This document shows, piece by piece, positions 1 through 64,000 of a stretch of DNA of 64,000 bases. The DNA lies in the NCBI RefSeq assembly GCF_009707465.1, contig NZ_CP046120.1:1517501-1581500 (forward strand), given 5' to 3'. Every line of letters starts with the position of its first letter. Positions within the stretch are counted from its first letter, which is position 1. The translations under genes were made by a program, and so were the position numbers. The notes beneath the pieces were generated by a model. The model saw nothing but the letters and a program-made list of their open reading frames with translations, was not told the origin of the DNA and searched no databases. This stretch comes from Novosphingobium sp. Gsoil 351. Its GTDB lineage: Bacteria > Pseudomonadota > Alphaproteobacteria > Sphingomonadales > Sphingomonadaceae.

Positions 1-419
1 GCGGCGGCGCTCAGCACTTCCATCGCGAACAGGTATTGCCCCTGCCAGTACCACCGCGCGAGGAAGTAGAGCGCGGCGATCAGCCCCCAGGCGGCCCACA
101 GCCCGGCCAGCTTGGTGATCGCGGTTTCCATCGCCGCGGAAAGGGCTCGCGGGCGACTCCAGTCGATCCCGGTCGATGCGCGGCGGTGGACCTTTTCGAT
201 CAGCAGCGACCACGCGACCATCGGCAGCGCTGAGAACAGCACCGCGGCGAGCGCGGCATAGGGCCCGGAGAGCGGCGTGCGCGGTCCCGGGATGTTCAGC
301 AAATCGGCGACGCTCGCCCACTCGCGGCAGACGACGATCCACACGCAAAGCCCGGCCAACCCGGCGAGGCCGACGCCCGCCGAAACGTCGCTGGCGGGCC
401 GGGGATCGGATGCGCTCAT
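1..419 (-). CDS. membrane protein, N-terminal part (partial gene)
   Basis: Only the first 139 codons are in the window; the gene runs off the left edge. Reading leftward from the ATG at 419 the product begins MSASDPRPASD and shows about three hydrophobic stretches (roughly residues 15-30, 50-72 and 103-125) separated by short charged loops, so an inner-membrane protein is likely. It resembles small sphingomonad membrane proteins sometimes labelled isoprenylcysteine-methyltransferase-like, but the C-terminal part that would decide this is missing. No function is assigned. It lies upstream of the bamB-side repeat and is on the same strand as bamB, downstream of it. Confidence 0.6.
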   Translation of the reverse strand, partial: MSASDPRPASDVSAGVGLAGLAGLCVWIVVCREWASVADLLNIPGPRTPLSGPYAALAAVLFSALPMVAWSLLIEKVHRRASTGIDWSRPRALSAAMETAITKLAGLWAAWGLIAALYFLARWYWQGQYLFAMEVLSAA

Positions 420-470
420 AGGCGCGCGGGTTTAGCGGGGGAGGGTTAAAGGCGCGGTAACACCGGGGGC

Positions 471-590
471 GATCCTCCCCTGCAAGGGGAGGTGTCAGCC
501 CTCTTGGGCTGACGGAGGGGTGCCGACGCTGGCGGGGACACCCCTCCGCCTCCGCTTCGCTCCGGCACCTCCCCCCACAGGGGGAGGATC
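471..590. repeat. 120-bp GC-rich palindromic repeat element with terminal inverted repeats
   Basis: The element begins GATCCTCCCC and ends GGGGAGGATC, a perfect 10-bp terminal inverted repeat. Inside it are a perfect 8-bp hairpin (GTCAGCCC at 494-501 with GGGCTGAC at 506-513) and a perfect 9-bp inverted repeat (GGAGGGGTG at 514-522 with CACCCCTCC at 539-547). It sits 3 bp beyond the bamB stop codon, so folded RNA could terminate or stabilise the bamB transcript. It looks like a REP/MITE-type dispersed element; the shorter palindrome at 15456-15481 has the same cctcccc/ggggagg theme. Confidence 0.75.
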
Positions 591-593
591 ATC

Positions 594-1952
594 TCACCGA
601 AACGCCGTGATCCTGCCGCTGTCGTCGAGAATATACAGCATGTTGTTGGCCACCACCGGCGCCAGGCTGACCGGATCGCTCAGCTTGGTGAACGGGGTCA
701 TCGTGCCGTCGGCGGCGTTGATCGAGACGACGTCGCCGCGCATGTTGGCGACCCACAACCGGTCGCCGGCGAGGACCGGGCCGGTCCAGTAGAACTCGCC
801 CTTCTTCTTGTCCGCGTTCTTGTACTGCTGGAGCTGGGCGATCCAGCGGACCTTGCCGCTGGCGCGCGCCAGGCACAGCAGCCGCGAATCGTCGGTCAGC
901 ACGAAGATCCATTCCCCCGCGATCGCCGGGGTCGAGATGCCCGCAAGGTTGAGCTCCCAGATGCGCTGGCCGGTGACCAGTTCGTAGGCGGCCATGCGCC
1001 CGCCCTGACCCAGCGCATAGACCCGGCCGCGGTCGATGATCGGATCGGCGTCGATATCGGTCAGCGTCGCGACCGAGGTCGCGATGCTGGTCCGCGCCAG
1101 CGCGTCGGTCCAAAGTTGGCGGCCGTTCTCATAACGATAGGCCGTCAACTCGCCCGAACTGTAGCCGGCGATCACCGTCCCTTGCCCGGCGGCGGGTGCC
1201 GCCACGCCGAAGACCCCGGCAGAGGCCTGCGCCCCGCCCTCGTTCCACAGCGGCTTGCCGTCGGCGGCATTGAGCGCGAAGATCTGGTTGTCCTGGGTCA
1301 TCACATAGATCGCGTCGAACGCGATCGTGGGCGATCCCCGCAGCGGACCCGCGGGCTTGACCCGCCAGATCTGGCTGCCGTTGGTGGCATCGAGCGCGGC
1401 GACTTCGCCCAGCCCGGTGGTCACGTAGACGCGGTTGTCGGCAAAGCTGACCCCGCCGCCGAACACCGAGGAGTTGTTCTCCTCCATGCGCAGCTTGACG
1501 CTCCACTTCTCGGCGCCGGTGTTGGCGTCGAACGCATGGACCGCGCCGGCGGTGTCGAACGCGAACAGCTGCCCGCCGCCGATGACCGGCGCCGCGGCGA
1601 GCCGCTGGCTCGGCTTGGACCCGGCGATGCTCGCGCTCCAGGCCTTGGTCGGGCTCGCGGACAGGGCGAGATTGCCATAGCTCTTACCGGCGTTGCCGCC
1701 CGGCTGGCCCCATTCGGTGTTCGTCTCGGCAGGCGGCAGGACCACGGCGACGGCCGCCAGCGAAGGGTCGACCTTGGCCCCGCTCTCGATCCGGCTGAGC
1801 ACCGGCATGCGGTTGCCCAGCGTGGGCGTGGTCTTGGGCTTCTTGTTGCCGCCCACTATCCCGCAGGACGCGACCGAAACCGCCAGCAGCACGACGAGGG
1901 GCGCGGCCAGCAAGCGGCGAGCGCCAGGACTGCTGCGAAAGGTACGATTCAT
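594..1952 (-). CDS. bamB: outer membrane protein assembly factor BamB (PQQ-like beta-propeller lipoprotein)
   Basis: 452-residue lipoprotein of the BAM complex, which inserts beta-barrel proteins into the outer membrane. The N-terminus has a basic region, a hydrophobic stretch and a lipobox (SVASC, lipidated Cys30), so the mature protein is periplasm-facing and membrane anchored. The rest is a series of PQQ-like propeller blades with repeated patterns such as VYALGQGG, LFALDA/IFALNAADG and VSINAADG. Start at the ATG at 1952 because the signal peptide begins there and GAGGA lies 7 bases upstream; a longer reading frame exists but adds unrelated sequence. It follows the YfgM-like gene by 19 bp, the usual alphaproteobacterial pairing. 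Confidence 0.93.
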   Translation of the reverse strand: MNRTFRSSPGARRLLAAPLVVLLAVSVASCGIVGGNKKPKTTPTLGNRMPVLSRIESGAKVDPSLAAVAVVLPPAETNTEWGQPGGNAGKSYGNLALSASPTKAWSASIAGSKPSQRLAAAPVIGGGQLFAFDTAGAVHAFDANTGAEKWSVKLRMEENNSSVFGGGVSFADNRVYVTTGLGEVAALDATNGSQIWRVKPAGPLRGSPTIAFDAIYVMTQDNQIFALNAADGKPLWNEGGAQASAGVFGVAAPAAGQGTVIAGYSSGELTAYRYENGRQLWTDALARTSIATSVATLTDIDADPIIDRGRVYALGQGGRMAAYELVTGQRIWELNLAGISTPAIAGEWIFVLTDDSRLLCLARASGKVRWIAQLQQYKNADKKKGEFYWTGPVLAGDRLWVANMRGDVVSINAADGTMTPFTKLSDPVSLAPVVANNMLYILDDSGRITAFR

Positions 1953-1971
1953 CGGGAAATCCTCATCGGGC

Positions 1972-2748
1972 TCATTGTGCCGGCGCGGGCGCCGCACCCC
2001 CCACCGGGGAGTTGACCAGTGCCTTGTCGACATCGACGATCGCATCGACCCCAAGCAGGCCAGACATCTGGCGGGTGCGGGTGCGCAGCGTTTCGGGCAC
2101 CGTGGGGTCCTTGGCGATCTGCGCGAACAGCGGCCCGGCGAGATCGTTCTTGCCTTGCTTGAGATAGGCCGCCGCGACCAGTTCGCCGGCACTGCCGAAC
2201 CACGGGTTGCCGGGGACGGCGAGGGGCTTGAGCCGGGCGATCACGGTTTCGGGCGGCAGCCCGTCGAAGTTGATCGCGACGTCGCGGATCGTAGCGAGAT
2301 CGCGGTACGGTTGCGGCATGTCGCTGCCGGTGGCGACCTGGGCGTAAATCTTGGCGGCCTCGGCCCTGCGCCCCTCTTCGGCGGCGATCCCCGCCTGCAT
2401 CAGCAGCGCCGCGGCACGCGCCCCGGCGGGGCCTTCGCTGGTCAGCGGCTGGAGCGCGCTCTTAGCCGGACCGAGCCGCCCGGCCTCGACCTGATCGAGC
2501 GCGACAGTGTATTTCTCACCCAGCTCGCCCGCAACCGCCTGCTGGTGCTCGCGCCACCACAGCCAGCCGCCGAGCGCGGCCAGCAGCGCGACGACCGCGA
2601 TCCCCGCGACCACGCCGTAGCGGGTCATCGCGGTCTTGAGCTGGTCCTCGCGCAGCGCCTCGTCGACCTCGCGCATGAACACGTCCTGCTGGGCGAGCGC
2701 CTTCTTGTCGGGGGCGGGCGAAGTGTTGTCGGCGGGGCGGAGGGCCAA
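1972..2748 (-). CDS. YfgM-like tetratricopeptide protein (SecYEG-ancillary/BAM-linked)
   Basis: 258 residues with a cytosolic N-terminus, one transmembrane helix (about residues 45-65) and a periplasmic helical domain rich in Ala/Leu of the TPR_21 type. In E. coli YfgM associates with the SecYEG translocon and periplasmic chaperones and is encoded beside bamB, as here. The reading frame opens with TTG at 2748; the next in-frame ATG is at residue 25 (MREVDEALRED). The longer form is preferred because homologues carry a short polar extension before that segment, but the start is not certain. It probably shares a transcript with bamB. The 123 bp upstream should hold their promoter; I see no clear boxes. 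Confidence 0.8.
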   Translation of the reverse strand: MALRPADNTSPAPDKKALAQQDVFMREVDEALREDQLKTAMTRYGVVAGIAVVALLAALGGWLWWREHQQAVAGELGEKYTVALDQVEAGRLGPAKSALQPLTSEGPAGARAAALLMQAGIAAEEGRRAEAAKIYAQVATGSDMPQPYRDLATIRDVAINFDGLPPETVIARLKPLAVPGNPWFGSAGELVAAAYLKQGKNDLAGPLFAQIAKDPTVPETLRTRTRQMSGLLGVDAIVDVDKALVNSPVGGAAPAPAQ

Positions 2749-2871
2749 ATCGGAAGTTCCGTCAGTGGGTCGGGGGGTAAGGCTTGTCAGCGGCGCTGTT
2801 TAGCCAAAGGCGGCATCAATTCAATGTTCTTCGGCACAGTCGCGTGAACCATCGGTGAAGCGCGGTCCGGA

Positions 2872-4023
2872 TCACGGAAACCGATCGCGCCCCATCACCC
2901 GCGCATAGAGCGCGGCGTGGCGCGAAACCATCCGGTCCTCGTCGAATTCGGCGCGGGCCCTGGCGCGGTTTTCCGTGCCGATCGCCGCGCGCAGGCGCGG
3001 TGCTTCGGCCAGTACGCGCAGCGCGGCGGCGAGCGCGGCTTCATCGCCGGGAGGGGTGATGTAGGGCCGGTTGCCCTCGCCGACCATCGCCGCGATGTCG
3101 CCCACCGCGGGGCTCGCAACCGGCAGCCCCGCGGCCATCGCCTCGATCACCGACATCGGCGCCTGCTCGCTGTCGGACGAGAGCGCGTAGAGATCGAACA
3201 GTCCGATCAGGCTGGCGGGATCGGCGATAAACCCGGTCAGGTGGACCCGGTCGGCGACCTGGCAGCGCTCCGCCTCGGCGAGGATCGCGGCGCTCTCCGG
3301 CCCCTCGCCCGCGATGACCAGGTGCCACGGCTCGGCCAGGCCGGCAAAGGCGCGGACCAGCCTCGGCAAATTCTTGACCGCGCGCAGGCCCGCGAAGGTT
3401 CCCAACCACCGCTCCCCCGGTCGCTTGATCAGGCGTGGCAGCGCGTCGCGCTTGGGCTTTGCGGTAAACCGCGCGGTGGCGACCCCGTTGGGGATCAGGT
3501 GGACCTTGGAAAGCGGCTGGCGCCAGGTCTCGAGCGCGATGTTGCGGAGGATCGTCGAGGGTACGACCAGCGCCTGCGCCCGCGACAGCGCCAGGATGCG
3601 GTAGGCGTTGCGTGTCGCCATCAGCCCATCGGCCTCGTCGGCGTTGAACCCGTCCTCGTGGTGGATCAGCCCGGCGAGCCCAAGCGACGGGCCGAACGCC
3701 GAATGCGCAAGAACCGCATTCATCGCTCCCCAGTTGTAGGTCAGGATCAGGTCGTAGGGCTTCATCGCATTCGCCAGCGCGCGCAGCTTGAGCGGACCGG
3801 GCTTGCCGCTAAGCCCGGGGAGGTTGATCGCGAGCACGGGGATGCCCCGTGCGACATGGCGCATCGCCCCGGTCGCGCCGGGCACGGCCGAGACGATCGT
3901 ATGCATCACGCCCTTGCCGAAGCGGTTGATCAGCTGGACGGTCCGCAATTCCTTCCCGCCGGGATCGAAGCTGGAAAGGACGTGGAGCAGGCGCAGCGGG
4001 CGGCCGCGCGATGGATCGGCCAC
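2872..4023 (-). CDS. glycosyltransferase, GT4 (glycogen-synthase fold) type
   Basis: 383-residue GT-B glycosyltransferase. The N-terminal Rossmann domain starts LRLLHVLSSFDPGG, the Gly-rich donor-binding loop typical of family 1/4 enzymes, and the C-terminal domain carries VIAGEGPE and an acidic nucleotide-sugar site near SDSEQAPMSVIEAMAAG, where the E-x7-E arrangement of the family lies. The substrate cannot be read from sequence; role in cell-surface glycan assembly is inferred from the family. The start is GTG at 4023, overlapping the TAG stop of the upstream hydrolase by one base (TAGTG), which indicates translational coupling. Confidence 0.85.
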   Translation of the reverse strand: MADPSRGRPLRLLHVLSSFDPGGKELRTVQLINRFGKGVMHTIVSAVPGATGAMRHVARGIPVLAINLPGLSGKPGPLKLRALANAMKPYDLILTYNWGAMNAVLAHSAFGPSLGLAGLIHHEDGFNADEADGLMATRNAYRILALSRAQALVVPSTILRNIALETWRQPLSKVHLIPNGVATARFTAKPKRDALPRLIKRPGERWLGTFAGLRAVKNLPRLVRAFAGLAEPWHLVIAGEGPESAAILAEAERCQVADRVHLTGFIADPASLIGLFDLYALSSDSEQAPMSVIEAMAAGLPVASPAVGDIAAMVGEGNRPYITPPGDEAALAAALRVLAEAPRLRAAIGTENRARARAEFDEDRMVSRHAALYARVMGRDRFP

Positions 4024-4892
4024 TACTCCGCCCGGTCGAGCAATCGCTCGATTCCCGCGACCGCCTCGGGCTCATCGAGCGTCGGGGCGTGCCCCACCCG
4101 GGGCAGCGTGACGAGCTCGGCCTCTGGCAGTTCGGCGATCATCCGGGCCGCGGTTTCGGGGGCGAGAATGTCGGACAGCTCTCCGCGCAAGACAAGCACC
4201 GGACGCCCGCCCAGCGCCCGCCAGCAGGGCCACAGGTCGGGTGGCGCAGCGTTGGAGGGCGTGGCAAACGGCTCGGCGATCTTCATGTCGTAGTCGAACA
4301 CGATCCTGCCGTTCGAACCCAAGGTCATCGCCCGCTTGGCAAGCGTCAGCCAGTCGGCGATGTCGAAGCCGGGGAACATCTCGCCCTGGCCTTCCTCCAG
4401 CGCGCGCGCGGCATGCATCCAGGTCTCGAAGCTGCGCCCCTGCCCGACATAGCCGCCGATCCGCGCGATCCCCACACTCGACACCTCGGGACCGACATCG
4501 TTGAACACGGCCCCGGTAAGGCGATCGGGCCGGGCGCCCGCCAACAGCATCGTGACCAGCCCGCCGAGCGAGGTTCCCACCGCGACGAACCGGGCGATGC
4601 CCGCCTGATCGAGCAATGCCTCAAGATCGGTCACATACGTCGGCGGGGTGTAAGTCGCCGGGTCCTTGGCATAGGCGCTGTCGCCACGCCCGCGCAGGTC
4701 GAGGCACAACACTCGGCGGCGCTTGGCCAGCCGCTCCGCCAGCAACTCGAAATCGCGGGCGTTGCGGGTCAGGCCGGGAAGGCAAATGACCGGAGCCTTG
4801 TCTTGCCGCCCGGCGCCCGGCCCCGCGTAGTCGCGATAATGCAGCCGCAGGCCGTCCTCGCTCGTCCAGTGGCGATCTTCGAACTCGGCCAT
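4023..4892 (-). CDS. alpha/beta hydrolase
   Basis: 289-residue alpha/beta-hydrolase-fold protein. Visible features: an oxyanion segment CLPGLTRNARDF (about 38-49), the nucleophile elbow GTSLGG with Ser108, the strand LCLDLRGRGDS, and a C-terminal VGHAPTLDEPEA holding the likely catalytic His. The start is the ATG at 4892; the longer frame upstream reads across the divergent selO promoter region and is not expected to be translated. It is transcribed with the downstream glycosyltransferase, with a one-base stop/start overlap. Substrate unknown; homologues are annotated as generic esterases or lactonases. Confidence 0.85.
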   Translation of the reverse strand: MAEFEDRHWTSEDGLRLHYRDYAGPGAGRQDKAPVICLPGLTRNARDFELLAERLAKRRRVLCLDLRGRGDSAYAKDPATYTPPTYVTDLEALLDQAGIARFVAVGTSLGGLVTMLLAGARPDRLTGAVFNDVGPEVSSVGIARIGGYVGQGRSFETWMHAARALEEGQGEMFPGFDIADWLTLAKRAMTLGSNGRIVFDYDMKIAEPFATPSNAAPPDLWPCWRALGGRPVLVLRGELSDILAPETAARMIAELPEAELVTLPRVGHAPTLDEPEAVAGIERLLDRAE

Positions 4893-4961
4893 TGCTGGTG
4901 ATTTACGCCCCCGGGATATGCGCGGCTTGCGCAGGGCGCCGCCGCCTTCCACTATCGCGCG

Positions 4962-6340
4962 ATGCGCGCCGAACCGCAAGCCGCCCCGTATCTCGCCGAG
5001 CCGCGCATCCTGCAATTGGCGGGGTGGATCGGCGACGAGGTCGCAGGGGCCGATTTTCCCGAAACGGTCGTGCGTTTCCGCAACGATGCACACGCCGCGA
5101 CGGTGGGCCTGGCCGGGCTGACCGACGCCGAATGGTGCGCGCATTTCGGCCGCTTCGCCGCCTTGCCGGACAATCTGCCGCGGCCGCTGGCGCTGCGCTA
5201 TCACGGCCACCAGTTCCGCGTGTACAACCCCGAGATCGGCGACGGGCGGGGTTTCTCTTCGCGCAACAGCGCGACGGGACGAACCGTTTGCTCGACCTCG
5301 GCACCAAGGGGTCCGGAACCACCCCGTGGAGCCGCCAGGGTGACGGGCGGTTGACGCTGAAGGGCGCGGTACGCGAGATTCTCGCCACCGCGATGCTGGA
5401 GGCGCAGGGGGTCAACACCAGCAAGACCTTTTCGGTAATCGAGACCGGCGAGGCGCTGTGGCGCGGCGATGAACCCTCGCCCACCCGCTCGGCGGTGATG
5501 GTCCGGCTCAGCCATGGGCATATCCGCATCGGCACCTTCCAGCGGCTGGCGGCGCTGGGCGAGGTCGGGCACATGGCCGAGCTGGTCGACTACTGCCTAG
5601 AGACGTATCCGGGACCGCAAGCAGGCGAGAGCCGCGCTGCGGTCTTGCTCAACCAGGTGGTCGAGCGGCTTGCCGATCTGGCCGCCTCCTACATGACCGC
5701 GGGCTTCGTCCACGGCGTGCTCAATTCGGACAACATGAACATCTCGGGCGAAAGCTTCGACTACGGGCCGTGGCGCTGGGCGCCTACCTGGGACGCAAGC
5801 TTCACCGCCGCCTATTTCGACCACGCCGGGCTCTACGCCTTCGCTCGACAGCCAGAGGCCCTGCACTGGAACTGCGGCCAGCTCGCGGTGGCGCTGCGCC
5901 TGCTCTCCGATCCGCCGCCGCTGGTCGCCGCGCTGGAGCGGTTCCCCGCGCTCTACCGGACCAACCTGGCGCGACGGTTCCTGTGGCGGCTGGGCCTGGA
6001 GCCGCGCGGCGAGGAAGCCGACCTGGCGGTGGTCGTCGCCGCCGAAAAGGCCATGCGCGAGAGCGGCGCGGGCATCGACGAGTTCTTCTTCCGCCACCGC
6101 GGCGGTCGCGAGGCGGACGCGGAGCTAGCGACCGCATGGGCAGGCCATCGAGGCGAGGCCGAGCATCCCTTCTGGAGCGATGCCAGCCCGCAGTCGATGC
6201 TTATCGACGAGGTCGAAGCGATCTGGGCAGCCATCGCCGAGCACGACGATTGGTCGCCGCTCCACGCCAAGCTGGCCGCGCTCAAGCGGATGGGCGAAGC
6301 GCTGGGTGAGCCGCCGGTTCCGGCTGGGCACGCCGCCTGA
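4962..6340 (+). pseudogene. selO: SelO/YdiU protein adenylyltransferase, frameshifted
   Basis: Pseudokinase-fold enzyme that transfers AMP to protein Ser/Thr/Tyr. The N-terminal part (from ATG 4962, MRAEPQAAPYLAEP through LRYHGHQFRVYNPEIGDGRG) and the rest (FAQQRDGTNRLLDLGTKG, RGDEPSPTRSAV, RLSHGHIRIGTFQR, HGVLNSDNMNISG) are both well conserved but lie in different frames. The join is at about 5252-5254, where GGGGTTTCTC would read correctly with one additional T. The repaired protein would be about 459 residues, normal for the family. As read it is disrupted; a sequencing error in the T run is plausible. Divergent from the hydrolase at 4892 with 69 bp between the starts. Confidence 0.85.
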
Positions 6341-6353
6341 GTTAGAGTCTTTT

Positions 6354-6923
6354 CTATCGATTGCGCCGCTTGGGCGGAGAAGACGTCGGCGCGGGCTGCG
6401 GCTGCGGCGGGGCTGGCTGGGACATCGACCCGGGCTGGACACTGATCCCGAATAGCTTCCAGCGGCCCTGCTCCCACTGGAAATAGAAATCGAAGAATAT
6501 CGGCGAAGGTCGCAGCGGAAAGTAGCCCTGAACGCGGAATACGTCCGGCTGAAGCAGCGTAGGTCCGCCGGTATAGGTCGGAGCCACGATCAGCGCGTTG
6601 CTGAGATCGACTCGCAGCGCGCGGATCGGAGCGAATATTTCAGCCAGCCGCGCGGGATCGTTCTGGATCTGGAAGCCGCTGGCGCTGGAATCGCGGAGTA
6701 CCGAATAGTTGCCCGATCGGTTGGCGTGATCGACCATGGCCATCGTCGACCAGACCAGCTTGGCCAGTTCGAGTTCGCTCGGCACCGGCTGGCTCGATAC
6801 CGCTGGACGACCGGGTTGCGCGGCTTGCGCAAGCGCGCTCACCGGTATCGCCGCGACGACCGCGGCGGCAAAAAAAATGGCCGGGGCACGAAGCCCCGGC
6901 ACGAACAGTCTGCTATTGGTCAT
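6354..6923 (-). CDS. exported protein of unknown function
   Basis: 189 residues. Starting at the ATG at 6923 (MTNSRLFVPG) the product has a Sec signal peptide (hydrophobic AIFFAAAVVAAIPVSALAQA, about residues 14-33) followed by a soluble domain with segments such as FFDFYFQWEQGRWKLFGISV, a pattern seen in small nuclear-transport-factor-like or cystatin-like periplasmic domains, and a Pro/Gln-rich C-terminal tail ending PPKRRNR. I do not recognise a named family. It begins 26 bp after the stop of the trimeric autotransporter, so co-transcription and a role with the adhesin are possible, as with periplasmic accessory proteins, but this is inference. Confidence 0.75.
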   Translation of the reverse strand: MTNSRLFVPGLRAPAIFFAAAVVAAIPVSALAQAAQPGRPAVSSQPVPSELELAKLVWSTMAMVDHANRSGNYSVLRDSSASGFQIQNDPARLAEIFAPIRALRVDLSNALIVAPTYTGGPTLLQPDVFRVQGYFPLRPSPIFFDFYFQWEQGRWKLFGISVQPGSMSQPAPPQPQPAPTSSPPKRRNR

Positions 6924-6949
6924 TTGGACATTCGGTTCCTTGGGCGATC

Positions 6950-8821
6950 TCACCAGGCGAACTGGAAGCCGCCTCGCGCGCCGACTTCGCCGCTGTCGAC
7001 ACCGAAGCCGATACCCGCCGAAATCGCCGCATTCTCGCCGACCCGCGCCGCGAACGCCGCGGTCGCCGCAGCCTTGTCGTTATAGTAGCCGACGCCGCCC
7101 GAGATTCCGAAGGTGGTCCCCGCCGGAAGCGACGGCGATTCCATCGCCAGCCCCATCGCGACGCCCTCATAGGCCTTGTCGACACCCTTGAACAACGAGT
7201 TGATCTGGGCGCCCTGGGCCGCGGTGAGCGTCTGTAGGGTGGTGATATTGGCGGTATTGGCAGCGACACTGGTCTGCAGCGCGGTGAGGTTGGTCGCAGT
7301 GGCGAACGACGAAACCAGCGGTCCCGCGCCCAGAGTTCCCGAGGCATCCACCGTCGCGAACGAGAGCGCCCCGGTCTGGGCCGCTGTGCTCGCCGCGATG
7401 TCGCCCACGGTCACCGAACTGCCCGTGCCGCCCAGCTTGACTTGGTTGGCGCGCGTGGTCGTCGCGCCGAAGCCCAGCGCAGTCGCTCCGGCCTGCGCCG
7501 CATTGGCGTTCTTGCCGATCGCGCTGGCATTGGCGCCGGCCGCATTGGCCTGGTGACCGGCCGCCAGACTGGTCCCGCCGCTAGCGTTGGACTGCCAGCC
7601 GAACGCCTGCGCGCCGCGGCCCGAAGCAACCGATTCGCCCCCGACCGCGGTCGAGTGAAAGCCACTTGCCGCGGCCAAGTCGCCGACCGCGACGCCATCC
7701 TCATCGGTCGCCGCGGCACCATTCCCGAGCGCGGTAGAGGTCAGGCCAGAGGCCGTCGCGGTCCGCCCAACGGCAACCGCGGTGACCCCGCTCGCCACCG
7801 CCGTGTCGCCGATAGCCACTGCGCTGTCGCCGCCTGCATTGGCGGCGAAGCCGAAGGCGGCGGCGTTGGCGCCAGCGGAATTCGCGTTCTTGCCCACGGC
7901 GGACGATTGAACGCCGGTGGCGACGGCCTGGTGCCCGGCCGCCAGGCTTAGGTTCCCGGACGCATTCGATTGCCAGCCGAACGCCTGCGCGCCGCGTCCG
8001 CTCGCCTTGGCCTCACCGCCGACCGCAGTCGAATGGAAACCCGATGCCGCGGCCTGATCACCGATGGCGACAGCGTCCTCGTCCGACGCCGCGGCGGCGT
8101 TGCCGATCGCTACCGACGTGCCCAGCGATGCGACATTGGCGCTTGCGGTCGTGGCGCCGTTGCCGAGTGCAACCGACGAAATCGCCGAGGCGACCGAGTT
8201 GCTCCCGCCAGCGAACGAGTTCGCGCCCGAAGCCGCCGCGGTGTCGCCCACCGCGGTGGAGGAAACTCCGCTGGCTGCCGCGGCCTTGCCCAAGGCGGTG
8301 GCGCGGACCGCGGTGGCAAGGGCCTGGTGACCCACCGAAGTCGAAAACTGCTGCGTGGCCTGCGCTTGCCAGCCGAACGCCTGCGCGCCGGTTCCGGATG
8401 CCAGGGCTTCCCCTCCGATCGCCGTCGAATGGAAGCCCGAGGCGATCGTCTTGTCGCCCAGAGCTACCGCATCCTCCGCGGTCGCCTGGGCAAGGTTGCC
8501 GACAGCGACCGAGGTACCTTGCGAGGCCGCGCCCGAGGGCGTGACCCCGTTGGCGGTCGTCGCACCGTTGCCGACGGCGACCGAACTGATCGCCTGGGCG
8601 CTGGCAGCGGCGCCGCATGCCAAGCTGGTCGCGGTGCCGTCCGACGTCGCACCGCCGTCCGTGTCGCCCGCGCTCGCCACACCGTTGCCGTCGGTATCGA
8701 GCAAGCACTCCGCCGCGGCAGCGCTGGGCGCGCCAAGGCCTGAGAGTGAAGCGAAAGCGAGAACGGCGGCAGACGCACCTAACAAACGGCCCGCGATCCG
8801 GGATTTGGCTGGAATGGACAT
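6950..8821 (-). CDS. trimeric autotransporter adhesin (YadA-like)
   Basis: 623 residues. A signal peptide (about 1-37, ending APSAAAA) is followed by a long passenger made of left-handed beta-roll YadA-head motifs such as SVAVGNGATT, STAVGG, AFGWQ, AAGHQ and SALGK/AVGKNA, each of about 14 residues. Then come a short coiled-coil stalk (LTALQTSVAANTANITTLQT) and a C-terminal membrane anchor (about 545-623) ending GGFQFAW with terminal aromatic residue, the type Vc pore signature. Homologues trimerise and display the head for adhesion. Start at ATG 8821 with AGGGGAA seven bases upstream. The head is unusually low in charged residues. Transcribed ahead of the 189-residue exported protein. Confidence 0.93.
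   Translation of the reverse strand: MSIPAKSRIAGRLLGASAAVLAFASLSGLGAPSAAAAECLLDTDGNGVASAGDTDGGATSDGTATSLACGAAASAQAISSVAVGNGATTANGVTPSGAASQGTSVAVGNLAQATAEDAVALGDKTIASGFHSTAIGGEALASGTGAQAFGWQAQATQQFSTSVGHQALATAVRATALGKAAAASGVSSTAVGDTAAASGANSFAGGSNSVASAISSVALGNGATTASANVASLGTSVAIGNAAAASDEDAVAIGDQAAASGFHSTAVGGEAKASGRGAQAFGWQSNASGNLSLAAGHQAVATGVQSSAVGKNANSAGANAAAFGFAANAGGDSAVAIGDTAVASGVTAVAVGRTATASGLTSTALGNGAAATDEDGVAVGDLAAASGFHSTAVGGESVASGRGAQAFGWQSNASGGTSLAAGHQANAAGANASAIGKNANAAQAGATALGFGATTTRANQVKLGGTGSSVTVGDIAASTAAQTGALSFATVDASGTLGAGPLVSSFATATNLTALQTSVAANTANITTLQTLTAAQGAQINSLFKGVDKAYEGVAMGLAMESPSLPAGTTFGISGGVGYYNDKAAATAAFAARVGENAAISAGIGFGVDSGEVGARGGFQFAW
7560..8440. repeat. three long tandem units inside the autotransporter head
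   Basis: The coding sequence contains three diverged copies of a larger unit. Each carries the order SGFHSTA-GGE-ASG-GAQAFGWQ-----GHQ. The codons for the FHSTA marker fall at about 8421-8434, 8025-8038 and 7647-7660, giving spacings of 396 and 378 bp (132 and 126 codons). The second and third copies are closest to each other (both have GRGAQAFGWQSNASG). This suggests head lengthening by internal duplication and could vary by recombination. Confidence 0.75.
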
Positions 8822-9107
8822 GAAAATTCCCCTGGTTGCTGCTGGCGCGCGGAGTGATCCGGACACCCGTCAATGACCACCCGCGGAGCGTGGCGGCCTG
8901 CGTGCGATGCGACCCGCAACTTTCTAGGTTGTCAGCATTGTGCCAAACGGTGCGCGCGAGTCAAACCCTTGTTAGGCCTCGCTGGTTGCGGCATCGACCG
9001 CGGCAAAGCTCCTGTTTCGCAGCGCTCCGGCGCGGCGCGCCCATCCTAGAATTCTTTTGTCGCGACAGCGACGCTGTGGCATCTGCCGTGGCATTCCAAG
9101 GCTTCGG

Positions 9108-10541
9108 ATGATGGGACTGCAGGGCTTGGCCAGCGAAGAAATCGTTAGTTACGAACCTGCTACCGGGGCCGAAGTCTGGCGCGGCAAGACCGGTGACGTC
9201 GACGAAATCGTCGCCCGCACCCGCCGCGCATGGCCCGCCTGGGCGGCGCAGCCGCTGTCCACCCGGATGGAGCTGGTCCGCCGCTTCGCGAACGAAGTGC
9301 GCAAGGACGCCGAAAAGCTCGCCACGCTGATCGCGCGCGAGACGGGCAAGCCGATGTGGGAGGCGCGCACCGAGGTCGAAAGTGTTGTCAACAAGGTCGA
9401 AATCTCGATCCGTGCGTTCGCCGAGCGGACCGGCCAGCGCAAGCTGGACTCCGCGCTTCAGGGCACTGCCGCGCTGCGCCATAAGCCGCACGGGGTAATG
9501 GCCGTGCTGGGGCCGTACAACTTCCCCGCGCATCTTCCCAACGGCCACATCGTGCCCGCGCTGATCGCCGGCAACGCAATCGTGTTCAAGCCGTCCGAAA
9601 AGACGCCGGCGACGGGGGAAGCGCTGGTCCGGTGCTTCCATCGCGCCGGGATCTCGGCCGAGGTCGTCCAGTTGGCGATCGGCGGTCCGGACGAGGGCAA
9701 GGCGCTGGTCGCGCATGACGGGATCGACGGAGTGCTGTTCACCGGATCGGCCCATGCGGGAATCGCGATCAACCGCGAACTCGCCGGCAACCCGGGCAAG
9801 ATTCTGGCGCTCGAAATGGGCGGCAACAACCCGATCGTGGTGTGGGATACGCCGAAGATCCAGGACGCCGCGGTCCTGATCGTCCAGTCGGCCTTCACCA
9901 GCGCCGGCCAGCGGTGCACCGCGGCGCGGCGGCTGATCGTCAAGGGCGCTCTCTACGACGCGGTGGTGAGCGAGGTGAAGCGCCTCGCCGACCGGCTGAT
10001 CGTCGGCGCGCCGTTCGACGAGCCCGCGCCGTTCATGGGCCCGGTGATCGACAACGACGCCGCCGACGGCCTGACCGAAAGCTTCCTCTACCTGCTCGGC
10101 CACGGCGGCAAGGCGATCAAGCACATGGCGCGTCCGGTCGAGGACAGGCCGTTCCTTTCGCCCGCGATCATCGATGTGACCGCGATGAAGGAACGGCCCG
10201 ACGTCGAACTTTTCGGGCCATTGCTACAGGTGATCAGGGTCGACGATTTCGATGCCGCCATCGCCGAAGCCAACGCCACCCGTTTCGGCCTTTCGGCCTC
10301 GTTAATCGGCGGGAACCCGCAGGACTACAACCGCTTCTGGGCCAACGTGCGCGCCGGCGTGATCAACTGGAACCGCCCGACCAACGGCGCCTCGTCGGCT
10401 GCGCCGTTCGGCGGGGTCGGGCTCTCGGGTAATCACCGCGCGAGCGCCTATTATGCCGCCGACTATTGCGCCTATCCGGTCGCTTCGGCCGAATTGGACC
10501 AACCCCGCGCGAGCATCGCGGTCGGTTTGCGCGAGGGCTGA
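9108..10541 (+). CDS. astD: succinylglutamate-semialdehyde dehydrogenase
   Basis: 477-residue NAD-dependent aldehyde dehydrogenase; AstD oxidises N-succinylglutamate semialdehyde in the arginine succinyltransferase pathway. Features: VLGPYNFPAHLPNGHI, the Asn-containing active-site strand typical of AstD; catalytic Glu236 in LALEMGGNN; nucleophile Cys270 in AGQRCTAARR; NAD-site FTGSAHAG. Start chosen at ATG 9108 (a second ATG follows at 9111) because AAGG lies six bases upstream; the frame is open further upstream but without homology. No other ast genes are in the window, so it stands alone here. The preceding 286 bp after the adhesin start should contain both divergent promoters; no clear motif seen. 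Confidence 0.88.
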   Translation: MMGLQGLASEEIVSYEPATGAEVWRGKTGDVDEIVARTRRAWPAWAAQPLSTRMELVRRFANEVRKDAEKLATLIARETGKPMWEARTEVESVVNKVEISIRAFAERTGQRKLDSALQGTAALRHKPHGVMAVLGPYNFPAHLPNGHIVPALIAGNAIVFKPSEKTPATGEALVRCFHRAGISAEVVQLAIGGPDEGKALVAHDGIDGVLFTGSAHAGIAINRELAGNPGKILALEMGGNNPIVVWDTPKIQDAAVLIVQSAFTSAGQRCTAARRLIVKGALYDAVVSEVKRLADRLIVGAPFDEPAPFMGPVIDNDAADGLTESFLYLLGHGGKAIKHMARPVEDRPFLSPAIIDVTAMKERPDVELFGPLLQVIRVDDFDAAIAEANATRFGLSASLIGGNPQDYNRFWANVRAGVINWNRPTNGASSAAPFGGVGLSGNHRASAYYAADYCAYPVASAELDQPRASIAVGLREG

Positions 10542-10588
10542 GGGCCAAGCCAGGAAGCGAACGGACGAGGACCGCTTCGCGACGCGAA

Positions 10589-10614
10589 AAGGCCCCGGAT
10601 CGCTCCGAGGCCTT
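10589..10614 (-). terminator. hairpin terminator between convergent genes
   Basis: Inverted repeat of 11 bp with one mismatch (10589-10599 against 10604-10614, loop TCGC). Read on the minus strand the stem is followed by a short T run (CCTTTTCGC), so it should end the glycine-zipper gene transcript, and it can also act for astD arriving from the other side. Confidence 0.65.
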
Positions 10615-10667
10615 CGGGTGGGCGCGGGGAAGGGGAAAGCCACGCCCGTTATCGCAATGCCTGCTGC

Positions 10668-11087
10668 TTAGCGGCAGCGCGACGAACTGTTGCGCTCGAC
10701 CGAGCGACCGAGCAGCGCGCCACCGGCGGCACCCAGAATCGTGCCGAGGGTGTTGTCGCCGCGCCCCGCGATCGAGCGGCCGAGCAGCGCGCCCGCCGCG
10801 CCGCCAACGATGAGGCCGGTCGTGCCGTTCTTCTTCTTGCAATAGTACCGCCCGTCGTTGCCGCGCCAGGTCTGGTATCCATCATTGCTGTAGTACGGCT
10901 GCTGATAGGTGCGCTGGCCGTAGCCTTCGTAATAACGCGAGTCGCGATAGTCGCGCTCATGTTTGTCATAGACCATCGACTGGTCGGTGCTGGCGGGCTG
11001 CCAGGTGGCGGCGGCGGCAGGCAGGCTCGCGGCCATCACGCCGGGAAGCGCCAACGACAGGGCGGCGGTGCGGAGAGCATTGTTCAT
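10668..11087 (-). CDS. glycine-zipper 2TM (17-kDa antigen-like) protein
   Basis: 139 residues. Signal peptide (about residues 1-26, ending PAAAA), a Tyr/Arg-rich linker with DYRDSRYYEGYG, a RYYCKKKNGTTG segment and two glycine-zipper helices (GLIVGGAAGALLGRSIAGRG and GTILGAAGGALLGRSVERN) of the Rickettsia 17-kDa surface antigen family. Such proteins associate with the outer membrane or envelope; the exact role is unknown. Start at ATG 11087 is supported by AAGGAGAAACGAA immediately upstream, a very strong ribosome site. Frames extending further upstream are ignored. Divergent from the RarD gene. Confidence 0.85.
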   Translation of the reverse strand: MNNALRTAALSLALPGVMAASLPAAAATWQPASTDQSMVYDKHERDYRDSRYYEGYGQRTYQQPYYSNDGYQTWRGNDGRYYCKKKNGTTGLIVGGAAGALLGRSIAGRGDNTLGTILGAAGGALLGRSVERNSSSRCR

Positions 11088-11160
11088 TTCGTTTCTCCTT
11101 TCGGGGAGTGGCGACCAACCCTTATGGATCGGCTTCGCGTTCATGCTTACGACCCCGAAC

Positions 11161-12150
11161 ATGAACGGACCACAACCCCATCGTCAGGATCGAAATTTGC
11201 GGCGAAGCGATCCTCGACAGCGCCGGATCGACCTGCCAAGCGCCCGCGATGGCAAACCCCTCCCCCGCCCGAACGGCCTCCCGCTGGCGCTCGGGGCGTA
11301 TACGATCTGGGGATTCCTTCCGCTTTACATTGCCTTGCTGCGCCATGTTCCCGCGTTTGAGCTGGTCGCCTGGCGGGTCGTCTTCACCTTGCCGCTGTGC
11401 CTGGCGATCGCCGCGGTGCGCCGCCAGCTAGGCGAGATCGCGCGCGGGCTGGCGGATTGGCGCGTGTTGCGGCTGATGCTCACCAGCGCGGGGCTCATCG
11501 GGATTAATTGGGTGATCTATATCGCCGCGATCAACGGCGGGCACATCTATGCCTCCAGCTTGGGCTACTACATCAATCCGCTGGTCAACGTCCTGCTCGG
11601 CACGGTTTTCCTCGGCGAGCGGCTTAGCCGCCTGCAGTGGGGCGCGGTAGCGCTTGCAGCGCTGGGCGTGGGGGCGCTGTTGCTGGGTGCAAGCGACACG
11701 CTGGGGATCAGTCTCGCGCTGGCGCTGAGTTTCGCGCTTTACGGCCTGGTCCGCAAGGTCGCCCCGGTCGGCGCATTGCCCGGGCTGACGATCGAGACGA
11801 TTCTGCTGCTGCCGTTAGCCGCCGCGACCACGCTGTGGTTCGCGCACGGTGAGGGCGTCTCCAGCTTCGGCCACGATCCGCGGATCAGCCTGCTGCTGGC
11901 GGGAGCGGGGGTGCTGACCGCGACGCCGCTGCTTCTGTTCGCGCTGGCGGCGCGGCGGATGGACCTGTCGACGCTCGGCTTCGTCCAGTTCCTCTCGCCG
12001 ACCATCGTCTTCGTGCTGGGGCTGACCGTGTTCGGCGAGGCGCTGCGTCCGGCGCAGCTCGCCAGCTTTGTGTTCATCTGGGCGGCACTGGCGCTGTTCA
12101 GCTGGGACCTGTGGCGGCGCCACGCCGGCTCAGCGAAGCCGCCAGCCTAG
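11161..12150 (+). CDS. rarD: EamA/RarD family transporter
   Basis: Ten-helix drug/metabolite-superfamily transporter of the RarD type: begins with [19 protein letters not shown], then [45 protein letters not shown] and a second EamA half with [20 protein letters not shown]. Substrate unknown. The start is doubtful. ATG 11161 gives 329 residues with about 40 Arg-rich residues before the first helix, unlike the family. An ATG at 11249 would give the expected short N-terminus (MANP then NGLPLALG) if one C were missing from the nearby C runs, the same kind of defect seen in other genes here. The 3' end overlaps the convergent pyrC by 21 bp. Confidence 0.8.
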
Positions 12151-13170
12151 CGTTTCGCCGAAGTGGAACGGCACAAGCGTGGTGCCACCCACCATGATCT
12201 TCGCGGGCACTGCGGTCGCGCCTCGCTCGAGCGTGACGGTGCCTTGGTTGAGCGGCAGACCATAAAAGCGCGGACCGTTCTCGCTGGCGAAGGCTTCGAA
12301 CCTGTCCAGCGCGCCCTCTTCGTCGAACACCGCAGCATAGCTTTCCAGCGCGAAGGGCGCATTGAAGATGCCCGCGCAGCCGCAATCGGTTTCCTTGGCG
12401 CTCTGCGCATGGGGTGCGGTGTCGGTGCCGAGGAAGTACTTGGCCGAACCCGAGGTCGCCGCCCGGCGCAGCGCGAGCCGGTGCTCCTCGCGCTTGACCA
12501 CGGGCAGGCAGTAGGCGTGCGGACGCAGGCCACCGGCGAACAGCGCGTTGCGATTGAGGTGAAGGTGCTGCGGGGTAATCGTCGCCGCCACGTTCGGCCC
12601 AGCGCCGTCGACGAACGCGACCGCCTGTGCGGTGGTGATATGCTCGAACACCACCTTCAGCGCCGGCATGGCCTCCACCAGCGGGGCGAGCACGCGATCG
12701 ATGAACACCGCCTCGCGATCGAACACGTCGATTTCCGGCGTGGTGACCTCGCCGTGGACCAGCAACGGCATGCCTATCGCCTGCATCGCCTCCAGCGCGC
12801 CGCGGATGTTGGCGACATCGGTCACGCCGTGGGCGGAATTGGTGGTGGCATGCGCCGGGTATAGCTTGGCGGCGGTATAGACCCCTTGCGCAAACCCGCG
12901 GCGCAGATCGTCGGGATCGCTCGCGTCGGTCAGGTAGCAGGTCATCAGTGGGGTGAAATCGCTTCCTTCGGGCAAAGCCGCGATGATCCGCTCGCGATAG
13001 GCGGCGGCCATGGCGGTACTCGTCACCGGCGGCGAGAGGTTGGGCATCACGATGGCCCGCGCGAACTGGCGGGCGGTGTGCCCGACCACGGCCGCCAGCA
13101 TCGCGCCGTCGCGCAAGTGGACGTGCCAGTCGTCGGGGCGGCGGATGGTGAGAATCGTCGGGTCGGGCAT
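12130..13170 (-). CDS. pyrC: dihydroorotase (class II)
   Basis: 346 residues, normal for PyrC. It cyclises carbamoyl-aspartate to dihydroorotate in pyrimidine synthesis in the cytosol. Seen: the zinc motif [10 protein letters not shown] near the N-terminus, the likely carboxylated Lys in [13 protein letters not shown], further His ligands in LLVHGEVT and VFEHITTA, and the catalytic Asp in [11 protein letters not shown]. Start ATG 13170 ([18 protein letters not shown]); upstream frame extension is not conserved. Convergent with RarD (21-bp overlap of 3' ends) and divergent from ygfZ with 38 bp between starts. Confidence 0.93.
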
Positions 13171-13208
13171 CGGCTTGCCATAGTGATGGGGTGGCCTATC
13201 TGTCACCC

Positions 13209-13937
13209 ATGCCTGCAACCCGTCTTTGCGACCGTGCTGTCGTCCGCGTTTCCCCGCTCGAGCCGGACGAGGACGTGGCCGGGTTCCTCCAGGGCCTCGT
13301 CACCAACGATGTCACTGGAACGCAGCCCGTGTGGGCGGCGCTGCTGACAGCTCAGGGCAAGGTTTTGTTCGACTTTGTCGTCTGGCCGTCGGGTGCGGAC
13401 CTGCTGCTCGATTGCGAGGCCGATGCGGCCGAGGCGCTGGCCAAGCGACTGTCACTCTACCGGCTGCGACGCAAGATCGGGATCGCGGTCGATCCTGCGC
13501 TGGCGGTCCACTGGCGCGATCATGCCGGAGACGGTGTGGCGAGTGATCCCAGACTGTCGGCGCTGGGCGAACGCTGGATCGCTCCGCTCGCCGACGGCGG
13601 CGAACCCGCCGATGCCGCCTGGCTCGCCCACCGCCTGAAACTGGGCGTCACCGAAGGCCGCGCCGAATTGGGCAGCGACGCGACCCTCTGGCTCGAATGC
13701 AATGCCGCCGAACTCAATGGCGTGTCGTTCTCCAAGGGCTGCTACATCGGCCAGGAAAACACTGCGCGGATGAACTGGCGGCAAAAGGTCAACCGGCGGC
13801 TGGTGGTGGTGCCGCTGGCGGACAGCGACCCCAAGCGGCAGCGCGCGGCCTATCCCGATTTGGGGTTGGCGATCGATCACCGGCGGGTCGAGGATATCGA
13901 TCCGGCCACCGTGCCGGGCTGGATGGAACTGGCCTGA
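13209..13937 (+). CDS. ygfZ: folate-binding protein YgfZ (iron-sulfur maturation)
   Basis: 242 residues of the GcvT/YgfZ family, which uses tetrahydrofolate to support repair or assembly of Fe-S enzymes such as MiaB. The signature KGCYIGQE with its Cys is present near residue 180, preceded by [13 protein letters not shown]. The N-terminal [12 protein letters not shown] segment is also typical. Start taken at ATG 13209 ([10 protein letters not shown]) because homologues start just before this strand; a GTG at 13191 would add six residues. Convergent with the TetR gene, whose stop is 2 bp away. Confidence 0.88.
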
Positions 13938-13939
13938 AG

Positions 13940-14530
13940 CTACTCCGCCGTCGCGTGCGCCCGCGCGATCGAATCGATCAGGAACCGTTCCGCCGTTTGG
14001 CGCGCGGCTTCGCGCGGGAGATCGAGCGCCTTGGCCATCGGCCCGCCCAACAAGGCATCGCCCAGCGCCATCAGGACCAGGGTCAGCGTCGAACGGTGCA
14101 TCGTCTCGACGCTCTCGCTAACCGGCCCCAACCGGTCGACCAGATCGTGCACCGCCTCGACGATCGGATCGAGCGCGTCCTCGTTGCCCGACAGCAGCAT
14201 CCACGAGGCAAGCGCGCCCGCGCCCTCCTTGTCGAACGCGTCGAACGTCAGATCGACGATCTCGCGCGCCGAGCCGTGCCCCGCGCGCTGCGCCAGCACG
14301 GCTTCGGCAATCGTCGCGCAGACGCTTTCCGACAGATGCCGCGCCAGCGCCTTCTGCAACCCCGAGGCAGAGCCGAAATGATGGAGCAAGTTGGCGTGGG
14401 TTCGCCCGATGCGGCCTGCGACCGCCTTGAGCGTCACCGCCTGCGGACCGGTCTCGATCAGCAATTCGCGCGCGGCGACGACCGCCGCGGTGCGGCTCTC
14501 GTCCGGGGACAGGCGTTTTCTTATTGACAT
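13940..14530 (-). CDS. TetR/AcrR family transcriptional regulator
   Basis: 196 residues. The N-terminal helix-turn-helix (about residues 10-55) contains TAAVVAARELLIETG and VTLKAVAGRIGRTHANLLHHFGS, the classic TetR recognition helix ending in the HFGS/YHFGS turn. The helical C-terminal ligand domain is unassigned. The gene is divergent from the PF10118 hydrolase with 28 bp between the start codons, and a palindrome overlaps its own start, so autoregulation and control of the neighbour are likely. The inducer cannot be inferred. Confidence 0.88.
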   Translation of the reverse strand: MSIRKRLSPDESRTAAVVAARELLIETGPQAVTLKAVAGRIGRTHANLLHHFGSASGLQKALARHLSESVCATIAEAVLAQRAGHGSAREIVDLTFDAFDKEGAGALASWMLLSGNEDALDPIVEAVHDLVDRLGPVSESVETMHRSTLTLVLMALGDALLGGPMAKALDLPREAARQTAERFLIDSIARAHATAE

Positions 14531-14544
14531 TGATGTCAGTTAAT
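14521..14544. promoter_or_regulatory. palindromic TetR-type operator in the divergent intergenic region
   Basis: TGACAT-TG-ATGTCA (14525-14538) is a perfect 6-bp inverted repeat with a 2-bp spacer, extended by partly symmetrical TTA/TAA flanks. It covers the ATG of the TetR gene (14528-14530) and most of the 28-bp gap to the divergent hydrolase. Position and symmetry fit a TetR dimer site repressing both directions. Confidence 0.65.
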
Positions 14545-14558
14545 CTATTGCGACCGTC

Positions 14559-15449
14559 ATGAACGCACCCTTCAAGCCCGATACCGCCCTAGAGTTCGCA
14601 GTCCCGGCTCGCAAGGCCCCGACCCCCGCGGACCTGACCATCACCGTGCGCGATCGCCGCTTCGGCCGCGACCAGGCGCCGCCAGCGCGTTGGTGGCTCA
14701 ACGGCGATCCCATCGGCAGCGCCTGGCACAATGCGCTGTCCGCCACCTTCCCGCGCGGCGAAGCCTATTTCATCGAGTCGGTGAAGGCCAACCGCGCCGA
14801 TGCCCCACCCAAGCTGGAGGCCGAGATCCGCGCCTTCGTGAAGCAGGAAATCAACCACACCCGCGAACACATCGCGTTCAACCGCACTGCCAAGGATGCC
14901 GGCTACGATCTCGACAAGATCGACCGCCGCGTCGCCGACCGGCTGGCGCAGATCGACGGCCGCGCGCCGATTCTCAACCTGGCCGCGACGATGGCGCTCG
15001 AGCACTTCACCGCGATGCTCGCCAACGAGCTGCTGTCGAACCCGCGCCACCTGGCCGGTGGCGGCGAGACTTCGGACCTGTGGCGCTGGCACTCGGCCGA
15101 GGAGATCGAGCACAAGGGCGTTGCCTACGACACCTGGCTCCACGCCACCCGCGACTGGACGCGGTGGAAGCGGTGGAAGGTCAAGAGCCTGATGATGCTG
15201 GTCGTCACCCAGACGTTCGTGACCCACCGCTTCGGCGATACCATCAACCTGCTAGCGCAGGACGGGCTGACCGGCGCGAAGTGGAAGGCGAAAGTGGTGT
15301 GGTATCTCGTCGGCAACCCCGGCCTGCTGCGCCGCATCTTCCCCGCGTGGGCCGCGTTCTTCCTCCCCGGCTTCCACCCCTGGAACCACGACGACCGCGC
15401 GCTGATCGGCAAGTACGAGAGCGAGTTCGCCGACGCGGTGATGGGGTGA
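14559..15449 (+). CDS. metal-dependent hydrolase, PF10118 family
   Basis: 296 residues of the predicted metal-dependent hydrolase family. It is mostly helical and shows paired Glu/His motifs that suggest a di-metal, ferritin-like helical bundle: FIESVK, EINHTREHIAFN, MALEHFTAM and HSAEEIEHKGVAYD. The family is common in sphingomonads and actinobacteria next to TetR regulators; the substrate is not established. The start ATG 14559 is fixed by the short divergent spacer. Control by the adjacent TetR protein is inferred from the palindrome at 14521-14544. A strong hairpin follows the stop. Confidence 0.85.
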   Translation: MNAPFKPDTALEFAVPARKAPTPADLTITVRDRRFGRDQAPPARWWLNGDPIGSAWHNALSATFPRGEAYFIESVKANRADAPPKLEAEIRAFVKQEINHTREHIAFNRTAKDAGYDLDKIDRRVADRLAQIDGRAPILNLAATMALEHFTAMLANELLSNPRHLAGGGETSDLWRWHSAEEIEHKGVAYDTWLHATRDWTRWKRWKVKSLMMLVVTQTFVTHRFGDTINLLAQDGLTGAKWKAKVVWYLVGNPGLLRRIFPAWAAFFLPGFHPWNHDDRALIGKYESEFADAVMG

Positions 15450-15455
15450 GTAAAG

Positions 15456-15481
15456 TCCTCCCCGAGCTGGCTCGGGGAGGA
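15456..15481. terminator. perfect 11-bp hairpin after the PF10118 hydrolase
   Basis: TCCTCCCCGAG (15456-15466) pairs perfectly with CTCGGGGAGGA (15471-15481) around a CTGG loop. It lies 7 bp after the hydrolase stop and 9 bp before the end of the convergent acetyltransferase, so it can serve both. No T run follows. The sequence is also typical of dispersed sphingomonad palindromes. Confidence 0.6.
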
Positions 15482-15489
15482 TGTACAAA

Positions 15490-16050
15490 CTAGGCAGCTC
15501 GCATCGCGGCCCAGTTGGCGCTGGCCCCGTCGCAATCGCTGGCCGCGCCGAGATCGCTTGCATATTCGACCGACTCGACCTCGCGCCCGCGGGCCAGGCT
15601 GAACCGGTTGACGATCCTGCCGGTGGGCCGGAAGCCGACTTTGGCAAGCACCCGCCCCGAAGCCGGATTGTCGACGAAATGCCCCGCGACCAGCCGCCGG
15701 TGCCCCAGCGTCTTCGCCAGGCGCAACACTGCGCGCGCCGCTTCGGGCGCATAGCCGTTGCCCCAATGGGGCCGCGCGATCCAATAGCCGAGTTCGGTCC
15801 GGCCTTCGTCGTCACGGCCCAAGCCGACGCTGCCGATCAGCTCGCCGTTGTTGGCGGTGCTGACGAAGAAGTTCGGCCGGCGTGAATCCTGCGGGCGAGC
15901 GGCGAAATCGCGGGCCTGATCGGGGCCGTAGGGCCATGGCGCCCGCGCCAGGTTGCGGACGATCGCCTCGTCGGCGATCGCCGTCAGAAGCTCTTCCCAA
16001 TCCTCTGGCCAGGCCGGCCGCAGGAACAGTCTTTCGCTGCGAATGAACAC
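15490..16050 (-). CDS. GNAT family N-acetyltransferase (RimJ/RimL-like)
   Basis: 186 residues. Acetyltransf_3-type fold beginning FIRSERLFLRPAWPEDWEELL, with the acetyl-CoA loop region YWIARPHWGNGYAPEAARAVL (Q/RxxGxA-like) and GFRPTGRIVNRFS near the end. Homologues acetylate protein N-termini, aminoglycosides or small amines; the substrate here is unknown. The start is GTG at 16050, with GGAGAG six bases upstream. It is downstream of rpmA on the same strand but separated by 216 bp holding several hairpins, so it is probably an independent unit. Confidence 0.85.
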   Translation of the reverse strand: MFIRSERLFLRPAWPEDWEELLTAIADEAIVRNLARAPWPYGPDQARDFAARPQDSRRPNFFVSTANNGELIGSVGLGRDDEGRTELGYWIARPHWGNGYAPEAARAVLRLAKTLGHRRLVAGHFVDNPASGRVLAKVGFRPTGRIVNRFSLARGREVESVEYASDLGAASDCDGASANWAAMRAA

Positions 16051-16227
16051 GTCGTCTCTCCTCGTCGGTCCCTGCGAGAGAGGTCCTAGCCCACCCGCAT
16101 GACACTAGCGTTGCGCGTTGCGCCAGGTTGTCGGCCCGGTGCGGTTGGCTGAGGGAGACGTGCAAAGAGGGAGACGGGCGGGGCCCCTCTCCCTCGTGAC
16201 GCTGGACGATTTCACATGTCCAGCGGG

Positions 16228-16251
16228 GGGCCATCCCGTCGAGGATGGCCC
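16228..16251 (-). terminator. hairpin downstream of rpmA
   Basis: GGGCCATCC (16228-16236) and GGATGGCCC (16243-16251) form a perfect 9-bp stem with a 6-base loop, 16 bp after the rpmA stop. There is no T tract, so it may be a terminator or an mRNA-protecting hairpin. Two further inverted repeats lie close by (16201-16207 with 16218-16224; 16167-16174 with 16188-16195). Confidence 0.45.
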
Positions 16252-16266
16252 GTTATCGACCATCCG

Positions 16267-16539
16267 TTATTCGGCTGCTTCGGCCATCATCATGTCTACC
16301 GACACGTACTTGCGGCCAAGCTTGCCACCGTGAAATCGGACGCGGCCTTCGCCGAGCGCGAACAGGGTGTGGTCCTTGCCGATGCCGACGTTGGCGCCCG
16401 GATAGACCCGGGTGCCGCGCTGGCGAATGATGATGTTGCCGCCGATCACTTCCTGACCGCCGAACTTCTTCACGCCAAGGCGGCGGCCCGCCGAATCGCG
16501 ACCGTTGCGCGAAGAGCCGCCTGCTTTCTTATGTGCCAT
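16267..16539 (-). CDS. rpmA: 50S ribosomal protein L27
   Basis: 90 residues, full length. Begins [20 protein letters not shown], the conserved flexible N-terminus that reaches the peptidyl-transferase centre, followed by [21 protein letters not shown] and GKDHTLFAL. No cleavable N-terminal extension of the Firmicutes type is present. It follows rplU by 19 bp in the conserved rplU-rpmA operon. Confidence 0.97.
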
Positions 16540-16558
16540 CTCGAACTACTCCGGATTC

Positions 16559-16978
16559 TTATTCAGCAGCGGCTTCGGCGGCAGGCTTGGCAGCCTTCTT
16601 CGCCGGGGCCTTCTTGGCAGGGGCGGCATCGGCCGACTTTTCCGCCGGAGCGGCTTCCTTGTTGGCAGCCTTCTTCTCTTCCCCACCAACCGACAGGATG
16701 CGCAGCAGCGTCAGCTGCTGGCGGTGGCCGTTGCGACGGCGATAGTTGTGGCGGCGGCGCTTCTTGAAGACGATGACCTTCTCGCTCTTGGCCTGAGCGA
16801 TGATCTCGGCCGAGACGACGATGCCCGCGGCATCGACGACTTCGCCGCCGTCACCAGCCAGCAGGACTTCGCCCAGGCGAATCGTGTCGCCGGCTTCGCC
16901 CGCCAGCTTCTCGACCGCGATCTTGTCTCCGGCGGCAACCCGGTACTGCTTGCCGCCTGTGCGCAACACTGCGAACAT
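16559..16978 (-). CDS. rplU: 50S ribosomal protein L21 with extended Lys/Ala tail
   Basis: 139 residues. The L21 core ([20 protein letters not shown] ... [20 protein letters not shown]) spans about residues 1-101 and binds 23S rRNA. It is followed by a tail of about 38 residues rich in Ala, Lys, Pro and Glu ([14 protein letters not shown]), an extension often seen in sphingomonads and likely disordered. Start taken at ATG 16978 (MFAVL) with GGAAA nine bases upstream; an ATG at 16993 would add five residues. First gene of the rplU-rpmA operon. Confidence 0.95.
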
Positions 16979-17145
16979 CGTTCGATTTTCCATCTATCTG
17001 CTTGCCCCGTTTCCGGGGAACAATGCCGGACACCCCGCAAGCGCGAGGGGCCGCAAAGAACGCCGCCGTTAAGCGACCGGCCCTGTGCTGTCAACCACGG
17101 GCGAGCAGGATTCGCCAACTCTCCCGACCGTGCTATGGCCGCGCA

Positions 17146-17654
17146 ATGCGCGTCGCAATCCTCTTTCCAATCGTCCTGCTGGCCGCCTGCACGAGCACCG
17201 GCGCGGGCAAGTATCCGTCGCTCGCCACGCGTCCCGGCGAGCGCGTGAGCGGATCCGCCGAGCCGGTCGCCACCCCCGCCCCGCCCCCGCCACCGCGGCG
17301 ACCGGCAGCCGGATCGCGCGGTTGCGGGCCGAGGCCCAGGCGGCGCACGCCCGCTTCGGCGAGCGCCGGGGAAATGCCGCGGCGCTCTCCGCCGTCGCGC
17401 AGGGCGCCGCGGTTGGCAGCGAGGCGTGGTCGGTCGCCCAAGTCGCGCTGGCGAGCCTCGAGGCGGCGCGGAGCGAGGCGATGATCGCGCTGGCCGATCT
17501 CGATTCGCTCTATGTCGATGCGAAGAACGAGGCGGTCATGACCGGCGGCTCGGGCGATGTGGACGCCATCGGCGAGACCCGCGACCAGGTCATCGCGCTG
17601 ATCGGCGAAGAAGACGCGACGCTCGCGAGCTTGCGCGGACGCCTTCGCGAGTAG
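17146..17654 (+). pseudogene. small lipoprotein, frameshifted
   Basis: The 5' part reads as a lipoprotein signal peptide from ATG 17146 (MRVAILFPIVLLAACTSTG, lipobox LAAC) followed by a Pro-rich stretch. The 3' part, in the frame one base back, reads as a helical domain (RIARLRAEAQAAHARFGERR ... DQVIALIGEEDATLASLRGRLRE) with no start of its own. One base appears to be missing between about 17269 and 17300, where there are two runs of five C. The repaired product would be about 169 residues and match a sphingomonad envelope lipoprotein of unknown function with an Ala-rich coiled domain. The stop is 2 bp before the Fnr gene start, so the two are co-transcribed. Confidence 0.7.
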
Positions 17655-17656
17655 CG

Positions 17657-18349
17657 ATGAGCGTTGCCCTCGCCTGTGCGGGATGCCCGGTTCGCGATCG
17701 CGCCGCCTGTGCCGCGCTGTCACCCTGCGAGCGCGCGGAACTTGCCGCAGCGGGCCGTATCGTCGAACTTGCCCGCGGGGAAACGCTGTTCGCGGCCGGC
17801 GATGACAGCGACCGGTGCGCGACGCTGATCGAGGGCGCGCTCAAGGTCACCAGCTTCGACCGTGAAGGCACCGAGCGGGTGCTCGCGCTGGTCCATCCGG
17901 CGGGCTTCGTCGGCGAGTTGTTCACCCCGTTCGCCCGCCACGACGTCGTTGCGTTGACCGACAGCCGCCTTTGCGTGTTCGGCACGGGCGCGTTCCAGGC
18001 GGCGTTGCACCGCTATCCCGCCCTGGCCGAAACCTTGCTCCGCCGCGCTAGCGCCGATCTTTATGAGACCCGCGAGCTGATCGGGTTGATGGGGCGCCGT
18101 CAAGCCAGCGCCAAGGTAGCCGGGCTGCTGCTCGCGTTCTCGCGCGCGGCGAGCGAATCGCCGTGCCACGGTGCGGACGCCTTCGATCTGCCGCTGTCGC
18201 GCGGCGACATGGCGGGGCTGCTGGGGCTCACCATCGAGACCGTCAGCCGCCAGCTTTCTGCGTTCGAGCGCGACGGACTGATCCGCAAACACGGCGCGCG
18301 CGGGATCGAACTGGTCGATCCCGCGCGACTGGGAGGTCTGGTGAACTGA
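17657..18349 (+). CDS. Crp/Fnr family regulator, probably Fe-S (Fnr/FnrL-like)
   Basis: 230 residues. An N-terminal Cys cluster (Cys7, Cys10, Cys18, with Cys24 nearby: CAGCPVRDRAAC) and a further Cys in SRLCVFG match the pattern of Fnr/FnrL proteins that hold an oxygen-labile 4Fe-4S cluster. A cyclic-nucleotide-binding-fold domain (about 25-140) and a winged HTH with TIETVSRQLSAFERDGLI follow; the ExxSR of the recognition helix predicts binding to TTGAT-type half sites. It would switch genes at low oxygen. Start ATG 17657, 2 bp after the lipoprotein stop. Convergent with the next gene (4 bp apart). It is close to the moa and cta genes, plausible targets, but I found no clear Fnr box. Confidence 0.87.
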   Translation: MSVALACAGCPVRDRAACAALSPCERAELAAAGRIVELARGETLFAAGDDSDRCATLIEGALKVTSFDREGTERVLALVHPAGFVGELFTPFARHDVVALTDSRLCVFGTGAFQAALHRYPALAETLLRRASADLYETRELIGLMGRRQASAKVAGLLLAFSRAASESPCHGADAFDLPLSRGDMAGLLGLTIETVSRQLSAFERDGLIRKHGARGIELVDPARLGGLVN

Positions 18350-18353
18350 GGGG

Positions 18354-18788
18354 TCAGGTGAATGCGGCGATGGTCGCCACCGCTACCGCCCACAGCAGGA
18401 TGAGGGTCGGCAGGACGAGGACCTGGGTCGTGGCATCGGCTGCATTCATCCGCCCGGTGTAAGTCATGATCCCGCGATTGCGGAACTCGCTCCAGCCCAT
18501 CGCCCGCCCCTTGGTTTCCGGCCGCATCCTTGCCCACAGCGCCGGAACCCCGAAGCCCGCGCCGATGAGGATCGCAATGACCGCGATCGGCAGGATCAGC
18601 TCACGCGTGGCGAAGGCGGTTGCCAGAACCGCGACGAAGGACAGATACGCCGCGGCGGTCAGCGCGTAGAGCCGCGGCGGCATCTCAAAGGTGCGCGCCG
18701 GGTGCGCGACTGCTCGCGGCGCGGCGGCTTCGTGCGCGACGATCCGCGCGACATCGGCAATCTGGGTGCGGTCGAATTTGCGGGTCAT
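18354..18788 (-). CDS. small membrane protein of unknown function
   Basis: 144 residues from ATG 18788, which is preceded by AGGAGCCGAACG, a good ribosome site. A polar N-terminus of about 38 residues is followed by two adjacent transmembrane helices (about 42-62 and 68-88), a charged loop with MRPETKGRAMGWSEFRNRG, and a third helix near the C-terminus (about 120-143). No family recognised. Longer frames upstream run into the moaE region and are rejected. Lies 62 bp beyond moaE on the same strand. Confidence 0.75.
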   Translation of the reverse strand: MTRKFDRTQIADVARIVAHEAAAPRAVAHPARTFEMPPRLYALTAAAYLSFVAVLATAFATRELILPIAVIAILIGAGFGVPALWARMRPETKGRAMGWSEFRNRGIMTYTGRMNAADATTQVLVLPTLILLWAVAVATIAAFT

Positions 18789-18850
18789 CGTTCGGCTCCT
18801 TGTCTCTGGAGCGGTCTGTGCGCGAATCGGATGTCGCGCCTTGATATCCG

Positions 18851-19321
18851 TCAAACCGGCGGCGAACTTTCCCAGCGTGATTTGTCCGCGTGATCCTCGC
18901 TCCGGGGCTCTATCCATCGCCAGCCTGCCGCGGTGCGTTCGCGCTTCCAGAACCAGGCCTCGCTCTTGAGGTGATCCATCGCGAAATCGGCGGCGAGAAA
19001 CGCGTCGCGGCGGTGGCGCGCCGCCGCCGCGACCAGCACGATCGGCTCGCCGGGAAGCAAGGTGCCGGTGCGGTGCAGGAGGAGCAGGCCATCGAGCGGC
19101 CAACGGCTGTGGGCTTCGTCGGCCAAATCCGTCATTCCGGGCAGGGTCAGTGGCGAATAATGGCTGAGCTCGAGCTCGAGCACCGCCGCCTGGCCCGCTT
19201 CGGCGCGGACCTGCCCGATGAAACTGGCGATCCCGCCCGACTGCGGGTGCGCGGCGGCGAATCGCGCCAGTTCGATCGCCGGATCGAACGGGCTATCGAG
19301 CAAACGGGCATCCCGCGGCAT
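18851..19321 (-). CDS. moaE: molybdopterin synthase catalytic subunit MoaE
   Basis: 156 residues. MoaE binds precursor Z (cPMP) and, with MoaD, inserts the dithiolene sulfurs to make molybdopterin. Seen: GGIASFIGQVRAE near the N-terminus, ELELSHYSPLT, HRTGTLLPGEPIVLVAAAARHR, and the catalytic lysine segment HLKSEAWFWKRE. Last gene of the folB-SDR-moaA-moaD-moaE string; 8 bp separate it from moaD. Confidence 0.95.
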   Translation of the reverse strand: MPRDARLLDSPFDPAIELARFAAAHPQSGGIASFIGQVRAEAGQAAVLELELSHYSPLTLPGMTDLADEAHSRWPLDGLLLLHRTGTLLPGEPIVLVAAAARHRRDAFLAADFAMDHLKSEAWFWKRERTAAGWRWIEPRSEDHADKSRWESSPPV

Positions 19322-19329
19322 TAGCGGGC

Positions 19330-19560
19330 TCAGCCGCCACTGACCGGAGGCAGGAACGCGACCTCATCGCCATCCGTCAGCACGCTCGCGCCGATCGCCC
19401 CGTTGACCGCGACCCGCACTTTGGGGGAACGCAAGGCTGCCGCCAACGCAGGCTCGAACGAATCGATCAGTCCCGCCACGTGCCGGCGGTATTCCACCAT
19501 GCGCTCGCCCGCCCCGGCCGCGTCCTGCAGCCGGCCGAGGAACAGCACTTTGAGCGTCAC
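19330..19560 (-). CDS. moaD: molybdopterin synthase sulfur carrier subunit MoaD
   Basis: 76-residue ubiquitin-like protein ending PPVSGG; the C-terminal Gly-Gly carries the thiocarboxylate used by MoaE. The start is GTG at 19560 (VTLKVLFLGRLQDAAG), one base after the moaA stop (TGA-G-GTG). The first strand KVLFLGRL and the terminal DGDEVAFLPPVSGG are diagnostic. Confidence 0.93.
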   Translation of the reverse strand: MTLKVLFLGRLQDAAGAGERMVEYRRHVAGLIDSFEPALAAALRSPKVRVAVNGAIGASVLTDGDEVAFLPPVSGG

Positions 19561-19561
19561 C

Positions 19562-20554
19562 TCAGCCTCCGGTGACCGACATATGCCGCGCCAGAGCCGG
19601 GGCCTCGCCGCGGCGGTCGATGCGAAAAGCGTGGCGCTCGGGCTTGAGCACCATTGCCCGGTCGAGCGCGCTGTCGAGCGCGCCGGCCTCACCCGAGCGC
19701 AGCGCGGCGCGCAGATCGACCTGCCCCTCGCCGCCCAGGCACATGAACAGTTGCCCGGTCGCGCTGACGCGCACCCGGTTGCAGCCATCGCAGAAATTGC
19801 TGGTCAGCGGCGTGATCAGACCGAGCCGCCCGCCGGTCTCGCGAATGTCGAAATAACGCGCGGGGCCGCCGCTACGGTGTCCGCTGGGGCTCAGCGTCCA
19901 CAGCCGTTCGAGCCGCTCGCGAACCGCGCTGAGCGGCAGGTAGTGGTCGAATCGGTCGCCTTCGATCTCGCCCAGCGGCATCACCTCGATCAAAGTGATC
20001 GCGTGGCCTTCGCCGTGCGCCCACTGGATCAATGTCGGCAGTTCGGCCTCGTTCAGCCCCTTGAGCGCGACGGTGTTGAGCTTGACCTCCAGCCCGATCG
20101 CCTTCGCTGCGGCGATACCGGCGAGGACTTGCGACAGCCCATCGCGCCGGGTCAGCTTGGCAAACAGTTGGGCATCGCGGGTATCTAGGCTGACATTGAC
20201 CCGCCGCACGCCCGCATCCCTCAGCGCGGGCGCGAATTCGGCGAGGCGCATGCCGTTGGTGGTGAGGGTCAGCTCGTCCAGTCCGTTTCCAATCTCGCGC
20301 CCCAGCGCATGGACCAGATCGATCATGTCTCGGCGGACCAGTGGTTCGCCTCCGGTCAGACGAATCTTGCGAACACCGCGCCCGATGAACGCCTGCGCGA
20401 GCATCCGCAGTTCCTCGAGAGTCAGCACTTCCGCCTTGGGCAGGAAGGTCATCCGCTCGGGCATGCAATAGGCGCAGCGCAGGTCGCACCGATCCGTCAC
20501 CGACAGGCGCAAGTAGGTGATCGGACGCTTAAAGGTATCCACGAGCGGGGTCAT
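19562..20554 (-). CDS. moaA: GTP 3',8-cyclase MoaA
   Basis: 330-residue radical-SAM enzyme that starts molybdenum cofactor synthesis. The N-terminal cluster Cys23-x3-Cys27-x2-Cys30 ([10 protein letters not shown]) binds SAM; the C-terminal cluster ([20 protein letters not shown]) binds [14 protein letters not shown] and the conserved C-terminal Gly-Gly (HMSVTGG) are present. The ATG at 20554 overlaps the TGA of the upstream SDR gene (ATGA), so translation is coupled. Confidence 0.96.
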
Positions 20555-21315
20555 TCACGCCCCATATACACGAAATCGCGCGGGAATGCCTCAAGATTGG
20601 CGCCGCTATCGACATAGATAGTCTGCCCGGTGACCGCCTGCGCTCGGGCGAGGTAAACCACCGCGGCGGCGATGTCGGCCGGAGCGGCGAGCCGTTCGAG
20701 CGGCATCAAGGCGGTCAGCCTGGCCCATTGCGCGTCTTCGTAGTCCTCGGTCGGCAGCACCAGTCCGGGCGCCACCCCGTTGACGCGCATGCGCGGCGCG
20801 AGATCGCGCGCTAGGTTGCGTATGCTCGCGTGAAGCGCCTGCTTGGACAGCGAATACGACAACTGATCGGGCACCGGATTGCGCACCCGTTGGTCGAGCA
20901 GCATGACGATCGAGCCCCGTCCATCGTCCAGCGCCGCGGCGAAGGCCCTGGTCAGCAGCAACGGGGCGGTGAGGTTGGTGCGCATGTGCAAGTCGAGCGA
21001 TTCGGCGGTCAACGTCGCCAGCCGGTCGTCACGAAAGATCGAGGCCGAGTTGACCAAGAGCGTCGGCGCGCGCCCGAACGCCGCGGCGACCTCGTCCACC
21101 AACCGCCCCGGAAATTCGGGATCGGCAAGGTCGCCCGCAAAGCCCTGCGCGCGCGACCCGCCGCGCTCGAGCCGCGCGATCATGTCGCGGTCGAACGCCT
21201 CGGGATGGTGCGCGTGGAGCGCCAGGTCCCAGCCGTCCGCCGCCAGCGCCTCTGCAATCGCCGCGCCGATCCGCCTCCAGCCGCCGGTGACGAGCGCGAG
21301 CGGTCGCACCCTCAA
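20551..21315 (-). CDS. short-chain dehydrogenase, FolM/pteridine-reductase-like
   Basis: 254-residue SDR. The nucleotide loop TGGWRRIG has the Arg-rich form typical of pteridine reductases and FolM dihydromonapterin reductase, with NSAS, catalytic YSLSK (Tyr-x3-Lys) and a C-terminal [12 protein letters not shown]. Its place between folB and moaA supports reduction of a dihydropterin with NADPH. The start is TTG at 21315, overlapping the folB TGA; a GTG at 21309 is an alternative. A generic SDR cannot be excluded from sequence alone. Confidence 0.8.
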
Positions 21316-21686
21316 TCCCGCCGTTCGCGGGTCAGCGTGATGCCGATGCGTTCGCCGCCCTCGCTGATCGCCAGCTTGACGATCCGCACTGTCACCGCCT
21401 CGACCCGCTTGTCCTGGATGAACAGCGTTTCGCAGATGTGGTCGGCGACCGCCTCGATCAGCTTGAAATGGACGCCATCGGGCAGCGCGGTCGAGGCCGC
21501 GAACTTGAGGTCCATGTAGTTCTTGCTGCGATTGAGCGGGGTGTCCGGCTCGAACCGGTCGGCCGGTTTGAGCCGGGCCGAGATCGTGAAGCGCAGCGGC
21601 TGCGGACGCCCGGTCTCTTCGGAATAGATCCCGGTGAGCACGTCGTGCTCGAAGTCGGCGATTTCGAGGATCAGGCTGTCGGACAT
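21312..21686 (-). CDS. folB: dihydroneopterin aldolase FolB
   Basis: 124 residues, the usual length. FolB converts 7,8-dihydroneopterin to 6-hydroxymethyl-dihydropterin and glycolaldehyde in folate synthesis. Seen: DFEHDVLTGIYSEE at the start, NYMDLKFAAS, and the catalytic lysine region HFKLIEAVADHICE. It overlaps the SDR by 4 bp (TTGA) and follows the methyltransferase by 21 bp, all on the minus strand. Confidence 0.9.
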   Translation of the reverse strand: MSDSLILEIADFEHDVLTGIYSEETGRPQPLRFTISARLKPADRFEPDTPLNRSKNYMDLKFAASTALPDGVHFKLIEAVADHICETLFIQDKRVEAVTVRIVKLAISEGGERIGITLTRERRD

Positions 21687-21707
21687 CGCGAGGCTCCTAG
21701 CGGCGGC

Positions 21708-22595
21708 TCAGCCGTTGCGCCAGCGCGCGAAAATGGCCGTGGGGAGGAGGCGGCCGTCTGGCGGAGATTCGCGCACCGCCAGATCGCCAAACTCGACCTT
21801 GCCGGGAAGGTCGGCGAAGGTCTCATGCAGCAGCCCGGCCAGCGCCAACGCGCTCATCCGCACCGCGTATACGGTCAGGAACAGGAACCGGCTGTCACCG
21901 TCGAGCAGTCGCACGCAATCCGCGATCAGCGGGGCGAGGTGATCCTCGAGCCGCCACACCTCGCCTTCGGGCCCTCGCCCGAACTTGGGCGGGTCGAGAA
22001 TGATCCCGTCGTAACGCCGCCCCCGCCGCACCTCGCGCGCCGCGAACTTGGCGGCATCGTCGACGATCCAGCGGATCGGGCGATCGGCCATGTTGGAGAG
22101 CGCAGCATTCTCGCGCGCCTGGGCGACCGATTTCTTCGAGGCGTCGACGTGCGTGACCGGACCGTGGTCGCTCAGCGTCAGCGAACCGACGCCGGTATAG
22201 CTGAACAGGTTGAGCGTCTGCGCGTCGGTTCGCCCCGCTAGCTGCTCCCCCATCCAGTCCCACACGGGGGCCATGTCGGGGAAGAAGCCGAGGTGGCGGA
22301 ACGGGGTACATTGCGCGGTGAACCTCACCTTGCCCCGAGCGAGCGGCCAGCCTTCGCGGGGTACCGGCTTGCGGAACTGCCAGCGCCCTCCGCCGTCCTC
22401 GTCCGAGGCGGGGACGAACTCGCCGTCGGCGTCCCACTCGCCCATTTGTGGCTGCCACAACGCCTGCGCATCGGGGCGAATGAAGCTGTACGGGCCGTAG
22501 CGCTCGAACTTCAGGCCGTTGCCGCTGTCGAGCAACGCGTAGTCGTCCCAGCCCGCGCCTTCCAGGATCAGGGGACTTGGAGAAAGCTCAGCCAA
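21708..22595 (-). CDS. class I SAM-dependent methyltransferase (RlmI-like)
   Basis: 295 residues. The motif I region NLFSYTGVGSLTLSDHG and the motif IV LDPPKFGRGPEG place it with 23S rRNA methyltransferases of the RlmI/YccW type; the DPPKFG segment is characteristic. The usual PUA domain is absent, the N-terminal 90 residues having a different, Trp-rich sequence, so the target may differ. Start is TTG at 22595 with GGAGG five bases upstream, a strong site that makes this unusual start credible. It lies between thrC and folB in the same direction. Confidence 0.82.
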   Translation of the reverse strand: MAELSPSPLILEGAGWDDYALLDSGNGLKFERYGPYSFIRPDAQALWQPQMGEWDADGEFVPASDEDGGGRWQFRKPVPREGWPLARGKVRFTAQCTPFRHLGFFPDMAPVWDWMGEQLAGRTDAQTLNLFSYTGVGSLTLSDHGPVTHVDASKKSVAQARENAALSNMADRPIRWIVDDAAKFAAREVRRGRRYDGIILDPPKFGRGPEGEVWRLEDHLAPLIADCVRLLDGDSRFLFLTVYAVRMSALALAGLLHETFADLPGKVEFGDLAVRESPPDGRLLPTAIFARWRNG

Positions 22596-22632
22596 TCCGA
22601 CCTCCGCTCGCGTCGAGCGAATTGCTTGTCCC

Positions 22633-24039
22633 TCACGAGCGGGCCACCGCGTGGGCGGTCACGTAATCGACCATCGCTGAGTAGTCGCCGGGCAGCTCGA
22701 TCATGCGCTCCTCGCGCTTGAACAGGTCGCCCACCCGCGCGGGTAGCGGCGGACGCTGACCGGTGGCGCGTTCGACCGCGTCGCGGAACTTGGCGGGGTG
22801 CGCGGTGGCGAGCGTGACCACTGGCACCGCCGGATCCAGATCGGTCTGCGCGTGCGCGGCATGGAGACCGCAGGCGGTGTGCGGATCGATCGTCTGCCCG
22901 CAGGCCTCGCTCGCCCAGCGCATGGCCTGCGCCATGTCGCCCGCCTCGGCGCGTGCGCTGGCGAACAAGCCCGCGGCGCCCTCGCGCTGGGCGTTGGTGA
23001 GCTGCATGGCGCGGCTCGCCTCGAAGCCCTTCATCTGCGCCGCCAGCGCGATCCCGTCGCGCCCACCCAGGTCGAACAGCAGGCGTTCGAAGTTGGAGCT
23101 GACCTGGATGTCCATCGAAGGCGCGATCGTCGGCTCGACGCTGCCTGCCGAGTAGTCGCCCGTGGTCAGCGCGCGGTGAAGGATGTCGTTGACGTTGGTG
23201 GCGACGATCAGCCGCTCGATCGGCAGGCCCATCCGCGCCGCGACGTATCCGGCGAACACATCGCCGAAGTTGCCGGTCGGCACGCTGAACGCGACCTTGC
23301 GCCGCGGCGCGCCGAGCTGGAGCGCGGCGGCGAAGTAGTAGACGACCTGCGCCATCAACCGCGCCCAGTTGATCGAGTTGACCGCCGACAAGCGCAGCCG
23401 CGCGGTGACGGCGGGGTCGCCGAACATCCGCTTCACCATCGCCTGGCAATCGTCGAAGCTGGCGCCCTCGACCGCGATGTTGTGGACGTTGGGGGCGAGC
23501 ACGGTGGTCATCTGGCGGCGCTGGACGTCGCTCACCCGGCCCTTGGGGTGGAGCATGAAGATCTCCACGTTCTCACGCCCCGCAACCGCGTCGATCGCCG
23601 CCGACCCGGTATCGCCGCTGGTTGCGCCGACGATCGTCAGCGGGGCGTCGCCCTGCGTCAGCAACTCCTCGAACAACAGCCCGAGCAGTTGCAGCGCGAC
23701 GTCTTTGAACGCCAGCGTCGGACCGTGGAACAGCTCGAGCAGCCAGTTGCGCTCGTCGAGCTGGACCAGCGGGGTCACCGCGGCGTGGGCGAAGCGGCCA
23801 TAGGCGGTCTCGCACAGCGCGAGCAGGCGCTCGGGCGCGATGCTGTCGCCGACGAACGGCTGCATGATGCGCTGAGCCAGCCGGGCATAGGGCAGGCCTG
23901 CCAGCGCGGCGATCTCGTCAGGCGTGAACCGCGGCCACTCGCGCGGCACATACAGCCCGCCGTCGGGAGCGAGGCCGGCCAGGGTGACCCCGGCGAAGTC
24001 GAGCGGGGGCGCGGTGCCGCGGGTCGAGACGTAGTCCAT
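22633..24039 (-). CDS. thrC: threonine synthase
   Basis: 468-residue PLP enzyme converting O-phosphohomoserine to threonine. Starts MDYVSTRGTAPPLDFAG, the typical ThrC N-terminus; PLP lysine is Lys112 in FHGPTLAFKDVALQ; ATSGDTGSAAI holds the phosphate-binding loop; SVPTGNFGDVFAGYVA and NVNDILHR follow. Full length. It follows SURF1 by 58 bp and precedes the methyltransferase by 37 bp, the order seen in several sphingomonads. Confidence 0.95.
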   Translation of the reverse strand: MDYVSTRGTAPPLDFAGVTLAGLAPDGGLYVPREWPRFTPDEIAALAGLPYARLAQRIMQPFVGDSIAPERLLALCETAYGRFAHAAVTPLVQLDERNWLLELFHGPTLAFKDVALQLLGLLFEELLTQGDAPLTIVGATSGDTGSAAIDAVAGRENVEIFMLHPKGRVSDVQRRQMTTVLAPNVHNIAVEGASFDDCQAMVKRMFGDPAVTARLRLSAVNSINWARLMAQVVYYFAAALQLGAPRRKVAFSVPTGNFGDVFAGYVAARMGLPIERLIVATNVNDILHRALTTGDYSAGSVEPTIAPSMDIQVSSNFERLLFDLGGRDGIALAAQMKGFEASRAMQLTNAQREGAAGLFASARAEAGDMAQAMRWASEACGQTIDPHTACGLHAAHAQTDLDPAVPVVTLATAHPAKFRDAVERATGQRPPLPARVGDLFKREERMIELPGDYSAMVDYVTAHAVARS

Positions 24040-24097
24040 CGCGGGGGCGGTTAGCGACCCCGCGCCAATCTCACAACCTCCGCTCGCGTCGAGGCGG

Positions 24098-24679
24098 TCA
24101 GGTCGAGCGCAATCGCTTGCGCAAGGCGATCGCGTAGATCGCCGCCGCCACCCCGGCGAACAGGAACCACTGGATCGCGTAGGCAAAGTGGTTGTTGGGG
24201 ATGTCGTTGGGATCGGGCCGGACCAGCGGTTGCAGCCCGGCAGGCGGCTTGCCCGCGATCAGGCGGACGCTGCCGCCCTCGCCCGGGGCGACCACGCCCT
24301 CGATCTCGCCGCCGGGCCACGGGCGGATCGCGGGCGACTGGGTCCAGCCGAGCGCCACGCTCGCCTCGCCGCCGCCGTCGAGGGCACAGCGGGCGGTCTG
24401 CGCCCACCCGGTAACCCCGGCCAGATTGCGCCCGGCGGTCGCGTCCTGCGCGAGCACCCGGTCGCAGCGGATTTGCGCATGGCGGAACAGCGCCGCCTCG
24501 GCCGCGGCAGGATCGCGCGGCCAGGGGATGGCGGAGGATATCGTCTCGGCCCTGGCGTAGCGCGCGATCAGGGCTTCCTTCCACGCCAGGCGGTGGAGCT
24601 GCCACACCCCCAGCGCGATCATTGTCGCGACCGCCGCGGCGACGACCAGCGTCGCGACGACGGGGATGCGGCGGGTCAT
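24098..24679 (-). CDS. SURF1 family cytochrome oxidase assembly protein
   Basis: 193 residues with an N-terminal helix (about 5-25, VVATLVVAAAVATMIALGVWQL, followed by HRLAWKEALI) and a C-terminal helix (about 168-186) flanking a periplasmic domain, the SURF1/Shy1 layout. The WQ[L]xRxxWKE signature and PNNHFAYAIQWF near the end identify it. It helps place haem a in subunit I. Start ATG 24679 overlaps the stop of the DUF983 gene (ATGA). Confidence 0.88.
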   Translation of the reverse strand: MTRRIPVVATLVVAAAVATMIALGVWQLHRLAWKEALIARYARAETISSAIPWPRDPAAAEAALFRHAQIRCDRVLAQDATAGRNLAGVTGWAQTARCALDGGGEASVALGWTQSPAIRPWPGGEIEGVVAPGEGGSVRLIAGKPPAGLQPLVRPDPNDIPNNHFAYAIQWFLFAGVAAAIYAIALRKRLRST

Positions 24680-25065
24680 GGTGCCGGCCGCCGCGCTTCG
24701 CCCGCCTTGCGGCGGTATTCGGCAGCGAGCAGCCGGGATTTGCCATAGCGCAAGCCGGCCAGCACCGCGAAGATCGACAACGGCACCCACAGCACCACGT
24801 GCACCCAGAACGGCGGCTCGACCGATAGCTGCAGCCAGATCGCCAGCGCCGAGATCAGCCCTCCGACGATCAGGGTGAGAAACGCCGCCGCCCCGTCGCC
24901 GACGTTGAAGGCGGAGTAGTCCAGCCCGCAGCCACTGCATTTCGGCGCGAACGAGATCACGCCGGCGAACAGCGTCTTGGCCCGGCAGCGCGGGCAGTGG
25001 CCGAATGGCAACTTGGCGGAGAGGCCGCCGGGCGCGGTTTGCTCCCCACCCGGCGCATCTGTCAT
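24676..25065 (-). CDS. DUF983 membrane protein
   Basis: 129 residues. An N-terminal zinc-ribbon-like segment (HCPRCRAKTLFAG ... PKCSGCGLDYS, four Cys) is followed by two transmembrane helices (about 60-80 and 87-107) and a basic tail. DUF983 proteins are almost always encoded beside ctaE and SURF1; a role in oxidase assembly is inferred from this. Start ATG 25065 overlaps the ctaE stop by one base (TGATG), and its own stop overlaps SURF1. Confidence 0.88.
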   Translation of the reverse strand: MTDAPGGEQTAPGGLSAKLPFGHCPRCRAKTLFAGVISFAPKCSGCGLDYSAFNVGDGAAAFLTLIVGGLISALAIWLQLSVEPPFWVHVVLWVPLSIFAVLAGLRYGKSRLLAAEYRRKAGEARRPAP

Positions 25066-25886
25066 CAGTGGATCGGCGCGCCCCAGCCGCCCCAGACGTA
25101 GACGACGATGAACAGGAACAGCCACACCACGTCGACGAAGTGCCAGTACCACGCCGCCGCTTCGAAGCCGAAGTGCTGACGCGGGGTGAAGTCGCCGTTG
25201 TAGGCGCGCTTGAGGCACACGGCCAGGAAGATGGTGCCGATGATCACGTGGAAGCCGTGAAAGCCCGTCGCCATGTAGAACGCCGAGCCATAGGTGTTCT
25301 CGCCGAACGCGAACGGCGCATGGCCGTATTCGTAGGCCTGGATGCTGGTGAACAGGATGCCCAGAACGATCGTCGCCCACAGGCCCTTTTTCAGCCCGTC
25401 ACGGTCGCCGTGGATCAGCGCATGGTGCGCCCAGGTGACGGTGGTGCCCGAACACAGCAGAATCAGGGTGTTGAGCAGCGGCAGATCGAACGGGTCGAGC
25501 ACCGCCTCGATCCCCTTGGGCGGCCAGGTGCCGCCGACCACGTCGGTCAAGGTCGTGGGAAACAGCGAGAAGTCGAACCAGCTCCAGAACCAGCCGACGA
25601 AGAACATCACCTCCGAGGCGATGAACAGGATCATGCCGTAGCGCAGGTGAAGCTGGACCACGGGGGTGTGGTCGCCCGAATTCGCCTCGCGAATCACGTT
25701 CGACCACCATTCGAACGCGGTCAGCAGCACCCCGAACACGCCAAGCAGCAGGATGTACTTGCCGAACGGCATCGAATGCATCGCCAGCACCCCGCCGCTG
25801 GTCATCGTCACCGCCGCGGCGGCGCCGACCAACGGCCAGATGTCGGGCGGAAGAATGTGGTAATCGTGGTTCTTGGCGCCGGCCAT
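25065..25886 (-). CDS. ctaE: cytochrome c oxidase subunit III
   Basis: 273 residues with seven hydrophobic helices; conserved FFVGWFWSWFDFSLFP, PLLNTLILLCSG, WAHHALIHGDR, ATGFHGFHVIIGTIFL and the C-terminal WYWHFVDVVWLFLF are all present. Part of the aa3-type terminal oxidase. Start ATG 25886 (MAGAKNHDYH) with GGGGGAG upstream; a longer frame is not conserved. In the ctaB-(54 aa)-ctaG-ctaE-DUF983-SURF1 run. Confidence 0.96.
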   Translation of the reverse strand: MAGAKNHDYHILPPDIWPLVGAAAAVTMTSGGVLAMHSMPFGKYILLLGVFGVLLTAFEWWSNVIREANSGDHTPVVQLHLRYGMILFIASEVMFFVGWFWSWFDFSLFPTTLTDVVGGTWPPKGIEAVLDPFDLPLLNTLILLCSGTTVTWAHHALIHGDRDGLKKGLWATIVLGILFTSIQAYEYGHAPFAFGENTYGSAFYMATGFHGFHVIIGTIFLAVCLKRAYNGDFTPRQHFGFEAAAWYWHFVDVVWLFLFIVVYVWGGWGAPIH

Positions 25887-25920
25887 CTGCGGGCTCCCCC
25901 CTGTAGGTTTCGAACGGGCC

Positions 25921-26517
25921 TTAACGCGCCGCCCCGGACGGGTCCAGAGGCTTCGGTGCCGGGTAGCGCGCTTCGTTGAAAGTGTAGCTGAGGGTGATCT
26001 CCTCGACGTCATTCGCGTCGGGATCGTCGAGGATCTTGGGGTCGACGTAGTAGATCACCGGCATGTGCACGTCTTCGCCCGGCTTGAGGGTCTGCTCGGT
26101 GAAGCAGAAGCACTGGATCTTGTTGAAATACTTGCCCGCCTGCTCGGGGCTGACGTTGAACACCGCAGTCCCGGTGATCGTGCGGGCCGAGGTGTTGCGG
26201 GCGTGGAAGGTCGCCATCGCGCGTTCGCCGAAGGGGATCGTCTGGGTGATCTGATCGGGTGCGAACTGCCACGGCATCCCGCGCGCGACGTTGCCATCGA
26301 AGCGGATCACCACCGACTTGCCCGCTACCGCCTTGACCGCGGCCGCTTGCGCCGCGGAGGCGCGCTGGGTGGTGCCGCCGAACCCGGTCGCCTGGCAGAA
26401 CAACCGGTAGAGCGGGACCGAGGCATAGCCCAGCCCGAGCATCGCCAAAGCGAACGCCGCGGCATAGCCCGCGACGCGGCGGTTGCGCGCGGGATCGGGA
26501 CGGACCGCGACGCTCAT
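25921..26517 (-). CDS. ctaG: cytochrome c oxidase assembly protein CtaG (Cox11)
   Basis: 198 residues. An N-terminal transmembrane helix (about 17-35) is followed by a periplasmic Cox11 domain with the copper-binding CFCFTEQ (Cys pair) and the VYYVDP-like segment MPVIYYVDPKI, plus LYRLFCQATGFGG just after the helix. It delivers Cu(I) to the CuB site of subunit I. Start ATG 26517 overlaps the stop of the small upstream gene (ATGA). Confidence 0.95.
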   Translation of the reverse strand: MSVAVRPDPARNRRVAGYAAAFALAMLGLGYASVPLYRLFCQATGFGGTTQRASAAQAAAVKAVAGKSVVIRFDGNVARGMPWQFAPDQITQTIPFGERAMATFHARNTSARTITGTAVFNVSPEQAGKYFNKIQCFCFTEQTLKPGEDVHMPVIYYVDPKILDDPDANDVEEITLSYTFNEARYPAPKPLDPSGAAR

Positions 26518-26678
26518 TGGTGCTGCGCCCCGATCCGCACGAAGGTGATCGCGTAGAACAGCACCACGAAGAACACGAGCACGGCGCCCAGCGCGCGGTT
26601 GCGGTTCTTCTGGCGCTTGCGATACTCGGCCAGCTCTTCGGGGCTGAGCTGAGCGGGGGTCAGCGGATCGCTCATCAT
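26514..26678 (-). CDS. 54-residue single-helix protein of the cta operon (CoxF-like)
   Basis: A small gene between ctaB and ctaG. From ATG 26678 the product is [19 protein letters not shown], then [11 protein letters not shown] and one transmembrane helix ([16 protein letters not shown]) ending RIGAQHQ. ATG 26678 overlaps the ctaB TGA (ATGA) and its own TGA overlaps the ctaG start, so it is translationally coupled on both sides. Small single-helix proteins at this position are common in alphaproteobacterial cta operons and are annotated as CoxF or unknown; a role in oxidase assembly is inferred from position. Confidence 0.85.
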
Positions 26679-27600
26679 TGCCACCCCTGCATGGTCGCCG
26701 CGCGATCGAGCACCAGCGCGCCGAACAGCACGAACAGATAGACGATCGAAAACGCGAACAGGCGCTTTTCGGGCCGCATCCCGTCACCGGGAGCCGAGTT
26801 GCGCAGCCCCACCGGCACCGACAGCGCGACGAATGCCAGGCTCAGCGCCAGCGCCGCCACGCCATAGACCGCGCCGGTTCCGCCGATCGCCCACGGCGCC
26901 ACCGCTACCGGCACCAGCAGCACCGAATAGGCCAGGATCTGGCGCCGCGTGGAAGTCTCGCCCGCGACCACCGGCATCATCGGGATGCCGACGTTGGCGT
27001 AATCGAGCTTCACCCACAGCGCGAGCGCCCAGAAGTGCGGGGGGTCCACACGAAGATGATCGCGAACAGCAGCAGCGGCATCGCGCTGATGTGCCCGGTC
27101 GCCGCGACCCAGCCGATCAGCGGCGGAAACGCGCCCGCGCCGCCGCCGATGACGATGTTCTGCGGGGTGCGGGGCTTGAGCCAGATGGTGTAGATCACCG
27201 CGTAATAGACGATCGAGGCGGCCAGCAGCGCGGCGGCGAGCCAGCCGACCGCCAGGCCCATCGTCAGCACCGACCCGACCGACAGCACGATCCCGAAATC
27301 GCGCGCGTTTACCGGGTCCATCCGCCCCGCGGGGATAGGCCGCTGGGCGGTGCGCTTCATGCCCGCGTCGAGCTTGCCCTCCCACCACATGTTGAGCGCC
27401 CCGCACCCGCCCGCGGCCAGCGCGATGCACAGGATCGCGGTGAAGCCGAGCAGCGGGTGGATGCCGGTTGGCGCGGCGAGCAGCCCGCACAGCCCGGTAT
27501 AGACCACCAACCGCATCACCTTGGGCTTGGTCAGCGCGAAGAAATCGCGCCAGTCGGTGGGGAGCTGGAGGGTGGTGCCGGGAGTCATCGAGGGGGTCAT
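26675..27600 (-). pseudogene. ctaB: protoheme IX farnesyltransferase CtaB, frameshifted
   Basis: Integral membrane prenyltransferase that makes haem O from haem B. From ATG 27600 ([14 protein letters not shown]) the frame reads [37 protein letters not shown] and [13 protein letters not shown], as in intact CtaB, then breaks after FAIIFVWTP. The remaining [20 protein letters not shown] and the C-terminal helices are in the frame one base over. The break is in a run of six G (plus strand 27038-27044 region); seven would restore the expected [11 protein letters not shown]. The repaired length would be about 308 residues. Since oxidase genes on both sides are intact, sequencing error is likely. 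Confidence 0.88.
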
Positions 27601-27686
27601 GATCGGGGCGGCCTATAGTGGGGTCTGGCCAAAGGGGAAAGTTAAACTCTCACGCGTCGCCCCGGCGACGGATCGAAGCTGCGGGG

Positions 27687-28646
27687 TTAAGGCCGCCCCA
27701 GCCAATCGAGCAGCAGCGCGTTGACCTCGGCGGGCCGTTCCTGCTGGGTCCAGTGGCCGACGCCTTCGAGCACGTGGCCTTCGACTTTGGGCGCGAACAG
27801 CCGCATCATCGCCACCGGATCGGTCACCGCGCCGAACAGCGTGGTCGCCGGATCGCGCGTTCCGCCGATGAACAGCGCCGGCTGCTCGATCCTCTTGCCG
27901 GCGAACCCTTGCAGCCACGCGAAGTCCGCCTCGTGGTTGCGATAGCGGTTGAGCGGGCCGCGGAAGCCCGAAGCCATGAACTCGCCCTCGTAATAATCGA
28001 GATCGGCTTCGCTCAGCCACGACACCGGCTGCGGATCGGGCAGGCCTTCGAGGAAGGTCGCGCCCAGCGGCTTGTCCCAGTACGCCCCCGGCGGCACGTC
28101 GCCCGAAATCGAGTACATCATCCGCGCGACGAAATCGCGCGGGTCCGCCTCGGCCTCGGCCTCGGCAACGCCGGGCTCCTGGAAGTACTCTTGATAGAAG
28201 AACCGGCCCTGGCTGGTGAAATGCTCGCGGAAAACCTCGGTGAACGGGCGCTGGGGCACACCCGCGAACGGTACCGACAGCCCGGCCACGGCGCGAAACC
28301 GCGCCGGGTTGGTCAGCGCGGCGTTCCACACGATCGGCGCGCCCCAATCGTGGCCGACCAGGATCGCCGGCGCATCGGGCTGGAGCGCCTCGGCCAGCCC
28401 GGCAAGGTCGGCGTCGATCTTTTCGAGCGTATAGGCCGAAACCTCGCGCGGCTTGTCCGACCCGCCGTAGCCGCGCACGTCGATCGCGCAGGCGGTGAAC
28501 CCGGCCGCGGCCAGGGGTGCGAGCTGGTGGCGCCACGAATACCAGCTTTCGGGAAAGCCGTGGACGAGGATGACCAGCGGGCCGCTGCCCTCGATCGCGC
28601 AGCGCAGGCTGACGTCGCCGACGTCGATCATGCGGAATTCGGGCAT
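27687..28646 (-). CDS. alpha/beta hydrolase, epoxide hydrolase/haloalkane dehalogenase type
   Basis: 319 residues. Oxyanion motif HGFPESWYSWRHQ (from His29), strand DVRGYGGSDKP, nucleophile Asp100 in GHDWGAP (Asp rather than Ser, the epoxide hydrolase/dehalogenase form) and His298 in GVGHWTQQERP. The cap domain contains several Tyr, as needed for epoxide opening. The natural substrate is unknown. It sits between ctaD and ctaB, an unusual place, and is preceded by a terminator and an inverted repeat, so it appears to be a later insertion with its own promoter. Start ATG 28646. Confidence 0.88.
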   Translation of the reverse strand: MPEFRMIDVGDVSLRCAIEGSGPLVILVHGFPESWYSWRHQLAPLAAAGFTACAIDVRGYGGSDKPREVSAYTLEKIDADLAGLAEALQPDAPAILVGHDWGAPIVWNAALTNPARFRAVAGLSVPFAGVPQRPFTEVFREHFTSQGRFFYQEYFQEPGVAEAEAEADPRDFVARMMYSISGDVPPGAYWDKPLGATFLEGLPDPQPVSWLSEADLDYYEGEFMASGFRGPLNRYRNHEADFAWLQGFAGKRIEQPALFIGGTRDPATTLFGAVTDPVAMMRLFAPKVEGHVLEGVGHWTQQERPAEVNALLLDWLGRP

Positions 28647-28675
28647 TCGTCGCTCTCCCTGGACCCCACCCCTAT

Positions 28676-28775
28676 CCGCTCATGTCGAGCGAAGTCGAGA
28701 CATCACGCGCGACTCTCGACTGAGGACGACGTCGGCAGTTCATCCTGAGGCTGGCGAAGGGCTCGACATGAGCGG
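28676..28775. repeat. dispersed inverted repeat, copy 1 (perfect 15-bp arms)
   Basis: CCGCTCATGTCGAGC (28676-28690) and GCTCGACATGAGCGG (28761-28775) are perfect reverse complements enclosing 70 bp. The same sequence recurs at 40288, 45276 and, diverged, at 56946. It lies upstream of the epoxide-hydrolase-like gene and downstream of the ctaD terminator. Confidence 0.8.
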
Positions 28776-28793
28776 GTCAGGTTGACGTGCGGC

Positions 28794-28830
28794 AAAATAC
28801 GAAAACGCCCCGGACCTTGCGGCCGGGGCG
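28794..28830 (-). terminator. Rho-independent terminator of ctaD
   Basis: CGCCCCGG (28806-28813) pairs with CCGGGGCG (28823-28830). On the minus strand the stem is followed by TTTTCGTATTTT, a clear T-rich tail, 28 bp after the ctaD stop. It separates ctaC-ctaD from the downstream hydrolase and ctaB. Confidence 0.85.
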
Positions 28831-28857
28831 CTTCGCTGACCAGCCTTGCGGCCGGGC

Positions 28858-30552
28858 TCAATGGTGCGCGTGGTCGTCGATCACTGGCAGCGTCTCGAAC
28901 TGGTGGAACGGCGGCGGGCTCGACAGGGTCCATTCGAGCGTGGTCGCGCCTTCGCCCCAATAGTTAGCCGCCGCCTTCTTGCCCGCGGCCAGCGCCCAGC
29001 CGATGTTCACGAAGAACACCAGCATGCCGATCGCCATCGTCGAATAGCCGTACACCGACGAGACGTGGTTCCAGTACGAATAGGCCGGGGTGAAATCGGG
29101 GTAGCGCCGCGGCATCCCCTGCAGGCCCAGGAAGTGCTGCGGGAAGAAGATGATGTTCACCCCGATGAAGAACAGCCAGAAGTGCACGTGGGCGAGGAAC
29201 TCGCTGTGCATCCGCCCGCTCATCTTCGGGAACCAGTAGTAGAAGCCCGCGAACAGGCTGAACACCGCGCCCATCGACAGCACGTAGTGGAAGTGCGCGA
29301 CGACGTAGTAGGTGTCGTGGAGCACGTCGTCGATCCCGCCGTTGGCGAGGACCACGCCGGTCACCCCGCCGACGGTGAACAGGAAGATGAACCCGACCGC
29401 CCAGACCATCGGCGACTTGAACTCGATGCTGCCGCCCCACATCGTCGCGATCCAGCTGAAGATCTTGATGCCGGTGGGCACCGCGATGACCATCGTCGCC
29501 GCGGTGAAGTACATCTTCGTGTTCACGTCGAGGCCGACGGTGTACATGTGGTGCGCCCACACCACGAACCCGACGACGCCGATCGCGACCATCGCGTAGG
29601 CCATGCCGAGATAGCCGAACACCGGCTTGCGGCTGAAGGTCGAGATGATCTGGCTGACCATGCCGAAGCCGGGCAGGATCATGATGTAGACTTCGGGGTG
29701 GCCGAAGAACCAGAACAGGTGCTGGTACAGGATCGGATCGCCGCCGCCGGCCTGATCGAAGAAGGTGGTGCCGAAGTTGCGGTCGGTGATCAGCATGGTG
29801 ATCGCCGCGGCGAGCACCGGCAGCGCCAGCAGCAGCAGGAACGCGGTGACCAGGATCGACCACACGAACAGCGGCATCTTGTGCAGGGTCATCCCCGGCG
29901 CGCGCATGTTGAAGATCGTGGTGATGAAGTTGACCGCGCCCATGATCGAGGCCGCGCCCGCGAGGTGGAGCGAGAAGATCGCGAAATCGACCGCCGGGCC
30001 GACCGAGCCCGAGGTCGAGAGCGGGGCGTAGACCGTCCACCCGGTGCCCGCGCCGTTGCCGGTGCCGCCGGGCATGAACGGCGAAATCATCAGGCTGGTG
30101 AAGCCCGCGACGGTCAGCCAGAACGAGATGTTGTTCATGCGCGGGAAGGCCATGTCGGGCGCGCCGATCATCAGCGGCACGAACCAGTTGCCGAAGCCGC
30201 CGATCATCGCGGGCATGACCATGAAGAACACCATGATCAGGCCGTGCGCGGTGATCAGCACGTTCCACAGGTGGAGCGACTGGTCGAAATCGGGGTTGGC
30301 GGTGCCGAACCACCGCGCGAACATCCCGAGGTACTGGATGCCCGGCGCGGCCAGCTCGGCGCGCATCATCCCCGAAATCGCGCCGCCGATGATCCCCGCG
30401 GTGATCGCGAAGATCAGATACAGCGTGCCGATGTCCTTGTGATTGGTCGACATGAACCAGCGGGCGAAGAAGCCCGGCTTGTGGTCATGCTCGTGCGCGT
30501 GGTCGTCATGGTGCGCCTGGAACGCTTCCTGGTCGGCGGGGATGGTAGCCAT
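28858..30552 (-). CDS. ctaD: cytochrome c oxidase subunit I
   Basis: 564 residues with twelve transmembrane helices. Contains [14 protein letters not shown] near the N-terminus, the haem a ligand His in [14 protein letters not shown], the CuB/Tyr motif [27 protein letters not shown], and [12 protein letters not shown] with the two haem ligands. A His-rich N-terminus ([12 protein letters not shown]) and C-terminus (DDHAHH) are notable. Start ATG 30552. It follows ctaC by 22 bp; a strong terminator follows. Confidence 0.97.
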
Positions 30553-30574
30553 GGTGTCTAGCCTCTATTCGCGT

Positions 30575-31720
30575 TCAGGCGGCGGTTTTGGCGGATGCTT
30601 CGCCCGCGGCGGGAGCGCCGGGTACGGCCGAAACGGGGGTTTGCGCGGGCGCGGCGGCGGGTGCGGCGGCCGCGGCGGCCTTGCCCAGGGTGCCGCCCGG
30701 CTGGGTCAGCAGCCACGCCTCGAACTGCGGCCGCGGCAGCGCCTCCACGACGATAGGCATGTAACCGTGCCGAGCCCCACACAACTCCGAACACTGGCCA
30801 TAGTAAACGCCCGGCTTTTCGATGAACAGCACCCGTTCGTTTATCCGACCCGGAACCGCGTCGATCTTGAACCAGAACGCGGGGATCGCGAACGAGTGGA
30901 TCACGTCGGCGCCGGTGGTCTGGATACGGATCGGTTCCCCCACTGGGACAACCATCCGGGTATCCGCGGCCAGGTGCGCCGGGCCATCGGCATCGGTCCG
31001 CGCGCGTTCGCCGGGCTTTACCTCGTCTGGCTCCTTGAGCATGTTCGAGATCACCTCGAACCCGCCGTTGTCTGGATAAGTGTAACCCCAGTACCACTGA
31101 TAGCCGGTTGCCTTGATCGTCAGCGCTCCGGCCGGGGCGGGCTTATACTGGGTGGCGAGCAGGCTGATCGAGGGCACCGCGATGGCGACCAGGATGAGCA
31201 CGGGCAGCAGGGTCCAGATCACTTCGATCAGCGCGTTATGGGTGGTCTTGGAAGGCACCGGATTAGCGCTGCGGCGGAACCGGAACATCACGTAGAGCAG
31301 CAGGCCCAGCACGAAGATCGAGATCGCGAAGATCAGCGGCACCAGGATGCCGTCGTGCATCCACTCGCCATAGTGACCGATCGGCGAGAACTGCTGCTGC
31401 AGGCCCATCCGTCCATCGACCGGCATGCCGATCCCGGGGGTCGGTGCCATCGGGGTATAGGACCCGCCGGCAGGGGCAGCGGCCTTCGTCGCGGCGTTGT
31501 CGTTTGCAGCGGGAGCGGGGCTGGCCGCGACCTTGTCGAGCGGGGCCGAAGGCTGGGTCGGCACGGCCGCGGGGGCAATGGCCGGCGCCGCGGCCGGAGC
31601 CGTGGCGGGAGCCGTGGCGGGAGCTTGGGCCTGCGCCGCCGGCGCGCCGGCGAGCATGCCTGCCGCGGCCAGTCCGATCATCGTCTTGCCCAGCGTGCGG
31701 GCGATCCTGCCAAGCTTCAT
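30575..31720 (-). CDS. ctaC: cytochrome c oxidase subunit II
   Basis: 381 residues. The signal peptide (about 1-32) is followed by an unusually long Ala/Pro-rich stretch (about 33-90), two transmembrane helices (about 125-147 and 170-190) and the CuA domain: His275 (VIHSFAIP), Cys310 and Cys314 (CSELC), His318 and Met321 (GARHGYM). The C-terminal 35 residues are again Ala/Pro rich. The start is ATG 31720 ([12 protein letters not shown]); the frame is open much further upstream but without conservation. First gene of ctaC-ctaD; divergent from pyrE. Confidence 0.94.
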
Positions 31721-31940
31721 GCGTTTCGCTTTCGCTTCCCTTTTCGCGGGTCCGCCACTAAGCGCGGCCCCCGCGACACCCCCCTGGGGCACCGATGCTT
31801 GCGGCGTCCTATACGCGCGGACGCCAAGGGCCTCAACACCCCGCGGGCAGTTTTTTCCAAACGCGCGAAACCGCGGGAAGCTGCGGGTTTCGTGCCCCCG
31901 GATGCAGCGCCGGGACAGAATTGACGGAACCGGACAGAGC
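31721..31940. other. divergent ctaC/pyrE regulatory region
   Basis: 220 bp without a gene between the ctaC and pyrE starts. It must hold both promoters. I see A/T-rich patches (CAGTTTTTTCCAAA near 31850) but no confident -35/-10 pairs, operator or riboswitch. Confidence 0.5.
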
Positions 31941-32525
31941 ATGGGCGACGACGAGATTCTCGATGAGTTCCGCGCCAGCGAGGCGCTGCTCGAAGGCCAT
32001 TTCATCCTCTCGTCGGGGCGGCATTCGCCGGTGTTCCTCCAGAAGATGCGGGTGTTCCAGTATCCCGATCGGACCGAACGGCTGTGCCGCGCGCTGGCCG
32101 CCGCAATTACCGCCAAGTTCGGCCGGATCGACATGGTCGTCTCCCCGGCGATGGGGGGGATCATCCCCGGCTACGAGACCGCCCGCGCGCTGGCCTGCCC
32201 TGCGGTGTTCGTCGAGCGCGAGGACGGCGCGTTCAAGCTGCGCAGGGGTTTCCGGATCCCGGCGGGCGGGCGCGTGGTCATGGTCGAAGACATCGTCACC
32301 ACTGGGCTTTCCTCGCGCGAGTGCCTCGCGGCGATTCGCGAGCATCCTGGCGAGCTGGTCGGTGCGGCGTGTTTGATCGACCGGTCGAACGGTAGGGCGG
32401 AGGTGGGTGTTCCGCTGGTGTCCCTGCTGCGGCTCGACGTGCCCGATTATGCGGCCGACGATCTGCCTCCCGATCTCGCTGCAATCCCGGCGGAAAAGCC
32501 CGGCAGCCGGGACCTCAAGGCGTGA
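31941..32525 (+). CDS. pyrE: orotate phosphoribosyltransferase
   Basis: 194 residues. PyrE makes OMP from orotate and PRPP. The PRPP-binding motif [11 protein letters not shown] is at about 112-122, and [11 protein letters not shown] and [12 protein letters not shown] are typical of the shorter alphaproteobacterial PyrE. Start ATG 31941 ([10 protein letters not shown]). Its TGA overlaps the GTG start of pdxJ (GTGA), the first of several coupled junctions down to the AI-2E transporter. Confidence 0.93.
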
Positions 32526-33250
32526 CGGTGCGCCTGCGCCTTGGTGTCAACATCGACCACGTCGCCACGATCCGCAACGCGCGCGGCGGCGAGCATCCCG
32601 ATCCGGTGCGCGCGGCGCAGATCGTAGCGGCATGCGGCGGCGACGGGATCACCGCGCACTTGCGCGAGGACCGCCGTCACATCCGCGACGACGACCTCGC
32701 CCGGATCCAAGCCGCGACCGACCTGCCGCTAAACCTCGAGATGGCGGCAACCGAGGAGATGCTGGCGATCGCGCTGCGCCATAGACCCCACGCCGCCTGC
32801 ATCGTCCCCGAACGGCGCGAGGAGCGCACTACCGAGGGCGGCCTCGACGCCGCCGGCCAACATAACCGCCTCGCCCCGATCGTCGCGCGGCTGAGCGACG
32901 CCGGCATCCGCGTCAGCTTGTTCATCGCTCCGGAGGAACGCCAAATCGAGGCCGCACTGCGCCTGCGTGCGCCGGTAGTCGAACTCCACACCGGCGAATA
33001 CGCCCACGCCGAAGGCGAGGCTGTGGCAAATGAATTGCGCCGCCTGAGCGACATGGCCGCACTCGCCGCCAAGAACGGGATCGAGCCGCACGCTGGGCAT
33101 GGGCTGACCTATGACAACGTCCAGCCGATCGCTGCCATTCCCCAACTGGCCGAACTCAACATCGGCCACTATCTGGTAGGCGAGGCGATCTTCGTCGGGC
33201 TGGAGGCAAGCGTGACCCGAATGCGCGAACTGATGGATGCGGCGCGATGA
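32522..33250 (+). CDS. pdxJ: pyridoxine 5'-phosphate synthase
   Basis: 242-residue TIM barrel that condenses 1-deoxyxylulose 5-phosphate with 3-amino-2-oxopropyl phosphate to give PNP. Seen: [49 protein letters not shown] and the phosphate-binding [10 protein letters not shown] with [10 protein letters not shown]. Start GTG 32522 overlaps pyrE by 4 bp. pdxJ-acpS-lepB is a conserved order. Confidence 0.95.
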
Positions 33251-33260
33251 GTTCAAGGGA

Positions 33261-33665
33261 ATGATCCTCGCCCTCGGTTCGGACCTCTGCAACATCGAGC
33301 GGATCCAGGCGTCGCTCGACCGCTTTGGCGAGCGGTTCGAGAAGCGCGTGTTCACGCCAGTCGAGCGCGCCAAGGCTGCCAAGCGCCCGTATACCCGCGC
33401 CGGAACTTATGCGAAGCGGTTCGCCGCCAAGGAGGCTTTTTCCAAGGCGGTGGGGACCGGATTCAAGGCAGGGGTGTTCATGAGGGACATCGGTGTGGTC
33501 AACTTGCCCTCGGGCGCGCCCACGCTTGCCCTGACCGGCGGCGCGGCGGCGCGGCTGGCGTCGCTGACCCCCGCCGGACACGAGGCCCTGGTGCACCTCA
33601 CCCTGACCGACGACCATCCTTGGGCTCAGGCCTTCGTCATCATCGAAGCGCGCGCGCTTGGCTGA
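33261..33665 (+). CDS. acpS: holo-[acyl-carrier-protein] synthase
   Basis: 134 residues. Transfers phosphopantetheine from CoA to apo-ACP. The Mg-binding Asp in [11 protein letters not shown] and Glu in [15 protein letters not shown] are present. Start taken at ATG 33261 (MILALGSD), the usual family beginning; an in-frame ATG at 33237 overlaps the end of pdxJ. The 3' end overlaps lepB by 8 bp. Confidence 0.93.
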
Positions 33666-34542
33666 GGCCGATCCCTCGCCGCCGGTTGCCGAAGTCCCTG
33701 CCGGGCCTGAGCGCGAGCGGGTCGACTGGCTCGCCGAGCTGCGGGGGCTGACGCTAATGCTGTTGGCGGTGGTCGGTTTTCACTCTCTGATCGCCAAGCC
33801 GTTCTACATCCCGTCGATCTCGATGATGCCCAGCTTGCTGGTCGGGGATCGCCTAGTCGTGTCGAAGTATCCCTATGGCTGGTCGTGGGTCTCGGCATCG
33901 TTCCATGTTTTTCCGCGGGAGACATGGCGGCTCTTGGGCCGCACGCCCGAACGCGGCGACATCGTCATCGTCGTGCCCCCCGATCGCGATGTCGATTACA
34001 TCAAGCGCGTTATCGGCCTGCCCGGCGATCGGATCGCGGTGGTCAACGGCCAGATCGTCCTCAACGGTAAGCCGGTGCCGCAAGCGGTCGAGCCGCCGCT
34101 CGAGCTGGCGATCGATCCCAACGAGCCGTGCGACCAGGACACGTTCCCGAACCTCGCCACTCGGCTCGCTTCTGGCAAGAAGGTCTGCGAATTGCCGATT
34201 TTGCGCGAAACTTTGCCCAACGGGGTCAGCTATCCGATCATCGATCACCTGCAGAACCAGCCGCTCGACAACTACGACGAGATTCGGGTGCCCGAGGGCC
34301 ACGTCTTCCTAATGGGCGACAATCGCGATCACTCCGCCGACAGCCGCGCCTCCGCTGGGTTCGAGCAGGGACTGGGCGGCCCCGTACCGCTGGCGGACGT
34401 TGGCGGGCGCGCCGAGTTCATCACCTTTTCGCTCGATGGCAGCACCACCTTCGACCCGCGGACGTGGATTGCGTCCTTGCGGCGGGACCGCGCCTGGACC
34501 AACCTGCGCCCGGCCCAGGCTGTGCGAAAGGACCGCAATTGA
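33658..34542 (+). CDS. lepB: signal peptidase I
   Basis: 294 residues. A single N-terminal transmembrane helix (about 29-46) is followed by the periplasmic catalytic domain with nucleophile Ser55 (IPSISMMPS) and general-base Lys116 ([12 protein letters not shown]), plus the late [11 protein letters not shown] motif. It cleaves signal peptides from exported proteins. Start is TTG 33658, overlapping the acpS stop; no ATG lies before the membrane helix. The stop overlaps the next start (TTGA). Confidence 0.94.
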
Positions 34543-35651
34543 GCGACGATCATATCGGCGCGGGCGAGGTCCCGGCCGCGGAAAGTCAGCTCAGCCCCGC
34601 CGACATCCACGATGCCGGACTGCGGCGCGAGGCGCAGAAGGCCGCTATCTGGATCGGAATGGCGGCGCTCGCCGCGCTGGTGGTGTTCTTCGCCCAGCCG
34701 CTGATGGTGATCTTCGGGGGGATCGTTTTTGCCGCGATGATCGATGGCGGCGCGCGCCTGCTCGGTCGCGTGCTACCGATTGGCCGTGGTTGGCGGATCA
34801 TCTTGGTGCTGCTGTTCGGCGTGCTGTTCCTTGTCTGGGCGGGCTATTTCACCGGCAACCAGATCGCCGCGCAGGCCGCCGAGATGCCGGCCATCGTCCA
34901 GCACCAGATCGAGCGCGCGGTGGCGTGGGCGCGGGGCCACGGGATGGACGTCGATCCGGGCAGCCTCAACGGGATCATTGAGCAGATGTCGAGTGGGGTC
35001 GGACCGGTGACGCGCGCGCTGGGCGGGCTGCTCGGCGGGCTGACGACTCTGTTCCTGATCGCGGTTCTGGGCATCTACATCGCGGTCGAACCCAAGCTTT
35101 ATGAGCGCGGTATCGCGTGGATGCTGCCGGTCGAAGAACGGCCCTACCTGGGCGAAACGCTAGGCCGAATGGCCTTCTCGCTGCGCCGCCTGCTCGCCGG
35201 GCGCCTGCTCGGAATGGCGGTGGAAGGCGTCGCCACCGGGATCGCGCTCGCCGCCTACGGGGTACCGATGGCGGCGCTGCTGGGCCTGCTGACCGGACTG
35301 CTGGCTTTCCTGCCCAACATCGGCGCGCCGATCTCGGGGGCTTTGATGGTCCTCATCGGATTCTCGGGCGGAACCGACATGGGGATCTACTGCATCGCGG
35401 TCTACATCGTGGTCCAGACGGTGGACGGCAACGTGATCGTCCCGATGGTCGCCAAACGGACGGTCGATCTCGCGCCCGCGCTGGTCCTGGGGGCACAGCT
35501 GATCTTTGGGGTGATGTTCGGCATTCTCGGGCTGGCGCTGGCCGATCCGCTGGTGGCAATGTGCAAGATTCTGCTCGAGCGCCGCTCGGAGCGCAACACC
35601 GCCGCCGCGCAGGGCGATGAGATGCAGGCAGCTTCGGGCGCGGCGAGCTGA
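34539..35651 (+). CDS. AI-2E family transporter (PerM-like)
   Basis: 370 residues, mostly transmembrane helices (about eight), with the family's C-terminal GLLAFLPNIGAPISG, QTVDGNVIVPMVAKRTVDLAPALVLGA and FGILGLALADPL. Substrate is uncertain despite the family name; members have been linked to AI-2 export or Na+/H+ exchange. The start is TTG 34539, overlapping the lepB stop, with AAAGGA six bases upstream. Long frames beginning inside lepB are shadows. Confidence 0.9.
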   Translation: MSDDHIGAGEVPAAESQLSPADIHDAGLRREAQKAAIWIGMAALAALVVFFAQPLMVIFGGIVFAAMIDGGARLLGRVLPIGRGWRIILVLLFGVLFLVWAGYFTGNQIAAQAAEMPAIVQHQIERAVAWARGHGMDVDPGSLNGIIEQMSSGVGPVTRALGGLLGGLTTLFLIAVLGIYIAVEPKLYERGIAWMLPVEERPYLGETLGRMAFSLRRLLAGRLLGMAVEGVATGIALAAYGVPMAALLGLLTGLLAFLPNIGAPISGALMVLIGFSGGTDMGIYCIAVYIVVQTVDGNVIVPMVAKRTVDLAPALVLGAQLIFGVMFGILGLALADPLVAMCKILLERRSERNTAAAQGDEMQAASGAAS

Positions 35652-35654
35652 GCG

Positions 35655-36761
35655 ATGGTCCGCAAGTTTCTTTATTTCATCGTCTTCTGCATCGTCGTTG
35701 GCGTCGCGGGGGTAGTCGCACTGCGCTATTACGCGCGCGACCTTACCGAGCTGGCGTTCGTCCCCAAGGTGCGGTTCGAGACGCAGAATCCGCTCGCGGG
35801 CAATGCCTACGACGATCCGGCGATGTGGATTTCGCGTCCGGGGATGAGCACGAGCGACCCGGTTCGCTGGCTTCCGGCGGGGCTGACCGAAGACGGCGAT
35901 GCGCTTGGCGCAGCGGTATTCTTCGTCCACCCCACCAGCTATCTCGCCCGCGAGCACTGGAACGCCCCGCTCGCCGATGCCGAAGCCAACGATCGCGCGC
36001 GGCTGTTCGTGCGCGGCATGGCCAGCCCGTTCAACTCCAGTCCGGAAATCTGGGCGCCGCGCTATCGTCAGGCCACATTCGGCGCGTTCCTGACCAACCA
36101 ACCCGAAGCGCAGCAGGCCATCGAGGCGGCCTATGCCGATGTCGCCAAGGCGTTCGATTACTTTTTGGCGAGCGTCCCCGCCGGTCGGCCGATCGTGCTC
36201 GCCGGGCACAGCCAGGGCTCGCGTCACCTTATCCGCCTGCTCAAGGAGAAAGTCGCCGGAACCCCGCTGCAACGGCGCGTAGCCGCGGTCTATGCGATCG
36301 GATGGCCGATTTCGGTGGCTCATGACCTGCCCGCGCTGGGTCTTCCAGCCTGCGCCATCGCGGGCCAGGCGGGCTGTATCGTCAGCTGGTCGAGCTTTGC
36401 GGAGCCGGCCGATCCCTCACAACTCAAGAGCGTTTATGCCGAATCGACCGGGTTCGACGGTCAGCCGCGCGGCGGCAGCGAAATGCTGTGCACGAACCCA
36501 TTAACGGGCAAGCTCGGCGGAACCGCGCCCGCCGATGCGAACCTGGGGACGCTGGTTCCCGACGCGGCGCTCGGTGCGGGCAAGCTGACCCCCAAGCTCG
36601 TCCCGGCGCGGTGCACGGCAGGGCTGCTGCTGATCGGGCCGCCGCCCGCGCTCGGACCCTACGTCCTGCCGGGCAACAACTATCACGTCTACGACATTCC
36701 GCTGTTCTGGGCCAACTTGCGCGCGGACGTGAAGGCCCGGGTGCAAGCGTGGAAACCCTGA
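35655..36761 (+). CDS. DUF3089 alpha/beta-hydrolase-like protein
   Basis: 368 residues. One N-terminal transmembrane helix (about 5-25) anchors a periplasmic domain with [12 protein letters not shown], nucleophile [13 protein letters not shown] (Ser) and a C-terminal [16 protein letters not shown] that may supply the His. This is the DUF3089 family; activity is unproven. It starts 3 bp after the transporter stop and its 3' end overlaps ruvX by 13 bp. Confidence 0.87.
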
Positions 36762-37225
36762 TCACCGCGCAGGCGGGCGCGTTTCGCGAGGCATTGCCCG
36801 ACGGCGGCATTCTGTTGGGGATCGACACCGGGACCAGGACCATAGGCACCGCGATCTGCGATGCCGGCTGGCGCTTCGCCACGCCGGGCAAGCCGATCCC
36901 CAAAGGCAAGTTCATGCGCGACAAGGCGGCGATCGAGGCGATCGTGGAAGAGCGCGGCGTCGCCGGGCTGGTAATCGGTCTGCCCCTAAACATGGACGGC
37001 AGCGAGAGCCCGCGAAGCCAATCGGCGCGCGCCTACGCCCGCAACCTGGGCGCGCTGGGGCTGCCGGTGCTGCTGTGGGACGAGCGCTGGTCGACCCAGG
37101 CCGCCGCGCGCGACCTGATCGAGCAGGACATAAGCCGCGCCAAGCGTGCCGAGCGGATCGATTCGGCGGCGGCGGCGACGATCCTCCAGGCCGCGATCGA
37201 CGCGCTGGCAGGGAGCGTGGTCTAG
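36749..37225 (+). CDS. ruvX: Holliday junction resolvase-like / pre-16S rRNA nuclease YqgF
   Basis: 158 residues with the RNase H-like YqgF fold: [17 protein letters not shown] (first catalytic Asp), [28 protein letters not shown], and [12 protein letters not shown] with the acidic pair. In E. coli YqgF processes the 5' end of 16S rRNA. Start is GTG 36749 inside the DUF3089 gene; the GTG is in the right place relative to homologues. Last gene of the pyrE run. Confidence 0.9.
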
Positions 37226-37369
37226 CGCTGCGGCATGTCGCGAGCGGTAGCCCGCGGCAGCGTCTCCGTGCCCCCGGTTTCAGGACCCCGCGATGCGTCG
37301 TCAGTTCACGCGGCATTGCCGAATTTTAAGCATTGTAATCGGTGGATACGCTGGCCACAGGCGGGCTCG

Positions 37370-37831
37370 ATGAACGACGGCCCCAGTCCCTTTCCGATCG
37401 ATCCCGGCACGCCGTTCGATCCCGCGGTCGTCTCGCGGCTGATGAACGGCCGCGGTCACGGCGGCTTCATCGGGCTGCGCTATGTCGCTCATGGCGACGA
37501 CTGGATTGAGATTGCGCTGCCGTGGCGCGCGGATCTGGTCGGGGTGCCCGAGACCGGGGTGCTCGCCTCGGGTCCGATCATCACTCTGCTCGACAACGCC
37601 ACTTCGATGAGCGTGTGGGTCAAGAGCGGCGCGTTCCGGCCGCAGGCGACACTCGATCTGCGACTCGACTATGTCCGCGCAGCGAGCCCGGGCAAGACCG
37701 TCATCGCGCGAGCCGAATGCTATCGTTTGACCCGCAGCGCCGCGTTCGTCCGCGGGCTGGCGCACGATGGAGACCCGGCCGACCCGGTCGCGCATGCGGC
37801 GGGGGTATTCATGTCGGTGGAGCCGACGTGA
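37370..37831 (+). CDS. PaaI-family hotdog thioesterase (first of a pair)
   Basis: 153 residues. Hotdog-fold acyl-CoA thioesterase of the PaaI type: GHGGFIGLRYVAHGDDW, PETGVLASGPIITLLDNATSMSVW (the helix with the Asp/Asn active-site region) and DLRLDYVRAASPG. Start ATG 37370. It overlaps the second thioesterase by 4 bp (GTGA). Substrates are unknown; paired PaaI proteins could form a heterodimer. Confidence 0.83.
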   Translation: MNDGPSPFPIDPGTPFDPAVVSRLMNGRGHGGFIGLRYVAHGDDWIEIALPWRADLVGVPETGVLASGPIITLLDNATSMSVWVKSGAFRPQATLDLRLDYVRAASPGKTVIARAECYRLTRSAAFVRGLAHDGDPADPVAHAAGVFMSVEPT

Positions 37832-38250
37832 GCGACGCGAACGAGACCTTCGCCCGGGTATCCGCCAGCCTCCCGCCCTATGCGCTAGCGCTGGGGATAG
37901 CGGTCGACCGGATCGACGGCGCTGTGCCCGTGCTCTCGCTCGACTTTTCCGAGAAGGTGCTGGGCCGTCCCGGCTTCCTCCATGGGGGAGCGATCGGCGG
38001 GTTACTCGAGATGGCGGCGATCGCAGCGCTACGGGCCGCATTGGCGGAGCGAGGCGCGGTGCCGCGGCTCAAGCCGGTGAACATGACGGTCGAATTCCTG
38101 CGCGGCGGAACCGAGCGGCGAACCTACGCCGTGGGTCGCGTGACCCGTGCCGGACGGCGCATCGCCAACGTCAGCGCAGAAGCGTGGCAGGACGATCCCG
38201 CCCGCCCGATCGCCAGCGCGTGGATGAACGTCCTCCTTGCTTCGGCGTAA
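37828..38250 (+). CDS. PaaI-family hotdog thioesterase (second of a pair)
   Basis: 140 residues. RPGFLHGGAIGGLLEMAAIAALRAAL is the HGG-containing hotdog helix of PaaI thioesterases, and KPVNMTVEFLRGGTE the following strands. Start GTG 37828, overlapping the stop of the first copy. The two proteins are only distantly similar, so this is an old duplication. A short hairpin at the stop may terminate the pair. Confidence 0.83.
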   Translation: MSDANETFARVSASLPPYALALGIAVDRIDGAVPVLSLDFSEKVLGRPGFLHGGAIGGLLEMAAIAALRAALAERGAVPRLKPVNMTVEFLRGGTERRTYAVGRVTRAGRRIANVSAEAWQDDPARPIASAWMNVLLASA

Positions 38251-38268
38251 CCTCAAGTCCGCTTGAGG
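38251..38268. terminator. 7-bp hairpin between convergent thioesterase and siroheme synthase
   Basis: CCTCAAG (38251-38257), loop TCCG, CTTGAGG (38262-38268). It begins directly after the thioesterase stop and includes the last codons of the convergent siroheme synthase gene. It could serve as a bidirectional terminator; no long T run. Confidence 0.4.
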
Positions 38269-39008
38269 ATAACGGTCCGGCCATGGTCGGGCCGGGGATC
38301 GTCAAGCGCCCAGCGTTCGGCATCGGCGCGCGCGCGGATCAGGATTGCGGGCGGGACGTCGCAGGAATGGCGGATCACATCGGCGGTGCCGAGCAGCCGC
38401 GCTTCGCGCAGGGTCAGGTCGTCGGGGTCATCACTGCGCAGGACGATTTCGACGGTGACGGGGCCGGGGGCTGTACCTTCGCCGCTCAGCCAGTGTTCGA
38501 TTGCGCTTTCACCATACCCAGCTAGCGGATCCAGCGCCCCGCCCTCGGCCAGTGCCGCATCGATCGCCCCGCGCCGCGCGGCGGCATCAGGCCAGCGCGC
38601 CCGCATCGCTTCGCGCGCCGCCGCGAGCGCCTCGGCCAAAGAGCCGAGCGTAGCAGGCAGCAGCGTTTCGAGACGCAGCCGCAGCGCCTTGGCCAGTCCG
38701 GCAGAGGCCCCGCCGGTGCTCACCGCGAGCAGCACCGGACCGCGTTCGAGCACGCTCGGCAAGGTGAAATCGCACAAATCGGGACGGTCGGCGACGTTGA
38801 CCAGCACGCCCCGCGCGCGCAGCCGGGCGGCGGCGGGCTCGGGTTCGGGTTGAGCGATGAACGCCAGCCGCGCGCACGCATGGTCCTCGCCGACGATGAC
38901 CCCGCCAGCGCGCTCGACCAACCGGGCCTTGGCTTCGGCCGCCGCGCCCTCGCCCAGCACGATCACTGGCTGTCCGGCGATCCGGTGGAACAGCGGGAGG
39001 CTGTGCAT
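38253..39008 (-). CDS. siroheme synthase N-terminal type (precorrin-2 dehydrogenase/ferrochelatase) with truncated SUMT-like tail
   Basis: 251 residues. The N-terminal part (HRIAGQPVIVLGEGAAAEAK) is the CysG/Met8 NAD-binding fold, with LVNVADRPDLCDFTLPSVLERGPVLLAVSTGGASAGLAKALRLRLE-type sequence for the dehydrogenase/ferrochelatase. After about residue 180 it continues VTVEIVLRSDDPDDLTLREA, then LLGTADVIRH, which looks like the first ~55 residues of a uroporphyrinogen-III methyltransferase and then stops. Start ATG 39008. It follows lysA by 4 bp. Siroheme supports sulfite and nitrite reductases. The short tail may be a relic or a structural cap. Confidence 0.83.
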   Translation of the reverse strand: MHSLPLFHRIAGQPVIVLGEGAAAEAKARLVERAGGVIVGEDHACARLAFIAQPEPEPAAARLRARGVLVNVADRPDLCDFTLPSVLERGPVLLAVSTGGASAGLAKALRLRLETLLPATLGSLAEALAAAREAMRARWPDAAARRGAIDAALAEGGALDPLAGYGESAIEHWLSGEGTAPGPVTVEIVLRSDDPDDLTLREARLLGTADVIRHSCDVPPAILIRARADAERWALDDPRPDHGRTVILKRT

Positions 39009-39012
39009 CAGC

Positions 39013-40269
39013 CTAGAGCCATTCGGGCACCCGCTCCGCCGCCAGGATCGTGGCCGGCTGGATGCGGTCGGCGACCACCGCCCACTTTGCCCCGTCGACC
39101 ATCGTTTCGGGCACCAGCGGGCGGCTGTTGTAGGTGTTGGCCATGGTCGCACCGTAGGCGCCAGCGGTGCGGAATACCGCCAGATCGCCCGCGACGACCC
39201 GGTCGGTCTCGCGGTTCATCGCGAAAGTGTCGCTCGATTCGCAGATCGGTCCGACGATGTGCGCGGTGAAGCGCTCGCCCGATGGGGCGACCGCGGCGAA
39301 ATCGTGCCAGGCATCGTACATCGCAGGGCGGACGAGATCGTTCATCGCCGCGTCGACCACCACGAACGGGGCGCTCGCCCCCGGCTTGACCCGGATCACC
39401 TCGGTGATCAGCACGCCAGAATTGCCGGTGATCACCCGGCCCGGCTCGAAGCAGATCGTCGCGTCCCAATCGCGCACGACATCGGCGACCATCGCACCGT
39501 ATTCGGCCGGGCCGGGCAGCACTTCGCCCGCGCGATAGGGCACGCCGAGCCCGCCGCCGAGGTCCATGTGGCTGACCGTGTGTCCGGCGACGCGAATTGC
39601 GCGCATCAGCTCACCCATCTTGACGAACGCGGCGCGCGAAGGTTCGAGCGTAGTGATCTGGCTGCCGATGTGGACCGCCAGCCCTCGCATCTCGAGGCCC
39701 GGCAACGAACTCAGTCGGCCGTAGATCGCCGCCGCCCGATCATAGGCGACGCCAAACTTGTTGTCGGCTTTGCCAGTAGAGATCTTGGCGTGGGTGCCCG
39801 CGTCTACATCGGGATTGACCCGCAGCGCGCAAACCGCGCGTAGGCCTTTGGCGGTGGCGATCTCCGCCAGTTCGACGCCTTCCTCTTCGCTTTCCAAGTT
39901 GAACTGGCCGATCCCGGCATCGAGCGCCGCGGAAAGCTCGCTGCCGGTCTTGCCCACGCCCGAGAACACGATCGCCTCCGCGGCCATACCCGCCGCGAGT
40001 GCGCGGTCCATCTCGCCCTGCGAGACCACGTCCGCGCCGTAACCCTCGTTGGCAAGCACACGCAGCACCGCCAGGTTGGGATTGGACTTCACCGCGAAGG
40101 CGATCTCGACGCGTGCGATGCCGCTCAACGCCTCGCGAAATACGCGCGCGTGGCGGGTCAGCGTGGCGCGCGAATAGACGTAGACCGGCGTACCGACCGC
40201 CGCTGCGATCGCCGGCAGCGGCACCTCTTCGGCGTGGAGCACGCCGCTGTTGTACGAAAAGTGATCCAT
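39013..40269 (-). CDS. lysA: diaminopimelate decarboxylase
   Basis: 418-residue PLP enzyme, last step of lysine synthesis. PLP lysine in EIAFAVKSNPN; GYGADVVSQGEMDRALAAG, HIGSQIT, GGGLGVPY (phosphate loop), EPGRVITGNSG and CESSDTFA (active-site Cys) are all present. Start ATG 40269. It follows the small lipoprotein by 54 bp in the conserved argH-lptM-lysA order. Confidence 0.96.
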   Translation of the reverse strand: MDHFSYNSGVLHAEEVPLPAIAAAVGTPVYVYSRATLTRHARVFREALSGIARVEIAFAVKSNPNLAVLRVLANEGYGADVVSQGEMDRALAAGMAAEAIVFSGVGKTGSELSAALDAGIGQFNLESEEEGVELAEIATAKGLRAVCALRVNPDVDAGTHAKISTGKADNKFGVAYDRAAAIYGRLSSLPGLEMRGLAVHIGSQITTLEPSRAAFVKMGELMRAIRVAGHTVSHMDLGGGLGVPYRAGEVLPGPAEYGAMVADVVRDWDATICFEPGRVITGNSGVLITEVIRVKPGASAPFVVVDAAMNDLVRPAMYDAWHDFAAVAPSGERFTAHIVGPICESSDTFAMNRETDRVVAGDLAVFRTAGAYGATMANTYNSRPLVPETMVDGAKWAVVADRIQPATILAAERVPEWL

Positions 40270-40287
40270 GACGCTCGATGCCCCTAC

Positions 40288-40302
40288 CCGCTCATGTCGA
40301 GC
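40288..40302. repeat. dispersed repeat, copy 2 (single arm)
   Basis: CCGCTCATGTCGAGC, identical to the left arm of the repeat at 28676, in the 54-bp gap between lptM and lysA. No matching right arm is seen nearby, so this is a solo or degraded copy. Confidence 0.6.
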
Positions 40303-40323
40303 TAAGGCTGATGTTTGCTTTCT

Positions 40324-40572
40324 CTAGTTCCCGTCGGGCGGCGGCAGGTCGAACGGGTCGTCTTCGCGCTCTTCCGAGCGCGTGCGCAATTCGACGCTGC
40401 GCTGCGGCGCGGCCTGCTGCGGACGAACGAGCAGTTCCTCGGCGGTCGGCCGGTCGGTGCGGCCCAGCGGCGCTACCGGCAACGACTGGCCCGCTCGGGG
40501 CCTGAGATCCGCGCGGCTGCCGCACGCGCCGAGCGCCATCAACAGGGCCAGGGCTGCGATCGTCCGGCTCAT
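40324..40572 (-). CDS. small LptM-like lipoprotein
   Basis: 82 residues. Signal peptide and lipobox LGAC (Cys17) followed by [20 protein letters not shown] and a polar, probably disordered tail ending FDLPPPDGN. The position between argH and lysA and the short lipoprotein form match LptM (YifL), which in E. coli aids disulfide maturation of the LPS translocon LptD. Start ATG 40572 overlaps the argH stop (ATGA). Confidence 0.82.
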
Positions 40573-41951
40573 CCTTGCGACTCCATGCCGAGCGCGTCAC
40601 GCGCCTCGGCCACACGCCGCCTTACTTGGTCCGGCGCGGTTCCGCCATAACTGGTGCGCGCCGCGACCGAGGCATCGACCGAGAGCGCCGCGAACACCTC
40701 GTCGTCGATCCGCGGGTCGATGGCCTGGAGATCGCCCAATGGCACCTGGTCGAGCGCCAGGCCCCGGCTTTCGGCGAGCTTGACCGAAGCTCCGGTAATG
40801 TGATGCGCCTCGCGGAACGGAATGCCGCGCGCCCGCACCAGCCAGTCGGCGAGATCGGTCGCGGTAGCATAGCCTGCTTCGGCCGCCGCACGCATCCGGT
40901 CGGTGCGAAATTCGCTTTCGGCGACCATTGCGGTCATCGCCGCCAAGCTGAGGGCAAGCAGTCCCGCCGCCTCGAATACCGGCGGCTTATCGTCCTGCAT
41001 GTCCTTCGAATAGGCGAGCGGCAGGCCCTTCATCGTCACCATCAGCGCGGTCGCGCAACCAACGATCCGGCCCGAATGGCCGCGGACCAGTTCGGCGGCG
41101 TCAGGGTTCTTCTTCTGCGGCATGATCGAACTGCCCGTGCTCAGCGCATCGGGCAAGCGGACCCAGCCGAATGGCTGGCTGGCCCACAGCACAAATTCCT
41201 CGGCCAGCCGCGACAGGTGGAGCGCGCACTGGGCGGCGGCCATCAGGTAGTCGAGCGCGAAATCGCGGTCCGAGACGCCATCGAGGCTGTTCGCGGTCGG
41301 GCCCTCGAAGCCGAGCCCGGCGGCAGTCGCGGCGCGGTCGATCGGAAAGCCGGTCCCGGCAAGCGCCGCCGAACCCAGCGGACACTGGTTGAGCCGCGCT
41401 CGCGCATCAGCGAAGCGCGACCGATCGCGCCGGGCCATCTCGTAGTATGCCATCAAGTGGTGGCCCAGCGTAACCGGCTGGGCGGCTTGCAAATGGGTGA
41501 AGCCGGGCATGATGCTCGCGGCGTGTTCGTCGGCACGCATTACCAATGCACGCTGGAACGCCGCGAGCCCGGCGTTGGCCTGATCGAGCGCGTCACGGAC
41601 CCAGAGCTTGAAATCGGTCGCGACCTGATCGTTGCGGCTGCGCGCGGTGTGGAGGCGCCCGGCGACCGGCCCAATCGCCTCGGCGAGGAGGCTTTCGGTG
41701 GTCATGTGGATGTCCTCGAGGTCCCATTCCTCGGGCACGCCTTCGGTCTCGTAGCGTGCTGCGATGCCGTTGAGACCCGCTGCGATGGCCGCGGCATCCT
41801 TGGCCGAGACGATGCCCTGCGCGCCCAGCATCGCGACATGCGCCTGCGATGCGGCGATGTCCTGGCGCCACAGCGCTTTGTCGAACGGGATCGAGGCGTT
41901 GATTTCGCGCATGATCGCGCTAGGCCCGGCAGCGAACCTGCCACCCCACAT
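40569..41951 (-). CDS. argH: argininosuccinate lyase
   Basis: 460 residues. Starts [20 protein letters not shown], as ArgH usually does, with [20 protein letters not shown], the His of [15 protein letters not shown] and the superfamily signature [12 protein letters not shown]. Releases arginine and fumarate. Longer frames upstream are antisense to the TlpA gene. Divergent from it with only 16 bp between start codons. Confidence 0.96.
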
Positions 41952-41967
41952 ACTGTTGGAGCCTGCC

Positions 41968-42543
41968 TTGCCGACTTCGCGCTCGCTCACTGTCCTGACC
42001 CTCGCCGCCGCGCTGTTCGCGGGGGGTTGCGATAGGCAAACCGCCGAACCCGCGCAACCGGCGGCGGCAGACTCCGGCGCGGGAGGTAAGCAGAAAACCT
42101 TCAACGGCACGCTCAGCATCGAGAATCGCGGCGCGCGTATGCCCGATTTCGCGCTGGAAGATCCCGCGGGCAAGAAGCTGACCAGCGCCGACCTCATGGG
42201 CAAACCGGTGCTGATCAACCTATGGGCGACGTGGTGCGGGCCGTGCGTGCTGGAGATGCCGATGCTCGATCAGCTGGCGGCGGACGGCAAGCTGCGGGTG
42301 GTGACGGTGAGCGAAGACTTGCAGGGCGCAGCGAAAGTCGTGCCGTTCTTCGCCGAACGTAAGTTTGCAAACCTCGAACCATGGCTCGATCCGGATAATA
42401 CGCTGGGCGATCACTACGCGACTGGCATCCTGCCGACTACGGTGCTGTACGACAAGGACGGCCGAGAAGTGTGGCGGATGATTGGCGGGCACGACTGGGC
42501 GGGGCCGAGGACCACGGCGATGCTTGCGGATACGGTGGGGTGA
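41968..42543 (+). CDS. TlpA-like thiol:disulfide reductase (lipoprotein)
   Basis: 191 residues. Signal peptide with lipobox AGGC (Cys21), then a thioredoxin-fold domain with Cys90-Gly-Pro-Cys93 in [10 protein letters not shown] and the cis-Pro in [13 protein letters not shown]. TlpA-type proteins reduce periplasmic thiols, often for cytochrome c or oxidase assembly. Start TTG 41968 with GGAG six bases upstream; TTG 41956 is an alternative. The promoter must overlap argH because the divergent gap is only 16 bp. Confidence 0.87.
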
Positions 42544-43413
42544 CTACAGCGTCTTGATTATCGCCGAGAAATCGAGTCCGCCGTTGCCCGCTTTGTCGAA
42601 TGCATCGTAGAGTTCCGCCGCGCGCTGGCCCATCGGCACTTGTGCGCCGGCATCCTTCGCCGCCGCCATCGCCAGTTTCAGGTCCTTGAGCATCAGCGCG
42701 GTGGCGAAGCCGCCCTGATAGCCGTTGTCCGCGGGGGTCGTCGGGCCGACGCCGGGAACCGGGCAATAACTGGTCATGGACCAGGTCTGGCCGCTGGCCT
42801 TGCTGGCGATGTCGAAAAAGGTCTGCCCGTCGAGCCCGAGCTTGTTGGCCATTGCGAAGGCTTCGCAGGTGGCTATCATCGTGGCGCCGAGGATCATGTT
42901 GTTGCAGATCTTGGCGGCCTGGCCCGATCCGGCCTGACCGGCGTGAATCACGGCCTTGCCCATCCTGGCGAGAATCGGTTCGGCGCGGGCGAAGGCGGGG
43001 TCGGTGCCGCCGACCATGAACGTAAGCGTCCCGCCGTTGGCCGCGGCGATCCCCCCCGAGACGGGGGCATCGACCATGTCGTAGCCCGCCGCGGTGGCCG
43101 CCGCGGCCACCTCGCGTGCGCTGGCGACGTCGATGGTCGAGCAATCGAGCAGCAGCGCGGTGGTCGGCGCATGGCCGATCACGTCGGCCGAATAGACTTG
43201 CTTCACGATCGCGCCGTTGGGCAGCATCGTCACCACCGCCTCGGCCCCGTCGACCGCCTCGCGCACCGAACCGAAGGTCTGCGCGCCATTGTCACGCGCG
43301 CGGCTCGCGGCCTCGTCGCTGAGGTCGAAGGCGCGGACCTCGTGCCCGGCCTTGACCAGGTTCGCGGCCATCCCGCCGCCCATGTTGCCGAGGCCGATGA
43401 AGGCGATTTTCAT
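42544..43413 (-). CDS. mmsB: 3-hydroxyisobutyrate dehydrogenase
   Basis: 289 residues. NAD motif FIGLGNMGGGMAANL, substrate motif VDAPVSGGIAAANGGTL and catalytic Lys in GSGQAAKICNN. Oxidises 3-hydroxyisobutyrate to methylmalonate semialdehyde in valine breakdown. Start ATG 43413 with AAGGAG upstream. Last of four minus-strand genes that cover isobutyryl-CoA to methylmalonate semialdehyde; mmsA is not in the window. Confidence 0.92.
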   Translation of the reverse strand: MKIAFIGLGNMGGGMAANLVKAGHEVRAFDLSDEAASRARDNGAQTFGSVREAVDGAEAVVTMLPNGAIVKQVYSADVIGHAPTTALLLDCSTIDVASAREVAAAATAAGYDMVDAPVSGGIAAANGGTLTFMVGGTDPAFARAEPILARMGKAVIHAGQAGSGQAAKICNNMILGATMIATCEAFAMANKLGLDGQTFFDIASKASGQTWSMTSYCPVPGVGPTTPADNGYQGGFATALMLKDLKLAMAAAKDAGAQVPMGQRAAELYDAFDKAGNGGLDFSAIIKTL

Positions 43414-43453
43414 GTTCTGCTCCTTGCCTCGTCCCTTCAGGGGCGAGGGCTTT

Positions 43454-44227
43454 CTACCGACCCGTGAAATTCCCGGCCCGCTTCTCGATGAATGCGGCCA
43501 TGCCTTCCTTCTGGTCTTCGGTGCCGAACAGGCCGTTGAACAGGCGGCGTTCGAACAGCACGCCCTGGGCCAGCCCGGTTTCGAACGCCGCGTTGACCAT
43601 TTCCTTGCACGCCAGCGCGGCGAGCGGAGGCATCGCGGCGATCTCGCCGGCGGTCTTGAGGACGGCATCCTTCAGCTCCGCCAGCGGGACGACCTTGGCG
43701 ACCAACCCCGAAGCCTCGGCCTCGCGCGCGTCCATCATCCGCCCTGTCAGGCACATCTCCATCGACTTGGCCTTGCCGATCGCGCGGGTCAGCCGCTGGC
43801 TGCCGCCCATGCCCGGCGTCACGCCCAGCTTGATCTCGGGCTGGCCGAATTTCGCGTTGTCGGCGGCGACGATGAAATCGGCCATCATCGCCAGTTCGCA
43901 CCCGCCGCCCAGCGCGTAGCCGCTGACCGCCGCGATCCACGGCTTGCGCGTTGCGGTGACCCGGTCGTAGCCTGAGAACAAGCCGCCGCCATAGACCGCG
44001 CCGAAGCTCTGCTCGCCCATCTCCTTGATGTCCGCGCCCGCAGCGAACGCCTTGTCGCTGCCGATCAGCACCGCGCAACGCTGGCTTTCGTCCGCATCGA
44101 ACGCGCTGAACGCGCCGATCAGGTCGTTCAGCACCTGCGAGTTCAGCGCGTTGAGCGCCTGCGGCCGGTTGAGCGTGATCAGCGTAACCGCGCCGTGCTG
44201 TTCGACGAGGATCGTTTCGTAACTCAT
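43454..44227 (-). CDS. enoyl-CoA hydratase
   Basis: 257-residue crotonase-fold protein. [13 protein letters not shown], the CoA/oxyanion segment [27 protein letters not shown] with the first catalytic Glu, and [18 protein letters not shown] with the second. Here it would hydrate methacrylyl-CoA in valine catabolism, though such enzymes are broad. Start ATG 44227 overlaps the upstream stop (ATGA); an ATG at 44239 is possible. Confidence 0.9.
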
Positions 44228-45267
44228 AGGGGCTTCCATTCCTTATCGGCGGGCAGGGCCGCGAAAATCGCGTCGATCAGGCTGTCCGGCACGGCTTCGG
44301 GGGTCGCCGGGTCCCACTTTGGCGCGTTGTCCTTGTCGACGATCACCGCGCGCACGCCCTCGGCGAAATCGGGGCGGGTCAGGATCCGGCTGACGATTCG
44401 GTATTCCATCGCCATCGCTTCGGCGAAGCTTTGGCAGCGTGCGCCATCGGCAAGCTGACGCAGCGCCACCTTGCTCGACAGCGGACTCTTCGCACGCACC
44501 GCGGCCAGTTCCTTGGCGGCCCAGACGCTGTCATCCGCTTCGAGCGACGCGATCGCGTCCTCGAGCCGGTCCGAGGCGAAGTGCCGGGCGATCTGCGTCG
44601 CGTTGTCCTCGATCCGGGGGTGCGGCGGCGTGACCGACAGCGCGCTGAGAACCCCGCCGGGCTCGTGGCCATGCGCGATCCGTTCCTTGGCCTCGGCCAG
44701 CGCGTCGGACGGCAGATAGTGCGTGGCGAGCCCGCTCCACAGGCATTCCGCCCCGTCGAGCCGCGCGCCGGTCAGCACCAGGAACTGCCCGATCCGCCCG
44801 GGCAGACGTGAGAGATACCAGCTGCCGCCCACATCGGGGAACAGCCCGATACCGGTTTCGGGCATCGCGAAGCGCGTGTGCTCGGTAGCCACGCGAAAGC
44901 GCGCGGGCTGCGACACCCCTACCCCGCCGCCCATCACGATCCCGTCGACGAACGAGACGATCGGATTGTGATACTCGAACATCAGGTGGTTGAGCTGGTA
45001 TTCGTCGTGGAAGAACTTCAGCCCGCGCTCCCCGGCGTCGTCGAGAACCGATTGGCGCAAGTAGGCGATGTCACCTCCCGCGCAGAACCCCCGCCCCTCG
45101 GCATGATCGACGATCACGGTATGAATCGCCGGGTCATCGCGCCATTCGATCAGCGCCGCGGTCATCGCATGGACCATGTCCACGGTCAGGGCGTGCAGCG
45201 CCTTGGGCCGATTGAGCGAGAGGAAGCCCGCGCTGCCTTCGGTCCGGATCAGAACCTCGTCCGTCAT
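44224..45267 (-). CDS. 3-hydroxyisobutyryl-CoA hydrolase-type enoyl-CoA hydratase/isomerase
   Basis: 347 residues, longer than a hydratase and typical of [59 protein letters not shown] and the C-terminal [17 protein letters not shown] identify it. Releases free 3-hydroxyisobutyrate for MmsB. Start ATG 45267 with GGAGG five bases upstream. It overlaps the downstream hydratase by 4 bp; a dispersed repeat lies between it and the acyl-CoA dehydrogenase. Confidence 0.9.
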
Positions 45268-45275
45268 CCCCACCT

Positions 45276-45339
45276 CCGCTCATGTCGAGCGAAGTCGAGC
45301 CATCGCGCGAGACATCTCGACTTCGCTCGATGTGAGCGG
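45276..45339. repeat. dispersed inverted repeat, copy 3
   Basis: CCGCTCATGTCGAGC (45276-45290) faces GCTCGATGTGAGCGG (45325-45339; two mismatches), and inside these TCGAGCGAAGTCGAG (45285-45299) pairs perfectly with CTCGACTTCGCTCGA (45316-45330). It fills most of the 94-bp gap between two genes of the valine operon and would form a strong RNA hairpin. Confidence 0.8.
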
Positions 45340-45361
45340 ACTTGGGCCAGGCGCGAGCGCG

Positions 45362-46507
45362 TCATTGCCGCAACAGGTCCCGCCCGACGATCATCCGCAT
45401 CACCTGGTTGGTGCCCTCGAGGATCGAATGGACCCGAAGGTCGCGCCAGAAGCGCTCGATCGGATAGTCCTTGAGGTAACCGTAACCGCCGAACAGTTGC
45501 AGTGCGTCGTTGACGATCTTGCTGCCGTTGTCGGTCGCCAGGCGCTTGGCCATTGCCGAAAAGCGCGATTTATCGGGTGCGTTCGCGGTGACCTTGCCCG
45601 CCGCCAGATAAAGCAGAGCCCGCGCCGCCTCGAGATCGGTGGCCATGTCGGCGAGCATGAACTGGGTGTTCTGGAAATCCGCGATCGGCTGGCCGAACTG
45701 CTGGCGCTCCTTGGTGTAGTTGACCGCCTCGTCGAGGCAGCGCTGCGCCCCGCCCAACGAGCACGCGCCGATATTGAGCCGGCCGCCGTCGAGCCCGGCC
45801 ATCGCGAAGCGGAACCCGTCGCCCTCGGCCCCGACGCGGTTGGAAACCGGCACGCGGCAGTCTTCGAAGATCACCTGTGCGGTGGGGCTGGCATTCCAGC
45901 CGAGCTTCTTCTCCGGCGCGCCGAACGACAGACCCGGCGTGTCCTTCTCGACCACCAGGCAACTGATCCCCTTCGCGCCATTGTCCGCGGTGCGGACCAT
46001 GCAGACGTAAACGTCGTTGTAGCCCGCGCCCGAGATGAACTGCTTGGTGCCGTTGACGATGTAGTGGTCGCCATCGAGGCGGGCGGCGGTCTTGAGCGCG
46101 GCGGCATCGCTGCCCGATCCCGGCTCGGTCAGGCAATAGCTGGCGATCGTTTCCATCGACACCAGCGAGGGCAGGTAGCGCGCCTTGATCTCCTCGCCGC
46201 CGAAGCGTTCGATCATCCACGTCGCCATGTTGTGGATCGAGATATAGGCGCTGGTCGCGGGGCAGCCATAGGCCATCGCTTCCATGATCAGCGCGGCTTC
46301 CAAACGCCCCAGCCCGATCCCGCCGTTGTCCTCGGCGACGTAGATCGCGCCAAAGCCCAGCTCACCCGCGGCCTTCCATACGTCCCTGGGGTAATGATGA
46401 TCTTCGTCCCACTTCGCCGCGAAAGGCGTGATCCGGTCGGCGGTGAACCGCTGCGCCATCTCCTGGATGGCGAGCTGGTCGTCGGTCAGTTGGAACTGGT
46501 CGCTCAT
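45362..46507 (-). CDS. acyl-CoA dehydrogenase (isobutyryl-CoA dehydrogenase type)
   Basis: 381 residues. Three-domain ACAD with YCLTEPGSGSDAAALKT, ISGAGYNDVYVCMVRT, DCRVPVSNRVG and the C-terminal FGGYGYLKDYPIERFWRD plus ILEGTNQVMRMIV. The neighbourhood (HIBCH, hydratase, MmsB) indicates isobutyryl-CoA as substrate, giving methacrylyl-CoA. FAD-dependent, electrons pass to ETF. Start ATG 46507. First gene of the valine operon. Confidence 0.92.
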   Translation of the reverse strand: MSDQFQLTDDQLAIQEMAQRFTADRITPFAAKWDEDHHYPRDVWKAAGELGFGAIYVAEDNGGIGLGRLEAALIMEAMAYGCPATSAYISIHNMATWMIERFGGEEIKARYLPSLVSMETIASYCLTEPGSGSDAAALKTAARLDGDHYIVNGTKQFISGAGYNDVYVCMVRTADNGAKGISCLVVEKDTPGLSFGAPEKKLGWNASPTAQVIFEDCRVPVSNRVGAEGDGFRFAMAGLDGGRLNIGACSLGGAQRCLDEAVNYTKERQQFGQPIADFQNTQFMLADMATDLEAARALLYLAAGKVTANAPDKSRFSAMAKRLATDNGSKIVNDALQLFGGYGYLKDYPIERFWRDLRVHSILEGTNQVMRMIVGRDLLRQ

Positions 46508-46575
46508 CGGGTCCCCCTAGCAGCGGGCTGGGCCGCATTTCCAGCCGCGAGATTGCTAGGCTGACGATTTGTCGG

Positions 46576-47508
46576 TCACGCGGCGCACGCTGGTTCCGGG
46601 TCGGCGGCGTCGATTGCCAGCGCGATTGCCCCCAGTGGCCCGGCGTCGGCGCCCAGCGCGGGGGGCCCGATCATCATGCGTAAAGCGGACAGATCGAGTT
46701 CCGGCAAGTATCCGGCGAGGATCGCGGGCAGTCTGGCGATGGCGCCGTCGAGCAACCCGGGCACGCCCAGCCCGGCGCCCCCGCCGACCAGGATCCTTTG
46801 CGGCGCCAGCATCAGGATCAGGGCCGCCAACAGCTCGGCAAGGTCGGCGGCGAGAAATCCTCGGCGCGGATCGTCGGGCGCGGCGTCATGTACGCTTCCG
46901 CCAAAGCGGGCGGCGATCGCTGGTCCGCAGATCAATCCCTCGATGCAATCGCCATGGAACGAACAGACCCCCGCGAACCCGTCGCCGGCCGCCCGCCGCA
47001 GCCGCAGGTGTCCGAGTTCGGGATGGAGCGCGCCGTGGACCGCCCGGCCATCGATCGCGATTCCCCCGCCGACTCCCGTGCCGACGGTCAGATAGACCAG
47101 GCTGGAGCAACCCTGCCCCGCCCCCCAGCGATGCTCGGCGATCGCCGCGGCATTGACGTCGGTATCGATTGCCGCCGGACATCCGACCCGCCCGGCAAGC
47201 GACGCGAGCACCGCCGCGCCGCTCCAGCCGGGCTTGGTCGTCGCGAGGATACGGCCATGGTCCCCGCAAGCGGGATCGAGGCGGACGGGCCCGAAGCTGG
47301 CGATCCCCAGACCGGCGAACGCGTTCCGCAACGGATGTTTCGCCAACCAGCGGCCGAGTTGGTCCAGGGTCTGGTCCGGGTCGGTCGTGGGCACCTTGTA
47401 ACGATCGACGATCGCGCCCTCGCGCCACACCAGTGCGATCCCCTTGGTGCCGCCAAGCTCGACCCCAGCGAAAACGCGGTGGTCGGAGGGTGAGACGAGG
47501 TCGGCCAT
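46576..47508 (-). CDS. ROK family sugar kinase (fructokinase-like)
   Basis: 310 residues. FAGVELGGTKGIALVW is the ATP phosphate-1 motif; GLGIASFGPVRLD, TDVNAAAIAEHRWGAG with catalytic Asp, VYLTVGTGVGGGIAIDG, HPELGHLRL and the zinc motif CSFHGDCIEGL are all ROK features. The SFGP pattern fits fructokinases of the ScrK/Mak type, but glucose or mannose cannot be excluded. Start ATG 47508. It lies 68 bp upstream of the acyl-CoA dehydrogenase on the same strand and is metabolically unrelated to it. Confidence 0.88.
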   Translation of the reverse strand: MADLVSPSDHRVFAGVELGGTKGIALVWREGAIVDRYKVPTTDPDQTLDQLGRWLAKHPLRNAFAGLGIASFGPVRLDPACGDHGRILATTKPGWSGAAVLASLAGRVGCPAAIDTDVNAAAIAEHRWGAGQGCSSLVYLTVGTGVGGGIAIDGRAVHGALHPELGHLRLRRAAGDGFAGVCSFHGDCIEGLICGPAIAARFGGSVHDAAPDDPRRGFLAADLAELLAALILMLAPQRILVGGGAGLGVPGLLDGAIARLPAILAGYLPELDLSALRMMIGPPALGADAGPLGAIALAIDAADPEPACAA

Positions 47509-47678
47509 CCCTCGACGTCACCCGTAGGGCGGCAAATTGCAACCGCTCGATGCGAGCGGTGGGACGGTCGCGCCGCAAACCGATCGTGCGCGTGCGACGA
47601 GTGCGCCGCGCGAGCACGCGCAAGCACGCACAACTTGGTTCCAAACCCCGCGCGCGAGGCTTATCCCGGCCAAGGCGC

Positions 47679-47717
47679 TTGACAGCCACCGGGCAAACTG
47701 AAAATTTGTCCGGACAT
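47679..47717 (+). promoter_or_regulatory. promoter with TTGTCCGGACA operator ahead of the methyltransferase
   Basis: TTGACA (47679-47684) is a consensus -35 box; 17 bases later the A/T-rich AAATTT falls at the -10 position. The palindrome TGTCCGGACA (47707-47716) overlaps this -10/+1 zone. The 15-base AAATTTGTCCGGACA here is identical to the minus-strand sequence at 56174-56188. The TnGT-N4-ACnA form fits FadR-type GntR repressors, although no GntR gene is in the window. Confidence 0.7.
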
Positions 47718-47734
47718 TTCGAATGGAATCGCCC

Positions 47735-48931
47735 ATGGCCGCCGAAGTTCCCCCGCCTTACACTGCGCTTACCAAGCACCCGATGCTGCCCGAAGTCGGC
47801 CACGACGAGGCGGCGCGGTTCAACTTCCTAGCCAATTTCAATCGCCACCTTTCGGGCGCCTTGGGCGCGGGCAACCGGATTGCGTACGAGAGCCGGGTTC
47901 TCCCCGCGTTCCGCGCCGAACACGGCCGCGATCCGGAGCATCGCTACGAAATCCGCGAGGCGATGGCGCGCGATCCGTGGCATCGGATGTGGTCGGCAGC
48001 CAAGCGCAATTCGATGGAGATGCGCCAGCACAATGGCCGCCAGATCGTCTTGCGCCAGCTCGACCGGCTCGACGCGATGGCGCGCCAGTTCAACGAGCAT
48101 TCGGGCCAGCTCGAGCTCGATCCCGGGGTGGAGCATCCGTTCTACCAGACCGCGGTCGACATCCATTGCCAGCCCGGCGGCTACGACGGCGAGGAACGCC
48201 CGGGCGACGTCTCGGCCGGCGCCAACTACGATGTCGGCATCTTCGCGACGACCGGCGGACAGCTCGGCGGGCTCAACGACGGCGGTGGGCAGGCGGTCGC
48301 GGCGTGGGTCCGGAAGGAACGGCCCGACTGGCAACCGCGCCGCATCCTCGATGTCGGGGCGACCGTCGGCCACAACGCGGTCCCGATCGCGCAGGCGTTT
48401 CCGGACGCCGAAGTCATCGCCATCGACACCGCCGGAGCCTCGCTGCGCTATGGCGCGGCGCGTGCGGCGGGGCTGGGGGTGCGCAACATCCGCTTCGTCG
48501 AAGCCAATGGCGAGGATCTGTCGCGCTGGCCCGACGGCCATTTCGACTGGGTCCAGACGACGATGTTCCTCCATGAACTGTCGGCCAAGGCGATGCCGCG
48601 CCTGCTCAAGGAGTGCCACCGCGTGCTCGCCCCCGGAGGGCTGATCTTCCATATCGAGCAGCCGCAGTATTCCGCCGCGATGCCGCTGTACGAACAGTTC
48701 ATGCGCGACTGGGACGCGTTCAACAACAATGAGCCATTCTGGACCGCGATGCATGCGCAAGACCTGAAGCAAGTGATGGCCGAGGCCGGGTTCCCCCTGG
48801 AGAACCAGTTCGTGGTCGGGGTGCGGGCGGTGGTGGATCGCGATATCTTTCCCGATGCGCCGGCGGCCGAGGAAGAGGACTACGGCCGGTCGGCGGTGTG
48901 GAACGCCTATGGCGCGTGGAAGGCCGCATGA
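47735..48931 (+). CDS. class I SAM-dependent methyltransferase
   Basis: 398 residues. The N-terminal about 200 residues have no recognised domain (start MAAEVPPPYTALTKHPML, later GGQLGGLNDGGGQAVAAW). The C-terminal part is a Methyltransf_11-type fold with ILDVGATVGHNAVPIAQAFP (motif I), VIAIDTAG and HRVLAPGGLIFHIEQPQ. The substrate is unknown; the presence in a catabolic island suggests a small-molecule target. Start taken at ATG 47735 with GGAA seven bases upstream; ATG 47723 would add four residues. First gene behind the 47679 promoter. Confidence 0.82.
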   Translation: MAAEVPPPYTALTKHPMLPEVGHDEAARFNFLANFNRHLSGALGAGNRIAYESRVLPAFRAEHGRDPEHRYEIREAMARDPWHRMWSAAKRNSMEMRQHNGRQIVLRQLDRLDAMARQFNEHSGQLELDPGVEHPFYQTAVDIHCQPGGYDGEERPGDVSAGANYDVGIFATTGGQLGGLNDGGGQAVAAWVRKERPDWQPRRILDVGATVGHNAVPIAQAFPDAEVIAIDTAGASLRYGAARAAGLGVRNIRFVEANGEDLSRWPDGHFDWVQTTMFLHELSAKAMPRLLKECHRVLAPGGLIFHIEQPQYSAAMPLYEQFMRDWDAFNNNEPFWTAMHAQDLKQVMAEAGFPLENQFVVGVRAVVDRDIFPDAPAAEEEDYGRSAVWNAYGAWKAA

Positions 48932-49296
48932 GCGAAGTCGAAGAACCGCTCGACTGGATCGCTCGGGCGGGCAAGCGCGCCAAAGGCCGCCGTCCCGAAT
49001 ACTTCGACGACCCCGCCGTCGACCGCCTGGTGTCGATGGTCCTTGCGCTGGTCGGCGAGGTATCGGTGCTGCGCGAGCGGCTCGACACGGTCGAGCGCCT
49101 GCTCGACGCCAAGGGTACGATCGCGCGCGAGGATATCGAGCGCTACGCGCCCGATCGCGCCGCGGGCGAGGAACGCGGGCTGGCGACCAAGGCCTACATC
49201 GCGCGGGTCATGCGCGGCCTTCAGCAAGAGCTGGAAGCGATGCAGAACCCCGATCCGCCGATCATGGAATGGGTCGAGCGGTTGGCGAAGGAATAG
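48928..49296 (+). CDS. small helical protein of unknown function
   Basis: 122 residues; not recognised. It is predicted mostly helical, with a coiled-coil-like stretch in the middle (LVGEVSVLRERLDTVERLLD, about 42-61), then REDIERYAPDRAAGEERGLA and a second amphipathic region. No signal or membrane segment. The ATG at 48928 overlaps the methyltransferase stop (ATGA), so it is probably a partner of that enzyme or an unrelated gene tied to it by co-transcription. Confidence 0.75.
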   Translation: MSEVEEPLDWIARAGKRAKGRRPEYFDDPAVDRLVSMVLALVGEVSVLRERLDTVERLLDAKGTIAREDIERYAPDRAAGEERGLATKAYIARVMRGLQQELEAMQNPDPPIMEWVERLAKE

Positions 49297-49301
49297 CGCG
49301 C

Positions 49302-49880
49302 CTACTTCAGCAACTGGTTCATCTCGATCAGCACGCCGTCGGGATCGAAGAAGTTGCAGCCCTTGACCCGGATCGGCGGCGCGCCGTCGCGGCCGGGATA
49401 TTCCTGCATCCGCGGTTCCGCGGTCGGCGTCACCCCCGGCACCGTCTTCGCCGCGGCGCAGCGCCCGTCGACGTCGTCGGTGTTCATTACGATCACCACT
49501 CCGCCCGGCCCCATCCGCCGGGGATACGGTCCCGGATCGGCCAGCGGCGGAGCGATCCATTGCATCAGGCCGATCCAGCCGATGAACGGATCGTTGGCGT
49601 TGAGCAGCACCAGCCGCGCCTTCGCCCCCGGCACACCGGCGGGTAGCGCCACGCCCGAGGTTTCGACCACGGTATCGTAGTTGACCTTCATCCCGACCAC
49701 GTCGCGATAAAGACGCAGGCTGTTCTCCATGTCGCGGACGATGATCGTCGTGCGGCGGACGTCGGTGGGCAGGCGCGCCGCGGGCGCGGCGACACCGGGC
49801 GAGGATGTCGCGGCTTGCGGGGGCGGCGCGGCGCCGGCGCAGGCCGACACGATCAGGGCCAGGACGGCAATGCGCTTCAT
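49302..49880 (-). CDS. VOC (glyoxalase-fold) protein with lipoprotein signal
   Basis: 192 residues. The first ~20 residues (MKRIAVLALIVSACAG) form a lipoprotein signal with lipobox VSAC (Cys14), so the protein should be exported and anchored. The rest is a VOC beta-alpha-beta-beta-beta domain pair: RRTTIIVRDMENSLRLYRDVVGMKVNY and NFFDPDGVLIEMNQL, where the terminal Glu is a typical metal ligand. Function unknown. It overlaps the CoA-transferase by 4 bp (ATGA). Confidence 0.83.
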   Translation of the reverse strand: MKRIAVLALIVSACAGAAPPPQAATSSPGVAAPAARLPTDVRRTTIIVRDMENSLRLYRDVVGMKVNYDTVVETSGVALPAGVPGAKARLVLLNANDPFIGWIGLMQWIAPPLADPGPYPRRMGPGGVVIVMNTDDVDGRCAAAKTVPGVTPTAEPRMQEYPGRDGAPPIRVKGCNFFDPDGVLIEMNQLLK

Positions 49881-51058
49881 CGGCTTTCCTCCACCGCGCC
49901 ATCGGCGATCAATTGCGCGATCCGGGCCTCGTCGTAGCCCAGTCCCGCCAGCACCGTGCGGGCGTCGGCGCCGGGTGTCGGGAGCGCGGCGCCGCCGCCA
50001 GGGCGTTTGCCGCCCATCTCGAGCGGGATCGTCGGCAGGCGGGTTTCGCGCCCGTCGTCGAGCGTGACCGGCTCGAGGCCCCCAGCGGCCAGATGCGGGT
50101 CGTCGAACAGGTCTTCGGGCTTGCCGATGGGGGCGAACGGCATGCCGGTCCCGTCGAGCCGGGCGATCACCTCGGCGCGGGTCATCCCGGCGATCAGCGC
50201 GCGGATTGGCGGCAGGATGCGCTCTCGCGCCAGCACGCGGCTGTTGTTGGCGCGGATCGACTGGTCCGCCCAAAGCTCGTCGAGCCCGAACAGAGCGCAG
50301 AACTTTTCCCACAGCGCGTCGGTGACCACGCCGATGAACACCGGCTCGTCGCGGGTCTCGAATACGTCATAGATCGCCCAGGCGCTGACCCGGGCGGGCA
50401 TCGGCGCAGCCGGCTTTCCGGTCACCGCGAACTGCGCCATGTGCTGGCCGACGAGATAGGCGGTGGTCTCGAACAGGCTGGCGACGACCTTCTGGCCGCG
50501 CCCGGTGCGGTGGCGCTCCTCGAGCGCGGCGAGGATCCCGATCGCGCCGAACATGCCGCCGGTGACGTCGATCACGCTGGCGCCCGCGCGCAAGGGCCGG
50601 CCCGGCGGTCCGGTCATATAGGCGAGGCCGCCCATCATCTGCGCGACCTCGTCGAGCGCGGTGCGCGCCTCGTAGGGACCGGGCAGGAACCCCTTCTCCG
50701 AGCAATAGACCAGCCGCGGATTGGCTTCGGCGAGCACCTCGTAGCCAAGCCCCAGGCGGTCGAGCGCGCCGGGGCGGAAGTTTTCGACCAGCACGTCCGC
50801 CGCGGCGCACAGATCGCGCGCCACCGTCAAACCTCCAGTCGACTTGAGGTCGAGGCAGATCGACGCTTTTCCGCGGTTGTACATCGGAAAATAGCCCGAT
50901 CCGGAGCCGAGCAGGCGGCGGGTCTGATCGCCGCCGTTCGGTTCGACCCGGACGACTTGGGCGCCCAGCCCGGCGAGGATATGGCCGACCGTCGGCCCCA
51001 TCACCATGTGGGTGAATTCGACCACCCTGATGCCGGCCAGAGGCGTAGGACTCGTCAT
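49877..51058 (-). CDS. CaiB/BaiF family (class III) CoA-transferase
   Basis: 393 residues. GIRVVEFTHMVMGPTVGHILAGLGA, the LVENFRPGALDRLGLGY motif and the catalytic Asp136 in ALDEVAQMMGGLAYMTG are family hallmarks. Such enzymes swap CoA between carboxylic acids, for instance succinyl-CoA and malate, citramalate or itaconate. The gene is coupled by ATGA overlap to the HMG-CoA-lyase-like gene upstream, so the likely job is to activate the acid that the lyase then cleaves. Substrate unproven. Confidence 0.88.
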   Translation of the reverse strand: MTSPTPLAGIRVVEFTHMVMGPTVGHILAGLGAQVVRVEPNGGDQTRRLLGSGSGYFPMYNRGKASICLDLKSTGGLTVARDLCAAADVLVENFRPGALDRLGLGYEVLAEANPRLVYCSEKGFLPGPYEARTALDEVAQMMGGLAYMTGPPGRPLRAGASVIDVTGGMFGAIGILAALEERHRTGRGQKVVASLFETTAYLVGQHMAQFAVTGKPAAPMPARVSAWAIYDVFETRDEPVFIGVVTDALWEKFCALFGLDELWADQSIRANNSRVLARERILPPIRALIAGMTRAEVIARLDGTGMPFAPIGKPEDLFDDPHLAAGGLEPVTLDDGRETRLPTIPLEMGGKRPGGGAALPTPGADARTVLAGLGYDEARIAQLIADGAVEESR

Positions 51059-51973
51059 CGGCTGGCCCTTTCCGCATAATCCAGCATCGGCCCAGCCTCG
51101 GGAGTAAATCCGTAGAGCGGCTCACCGGGCAGCGCCTCGGCGAGGATCACACGCACCGCGAGCAGCTTTTCCAGATCGATCCCCGTGTCATAGCCCATGG
51201 CGTTGAGCATCAGCACGAGGTCTTCGGTGACGATGTTGCCCGAGGCGCCCGGCGCGTAGGGACAGCCCCCCAGCCCGCCGAGCGAGGCATCGAGCGTGGT
51301 GATCCCCCTCGTCGAGCCCGGCCAGCGCGTTGGCGAGGCCCAGGCCACGGGTGTTGTGGAGGTGCAGCGTGGTCAGCTTTTCGCCGACCGCCCCGCGTAC
51401 CGCGCGCACCAGCCGCCGGACCTGCGCCGGATCGGCGTAGCCGGTGGTGTCCGACAGGCTGAACTCGTCCGCTCCCGCCTCGGCGGCGGCGGCGGCGAGG
51501 CGAACCACCTGGGTCTCGGCCACCGCGCCTTCGATGGTGCAGCCGAACGCGGTCGACAGCCCGACGGCGAAGGGCTTGCCCGCAGCGTGGGCGATGGCCG
51601 CCGCCTCGCGGATCTCGGCGAGCATCGCCGGGTGATCCTTGCGCACGTTCTTGATCGAGTGGGTCTCGCTCATCGAGAACGGAATGCTCATCGCATCGAC
51701 CCCGGCCTCGACGGCCCGCGCCGCGCCCCTGGCGTTGGGCACCAGCGTCACGACGTTGAGGCCGGGAATGGTTTTGGCGAAGGCGACCAGTTCCGCCGTA
51801 TCGGCCATCTGCGGCAGCAGCGCGGGCGGAACGAAGCTGCCCACCTCGATCTCGCGCACCCCGGCCGCTGCCTCGGCGGCGATCCACGCTTTCTTCGCCT
51901 CGAGCGGCATCACCCGATCGATCGACTGCAACCCGTCGCGCGGGCCGACTTCGGAGACGAGGATGCGGGTCAT
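51055..51973 (-). pseudogene. hydroxymethylglutaryl-CoA lyase-like enzyme, frameshifted
   Basis: TIM-barrel lyase that cleaves a 3-hydroxy-3-methyl-acyl-CoA to acetyl-CoA and a keto acid. From ATG 51973 the frame reads ILVSEVGPRDGLQSIDRVMP, SFVPPALLPQM, PNARGAARAVEAG, FGCTIEGAV and HLHNTRGLGLANALAGLD, then breaks. The continuation ITTLDASLGGLGGCPYAPG, which contains the catalytic Cys loop, is in another frame. One extra base in the C run at 51303-51307 (plus strand) accounts for it. Repaired length is about 305 residues. Its substrate may be HMG-CoA or a related citramalyl-type CoA ester. Confidence 0.87.
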
Positions 51974-52274
51974 CCGGCCCCGCCCTGAACCGCAGGAAGG
52001 AAGGCCAAACTCTGTGACTTTTGCGAGGCAAGCGGCGGATTTCCTGGGTCAAACGCGCTGCGCCGGGTGGCGGGGTGTGACCTTTCGAAGCGCGGACCGC
52101 GGGCCTGGCATCGGGTGCTCCGGCGATCGCCGATGCGACAAAGAAGCGGTTGTTCCTGCATTGCTCGAAAGGTCTCGCAGCGAAAGGGGAGTGTAGGAAA
52201 ATGGAAAAGTGAAGCCCTCACCCCCGCGCACGCAAAGGCGACGGGGATGGATGGGCGCGAGGTGGCTCCGCTTC
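51974..52274. other. intergenic region between leuD-like and HMG-CoA-lyase-like genes
   Basis: 301 bp with no open frame that resembles a gene. Its length suggests a separate promoter for the lyase, CoA-transferase and VOC genes. I see no TGTCCGGACA site and no strong hairpin. Confidence 0.5.
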
Positions 52275-52868
52275 TCATGGATAGACCCACGGCCTGTTTG
52301 CGCGGTCCTGCGCCAGCCAGGCCTCGTAGGCTGGCCGCTGCTTGAGGGTCAGGGCGATGGCGTCGAGCCCTTCGACAAGCATGGCCTTGGCTTCGGCGTC
52401 GATCGAAAAGGTGTGACGCGTATCGCCGTCCATCACGACCTGTTCGGGCAGATCGACGGTGACCGTGCGCCCGGCCAGGCTCTCGACCGCGTCGCGATCC
52501 AGTTCGACCGGCAGCAGCCCGTTGCGGATGCAGTTGTTGCGAAAGATGGGCGCGAAGCTTGCCGCAACGATGCAAGCGATACCCCATTCCACAAGCGCCC
52601 ACACCGCGTGCTCGCGGCTCGAGCCACAGCCGAAGTTGGCGCCGCCGAGCAGGATTTGGGCGCTTTTATAGGCGGGACGGTTGAGCACGAACGCCGGATC
52701 GGGCGTCCGCGCGTCGGCATCGAGGTACCGCCAAGGGGCGAACAGTCCGTCGGCCAGACCGGTGCGTCCGGTGCTCCGCATCTCGCGGCTGGGGATGATC
52801 GCGTCGGTATCGACGTTGTCGCGCAGCAGCGGCGCGGCGACCGAGGTGAGCGTGACGAACGGGTTCAT
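52275..52868 (-). CDS. LeuD-like small subunit of an aconitase-family hydro-lyase
   Basis: 197 residues. LLRDNVDTDAIIPSREM and the swivelling-domain motif GGANFGCGSSREHAVWAL are as in 3-isopropylmalate dehydratase small subunits. Start ATG 52868 overlaps the large-subunit stop (ATGA). With the large subunit it would interconvert a substituted malate and maleate. The housekeeping leucine enzyme is not excluded, but no other leu genes are here and the neighbours are catabolic, so a paralogue for another substrate is more likely. Confidence 0.85.
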   Translation of the reverse strand: MNPFVTLTSVAAPLLRDNVDTDAIIPSREMRSTGRTGLADGLFAPWRYLDADARTPDPAFVLNRPAYKSAQILLGGANFGCGSSREHAVWALVEWGIACIVAASFAPIFRNNCIRNGLLPVELDRDAVESLAGRTVTVDLPEQVVMDGDTRHTFSIDAEAKAMLVEGLDAIALTLKQRPAYEAWLAQDRANRPWVYP

Positions 52869-54256
52869 GCCGCGACTGTCCCCGACGGGATTTGAGCGAG
52901 CAGCGGACGCGGATCGGCGATGCACCCGGCGATGGCGCTGGCGGCGACCGTCTCGGGGCTGGCGATATGGGTGCGGATGCCCGGACCCTGGCGGCCCTCG
53001 AAATTGCGGTTGGTCGAGGAGATCACCCGGCTCCCCGCCGCGAATCCCTCGCCGCCCGCATAAAAGCACAGCGAGCATCCGCTCATCCGCCATTCGAACC
53101 CGGCGGCCTCGAACACCTTGTCCAGCCCCTCGGCCTCGGCGGCGCGGCGCACCGCCATGCTACCCGGCACGACCAGCGCCTTGGCGATCGACGGGGCGAT
53201 CCGCTTGCCGCGCAGGACGGCGGCGGCGCGGCGCAAGTCGGATAGCCGCGCGTTGGTGCAGCTGCCGATGAACGCGGCGTCGAGCGGGGTTCCGAGCAGG
53301 CGCGCGCCCGGCTCCAGCCCGATGTAGTCGTGAACGCGCGCCGGACCCCGCGGCACCGCCGCTTCGACCGGAACCGCGTGCTCGGGGCTGGTCCCCCAAC
53401 TCACCATCGGCGCGATGGCCGCGGCATCCATCGCGATCTCCGCGTCGAATCTCGCGCCCGGATCGCTGGACAGCGTCGCCCAGTATCGATCGTCGAACCC
53501 TGCCGGAGCATGCCGCCGCCCGGCCAGGTACGCGAAAGTCTTGGCATCGGGCGCGATCAGCGCGGTCATCGCGCTGAACTCGGTCGCCATGTTGCACAGC
53601 GTCATCCGCGCTTCCATGTCGAGCGCGCCGACCGCCTCGCCCGCGAACTCGATCGCCCGGCCCGCGCCGCCGCCCGCGCCGTGCCGCGCGATCAGCGCCA
53701 GCGCCATGTCCTTGGCGGTGACCCCGGGCGCGAGCGTGCCATCGAACCTCACCCGCATCGTGCCCGGCCGCTCCAGCCGCAGCATCCCCGTGGCCATCGC
53801 ATGCTCGGCCTCGCTGGTGCCGATCCCCCAGGCCAGCGCGCCGAACGCCCCTTGCGTGCACGTGTGGCTATCGGGCGCGACCAGGGTGACCCCTGGCAGC
53901 ACGATCCCGAGTTCGGGCGAGATCACATGGACGATGCCCTGGTCGCGATCGCCGACATCGATCAGCGTGATCCCGGCGGCGCGGCAGGCCTCGCGGGTCT
54001 CGGTGATGAACGCCTGCCCGCCAGGCATCAGCGTCGCGTCTCCCCGCCCCGGGCGGGTATCCACGATATGGTCCATCACCGCGAACACCCGCGCGGGATC
54101 GGTCACCGCGCGCCCCGCCGCCGCCATGCTGTTCAGCGCCGCCGCGCCGGTGCGCTCATGCAGGAACACCCGGTCGATCGCCACGAGGTCCGCCCCGCCC
54201 GGTGTCCCGGCAACCCGGTGCGCGTCCCAAATCTTGGCGAAGAGAGTGCGGGGCAA
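52865..54256 (-). CDS. LeuC-like large subunit of an aconitase-family hydro-lyase
   Basis: 463 residues. The three 4Fe-4S ligands are visible: Cys333 (FIGSCTNARLSDL), Cys394 and Cys397 (SGCSLC). DSHTCTQGAFGALAWGIGTSEAEH and SSTNRNFEGRQG are typical of LeuC. The usual PGCSMCLAMN around the last two Cys reads SGCSLCFYAGGE, a change next to the cluster that may reflect a different substrate. Start is TTG 54256 without a clear ribosome site, 21 bp after the DUF3598-like gene, so it likely relies on the same transcript. Confidence 0.87.
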   Translation of the reverse strand: MPRTLFAKIWDAHRVAGTPGGADLVAIDRVFLHERTGAAALNSMAAAGRAVTDPARVFAVMDHIVDTRPGRGDATLMPGGQAFITETREACRAAGITLIDVGDRDQGIVHVISPELGIVLPGVTLVAPDSHTCTQGAFGALAWGIGTSEAEHAMATGMLRLERPGTMRVRFDGTLAPGVTAKDMALALIARHGAGGGAGRAIEFAGEAVGALDMEARMTLCNMATEFSAMTALIAPDAKTFAYLAGRRHAPAGFDDRYWATLSSDPGARFDAEIAMDAAAIAPMVSWGTSPEHAVPVEAAVPRGPARVHDYIGLEPGARLLGTPLDAAFIGSCTNARLSDLRRAAAVLRGKRIAPSIAKALVVPGSMAVRRAAEAEGLDKVFEAAGFEWRMSGCSLCFYAGGEGFAAGSRVISSTNRNFEGRQGPGIRTHIASPETVAASAIAGCIADPRPLLAQIPSGTVAA

Positions 54257-54277
54257 GGTAATTGGAGCTGTCCCTGA

Positions 54278-54826
54278 TTAGCCGCCGAAGCCCGGCCCGC
54301 CACCGAACGGGACTTGCCGTCCCTCGCTAGCCGCAGCCTGCATCTCGGCGTCGACGCCGCGCCAGTCCTTCGTCACGAAACGCTCCTGGATCGCGGTGCG
54401 CGTCTCCAGCATGCCGTTTCTGATCCAGTGCCAGGTGCGGCAGCGGTTCTGGCCGTCATCGGAGATCTGGATCTGTTCGTACAGATACAGCGTGGGGTCC
54501 CCGGTGCGCTGCCAATAGAGCATCATCGTGCGGTTGAATTCGTCGAGCGGAACTTCCGCCGCCCAGCCCTGGATGAGCTCGTTGTCCCACCAGATCCGGC
54601 CATCGCGGTAGGTTGCCGGAAAGTCGCGAATTTCGGTGCGGCCATCGGGCCAGCGATAGTGATTGGTCTGATGATACGGGAAATCGCCGCCGTCGGGCAC
54701 CCGGCAGAGCAGGCGGCTGGCGTGCTCGTCGACCTTCTCGTTGGCGGCGTTGAAATAGCTGTAGACCCCGTCCCACACGCCCTCATGGCGTGCGAGCAGG
54801 GGCATTTCGCGGCGAATATCGGTCAT
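54278..54826 (-). CDS. DUF3598-like (calycin-fold) protein, copy 1
   Basis: 182 residues, no signal peptide. ARHEGVWDGVYSYFNAANEK at the N-terminus, CRVPDGGDFPYHQTNHYRWP, DGRTEIRDFPATYRDGRIWW and NRCRTWHWIRNGML make up a Trp- and Tyr-rich beta-barrel pattern like the DUF3598/lipocalin group. It is clearly homologous to the protein at 60241 (HEG-W-G-Y, C--PD-G---Y-Q-N, W-DGRT, SRTWEW/CRTWHW in the same order). Possibly a ligand carrier or a non-canonical enzyme. Start ATG 54826 overlaps the hydrolase stop. Confidence 0.78.
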   Translation of the reverse strand: MTDIRREMPLLARHEGVWDGVYSYFNAANEKVDEHASRLLCRVPDGGDFPYHQTNHYRWPDGRTEIRDFPATYRDGRIWWDNELIQGWAAEVPLDEFNRTMMLYWQRTGDPTLYLYEQIQISDDGQNRCRTWHWIRNGMLETRTAIQERFVTKDWRGVDAEMQAAASEGRQVPFGGGPGFGG

Positions 54827-56163
54827 CGGCCGTCTCCCGTTAGGCTGGTGAGGAACTGGTGATAGCGCGCGGCGGCACCGCCCGCGCGCAAGCGGGCGCG
54901 GGCGCGGCGGGCGATGGCCGCGGGATCGAGCGCAGCCGTATCGATGGGAATCGCGTGATCCTTGTCCGCGGCATACCACGGACGAAACAGCGCCTCGGAC
55001 CGCGCCGCGCTCCACGCGCGCAGCAGATGCGCGCCGAAGCGGTCGGGCGCGAGATCGGGATAGAGCAACGCGGGGTCTCCGGCGGGGAGCGCGGGCCAGG
55101 CGATGTCCGCCGCGCCCAGCGCGGCGCGCGCAGCCTCGATCGTCGCGCCGATATCGGCGAAGTCGCTCGACAGCCCGTGACCGGGGACGTCGATGGCGAC
55201 GTCGCCGGATTCCGGCTCGGCCAATTCCGCCGCCGGCGCGTGGAGTGTCATCCGGTTGGCGCCGCGCGTGCCTTTCCAGTGGACCAGCCCTTGGCCCACG
55301 GCGAGCCACCCTTCGCCGGCGTCCTCGCCCAGCTTCGGCGGGGCGCCCGCTGCGTGGTGGCGCAGGAAGGCAAGGCTCTGCGCCTCGTGCTCCGCAGGCT
55401 TGGCGACCGCCGCGGCGCGCCAGTTCGGCGGCATCGCGCCGATCCGGGCGATGTGCGACTGGAGCGGGTCGCCGGCGTAGGCGGTGATCAGGACGGGCGG
55501 GGAAACGGCGTCTGGCGGGGGAATGTCGCGCGGCGCGCGCAGCACCGCGCCATAGCCCGCGCGATAGGCGTCGCCCGCGTCGAGCATTTCCAGCACGGCG
55601 GCATGGACCCTGGCGGGATCGGCATGCGCACCCGGAAGGCGCGCCGCATCGCGCACGTCGAACCACGGGAAGACCCAGCTCTGCTCGAGCATCCGGTTCC
55701 ACAGCCAGGTCAGATGCTCGCCATAGGCGGAGGGTCGAAAAGGCGGGAGATAGCTTTCGCCAAAGACGCGCATTTCGTCGGCGGTCCAGATCGCATAGCC
55801 GCCGATCGCCAGCCCGGTGAAACGCGCGGGGTGACGCTGCATCGCCGCGACGAGGATGATCCCGCCCGAATGGAAGCCATAGGCTGGGCACGTCTCGACA
55901 CCGAGTGCGCCGAGGAATTCGTCGAGCGCATCGGCGAAATCGCCGATCTCGGGCTCGCCCGGCAGCGGATCGGACTGTCCGAACCCCGGAGAATCGGGCG
56001 CAACGCAGGTGAAGTGCGCGCTCCATTGGCCCATCAGCCGCTCGTATTCGGCGGAGCTGCGCGGGCTCTGGTGAACCATCAGCAGCAACGGCCCCGAACC
56101 GCTGCGGCGGTAGTGAACCTTGCGCCCGGTAGCGGGAATGGTGAGGACGTGGCGGGTGATCAC
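54823..56163 (-). CDS. alpha/beta hydrolase with helical C-terminal extension
   Basis: 446 residues. Alpha/beta-hydrolase core in the first ~280 residues: LLLMVHQSPRSSAEYERLMG (oxyanion region), SPGFGQSDP and nucleophile Ser99 in YGFHSGGIIL. The remaining about 160 residues are Ala-rich and helical, not a common extension. In nicotinate and pyrimidine catabolism a similar fold removes amide or formyl groups beside an isochorismatase-fold amidase, the same pairing as here. Start GTG 56163 is chosen because it clears the operator 10 bases upstream; earlier ATGs would place the operator inside the gene. Confidence 0.82.
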   Translation of the reverse strand: MITRHVLTIPATGRKVHYRRSGSGPLLLMVHQSPRSSAEYERLMGQWSAHFTCVAPDSPGFGQSDPLPGEPEIGDFADALDEFLGALGVETCPAYGFHSGGIILVAAMQRHPARFTGLAIGGYAIWTADEMRVFGESYLPPFRPSAYGEHLTWLWNRMLEQSWVFPWFDVRDAARLPGAHADPARVHAAVLEMLDAGDAYRAGYGAVLRAPRDIPPPDAVSPPVLITAYAGDPLQSHIARIGAMPPNWRAAAVAKPAEHEAQSLAFLRHHAAGAPPKLGEDAGEGWLAVGQGLVHWKGTRGANRMTLHAPAAELAEPESGDVAIDVPGHGLSSDFADIGATIEAARAALGAADIAWPALPAGDPALLYPDLAPDRFGAHLLRAWSAARSEALFRPWYAADKDHAIPIDTAALDPAAIARRARARLRAGGAAARYHQFLTSLTGDGR

Positions 56164-56173
56164 GATTGCCAAG

Positions 56174-56185
56174 TTGTCCGGACAA
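56174..56185. promoter_or_regulatory. operator TTGTCCGGACAA between divergent hydrolase and amidase genes
   Basis: Perfect 12-bp palindrome in the 86-bp gap between the hydrolase start (56163, minus) and the amidase start (56250, plus). Flanks share AAATTTGTCCGGACA with the site at 47702-47716. It can block both divergent transcripts, putting the two halves of the island under one regulator. Confidence 0.75.
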
Positions 56186-56249
56186 ATTTCACTCGACAAG
56201 CCACTACGCGGGATTATCATCGGGGTCAAAGCGGAATCGAGGGCTTGCA

Positions 56250-56930
56250 ATGCAACTGATCGGCACGCGGATGATCAGCGACGGCAAGACCGCGCGCCAG
56301 TTGTTCGAGGAGGTGATGGCCAACCCGGCGCGCAGGAAGTTCGGGTTCGGCAGCAAGCTGGCGATCGTCAACGTCGATTTCCAGCAGGCCTATACCCGGA
56401 TCGACAAGTTCGCGACCGCTTACGAGACCGATCCGCGACAGATCGAATACGTCAACACGGTCAGCCGGCTGGCGCGCGAACGCGGCATGCCGGTGGTGTG
56501 GACCCACGTCGCCTACAAGGCCGACGCGGGCGATGCCGGGGTCTGGGGCACGCGGACCGATACCCCCGACAGCTTGCAGAACATCAAGGTCGACAGCGAG
56601 CGTCACGCTTACGACGAGCGCTGCGAGATTCACCCCGACGACCTGCAATACACCAAGCGCATGCCGTCCGCGTTCTTCGAGACCCCGCTGGCGAGCTATC
56701 TGGTGTGGCACAAGGTCGATACCGTGGTGGTCACCGGCGGCAGCACGTCGGGCTGCGTGCGCGCCACCGCGGTCGATGCGCTGAGCCATGGCTATCGCAC
56801 GATCGTCCCGATCGAGACCTGCGCCGACAAGCACGAGAGCTATCACTTCGCCAACCTCACCGATCTCCAGCTCAAGTACGCGGATGTCGAGCCCGTCCAG
56901 ACGGTGATCGATTGGCTGCAAGCGCGGTGA
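56250..56930 (+). CDS. isochorismatase-fold cysteine amidase
   Basis: 226 residues. Catalytic triad visible: Asp43 (VNVDFQQAY), Lys136 (YTKRMPSAFF) and Cys169 (GGSTSGCVRATAVDALSHGY). The TSGCVRATAVDA form is that of N-carbamoylsarcosine amidase, maleamate amidase and ureidoacrylate amidase rather than true isochorismatases. It would hydrolyse a linear amide or carbamoyl compound, plausibly the product of the ring-opening enzymes encoded next. Start ATG 56250 with GAGGG seven bases upstream. Confidence 0.87.
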   Translation: MQLIGTRMISDGKTARQLFEEVMANPARRKFGFGSKLAIVNVDFQQAYTRIDKFATAYETDPRQIEYVNTVSRLARERGMPVVWTHVAYKADAGDAGVWGTRTDTPDSLQNIKVDSERHAYDERCEIHPDDLQYTKRMPSAFFETPLASYLVWHKVDTVVVTGGSTSGCVRATAVDALSHGYRTIVPIETCADKHESYHFANLTDLQLKYADVEPVQTVIDWLQAR

Positions 56931-56945
56931 TGGAACCCGGCCCGC

Positions 56946-57008
56946 ACATCCCGAGCGAAATCGAGGGATCTCGCGCGACGCGTCTCGACTTCGCTCGACA
57001 CGAGCGGG
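56946..57008. repeat. dispersed inverted repeat, copy 4 (diverged)
   Basis: CGAGCGAAATCGAG (56952-56965) faces CTCGACTTCGCTCG (56984-56997), one mismatch, extended by CCCGCACATC and CACGAGCGGG. Same family as 28676 and 45276. It lies in the 94-bp gap between the amidase and first CE4-like gene. Confidence 0.7.
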
Positions 57009-57024
57009 GGAGGGACGATCCGGC

Positions 57025-57906
57025 ATGAATGAGGGTGCCGCCGATCCCGGCCTCTACGCCTACGCGCCCTATCGCGGCCGGCCCCGGATCGTCTGGCCCG
57101 GCGGCAAGAGCGTGGCCGTGTGGGTCGCGCCCAACCTGGAATACTACGAGATCGACCCGCCCGCGCACCCCCAGCGCAAGGCCTGGGCGCGCCCGCATCC
57201 GGACGTGGTCGGCTATGCGCACCGCGATCATTCCAACCGCGTCTCGCACTGGCGGATGGCCGAGGTCATGTCGAAGCACGGCTTTCCCGGCTCGGTCAGC
57301 CTCTCGGTAGCGCTGTGCCAGCACCATCCCGAGGTCGTGGCCGACGCCAACGCGCGGGGCTGGGAGTTCTTCAGCCACGGCATTTACAACACCCGCTACG
57401 CGTATGGGATGGACGAGGCCCAGGAACGCAGCATCATCGAGGACTCGATCCGCACGGTCGAGGACGCGACCGGCCAGCGCATCCGCGGCTGGCTCGCCCC
57501 GGCGCTGACCCACACCCCGCGTACGCTCGACCTGATCGCCGACTACGGTCTCGACTACACCTGCGACCTCTATCACGACGACCAGGTCCAGGAGGTGAAA
57601 GTCGCCAAGGGCCGGCTCGCCTCGATCCCCTACAGCCTCGAGGTCAACGACCACTACGGCTTCTTCGTCTACAACATGAGCGGTCGCGAATACGCCGACA
57701 CGCTGGTCCGCCAGTACGAGCGGCTGGCCGCGGAGGGGGAGCAGTCCGGCACGGTGATGTGCATTCCCTTGCACGCCTACCTGATCGGCCAGCCGCACCG
57801 GATCGGGCCGTTCGAGGAGGCGCTGCGCCACATTGCGGCGGACGGCCGCGCCTGGATCGCGCGCGCGGGCGAGATCGTCGATGCGTGGCGGGCACAGCAG
57901 CCATGA
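57025..57906 (+). CDS. polysaccharide-deacetylase-fold protein, allantoinase/cyclic-imidase-like (first)
   Basis: 293 residues of the NodB/CE4 superfamily but of the PuuE allantoinase/imidase branch: instead of the TFDDG metal site it has AVWVAPNLEYYEIDPP, followed by DHSNRVSHWRMAEVMSKHGF and WEFFSHGIYNTRY (His). No signal peptide, so cytosolic and not a cell-wall enzyme. Family members open cyclic amides (allantoin, imides). Start ATG 57025. Its stop overlaps the second copy (ATGA). Confidence 0.85.
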   Translation: MNEGAADPGLYAYAPYRGRPRIVWPGGKSVAVWVAPNLEYYEIDPPAHPQRKAWARPHPDVVGYAHRDHSNRVSHWRMAEVMSKHGFPGSVSLSVALCQHHPEVVADANARGWEFFSHGIYNTRYAYGMDEAQERSIIEDSIRTVEDATGQRIRGWLAPALTHTPRTLDLIADYGLDYTCDLYHDDQVQEVKVAKGRLASIPYSLEVNDHYGFFVYNMSGREYADTLVRQYERLAAEGEQSGTVMCIPLHAYLIGQPHRIGPFEEALRHIAADGRAWIARAGEIVDAWRAQQP

Positions 57907-58814
57907 CCCTCGACCCCGCCTATCTCGAATACCCCAAACGCCGCGAGGGCTACGACCACGATCTCTACCCGTGGTCGAACCTCCACCACCGCCCGCCCGT
58001 CACCTGGCCCCGGGGTTCGGTCGCGGTGTGGGTCTGCGTCAGCCTCGAGTGGTTCCCGATCACCCCCGCCGACGCCCCGTTCCGCGCGCCGGGGCACATG
58101 CAGACCGCCTATCCCGACTACCGCCACTACACCGCGCGCGATTACGGCAACCGGATCGGCGCGTGGCGCTTTCTCGACGCCTTCGCCCGGGCGGGCGTGA
58201 CCGCCAGCTTCGCCACCAACGCCGCGGTCGCCGAACGCTATCCCGAACTGCTGCGCGCCGTGCTCGACGGCGGGCACGAGGTCGTCGCCCATTCGACCGA
58301 CATGAACGGCACGATCGACAGCACGCTGGCCGAGGCCGACGAGCGCGCGCTGATCGGCGACGCCGTGGCCCGCCTCAAGGCCTGCGGGGTCGAACCCACC
58401 GGCTGGCTCTCGCTCGCCCGCTCGCAAAGCTGGCGCACGCTCGACCTGCTGCACGAAGCGGGGCTGACCTACTGCTGCGACTGGGTAAACGACGAGCTGC
58501 CCTATCGTTTTACGAATGGCCTCATCGACCTCCCGCTCAACCACGAACTGTCCGACCGCCAGATGATCGCGGTCCAGCAGCAATCCGCCGACGTGTGGGC
58601 GCAGAGCCTGGAGGACGCGTTCGACTGGCTGGCCGCCGAAGCCGCGCGGGAAGGCGGGGGACGGATGCTCCCGATCCACGTCACACCCTACATCATGGGC
58701 CTGCCCTACCGGATCGCGGCCTTCGAGCGCCTGCTCGAGCGCCTGACCGCAAGGCCCGAAGCGTGGTTCGCGCGCGCAGACGAGATCGTGGCGAGCTGGG
58801 CGGCGCAGGCGTGA
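57903..58814 (+). CDS. polysaccharide-deacetylase-fold protein, allantoinase/cyclic-imidase-like (second)
   Basis: 303 residues, homologous to its neighbour but diverged. VAVWVCVSLEWFPITPADAP replaces the first metal site, DYGNRIGAWRFLDAFARAGV the next helix, and HEVVAHSTDMNG the HGxxN region, with THSTDMN-type substitution (HST instead of HG). RMLPIHVTPYIMGLPYRI near the end matches LHAYLIGQPHRI in the first copy. A heteromeric pair or two successive substrates are possible. Start ATG 57903 overlaps the first gene; stop overlaps the next GTG. Confidence 0.83.
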   Translation: MTLDPAYLEYPKRREGYDHDLYPWSNLHHRPPVTWPRGSVAVWVCVSLEWFPITPADAPFRAPGHMQTAYPDYRHYTARDYGNRIGAWRFLDAFARAGVTASFATNAAVAERYPELLRAVLDGGHEVVAHSTDMNGTIDSTLAEADERALIGDAVARLKACGVEPTGWLSLARSQSWRTLDLLHEAGLTYCCDWVNDELPYRFTNGLIDLPLNHELSDRQMIAVQQQSADVWAQSLEDAFDWLAAEAAREGGGRMLPIHVTPYIMGLPYRIAAFERLLERLTARPEAWFARADEIVASWAAQA

Positions 58815-60244
58815 AAGCCACCAATCCGCGCACCGGCGAGTGCGACCATGAATTCGCCGAGAGCACGCCGGAGGACGTCGCATCCGTCTCCGCCCGGCTG
58901 CGCGCCATGCAGCCCGAATGGGAGGCGCGCGGGGCCGCCGGCCGCGGCGCCATCCTGTGCGCATTCGCCGACGCGCTAGAGCGCCATGCGGGAGCCATCG
59001 TCGCCGCGCTGGCGATCGACACCGGGCGCAGCGCGATCGCCCGGGTCGAGCTCGACACCATTGTCCGCCGCCTGCGCGGCTGGTCGGCGCGCGCGGCCGA
59101 ACTGTTCGCCGCCCTTCCCGGTGAGGCGACGCAATCGGCCACCCCGGGCATCCTGATCGAGCCGCGCTGGTCGGCCTATCCCCTGTTCGGCGCGATCGCG
59201 CCGTGGAACTTTCCGCTTTTGCTCAGCCATATCGACGCGATCCCCGCGCTCGCGGCGGGCTGCGCCGCGCTGGTCAAGCCGAGCGAAGTGACGCCGCGCT
59301 TCGTCGCTCCGCTGAGCGCCGCGCTGGCCGAAGTGCCGGAGTTGCCGCTGGCCTATGTCCTGGGCGGCGCCGGGACCGGCGAGGCGCTGGTCGCCCACGC
59401 CGACTACGTGTGCTTCACCGGATCGACCGCCACCGGGCGAAAGGTCGCCCTTGCCGCCGCGGCGCGCCTGATCCCGGTCAATCTCGAGCTCGGCGGAAAG
59501 GACCCGCTGATCGTCGCGGCCTCCGCCGACCCGGTGGACGCGGCGCGGATCGCCTTGCGCGCCAGCGTGGTCGCCACCGGGCAGGCCTGCCAGTCGATCG
59601 AGCGGGTCTATGTCGCCCGCGCCATCGCCGAGCCGTTCCTCGCCGAGCTGGTCCGCGCGGCCAACGCGGTCGAGTTGGCCTGGCCCGATCCGGGCCGCGG
59701 CCACCTCGGCCCGTTCATCTTTCCCGCCCAGGCCGACAAGGTCGCCGCCCAGATCGCCGACGCGCGAAGCCAGGGCGCGCAAGTCCTGGCCGGCGGCGAG
59801 GTGGAAACGCTGGGAGGCGGCAAGTACTTGCGCCCCACGGTGCTGACCGGGGTGACCGCGGACATGGCGGTGATGCGCGACGAGACGTTCGGGCCGGTGA
59901 TCCCGGTGATCCCGTTCGACACCATCGACGAGGCGGTGGCGCTGGCCAACGCGGGCGAATTCGGCCTTTCCGCAGCGGTCGTCGCCGGAACCGTCGAGGA
60001 GGCCGCCGAGATCGGCGCGCAGCTCGATGCCGGGGCGATCTCGCTCCAGGATGGCGCGCTGACCAGCATGGTCGGCGACGCCACCAACCATTCGCGCAAG
60101 GGTTCCGGACTGGGGCCGAGCCGGATGGGCGACGAGGGCCTGCTGCGCTTCCTCCGCCGCCAGGCACTGCTCCGCCAGACCGGCGCGCCCGCGCCGATCG
60201 CCGCTTTTGCCGAGGATCATCGTCGAGAGGAGCATCATCGATGA
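58811..60244 (+). CDS. NAD(P)-dependent aldehyde dehydrogenase
   Basis: 477 residues. GAIAPWNFPLLLSHIDAIPALAAG, FTGSTATGRKVALAAA, catalytic Glu226 (LELGGKD) and Cys260 (TGQACQSIERVYV), and RDETFGPVIPVIPF are all present. Oxidises an unidentified aldehyde, most like succinate-semialdehyde-type enzymes. Start GTG 58811 overlaps the upstream stop (GTGA); the stop overlaps the following ATG, so it is in the middle of a coupled run 57025-60717. Confidence 0.88.
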   Translation: MKATNPRTGECDHEFAESTPEDVASVSARLRAMQPEWEARGAAGRGAILCAFADALERHAGAIVAALAIDTGRSAIARVELDTIVRRLRGWSARAAELFAALPGEATQSATPGILIEPRWSAYPLFGAIAPWNFPLLLSHIDAIPALAAGCAALVKPSEVTPRFVAPLSAALAEVPELPLAYVLGGAGTGEALVAHADYVCFTGSTATGRKVALAAAARLIPVNLELGGKDPLIVAASADPVDAARIALRASVVATGQACQSIERVYVARAIAEPFLAELVRAANAVELAWPDPGRGHLGPFIFPAQADKVAAQIADARSQGAQVLAGGEVETLGGGKYLRPTVLTGVTADMAVMRDETFGPVIPVIPFDTIDEAVALANAGEFGLSAAVVAGTVEEAAEIGAQLDAGAISLQDGALTSMVGDATNHSRKGSGLGPSRMGDEGLLRFLRRQALLRQTGAPAPIAAFAEDHRREEHHR

Positions 60245-60717
60245 GCAACCGCGCGCAACTCGCTGCTGCCATGCCCGCGATGCTGCTACACGAGGGCGAC
60301 TGGGAGGGCTGGTACCGCCATTTCGACGGCGACGGCGCGCTGCTCGATGCGCACCGGGTCAAGACCTGGTGCGAGTTTCCGGACCACGGCGAATGGCACT
60401 ACATCCAGCACAACGAGCTGATCTGGGATGATGGCCGGACCGCGTTCTACGAGTTCGGCGGCCGCCTCGAAGGCCAGCAGCTCGTCTGGCGCACCGATCG
60501 ATTCGCGGGCTACGGCTGGCAGACCCGCGAAGATGTGCTGATGCTCCGGCTCGAACGCCAGGACGTCGCCGACGCCTATTATATCGAGATGATCGCGATC
60601 TCTGCCGACCGCCTCAGCCGCTCGCGGACGTGGGAATGGTTCCAGGGCGGGCGCCCATGGAAATGGACGCTATGCAACGAACGCAAGATCGCACCCACCG
60701 GACCCGAAGGAGCCTGA
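60241..60717 (+). CDS. DUF3598-like (calycin-fold) protein, copy 2
   Basis: 158 residues. LLHEGDWEGWYRHFDGDGAL, CEFPDHGEWHYIQHNELIWD, DGRTAFYEFGGRLEGQQLVW and SRTWEWFQGGRPWKWTLCNE align in order with the protein at 54278. Cytosolic; very rich in Trp. It is encoded between an aldehyde dehydrogenase and an MDR oxidoreductase, with ATGA overlap to the former. Possibly a binding protein for a hydrophobic intermediate; unproven. Confidence 0.78.
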   Translation: MSNRAQLAAAMPAMLLHEGDWEGWYRHFDGDGALLDAHRVKTWCEFPDHGEWHYIQHNELIWDDGRTAFYEFGGRLEGQQLVWRTDRFAGYGWQTREDVLMLRLERQDVADAYYIEMIAISADRLSRSRTWEWFQGGRPWKWTLCNERKIAPTGPEGA

Positions 60718-60718
60718 C

Positions 60719-61741
60719 ATGCATTGCTGGGAAATCGGACCGCGCGGCGGGATCGACAGCTTGCGGCAGTCCGAACGCCCCGAACCGGCGCCCGGACCCG
60801 GCGAGGTTGTGGTGCGCGTTGCCGCCGCCGGGCTCAACTATCGCGACCTGATGGTGCTTGCCGGGCAATATGGCAGCGGCCTGCCGGATACGCGGATTCC
60901 GTTGTCGGACGGGGTGGGCACGGTCGCTGCTCTGGGCTCTGGAGTGTCCGGGGTGAGCCTGGGCCAGCGGGTGATCGCGCCGAACTTCACCGGCTGGCGA
61001 GACGGGGCGTTCGGACCGGGGCTGTTCGGGCACGATCTGGGGGTGACCGCCGATGGCTGGCTGGCCGACACCATCGTCTTGCCCGCAACCTCGCTGATCG
61101 CGGTGCCCGACAGCGTCTCGGACGCGACCGCCGCCACGCTTGCGGTGGTCGGGGGGACGGTGTGGCACGCAATGGTGGCGTTCGGAGAGGCCGGCCCCGG
61201 CAAGCTGGTGCTGGCACAGGGCACCGGCGGCGTCTCGCTGTTCGCGCTGCAACTCGGCAAGGCGCTTGGCGCGGAGTTCGCGATCACCTCGTCGCGTGCG
61301 GACAAGCTGGAGAGATGCCGCGAGCTGGGCGCCGATCATGCGATCGATTACCGCGCCCGGCCCGATTGGGCGGCGGCGCTGCTCGAGGCCACCGGCGGGC
61401 GCGGCGCCGATGTGGTGGTCGACACGCTCGGCTTTCCCGCGTTGGCCGAGACCGTCACGGCCTGCGCGGTCGAAGCGCGGATCGGGACGCTGGGCGCGCT
61501 ATCCGGCTCGCCTGCGGCGACCGCTTCGGCCAGCCAAGGCGCGATCATCGGCAAGAACCTGACGATCAAGGGCATCGCCTCGGGCAGCCGGGCGATGCTC
61601 GCCGCCGCGCTCGACGTGGTCGCAAGGCACAAGATCGAGATGGTCGTGGATCGCCGCTTTGCCTTCGCCGAAGCTCCCGCCGCCTATCGCCATCTCGAAA
61701 GCGGGGCGCATATCGGCAAGGTACTGATCGAAATCGTCTAG
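60719..61741 (+). CDS. MDR-superfamily NAD(P)-dependent oxidoreductase (quinone-reductase-like)
   Basis: 340 residues. Begins MHCWEIGPRGGIDSLRQSER, then AAGLNYRDLMVLAGQYG, the GroES-like domain, and the Rossmann loop VLAQGTGGVSLFALQLGKALGA with ITSSRADKLERCRELGAD. No clear Cys/His set for the structural zinc is seen, so a zinc-independent quinone-oxidoreductase type is favoured. It would oxidise an alcohol or reduce an enone. One base after the DUF3598-like stop; convergent with the next gene, sharing CTAG. Confidence 0.87.
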   Translation: MHCWEIGPRGGIDSLRQSERPEPAPGPGEVVVRVAAAGLNYRDLMVLAGQYGSGLPDTRIPLSDGVGTVAALGSGVSGVSLGQRVIAPNFTGWRDGAFGPGLFGHDLGVTADGWLADTIVLPATSLIAVPDSVSDATAATLAVVGGTVWHAMVAFGEAGPGKLVLAQGTGGVSLFALQLGKALGAEFAITSSRADKLERCRELGADHAIDYRARPDWAAALLEATGGRGADVVVDTLGFPALAETVTACAVEARIGTLGALSGSPAATASASQGAIIGKNLTIKGIASGSRAMLAAALDVVARHKIEMVVDRRFAFAEAPAAYRHLESGAHIGKVLIEIV

Positions 61742-62463
61742 CGCGCGAGCTCGACCAGCTCGTAGCGGTTCATCATGTACCCGTCGATTGCGGCGTAGAC
61801 GAGGATGCAGTCGTCATCGGCGGTGGCCCAGATGTCATAATCAGGGTGCGGCGTGCCTCCCATGCCGTCGTCGCTCTCGTCGACAAAGCGGAAGTGGCGG
61901 CAGGGGAAGGTGCCCGCGGCGACCGTCTTCTCCTCCTCACCGACGTATTCGAGCGCAATGCTTACTTCGGCGATCAGCGGCGGAGTGGCGCCGCGGTGAT
62001 CGGGCGACGGCAGGAAGCAGCGCATGGTCCGCCGATGCGGCCCGCGCGACAAGTCGAGGCGCTTGGCGAGAAAGGCGTCGCCGACCACCGGATGGGTGCC
62101 GAAGCCGTCGAACGGGCCTTGGGTGCCCACCCGCTGCGAGACGCGGCCGATCGAAGGGCCGAAGCTTTCGCACTCGATCACGCCCCCGGCGGCATCGTGG
62201 CGCATCCAGCCCGAGCCCATGAAAGAGTCGCCGACGGTCAGCTGAACTTGAAGGTGCTGCGGGATCATCCCAGGACCGAGATGGTACACCACGTCACGCA
62301 GGACTTTGGGATCGGGCTCCTCGATCTCGCAGGTCGCGCGCATCACCGTGCTGCCGTCGCGATGATGGGTGAAGCGGAACCACTCGCGCCCGCGCTCGGC
62401 GCCCTCCATCCCGGGTTTGGCCGAGGTATAGCGGATCATGCCGGTGACGCTGCGGTGCTCCAT
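61738..62463 (-). CDS. protein of unknown function (beta-rich)
   Basis: 241 residues, no signal peptide. Not recognised with confidence. Segments such as WFRFTHHRDGSTVMRATCEIEE, VVYHLGPGMIPQHLQVQLTV and a C-terminal KTVAAGTFPCRHFRFVDESD suggest an antiparallel beta-barrel; the AGTF-ARxFRF phrase recalls DUF3108-like proteins. It starts where the nitrilase-fold gene stops (TGATG), so the two are coupled, and its stop overlaps the convergent oxidoreductase by 4 bp. Confidence 0.75.
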   Translation of the reverse strand: MEHRSVTGMIRYTSAKPGMEGAERGREWFRFTHHRDGSTVMRATCEIEEPDPKVLRDVVYHLGPGMIPQHLQVQLTVGDSFMGSGWMRHDAAGGVIECESFGPSIGRVSQRVGTQGPFDGFGTHPVVGDAFLAKRLDLSRGPHRRTMRCFLPSPDHRGATPPLIAEVSIALEYVGEEEKTVAAGTFPCRHFRFVDESDDGMGGTPHPDYDIWATADDDCILVYAAIDGYMMNRYELVELAR

Positions 62464-63515
62464 CAGATCGCTCCGGCTTTGGCGAGTGTGTCGATCACTG
62501 CCTGCTGCATGCGGTGGAAATCGCCGCGCTCAGGGACTTGCGCCTCGCCATCTCGAAGCATCGCGTTGCCCGCCTGGCCATTCGCCGCGGTATAGACGGG
62601 CGCGAACAGCGAGGGACGCTGGCGGGCGAGGCTGTTGGTCATCGCCGGGGTGCGGCGGGTGGCGCGCAGGGCTTCGATGTCGAGCGTTGCGAACGCGGTG
62701 TAGGTCTCGCCCGACAGTGATTGGGCGAGGATCTTGCCATCGGGGCCGACGACCTGGCTGTTGCCGTCGGCCGAGGCGAGCGGCATCACGGTGCCGGAAA
62801 TGCCCGCGGTGTTGGCCGAAACCACGTAGGCCATGCTCTCCCACGCCCGCGCCCGCTTGGCGACGTCCTTGGCGGTGGCGAGCGGCGAGCCGATCTCGCT
62901 CGAGGAATGGCACAGCACTTCTGCCCCGCGAAAAGCGAAGGCGCGCGCGATCTCGGGATAGAGGATTTCCTCGCTGGCCACGCAGGCGAGATTGCCGATT
63001 TCGGTGCGCGCCACCGGGAACACTCCGTCGATTCCGTAGTGGTCGAGATAGGCGTCCCAGATATCGTGCGGACTCGGCGCGAACATCGACAACAGCCGGC
63101 GATAGCGCAGCACAACGCTGCCCGATGGCGCGACGATGAAGCTGGTCTGGAAATAAAAGCCGGGAAAGTGCCGGTCGCTTTCGTAGGCGTTGCCCGCCAG
63201 GAACAGGCCCAGCCGCTGTGCCACCCCGCCAAGGGCGGCGTATTCCGGCCCATCGGCGGCGAAGCCCACCCGCTCGGCGAATTCGGCGATGCCGACGCGT
63301 CCGGGATAGCTGGTGAACAGGTACTCGGGAAGCACCGCCAGCTTGACCGGGCGTCCGGCGTATTGTTCGATGAAGATCGCCGCGGTGCGGATCGCGCCCT
63401 CGATCTCGCCGATGTGGCTCAGGATTTGCGCCCGCGCGGCGGCCGTATCGGCGCAACGCTCGGTGGAGCGCGCGGTAAGTTGCATCGCGACGGCGGCGTA
63501 GGGCGCAACGTTCAA
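62463..63515 (-). CDS. nitrilase-superfamily (carbon-nitrogen hydrolase) protein
   Basis: 350 residues. Family landmarks: APYAAVAMQLTAR (first strand), Glu64 in LAVLPEYLFTSYPG, LRYRRLLSMFAPSPHD and Cys178 in IGNLACVASEEILYPEIAR. At the place of the usual catalytic Lys (YRK) there is Arg140 (YRR), so activity may be altered. A substrate amide or nitrile is expected if active. Start TTG 63515 is preferred over the ATG at residue 11 because the first strand begins before that ATG and the TTG overlaps the upstream stop (TTGA). Confidence 0.83.
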   Translation of the reverse strand: MNVAPYAAVAMQLTARSTERCADTAAARAQILSHIGEIEGAIRTAAIFIEQYAGRPVKLAVLPEYLFTSYPGRVGIAEFAERVGFAADGPEYAALGGVAQRLGLFLAGNAYESDRHFPGFYFQTSFIVAPSGSVVLRYRRLLSMFAPSPHDIWDAYLDHYGIDGVFPVARTEIGNLACVASEEILYPEIARAFAFRGAEVLCHSSSEIGSPLATAKDVAKRARAWESMAYVVSANTAGISGTVMPLASADGNSQVVGPDGKILAQSLSGETYTAFATLDIEALRATRRTPAMTNSLARQRPSLFAPVYTAANGQAGNAMLRDGEAQVPERGDFHRMQQAVIDTLAKAGAI

Positions 63516-64000
63516 AGGGCGAGGCTTCCCGGGTTCATCAAGCCGCGCGGATCGAGCTGGCGCTTGACTGTCTCTAGCAACGCCCACGCGGCGGGATCGT
63601 GGCTGGCCTTGAGCGGATAGGTCCGCGCGATCTGGAGATGGATCGCGCCGAGCGTGGCAAACACCTCTATCACTCCCTTGCGCAGGCGATCGACCAGCGC
63701 GGCGCTGTCGGGATTCGCCGGAAAGCCCTTGAGCTTGGCCAGATGTCCCGCCTCGACCGCATGGCGATGCAGCGGGTTGAGCGCGTCGGGCCAGTAGAAG
63801 ACCGGCTCGATCAGGCACGCCTGCGGACTGACGGCAGCCAGCATCGCCCCGGCCTGCACGCCCAGCCCCTCCATCTCGGCGCGATGCGCGGCGAACAGCG
63901 CCTGGATCGCGTCCCACCCTTCGACCAGCCGCGAGTGCGGCAGAAAACCGTGCACCGGCACCCAGCGCTCTCCCGCCGGACCGACCATCGAGTTGACTGG
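63512..64000 (-). CDS. FAD-linked oxidase C-terminal part (vanillyl-alcohol oxidase/4-cresol dehydrogenase-like), partial
   Basis: The last about 162 codons of a gene running off the right edge. NSMVGPAGERWVPVHGFLPHSR, the ALNPLHRHAVEAGHLAKLKG region and the closing YPLKASHDPAAWALLETVKRQLDPRGLMNPGSL are the C-terminal domain of VAO-type flavoproteins, the DPxGxxNPG ending being diagnostic. Such enzymes oxidise phenolic side chains, hydroxy acids or amines. It is upstream of and overlaps the nitrilase-fold gene, so the island continues beyond the window. Confidence 0.82.
   Translation of the reverse strand, partial: PVNSMVGPAGERWVPVHGFLPHSRLVEGWDAIQALFAAHRAEMEGLGVQAGAMLAAVSPQACLIEPVFYWPDALNPLHRHAVEAGHLAKLKGFPANPDSAALVDRLRKGVIEVFATLGAIHLQIARTYPLKASHDPAAWALLETVKRQLDPRGLMNPGSLAL

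What the first reader, a model, noticed from the sequence alone, without database searches (positions are those of the whole stretch)
47679..64000. Possible undescribed catabolic island for a cyclic imide or amide-bearing compound
Seen: an unusual set of about eighteen genes, many overlapping by 1-4 bp, with two allantoinase/imidase-like CE4 proteins, an isochorismatase-fold amidase, an alpha/beta hydrolase, a nitrilase-fold protein, an aldehyde dehydrogenase, an MDR oxidoreductase, an FAD oxidase, and a LeuC/LeuD hydro-lyase, CaiB CoA-transferase and HMG-CoA-lyase-like enzyme. Known: imidases and allantoinase open cyclic amides; maleamate-type amidases release ammonia; LeuCD-type enzymes hydrate substituted maleates; CaiB enzymes activate malate-type acids; the lyase gives acetyl-CoA. 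Inference: substituted imide to half-amide to substituted maleate to substituted malate to its CoA ester to acetyl-CoA plus a keto acid. An alkylated maleimide, as from tetrapyrrole breakdown, would fit but is a guess.
Basis: partly seen in the sequence, partly recalled or inferred. Interest (0 to 1): 0.75.

Follow-up and report, generated by a model that had tools for sequence, protein, structure and literature searches.

The report
Conserved imide-to-branched-diacid catabolic island
This is a real, widely shared bacterial gene island that probably opens a small nitrogen-containing ring (a cyclic imide), strips off the nitrogen and breaks the remaining branched acid into central metabolites; the natural substrate is unknown, and breakdown products of chlorophyll or heme are an attractive but unproven candidate.

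Summary
The gene set is real and not a chance grouping. Its core trio, an isochorismatase-fold amidase and two CE4 hydrolases (ISO-CE4a-CE4b), is contiguous in 79 of 80 loci kept from a contig scan and in 39 of 39 loci from two other orders. Over 59 genomes of the window's family, one per genus, island-type LeuC and CE4a co-occur: 12 both, 1 CE4a only (67% complete), 0 LeuC only (1 if a 55%-identical LeuC is counted), 46 neither. Island LeuCD is not the presumed housekeeping enzyme. In other orders the trio recurs with three sets that would cleave branched C4 diacids: LeuCD + PrpB-like lyase + fumarate-reductase-like flavoprotein; HMG-CoA-lyase-like + CaiB and/or LeuCD; RipB/RipC-like + CaiB. 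The substrate stays open; in three lyase-type clusters glutaryl-CoA dehydrogenase and a glutarate-CoA-transferase-like gene lie nearby, which would fit hematinic acid. Corrections: related genes run about 25 kb past the window, and the HMG-CoA-lyase-like gene is frame-broken in this assembly. No biochemistry is shown.

The parts
47723..48931 (+). SAM-dependent methyltransferase (MT), 402 aa, about 200 aa N-terminal part of unknown function
   Evidence: Pfam Methyltransf_25, 66.5 bits; in 44 of 80 relatives' loci
48898..49296 (+). small unknown protein travelling with MT (orf132)
   Evidence: no Pfam match; in 43 of 80 loci
49302..49889 (-). VOC/glyoxalase-family protein (start uncertain)
   Evidence: Pfam Glyoxalase, 38.8 bits; in 21 of 80 loci
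49877..51058 (-). CaiB (family III) CoA-transferase
   Evidence: Pfam 353 bits; nearest NCBIfam succinate-glutarate CoA-transferase, 232 bits, below cut-off 750; in 57 of 80 loci
51055..51973 (-). HMG-CoA-lyase-like gene, broken into two frames (51188-51973 and 51055-51348)
   Evidence: in 61 of 80 loci
52275..52868 (-). LeuD-type hydro-lyase small subunit with altered substrate loop
   Evidence: NCBIfam LeuD, 224 bits; loop read, compared; in 60 of 80 loci
52865..54256 (-). LeuC-type hydro-lyase large subunit
   Evidence: NCBIfam NF009116, 624 bits; separate clade; in 61 of 80 loci
54278..54826 (-). LipoA, calycin-fold protein
54823..56250 (-). alpha/beta hydrolase with long C-terminal extension (start uncertain; lies divergent to ISO)
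   Evidence: Pfam; weak haloalkane dehalogenase/epoxide hydrolase matches, best 47 bits; in 53 of 80 loci
56250..56930 (+). ISO, isochorismatase-fold amidase (start by eye)
   Evidence: Pfam 97.5 bits; best solved match N-carbamoylsarcosine amidohydrolase 26st, 109.7 bits; Asp, Lys and Cys that could form the family's triad read by eye in the sequence printed; in 80 of 80 loci
57025..57906 (+). CE4a, CE4-family hydrolase related to PuuE allantoinase
   Evidence: the query of the scan
57903..58814 (+). CE4b, second CE4-family hydrolase
   Evidence: in 79 of 80 loci
58811..60244 (+). aldehyde dehydrogenase
   Evidence: in 46 of 80 loci
60241..60717 (+). LipoB, homologue of LipoA
   Evidence: aligned with LipoA, 29% identity; in 28 of 80 loci
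60719..61741 (+). MDR-type zinc-binding dehydrogenase family protein
   Evidence: in 28 of 80 loci
61738..62463 (-). D3108a, DUF3108-like beta protein
62463..63509 (-). NIT, nitrilase-fold carbon-nitrogen hydrolase (start uncertain)
   Evidence: Pfam 94.8 bits; in 36 of 80 loci
63512..64000 (-). C-terminal part of an FAD-linked oxidase; the gene continues outside the window (515 aa in L006)
   Evidence: in 36 of 80 loci

Best explanation
A catabolic island that releases a small cyclic imide (a substituted maleimide or succinimide) from a larger imported compound and mineralises it. Most likely steps, all inferred from families and gene partnership, none assayed: TonB/MFS uptake; hydrolysis and oxidation of the parent compound (alpha/beta hydrolase, FAD oxidase, aldehyde dehydrogenase, nitrilase-fold enzyme, calycin and DUF3108-like helpers of unknown role); opening of the imide ring by CE4a and/or CE4b to a half-amide; loss of ammonia by ISO to a substituted maleate or succinate; hydration by LeuCD to a 2-substituted malate; activation by CaiB; cleavage by the HMG-CoA-lyase-like enzyme to an acyl-CoA and a 2-oxo acid. 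This is in effect a reverse of the first leucine-biosynthesis steps. Other bacteria appear to do the last part with a PrpB-like lyase or with a RipB/RipC-like route; the window's genome carries genes of all three cleavage types, the HMGL-like gene being frame-broken here.
For: Trio contiguous in 79 of 80 loci (the exception, L061, is a 3.1-kb contig) and in 39 of 39 loci of two other orders. In 58 full-flank loci LeuC, LeuD, CaiB and HMGL are all present in 44. Co-occurrence of island-type LeuC (63% identity or more) and CE4a over 59 genomes, one per genus: 12/1/0/46, Fisher p = 1.2e-11; 1.5e-10 if a 55%-identical LeuC without CE4a (G887) is counted against it; adjacent in 10 of 12, 1.45 Mb apart in G898 and on different contigs in G890. 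Partner replacement in other orders: 8 of 24 loci with PrpB-like lyase, LeuC and flavoprotein; 7 of 24 with HMGL and LeuC and/or CaiB1; 2 of 24 and 10 of 15 with CE4c and RipC-like CitE, of which 2 and 7 also show MaoC, acyl-CoA dehydrogenase and CaiB2. All 22 proteins of the lyase cluster keep K[KR]CGH, recalled to carry the lyases' catalytic Cys. The flavoprotein resembles flavocytochrome c/tricarballylate dehydrogenase, below cut-offs. All 8 lyase-set loci carry TRAP transporter genes, as expected for an anionic substrate (Pfam check of two genes in L115). LeuD loop: SREM or SREI in 58 of 63 LeuD pieces of the 80 loci, ARFM in all 8 lyase-set loci, ARWL in the own presumed housekeeping copy.
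Against: No enzyme here is biochemically characterised and no substrate is known. ISO's best solved relative acts on a ureido group, not an imide-derived amide. 13 of 58 full-flank loci have the trio without LeuC, and 12 of 39 other-order loci fit none of the three sets. The 80 loci are the most similar ones of at least 572, and the 63% limit for island-type LeuC was set after seeing the list. The HMGL-like gene is broken in this assembly. The upstream genes (methyltransferase, FAD oxidase, calycins) are not explained by the imide step.
Confidence: 0.58

Rival explanations
1. The CE4 pair plus ISO is a hydantoinase-carbamoylase-like set: CE4 opens a cyclic ureide to an N-carbamoyl compound and ISO removes the carbamoyl group, so the substrate is a hydantoin or other ureide.
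For: CE4a's best solved matches are PuuE allantoinase and a close relative; ISO's is N-carbamoylsarcosine amidohydrolase. Hydantoinase A/B-type genes lie near the trio in L013 and L176, and in the same 40-kb stretch of L010.
Against: In the compact lyase-type clusters (8 of 24) the trio is joined to genes for dicarboxylate dehydrogenation, hydration and C-C cleavage, which an amino-acid product would not need. CE4a and CE4b score far below the PuuE cut-off.
Confidence: 0.2
2. A composite island: the trio serves one amide compound, while LeuCD/CaiB/HMGL serve an unrelated branched diacid (citramalate or itaconate type) and the two are merely neighbours.
For: The trio occurs without LeuC (13 of 58 loci; several loci), and the 1591-1596 kb genes resemble the itaconate pathway (RipB-like 235 bits, cut-off 340; RipC-like 211 bits, cut-off 375).
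Against: Near-perfect co-occurrence of LeuC and CE4a across genera, including two genomes where they are not adjacent, and repeated pairing of the trio with different diacid-cleaving sets.
Confidence: 0.15
3. LeuCD here is simply a spare copy of the leucine-biosynthesis isomerase.
For: It is annotated as 3-isopropylmalate dehydratase by profile.
Against: Two further LeuC copies in the genome; in the tree the window copy lies in a clade of 81 (support 0.97), while the 2798.6-kb copy groups with 14 LeuC pieces of other family genomes in a clade of 20; changed substrate loop; each of the 12 family genomes with the island copy has another LeuC at 48% identity or more.
Confidence: 0.03

Closest known systems
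Imidase/half-amidase pathway of cyclic imide degradation (recalled; the listings showed no paper on it)
   Same: Ring opening of a cyclic imide to a half-amide, then hydrolysis to a dicarboxylate
   Different: Here the pair is CE4 plus isochorismatase-fold enzymes beside dedicated branched-diacid cleavage genes; substrate and activity untested
PuuE allantoinase (TIGR03212; structures 3cl6, 1z7a)
   Same: Same CE4 subfamily; alignment over residues 68-293
   Different: 110 and 97 bits against a cut-off of 425; tandem pair; partners are not purine genes
Dimethylmaleate hydratase and dimethylmalate lyase of nicotinate-fermenting Eubacterium barkeri (pathway recalled; a 2,3-dimethylmalate lyase structure, 3fa3, appears)
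   Same: LeuCD-family hydratase followed by a PrpB/ICL-family lyase on a branched malate, as in the lyase-type clusters
   Different: The pJE1 lyase tested is nearer to a CPEP-mutase-named protein and PrpB (212 and 160 bits) than to 3fa3 (145 bits); the window's own set uses CaiB+HMGL; imide-opening trio added
Itaconate degradation (RipABC)
   Same: RipB-like hydratase and RipC-like lyase beside CaiB and acyl-CoA dehydrogenase genes downstream of the window
   Different: Scores below cut-offs; linked to CE4c and the trio in other orders

Membership tests
PuuE allantoinase | score above the curated TIGR03212 cut-off | tested here: not met
   109.9 and 96.6 bits, cut-off 424.6
3-isopropylmalate dehydratase (leucine biosynthesis) | LeuC and LeuD profile membership | tested here: inconclusive
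   LeuD 194.6 bits over 116.25; LeuC 494.6 under TIGR00170 cut-off 560.25 but over the NF009116 and NF004016 subfamily cut-offs
3-isopropylmalate dehydratase (leucine biosynthesis) | groups with the genome's presumed housekeeping copy and keeps its substrate loop | tested here: not met
   separate clade; SREM in the window protein versus ARWL. That the 2798.6-kb copy is the housekeeping one is presumed, not tested
HMG-CoA lyase | score above the subfamily cut-off | tested here: not met
   179 bits versus 246 for the 5-prime piece alone; the gene is frame-broken
Succinate-glutarate CoA-transferase (window CaiB) | score above NF052585 cut-off 750 | tested here: not met
   232 bits; the L011 CaiB scores 542, also below
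Glutaryl-CoA dehydrogenase (L011 cluster) | closest relation to solved glutaryl-CoA dehydrogenases | tested here: met
   735 bits to 3gnc and 574 to 1sir; the only such NCBIfam model listed, GlutCoADH_Des, gives 207.6 bits, below its cut-off 470
N-carbamoylsarcosine amidohydrolase | sequence relation to solved members | tested here: inconclusive
   26st 109.7 bits, 1nba 88.6 bits; substrate untested
DUF3598/calycin (LipoA) | calycin beta-barrel fold | tested here: met
DUF3598/calycin (LipoA) | Pfam sequence match | tested here: not met
   no family at E up to 0.001
Itaconate RipB/RipC | scores above curated cut-offs | tested here: not met
   235 versus 340 and 211 versus 375 bits
Imidase | hydrolysis of a cyclic imide | not testable with these tools
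   needs assay

The most novel reading that the evidence does not exclude
The island and its relatives are the terminal part of bacterial tetrapyrrole mineralisation. Chlorophyll, heme or bilin remnants yield hematinic acid, its dihydro form and methyl/ethyl/vinyl maleimides; the CE4-ISO trio opens these imides and the interchangeable diacid sets finish them. In the lyase-type set 3-(2-carboxyethyl)-4-methylmaleimide would give pyruvate plus glutarate, which explains the TRAP transporter, the glutarate-CoA-transferase-like gene and glutaryl-CoA dehydrogenase. The calycins (fold shared with bilin and heme binders, among others) would act on larger pyrrolic intermediates.
Probability: 0.2. Interest if true: 0.87.

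Novelty: new variant of a known kind. Interest (0 to 1): 0.62.

Why it matters
The listings of five searches of the open-licence PubMed Central library showed no paper on this gene set (one search listed only 20 of 770 papers). If the scheme is right, many freshwater, soil and marine sphingomonads, other bacteria and several plasmids carry a modular pathway for cyclic imides with a new use of the leucine-pathway hydratase. If the tetrapyrrole reading is right, it would make the final bacterial fate of chlorophyll and heme rings genetically testable.

Tried and rejected
Rejected: housekeeping LeuCD; chance neighbourhood; PuuE allantoinase proper. Led nowhere: papers on Sphingomonas JE1/pJE1 (no relevant title among 20 listed of 25); imidase with polysaccharide deacetylase (two papers, by title not on this); bacterial use of hematinic acid (none by title among the 13 and 7 listed; one search was uninformative, its 15 listed papers do not hold the term); LipoA against PDB sequences (no match at E up to 1); a close RipC-like copy elsewhere in the order (only the own genome, 1 of 118, at E up to 1e-60, although weaker copies at 53-57% identity lie in L029 and L033). 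The glutarate link was noticed after looking, so its chance estimate (2 of 8 lyase-set genomes with the single-copy dehydrogenase within 12 kb of the trio, p about 0.0009) is post hoc. In the other six genomes that gene lies about 110-125 kb away (two) or on another contig (four, distance unknown). Against hematinic acid for the window's own set: its LeuD loop has Glu where the presumed housekeeping copy has Trp, which does not suggest a carboxylated side chain (inference). Among unlabelled gene clusters recurring in 5 or more loci I saw, by eye, no heme- or bilin-specific enzyme. The B. plantarii LeuC falls in a third, small LeuC clade with L120 and L190, so that cluster is not simply the same set moved.
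Full report
What is there. The window is bases 1517501-1581500 of a single-contig 3.8-Mb genome. The genes form divergent runs: leftward CaiB, HMGL-like, LeuD, LeuC, LipoA, alpha/beta hydrolase; rightward ISO, CE4a, CE4b, ALDH, LipoB, MDR; then leftward DUF3108-like, NIT and FAD oxidase. The HMGL-like gene is broken into two frames near 51,305 in this assembly; in the relatives' loci 59 of 61 copies run unbroken and the other two end at a contig end. Related-looking genes continue outside the window to about 1606 kb: the rest of the FAD oxidase, MFS transporter, two TonB receptors, a DUF1838 protein, RipC-like CitE, RipB-like MaoC, acyl-CoA dehydrogenase, two CaiB proteins, MmgE/PrpD, an AMP-ligase, SDR, a third CE4 (CE4c), enoyl-CoA hydratase, VOC and another hydrolase (the MFS, TonB, SDR, second CaiB and enoyl-CoA hydratase labels are read by eye).

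Conservation. In these, ISO is present in 80, CE4b 79, LeuC 61, HMGL 61, LeuD 60, CaiB 57, hydrolase 53, ALDH 46 and LipoA 46; in the 58 with full flanks LeuC is in 45, and all four of LeuC, LeuD, CaiB and HMGL in 44. The kept loci are the most similar ones, so these frequencies hold for close relatives. Two searches of the same 59 genomes (one per genus of the family) gave island-type LeuC (63% identity or more) in 12 and CE4a in 13, with 12 shared; the odd genome is 67% complete. One further genome, G887, has a LeuC of 55% identity that branches at the base of the island clade and no CE4a. Fisher p is 1.2e-11, or 1.5e-10 counting G887 against the link. LeuC and CE4a are adjacent in 10 of the 12.

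Not leucine biosynthesis. The genome has two further LeuC genes, at 3383.6 kb and 2798.6 kb. In a tree of 116 LeuC pieces the window copy falls in a clade of 81 (support 0.97), while both other own copies fall with the presumed housekeeping and lyase-set types in a clade of 31 (support 0.997). The substrate loop of LeuD reads SREM or SREI in 58 of 63 pieces from the 80 loci, ARWL in the 2798.6-kb copy and ARFM in all 8 lyase-set loci. Near the 3383.6-kb copy lie a PrpB-like lyase and a dehydrogenase that resemble those of plasmid pJE1 (72% and 66%).

Partners in other lineages. On plasmids the trio is linked to HMGL, CaiB and LeuCD and, in pJE1 and pTomTYG65b, a second LeuCD plus the lyase. 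A Burkholderia plantarii plasmid has the trio beside LeuCD, the lyase, a fumarate-reductase-like flavoprotein, ETF, glutaryl-CoA dehydrogenase and a CaiB near the succinate-glutarate transferase family. Other plasmids have the trio, or only the CE4 pair, without these genes. In two other orders 24 of 390 and 15 of 250 genomes carry CE4a at E up to 1e-110. All 39 loci have the contiguous trio; 8 of 24 have the lyase set, 7 of 24 HMGL with LeuC and/or CaiB1, and 2 of 24 plus 10 of 15 CE4c with CitE; 12 of 39 fit none. The 8 lyase-set loci all carry TRAP transporter genes, and a regulator family with GntR/UTRA domains in L115 occurs in 33 loci overall. All 22 proteins of the lyase cluster keep K[KR]CGH.

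How it likely works. The constant part would open a ring and remove nitrogen; the variable part would cleave a branched C4 diacid. The simplest joint reading is a substituted cyclic imide: CE4 makes the half-amide, ISO the diacid, LeuCD the substituted malate, and CaiB plus HMGL (window), a lyase, or the RipB/RipC-like route makes the final cut. Every step is inferred from family and partnership; none is assayed.

Verdict.

Noticed in passing
window 51055-51973: The HMGL-like gene is split into two frames although 59 of 61 copies in relatives' loci run unbroken and two are cut by a contig end; assembly error or recent loss.
   Followed up: partly
L111 (own genome 3376-3395 kb), 6147-8957: A second, unlinked LeuCD with a PrpB-like lyase (72% to the pJE1 lyase) lies in the same genome, with an HMGL-like gene and a CaiB about 15 kb further on (L112).
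   Followed up: partly
L008, L009, L010, L011: The trio sits on mobilizable or conjugative plasmids of Sphingomonas, Sphingobium, Acidiphilium and Burkholderia (PLSDB typing), so it could spread horizontally.
   Followed up: no
window 47723-49296: A methyltransferase with a long unknown N-terminal part plus a small partner protein recurs beside the island and in other arrangements (63 copies in 52 loci); role unknown.
   Followed up: no
L115 14306-15744: In genome G050 the LeuC beside the trio is read as two overlapping ORFs; it was left out of the tree for short coverage.
   Followed up: no
window 43454-46507: A run of two enoyl-CoA-hydratase-like genes and an acyl-CoA dehydrogenase lies left of the island, looking like ordinary branched-chain degradation (hydratase labels read by eye; dehydrogenase).
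   Followed up: no
loci, e.g. L085 11984-13234: An FAD monooxygenase-like protein recurs in 9 loci and small DUF1330-like proteins in 10 loci of the set (labels by eye).
   Followed up: no
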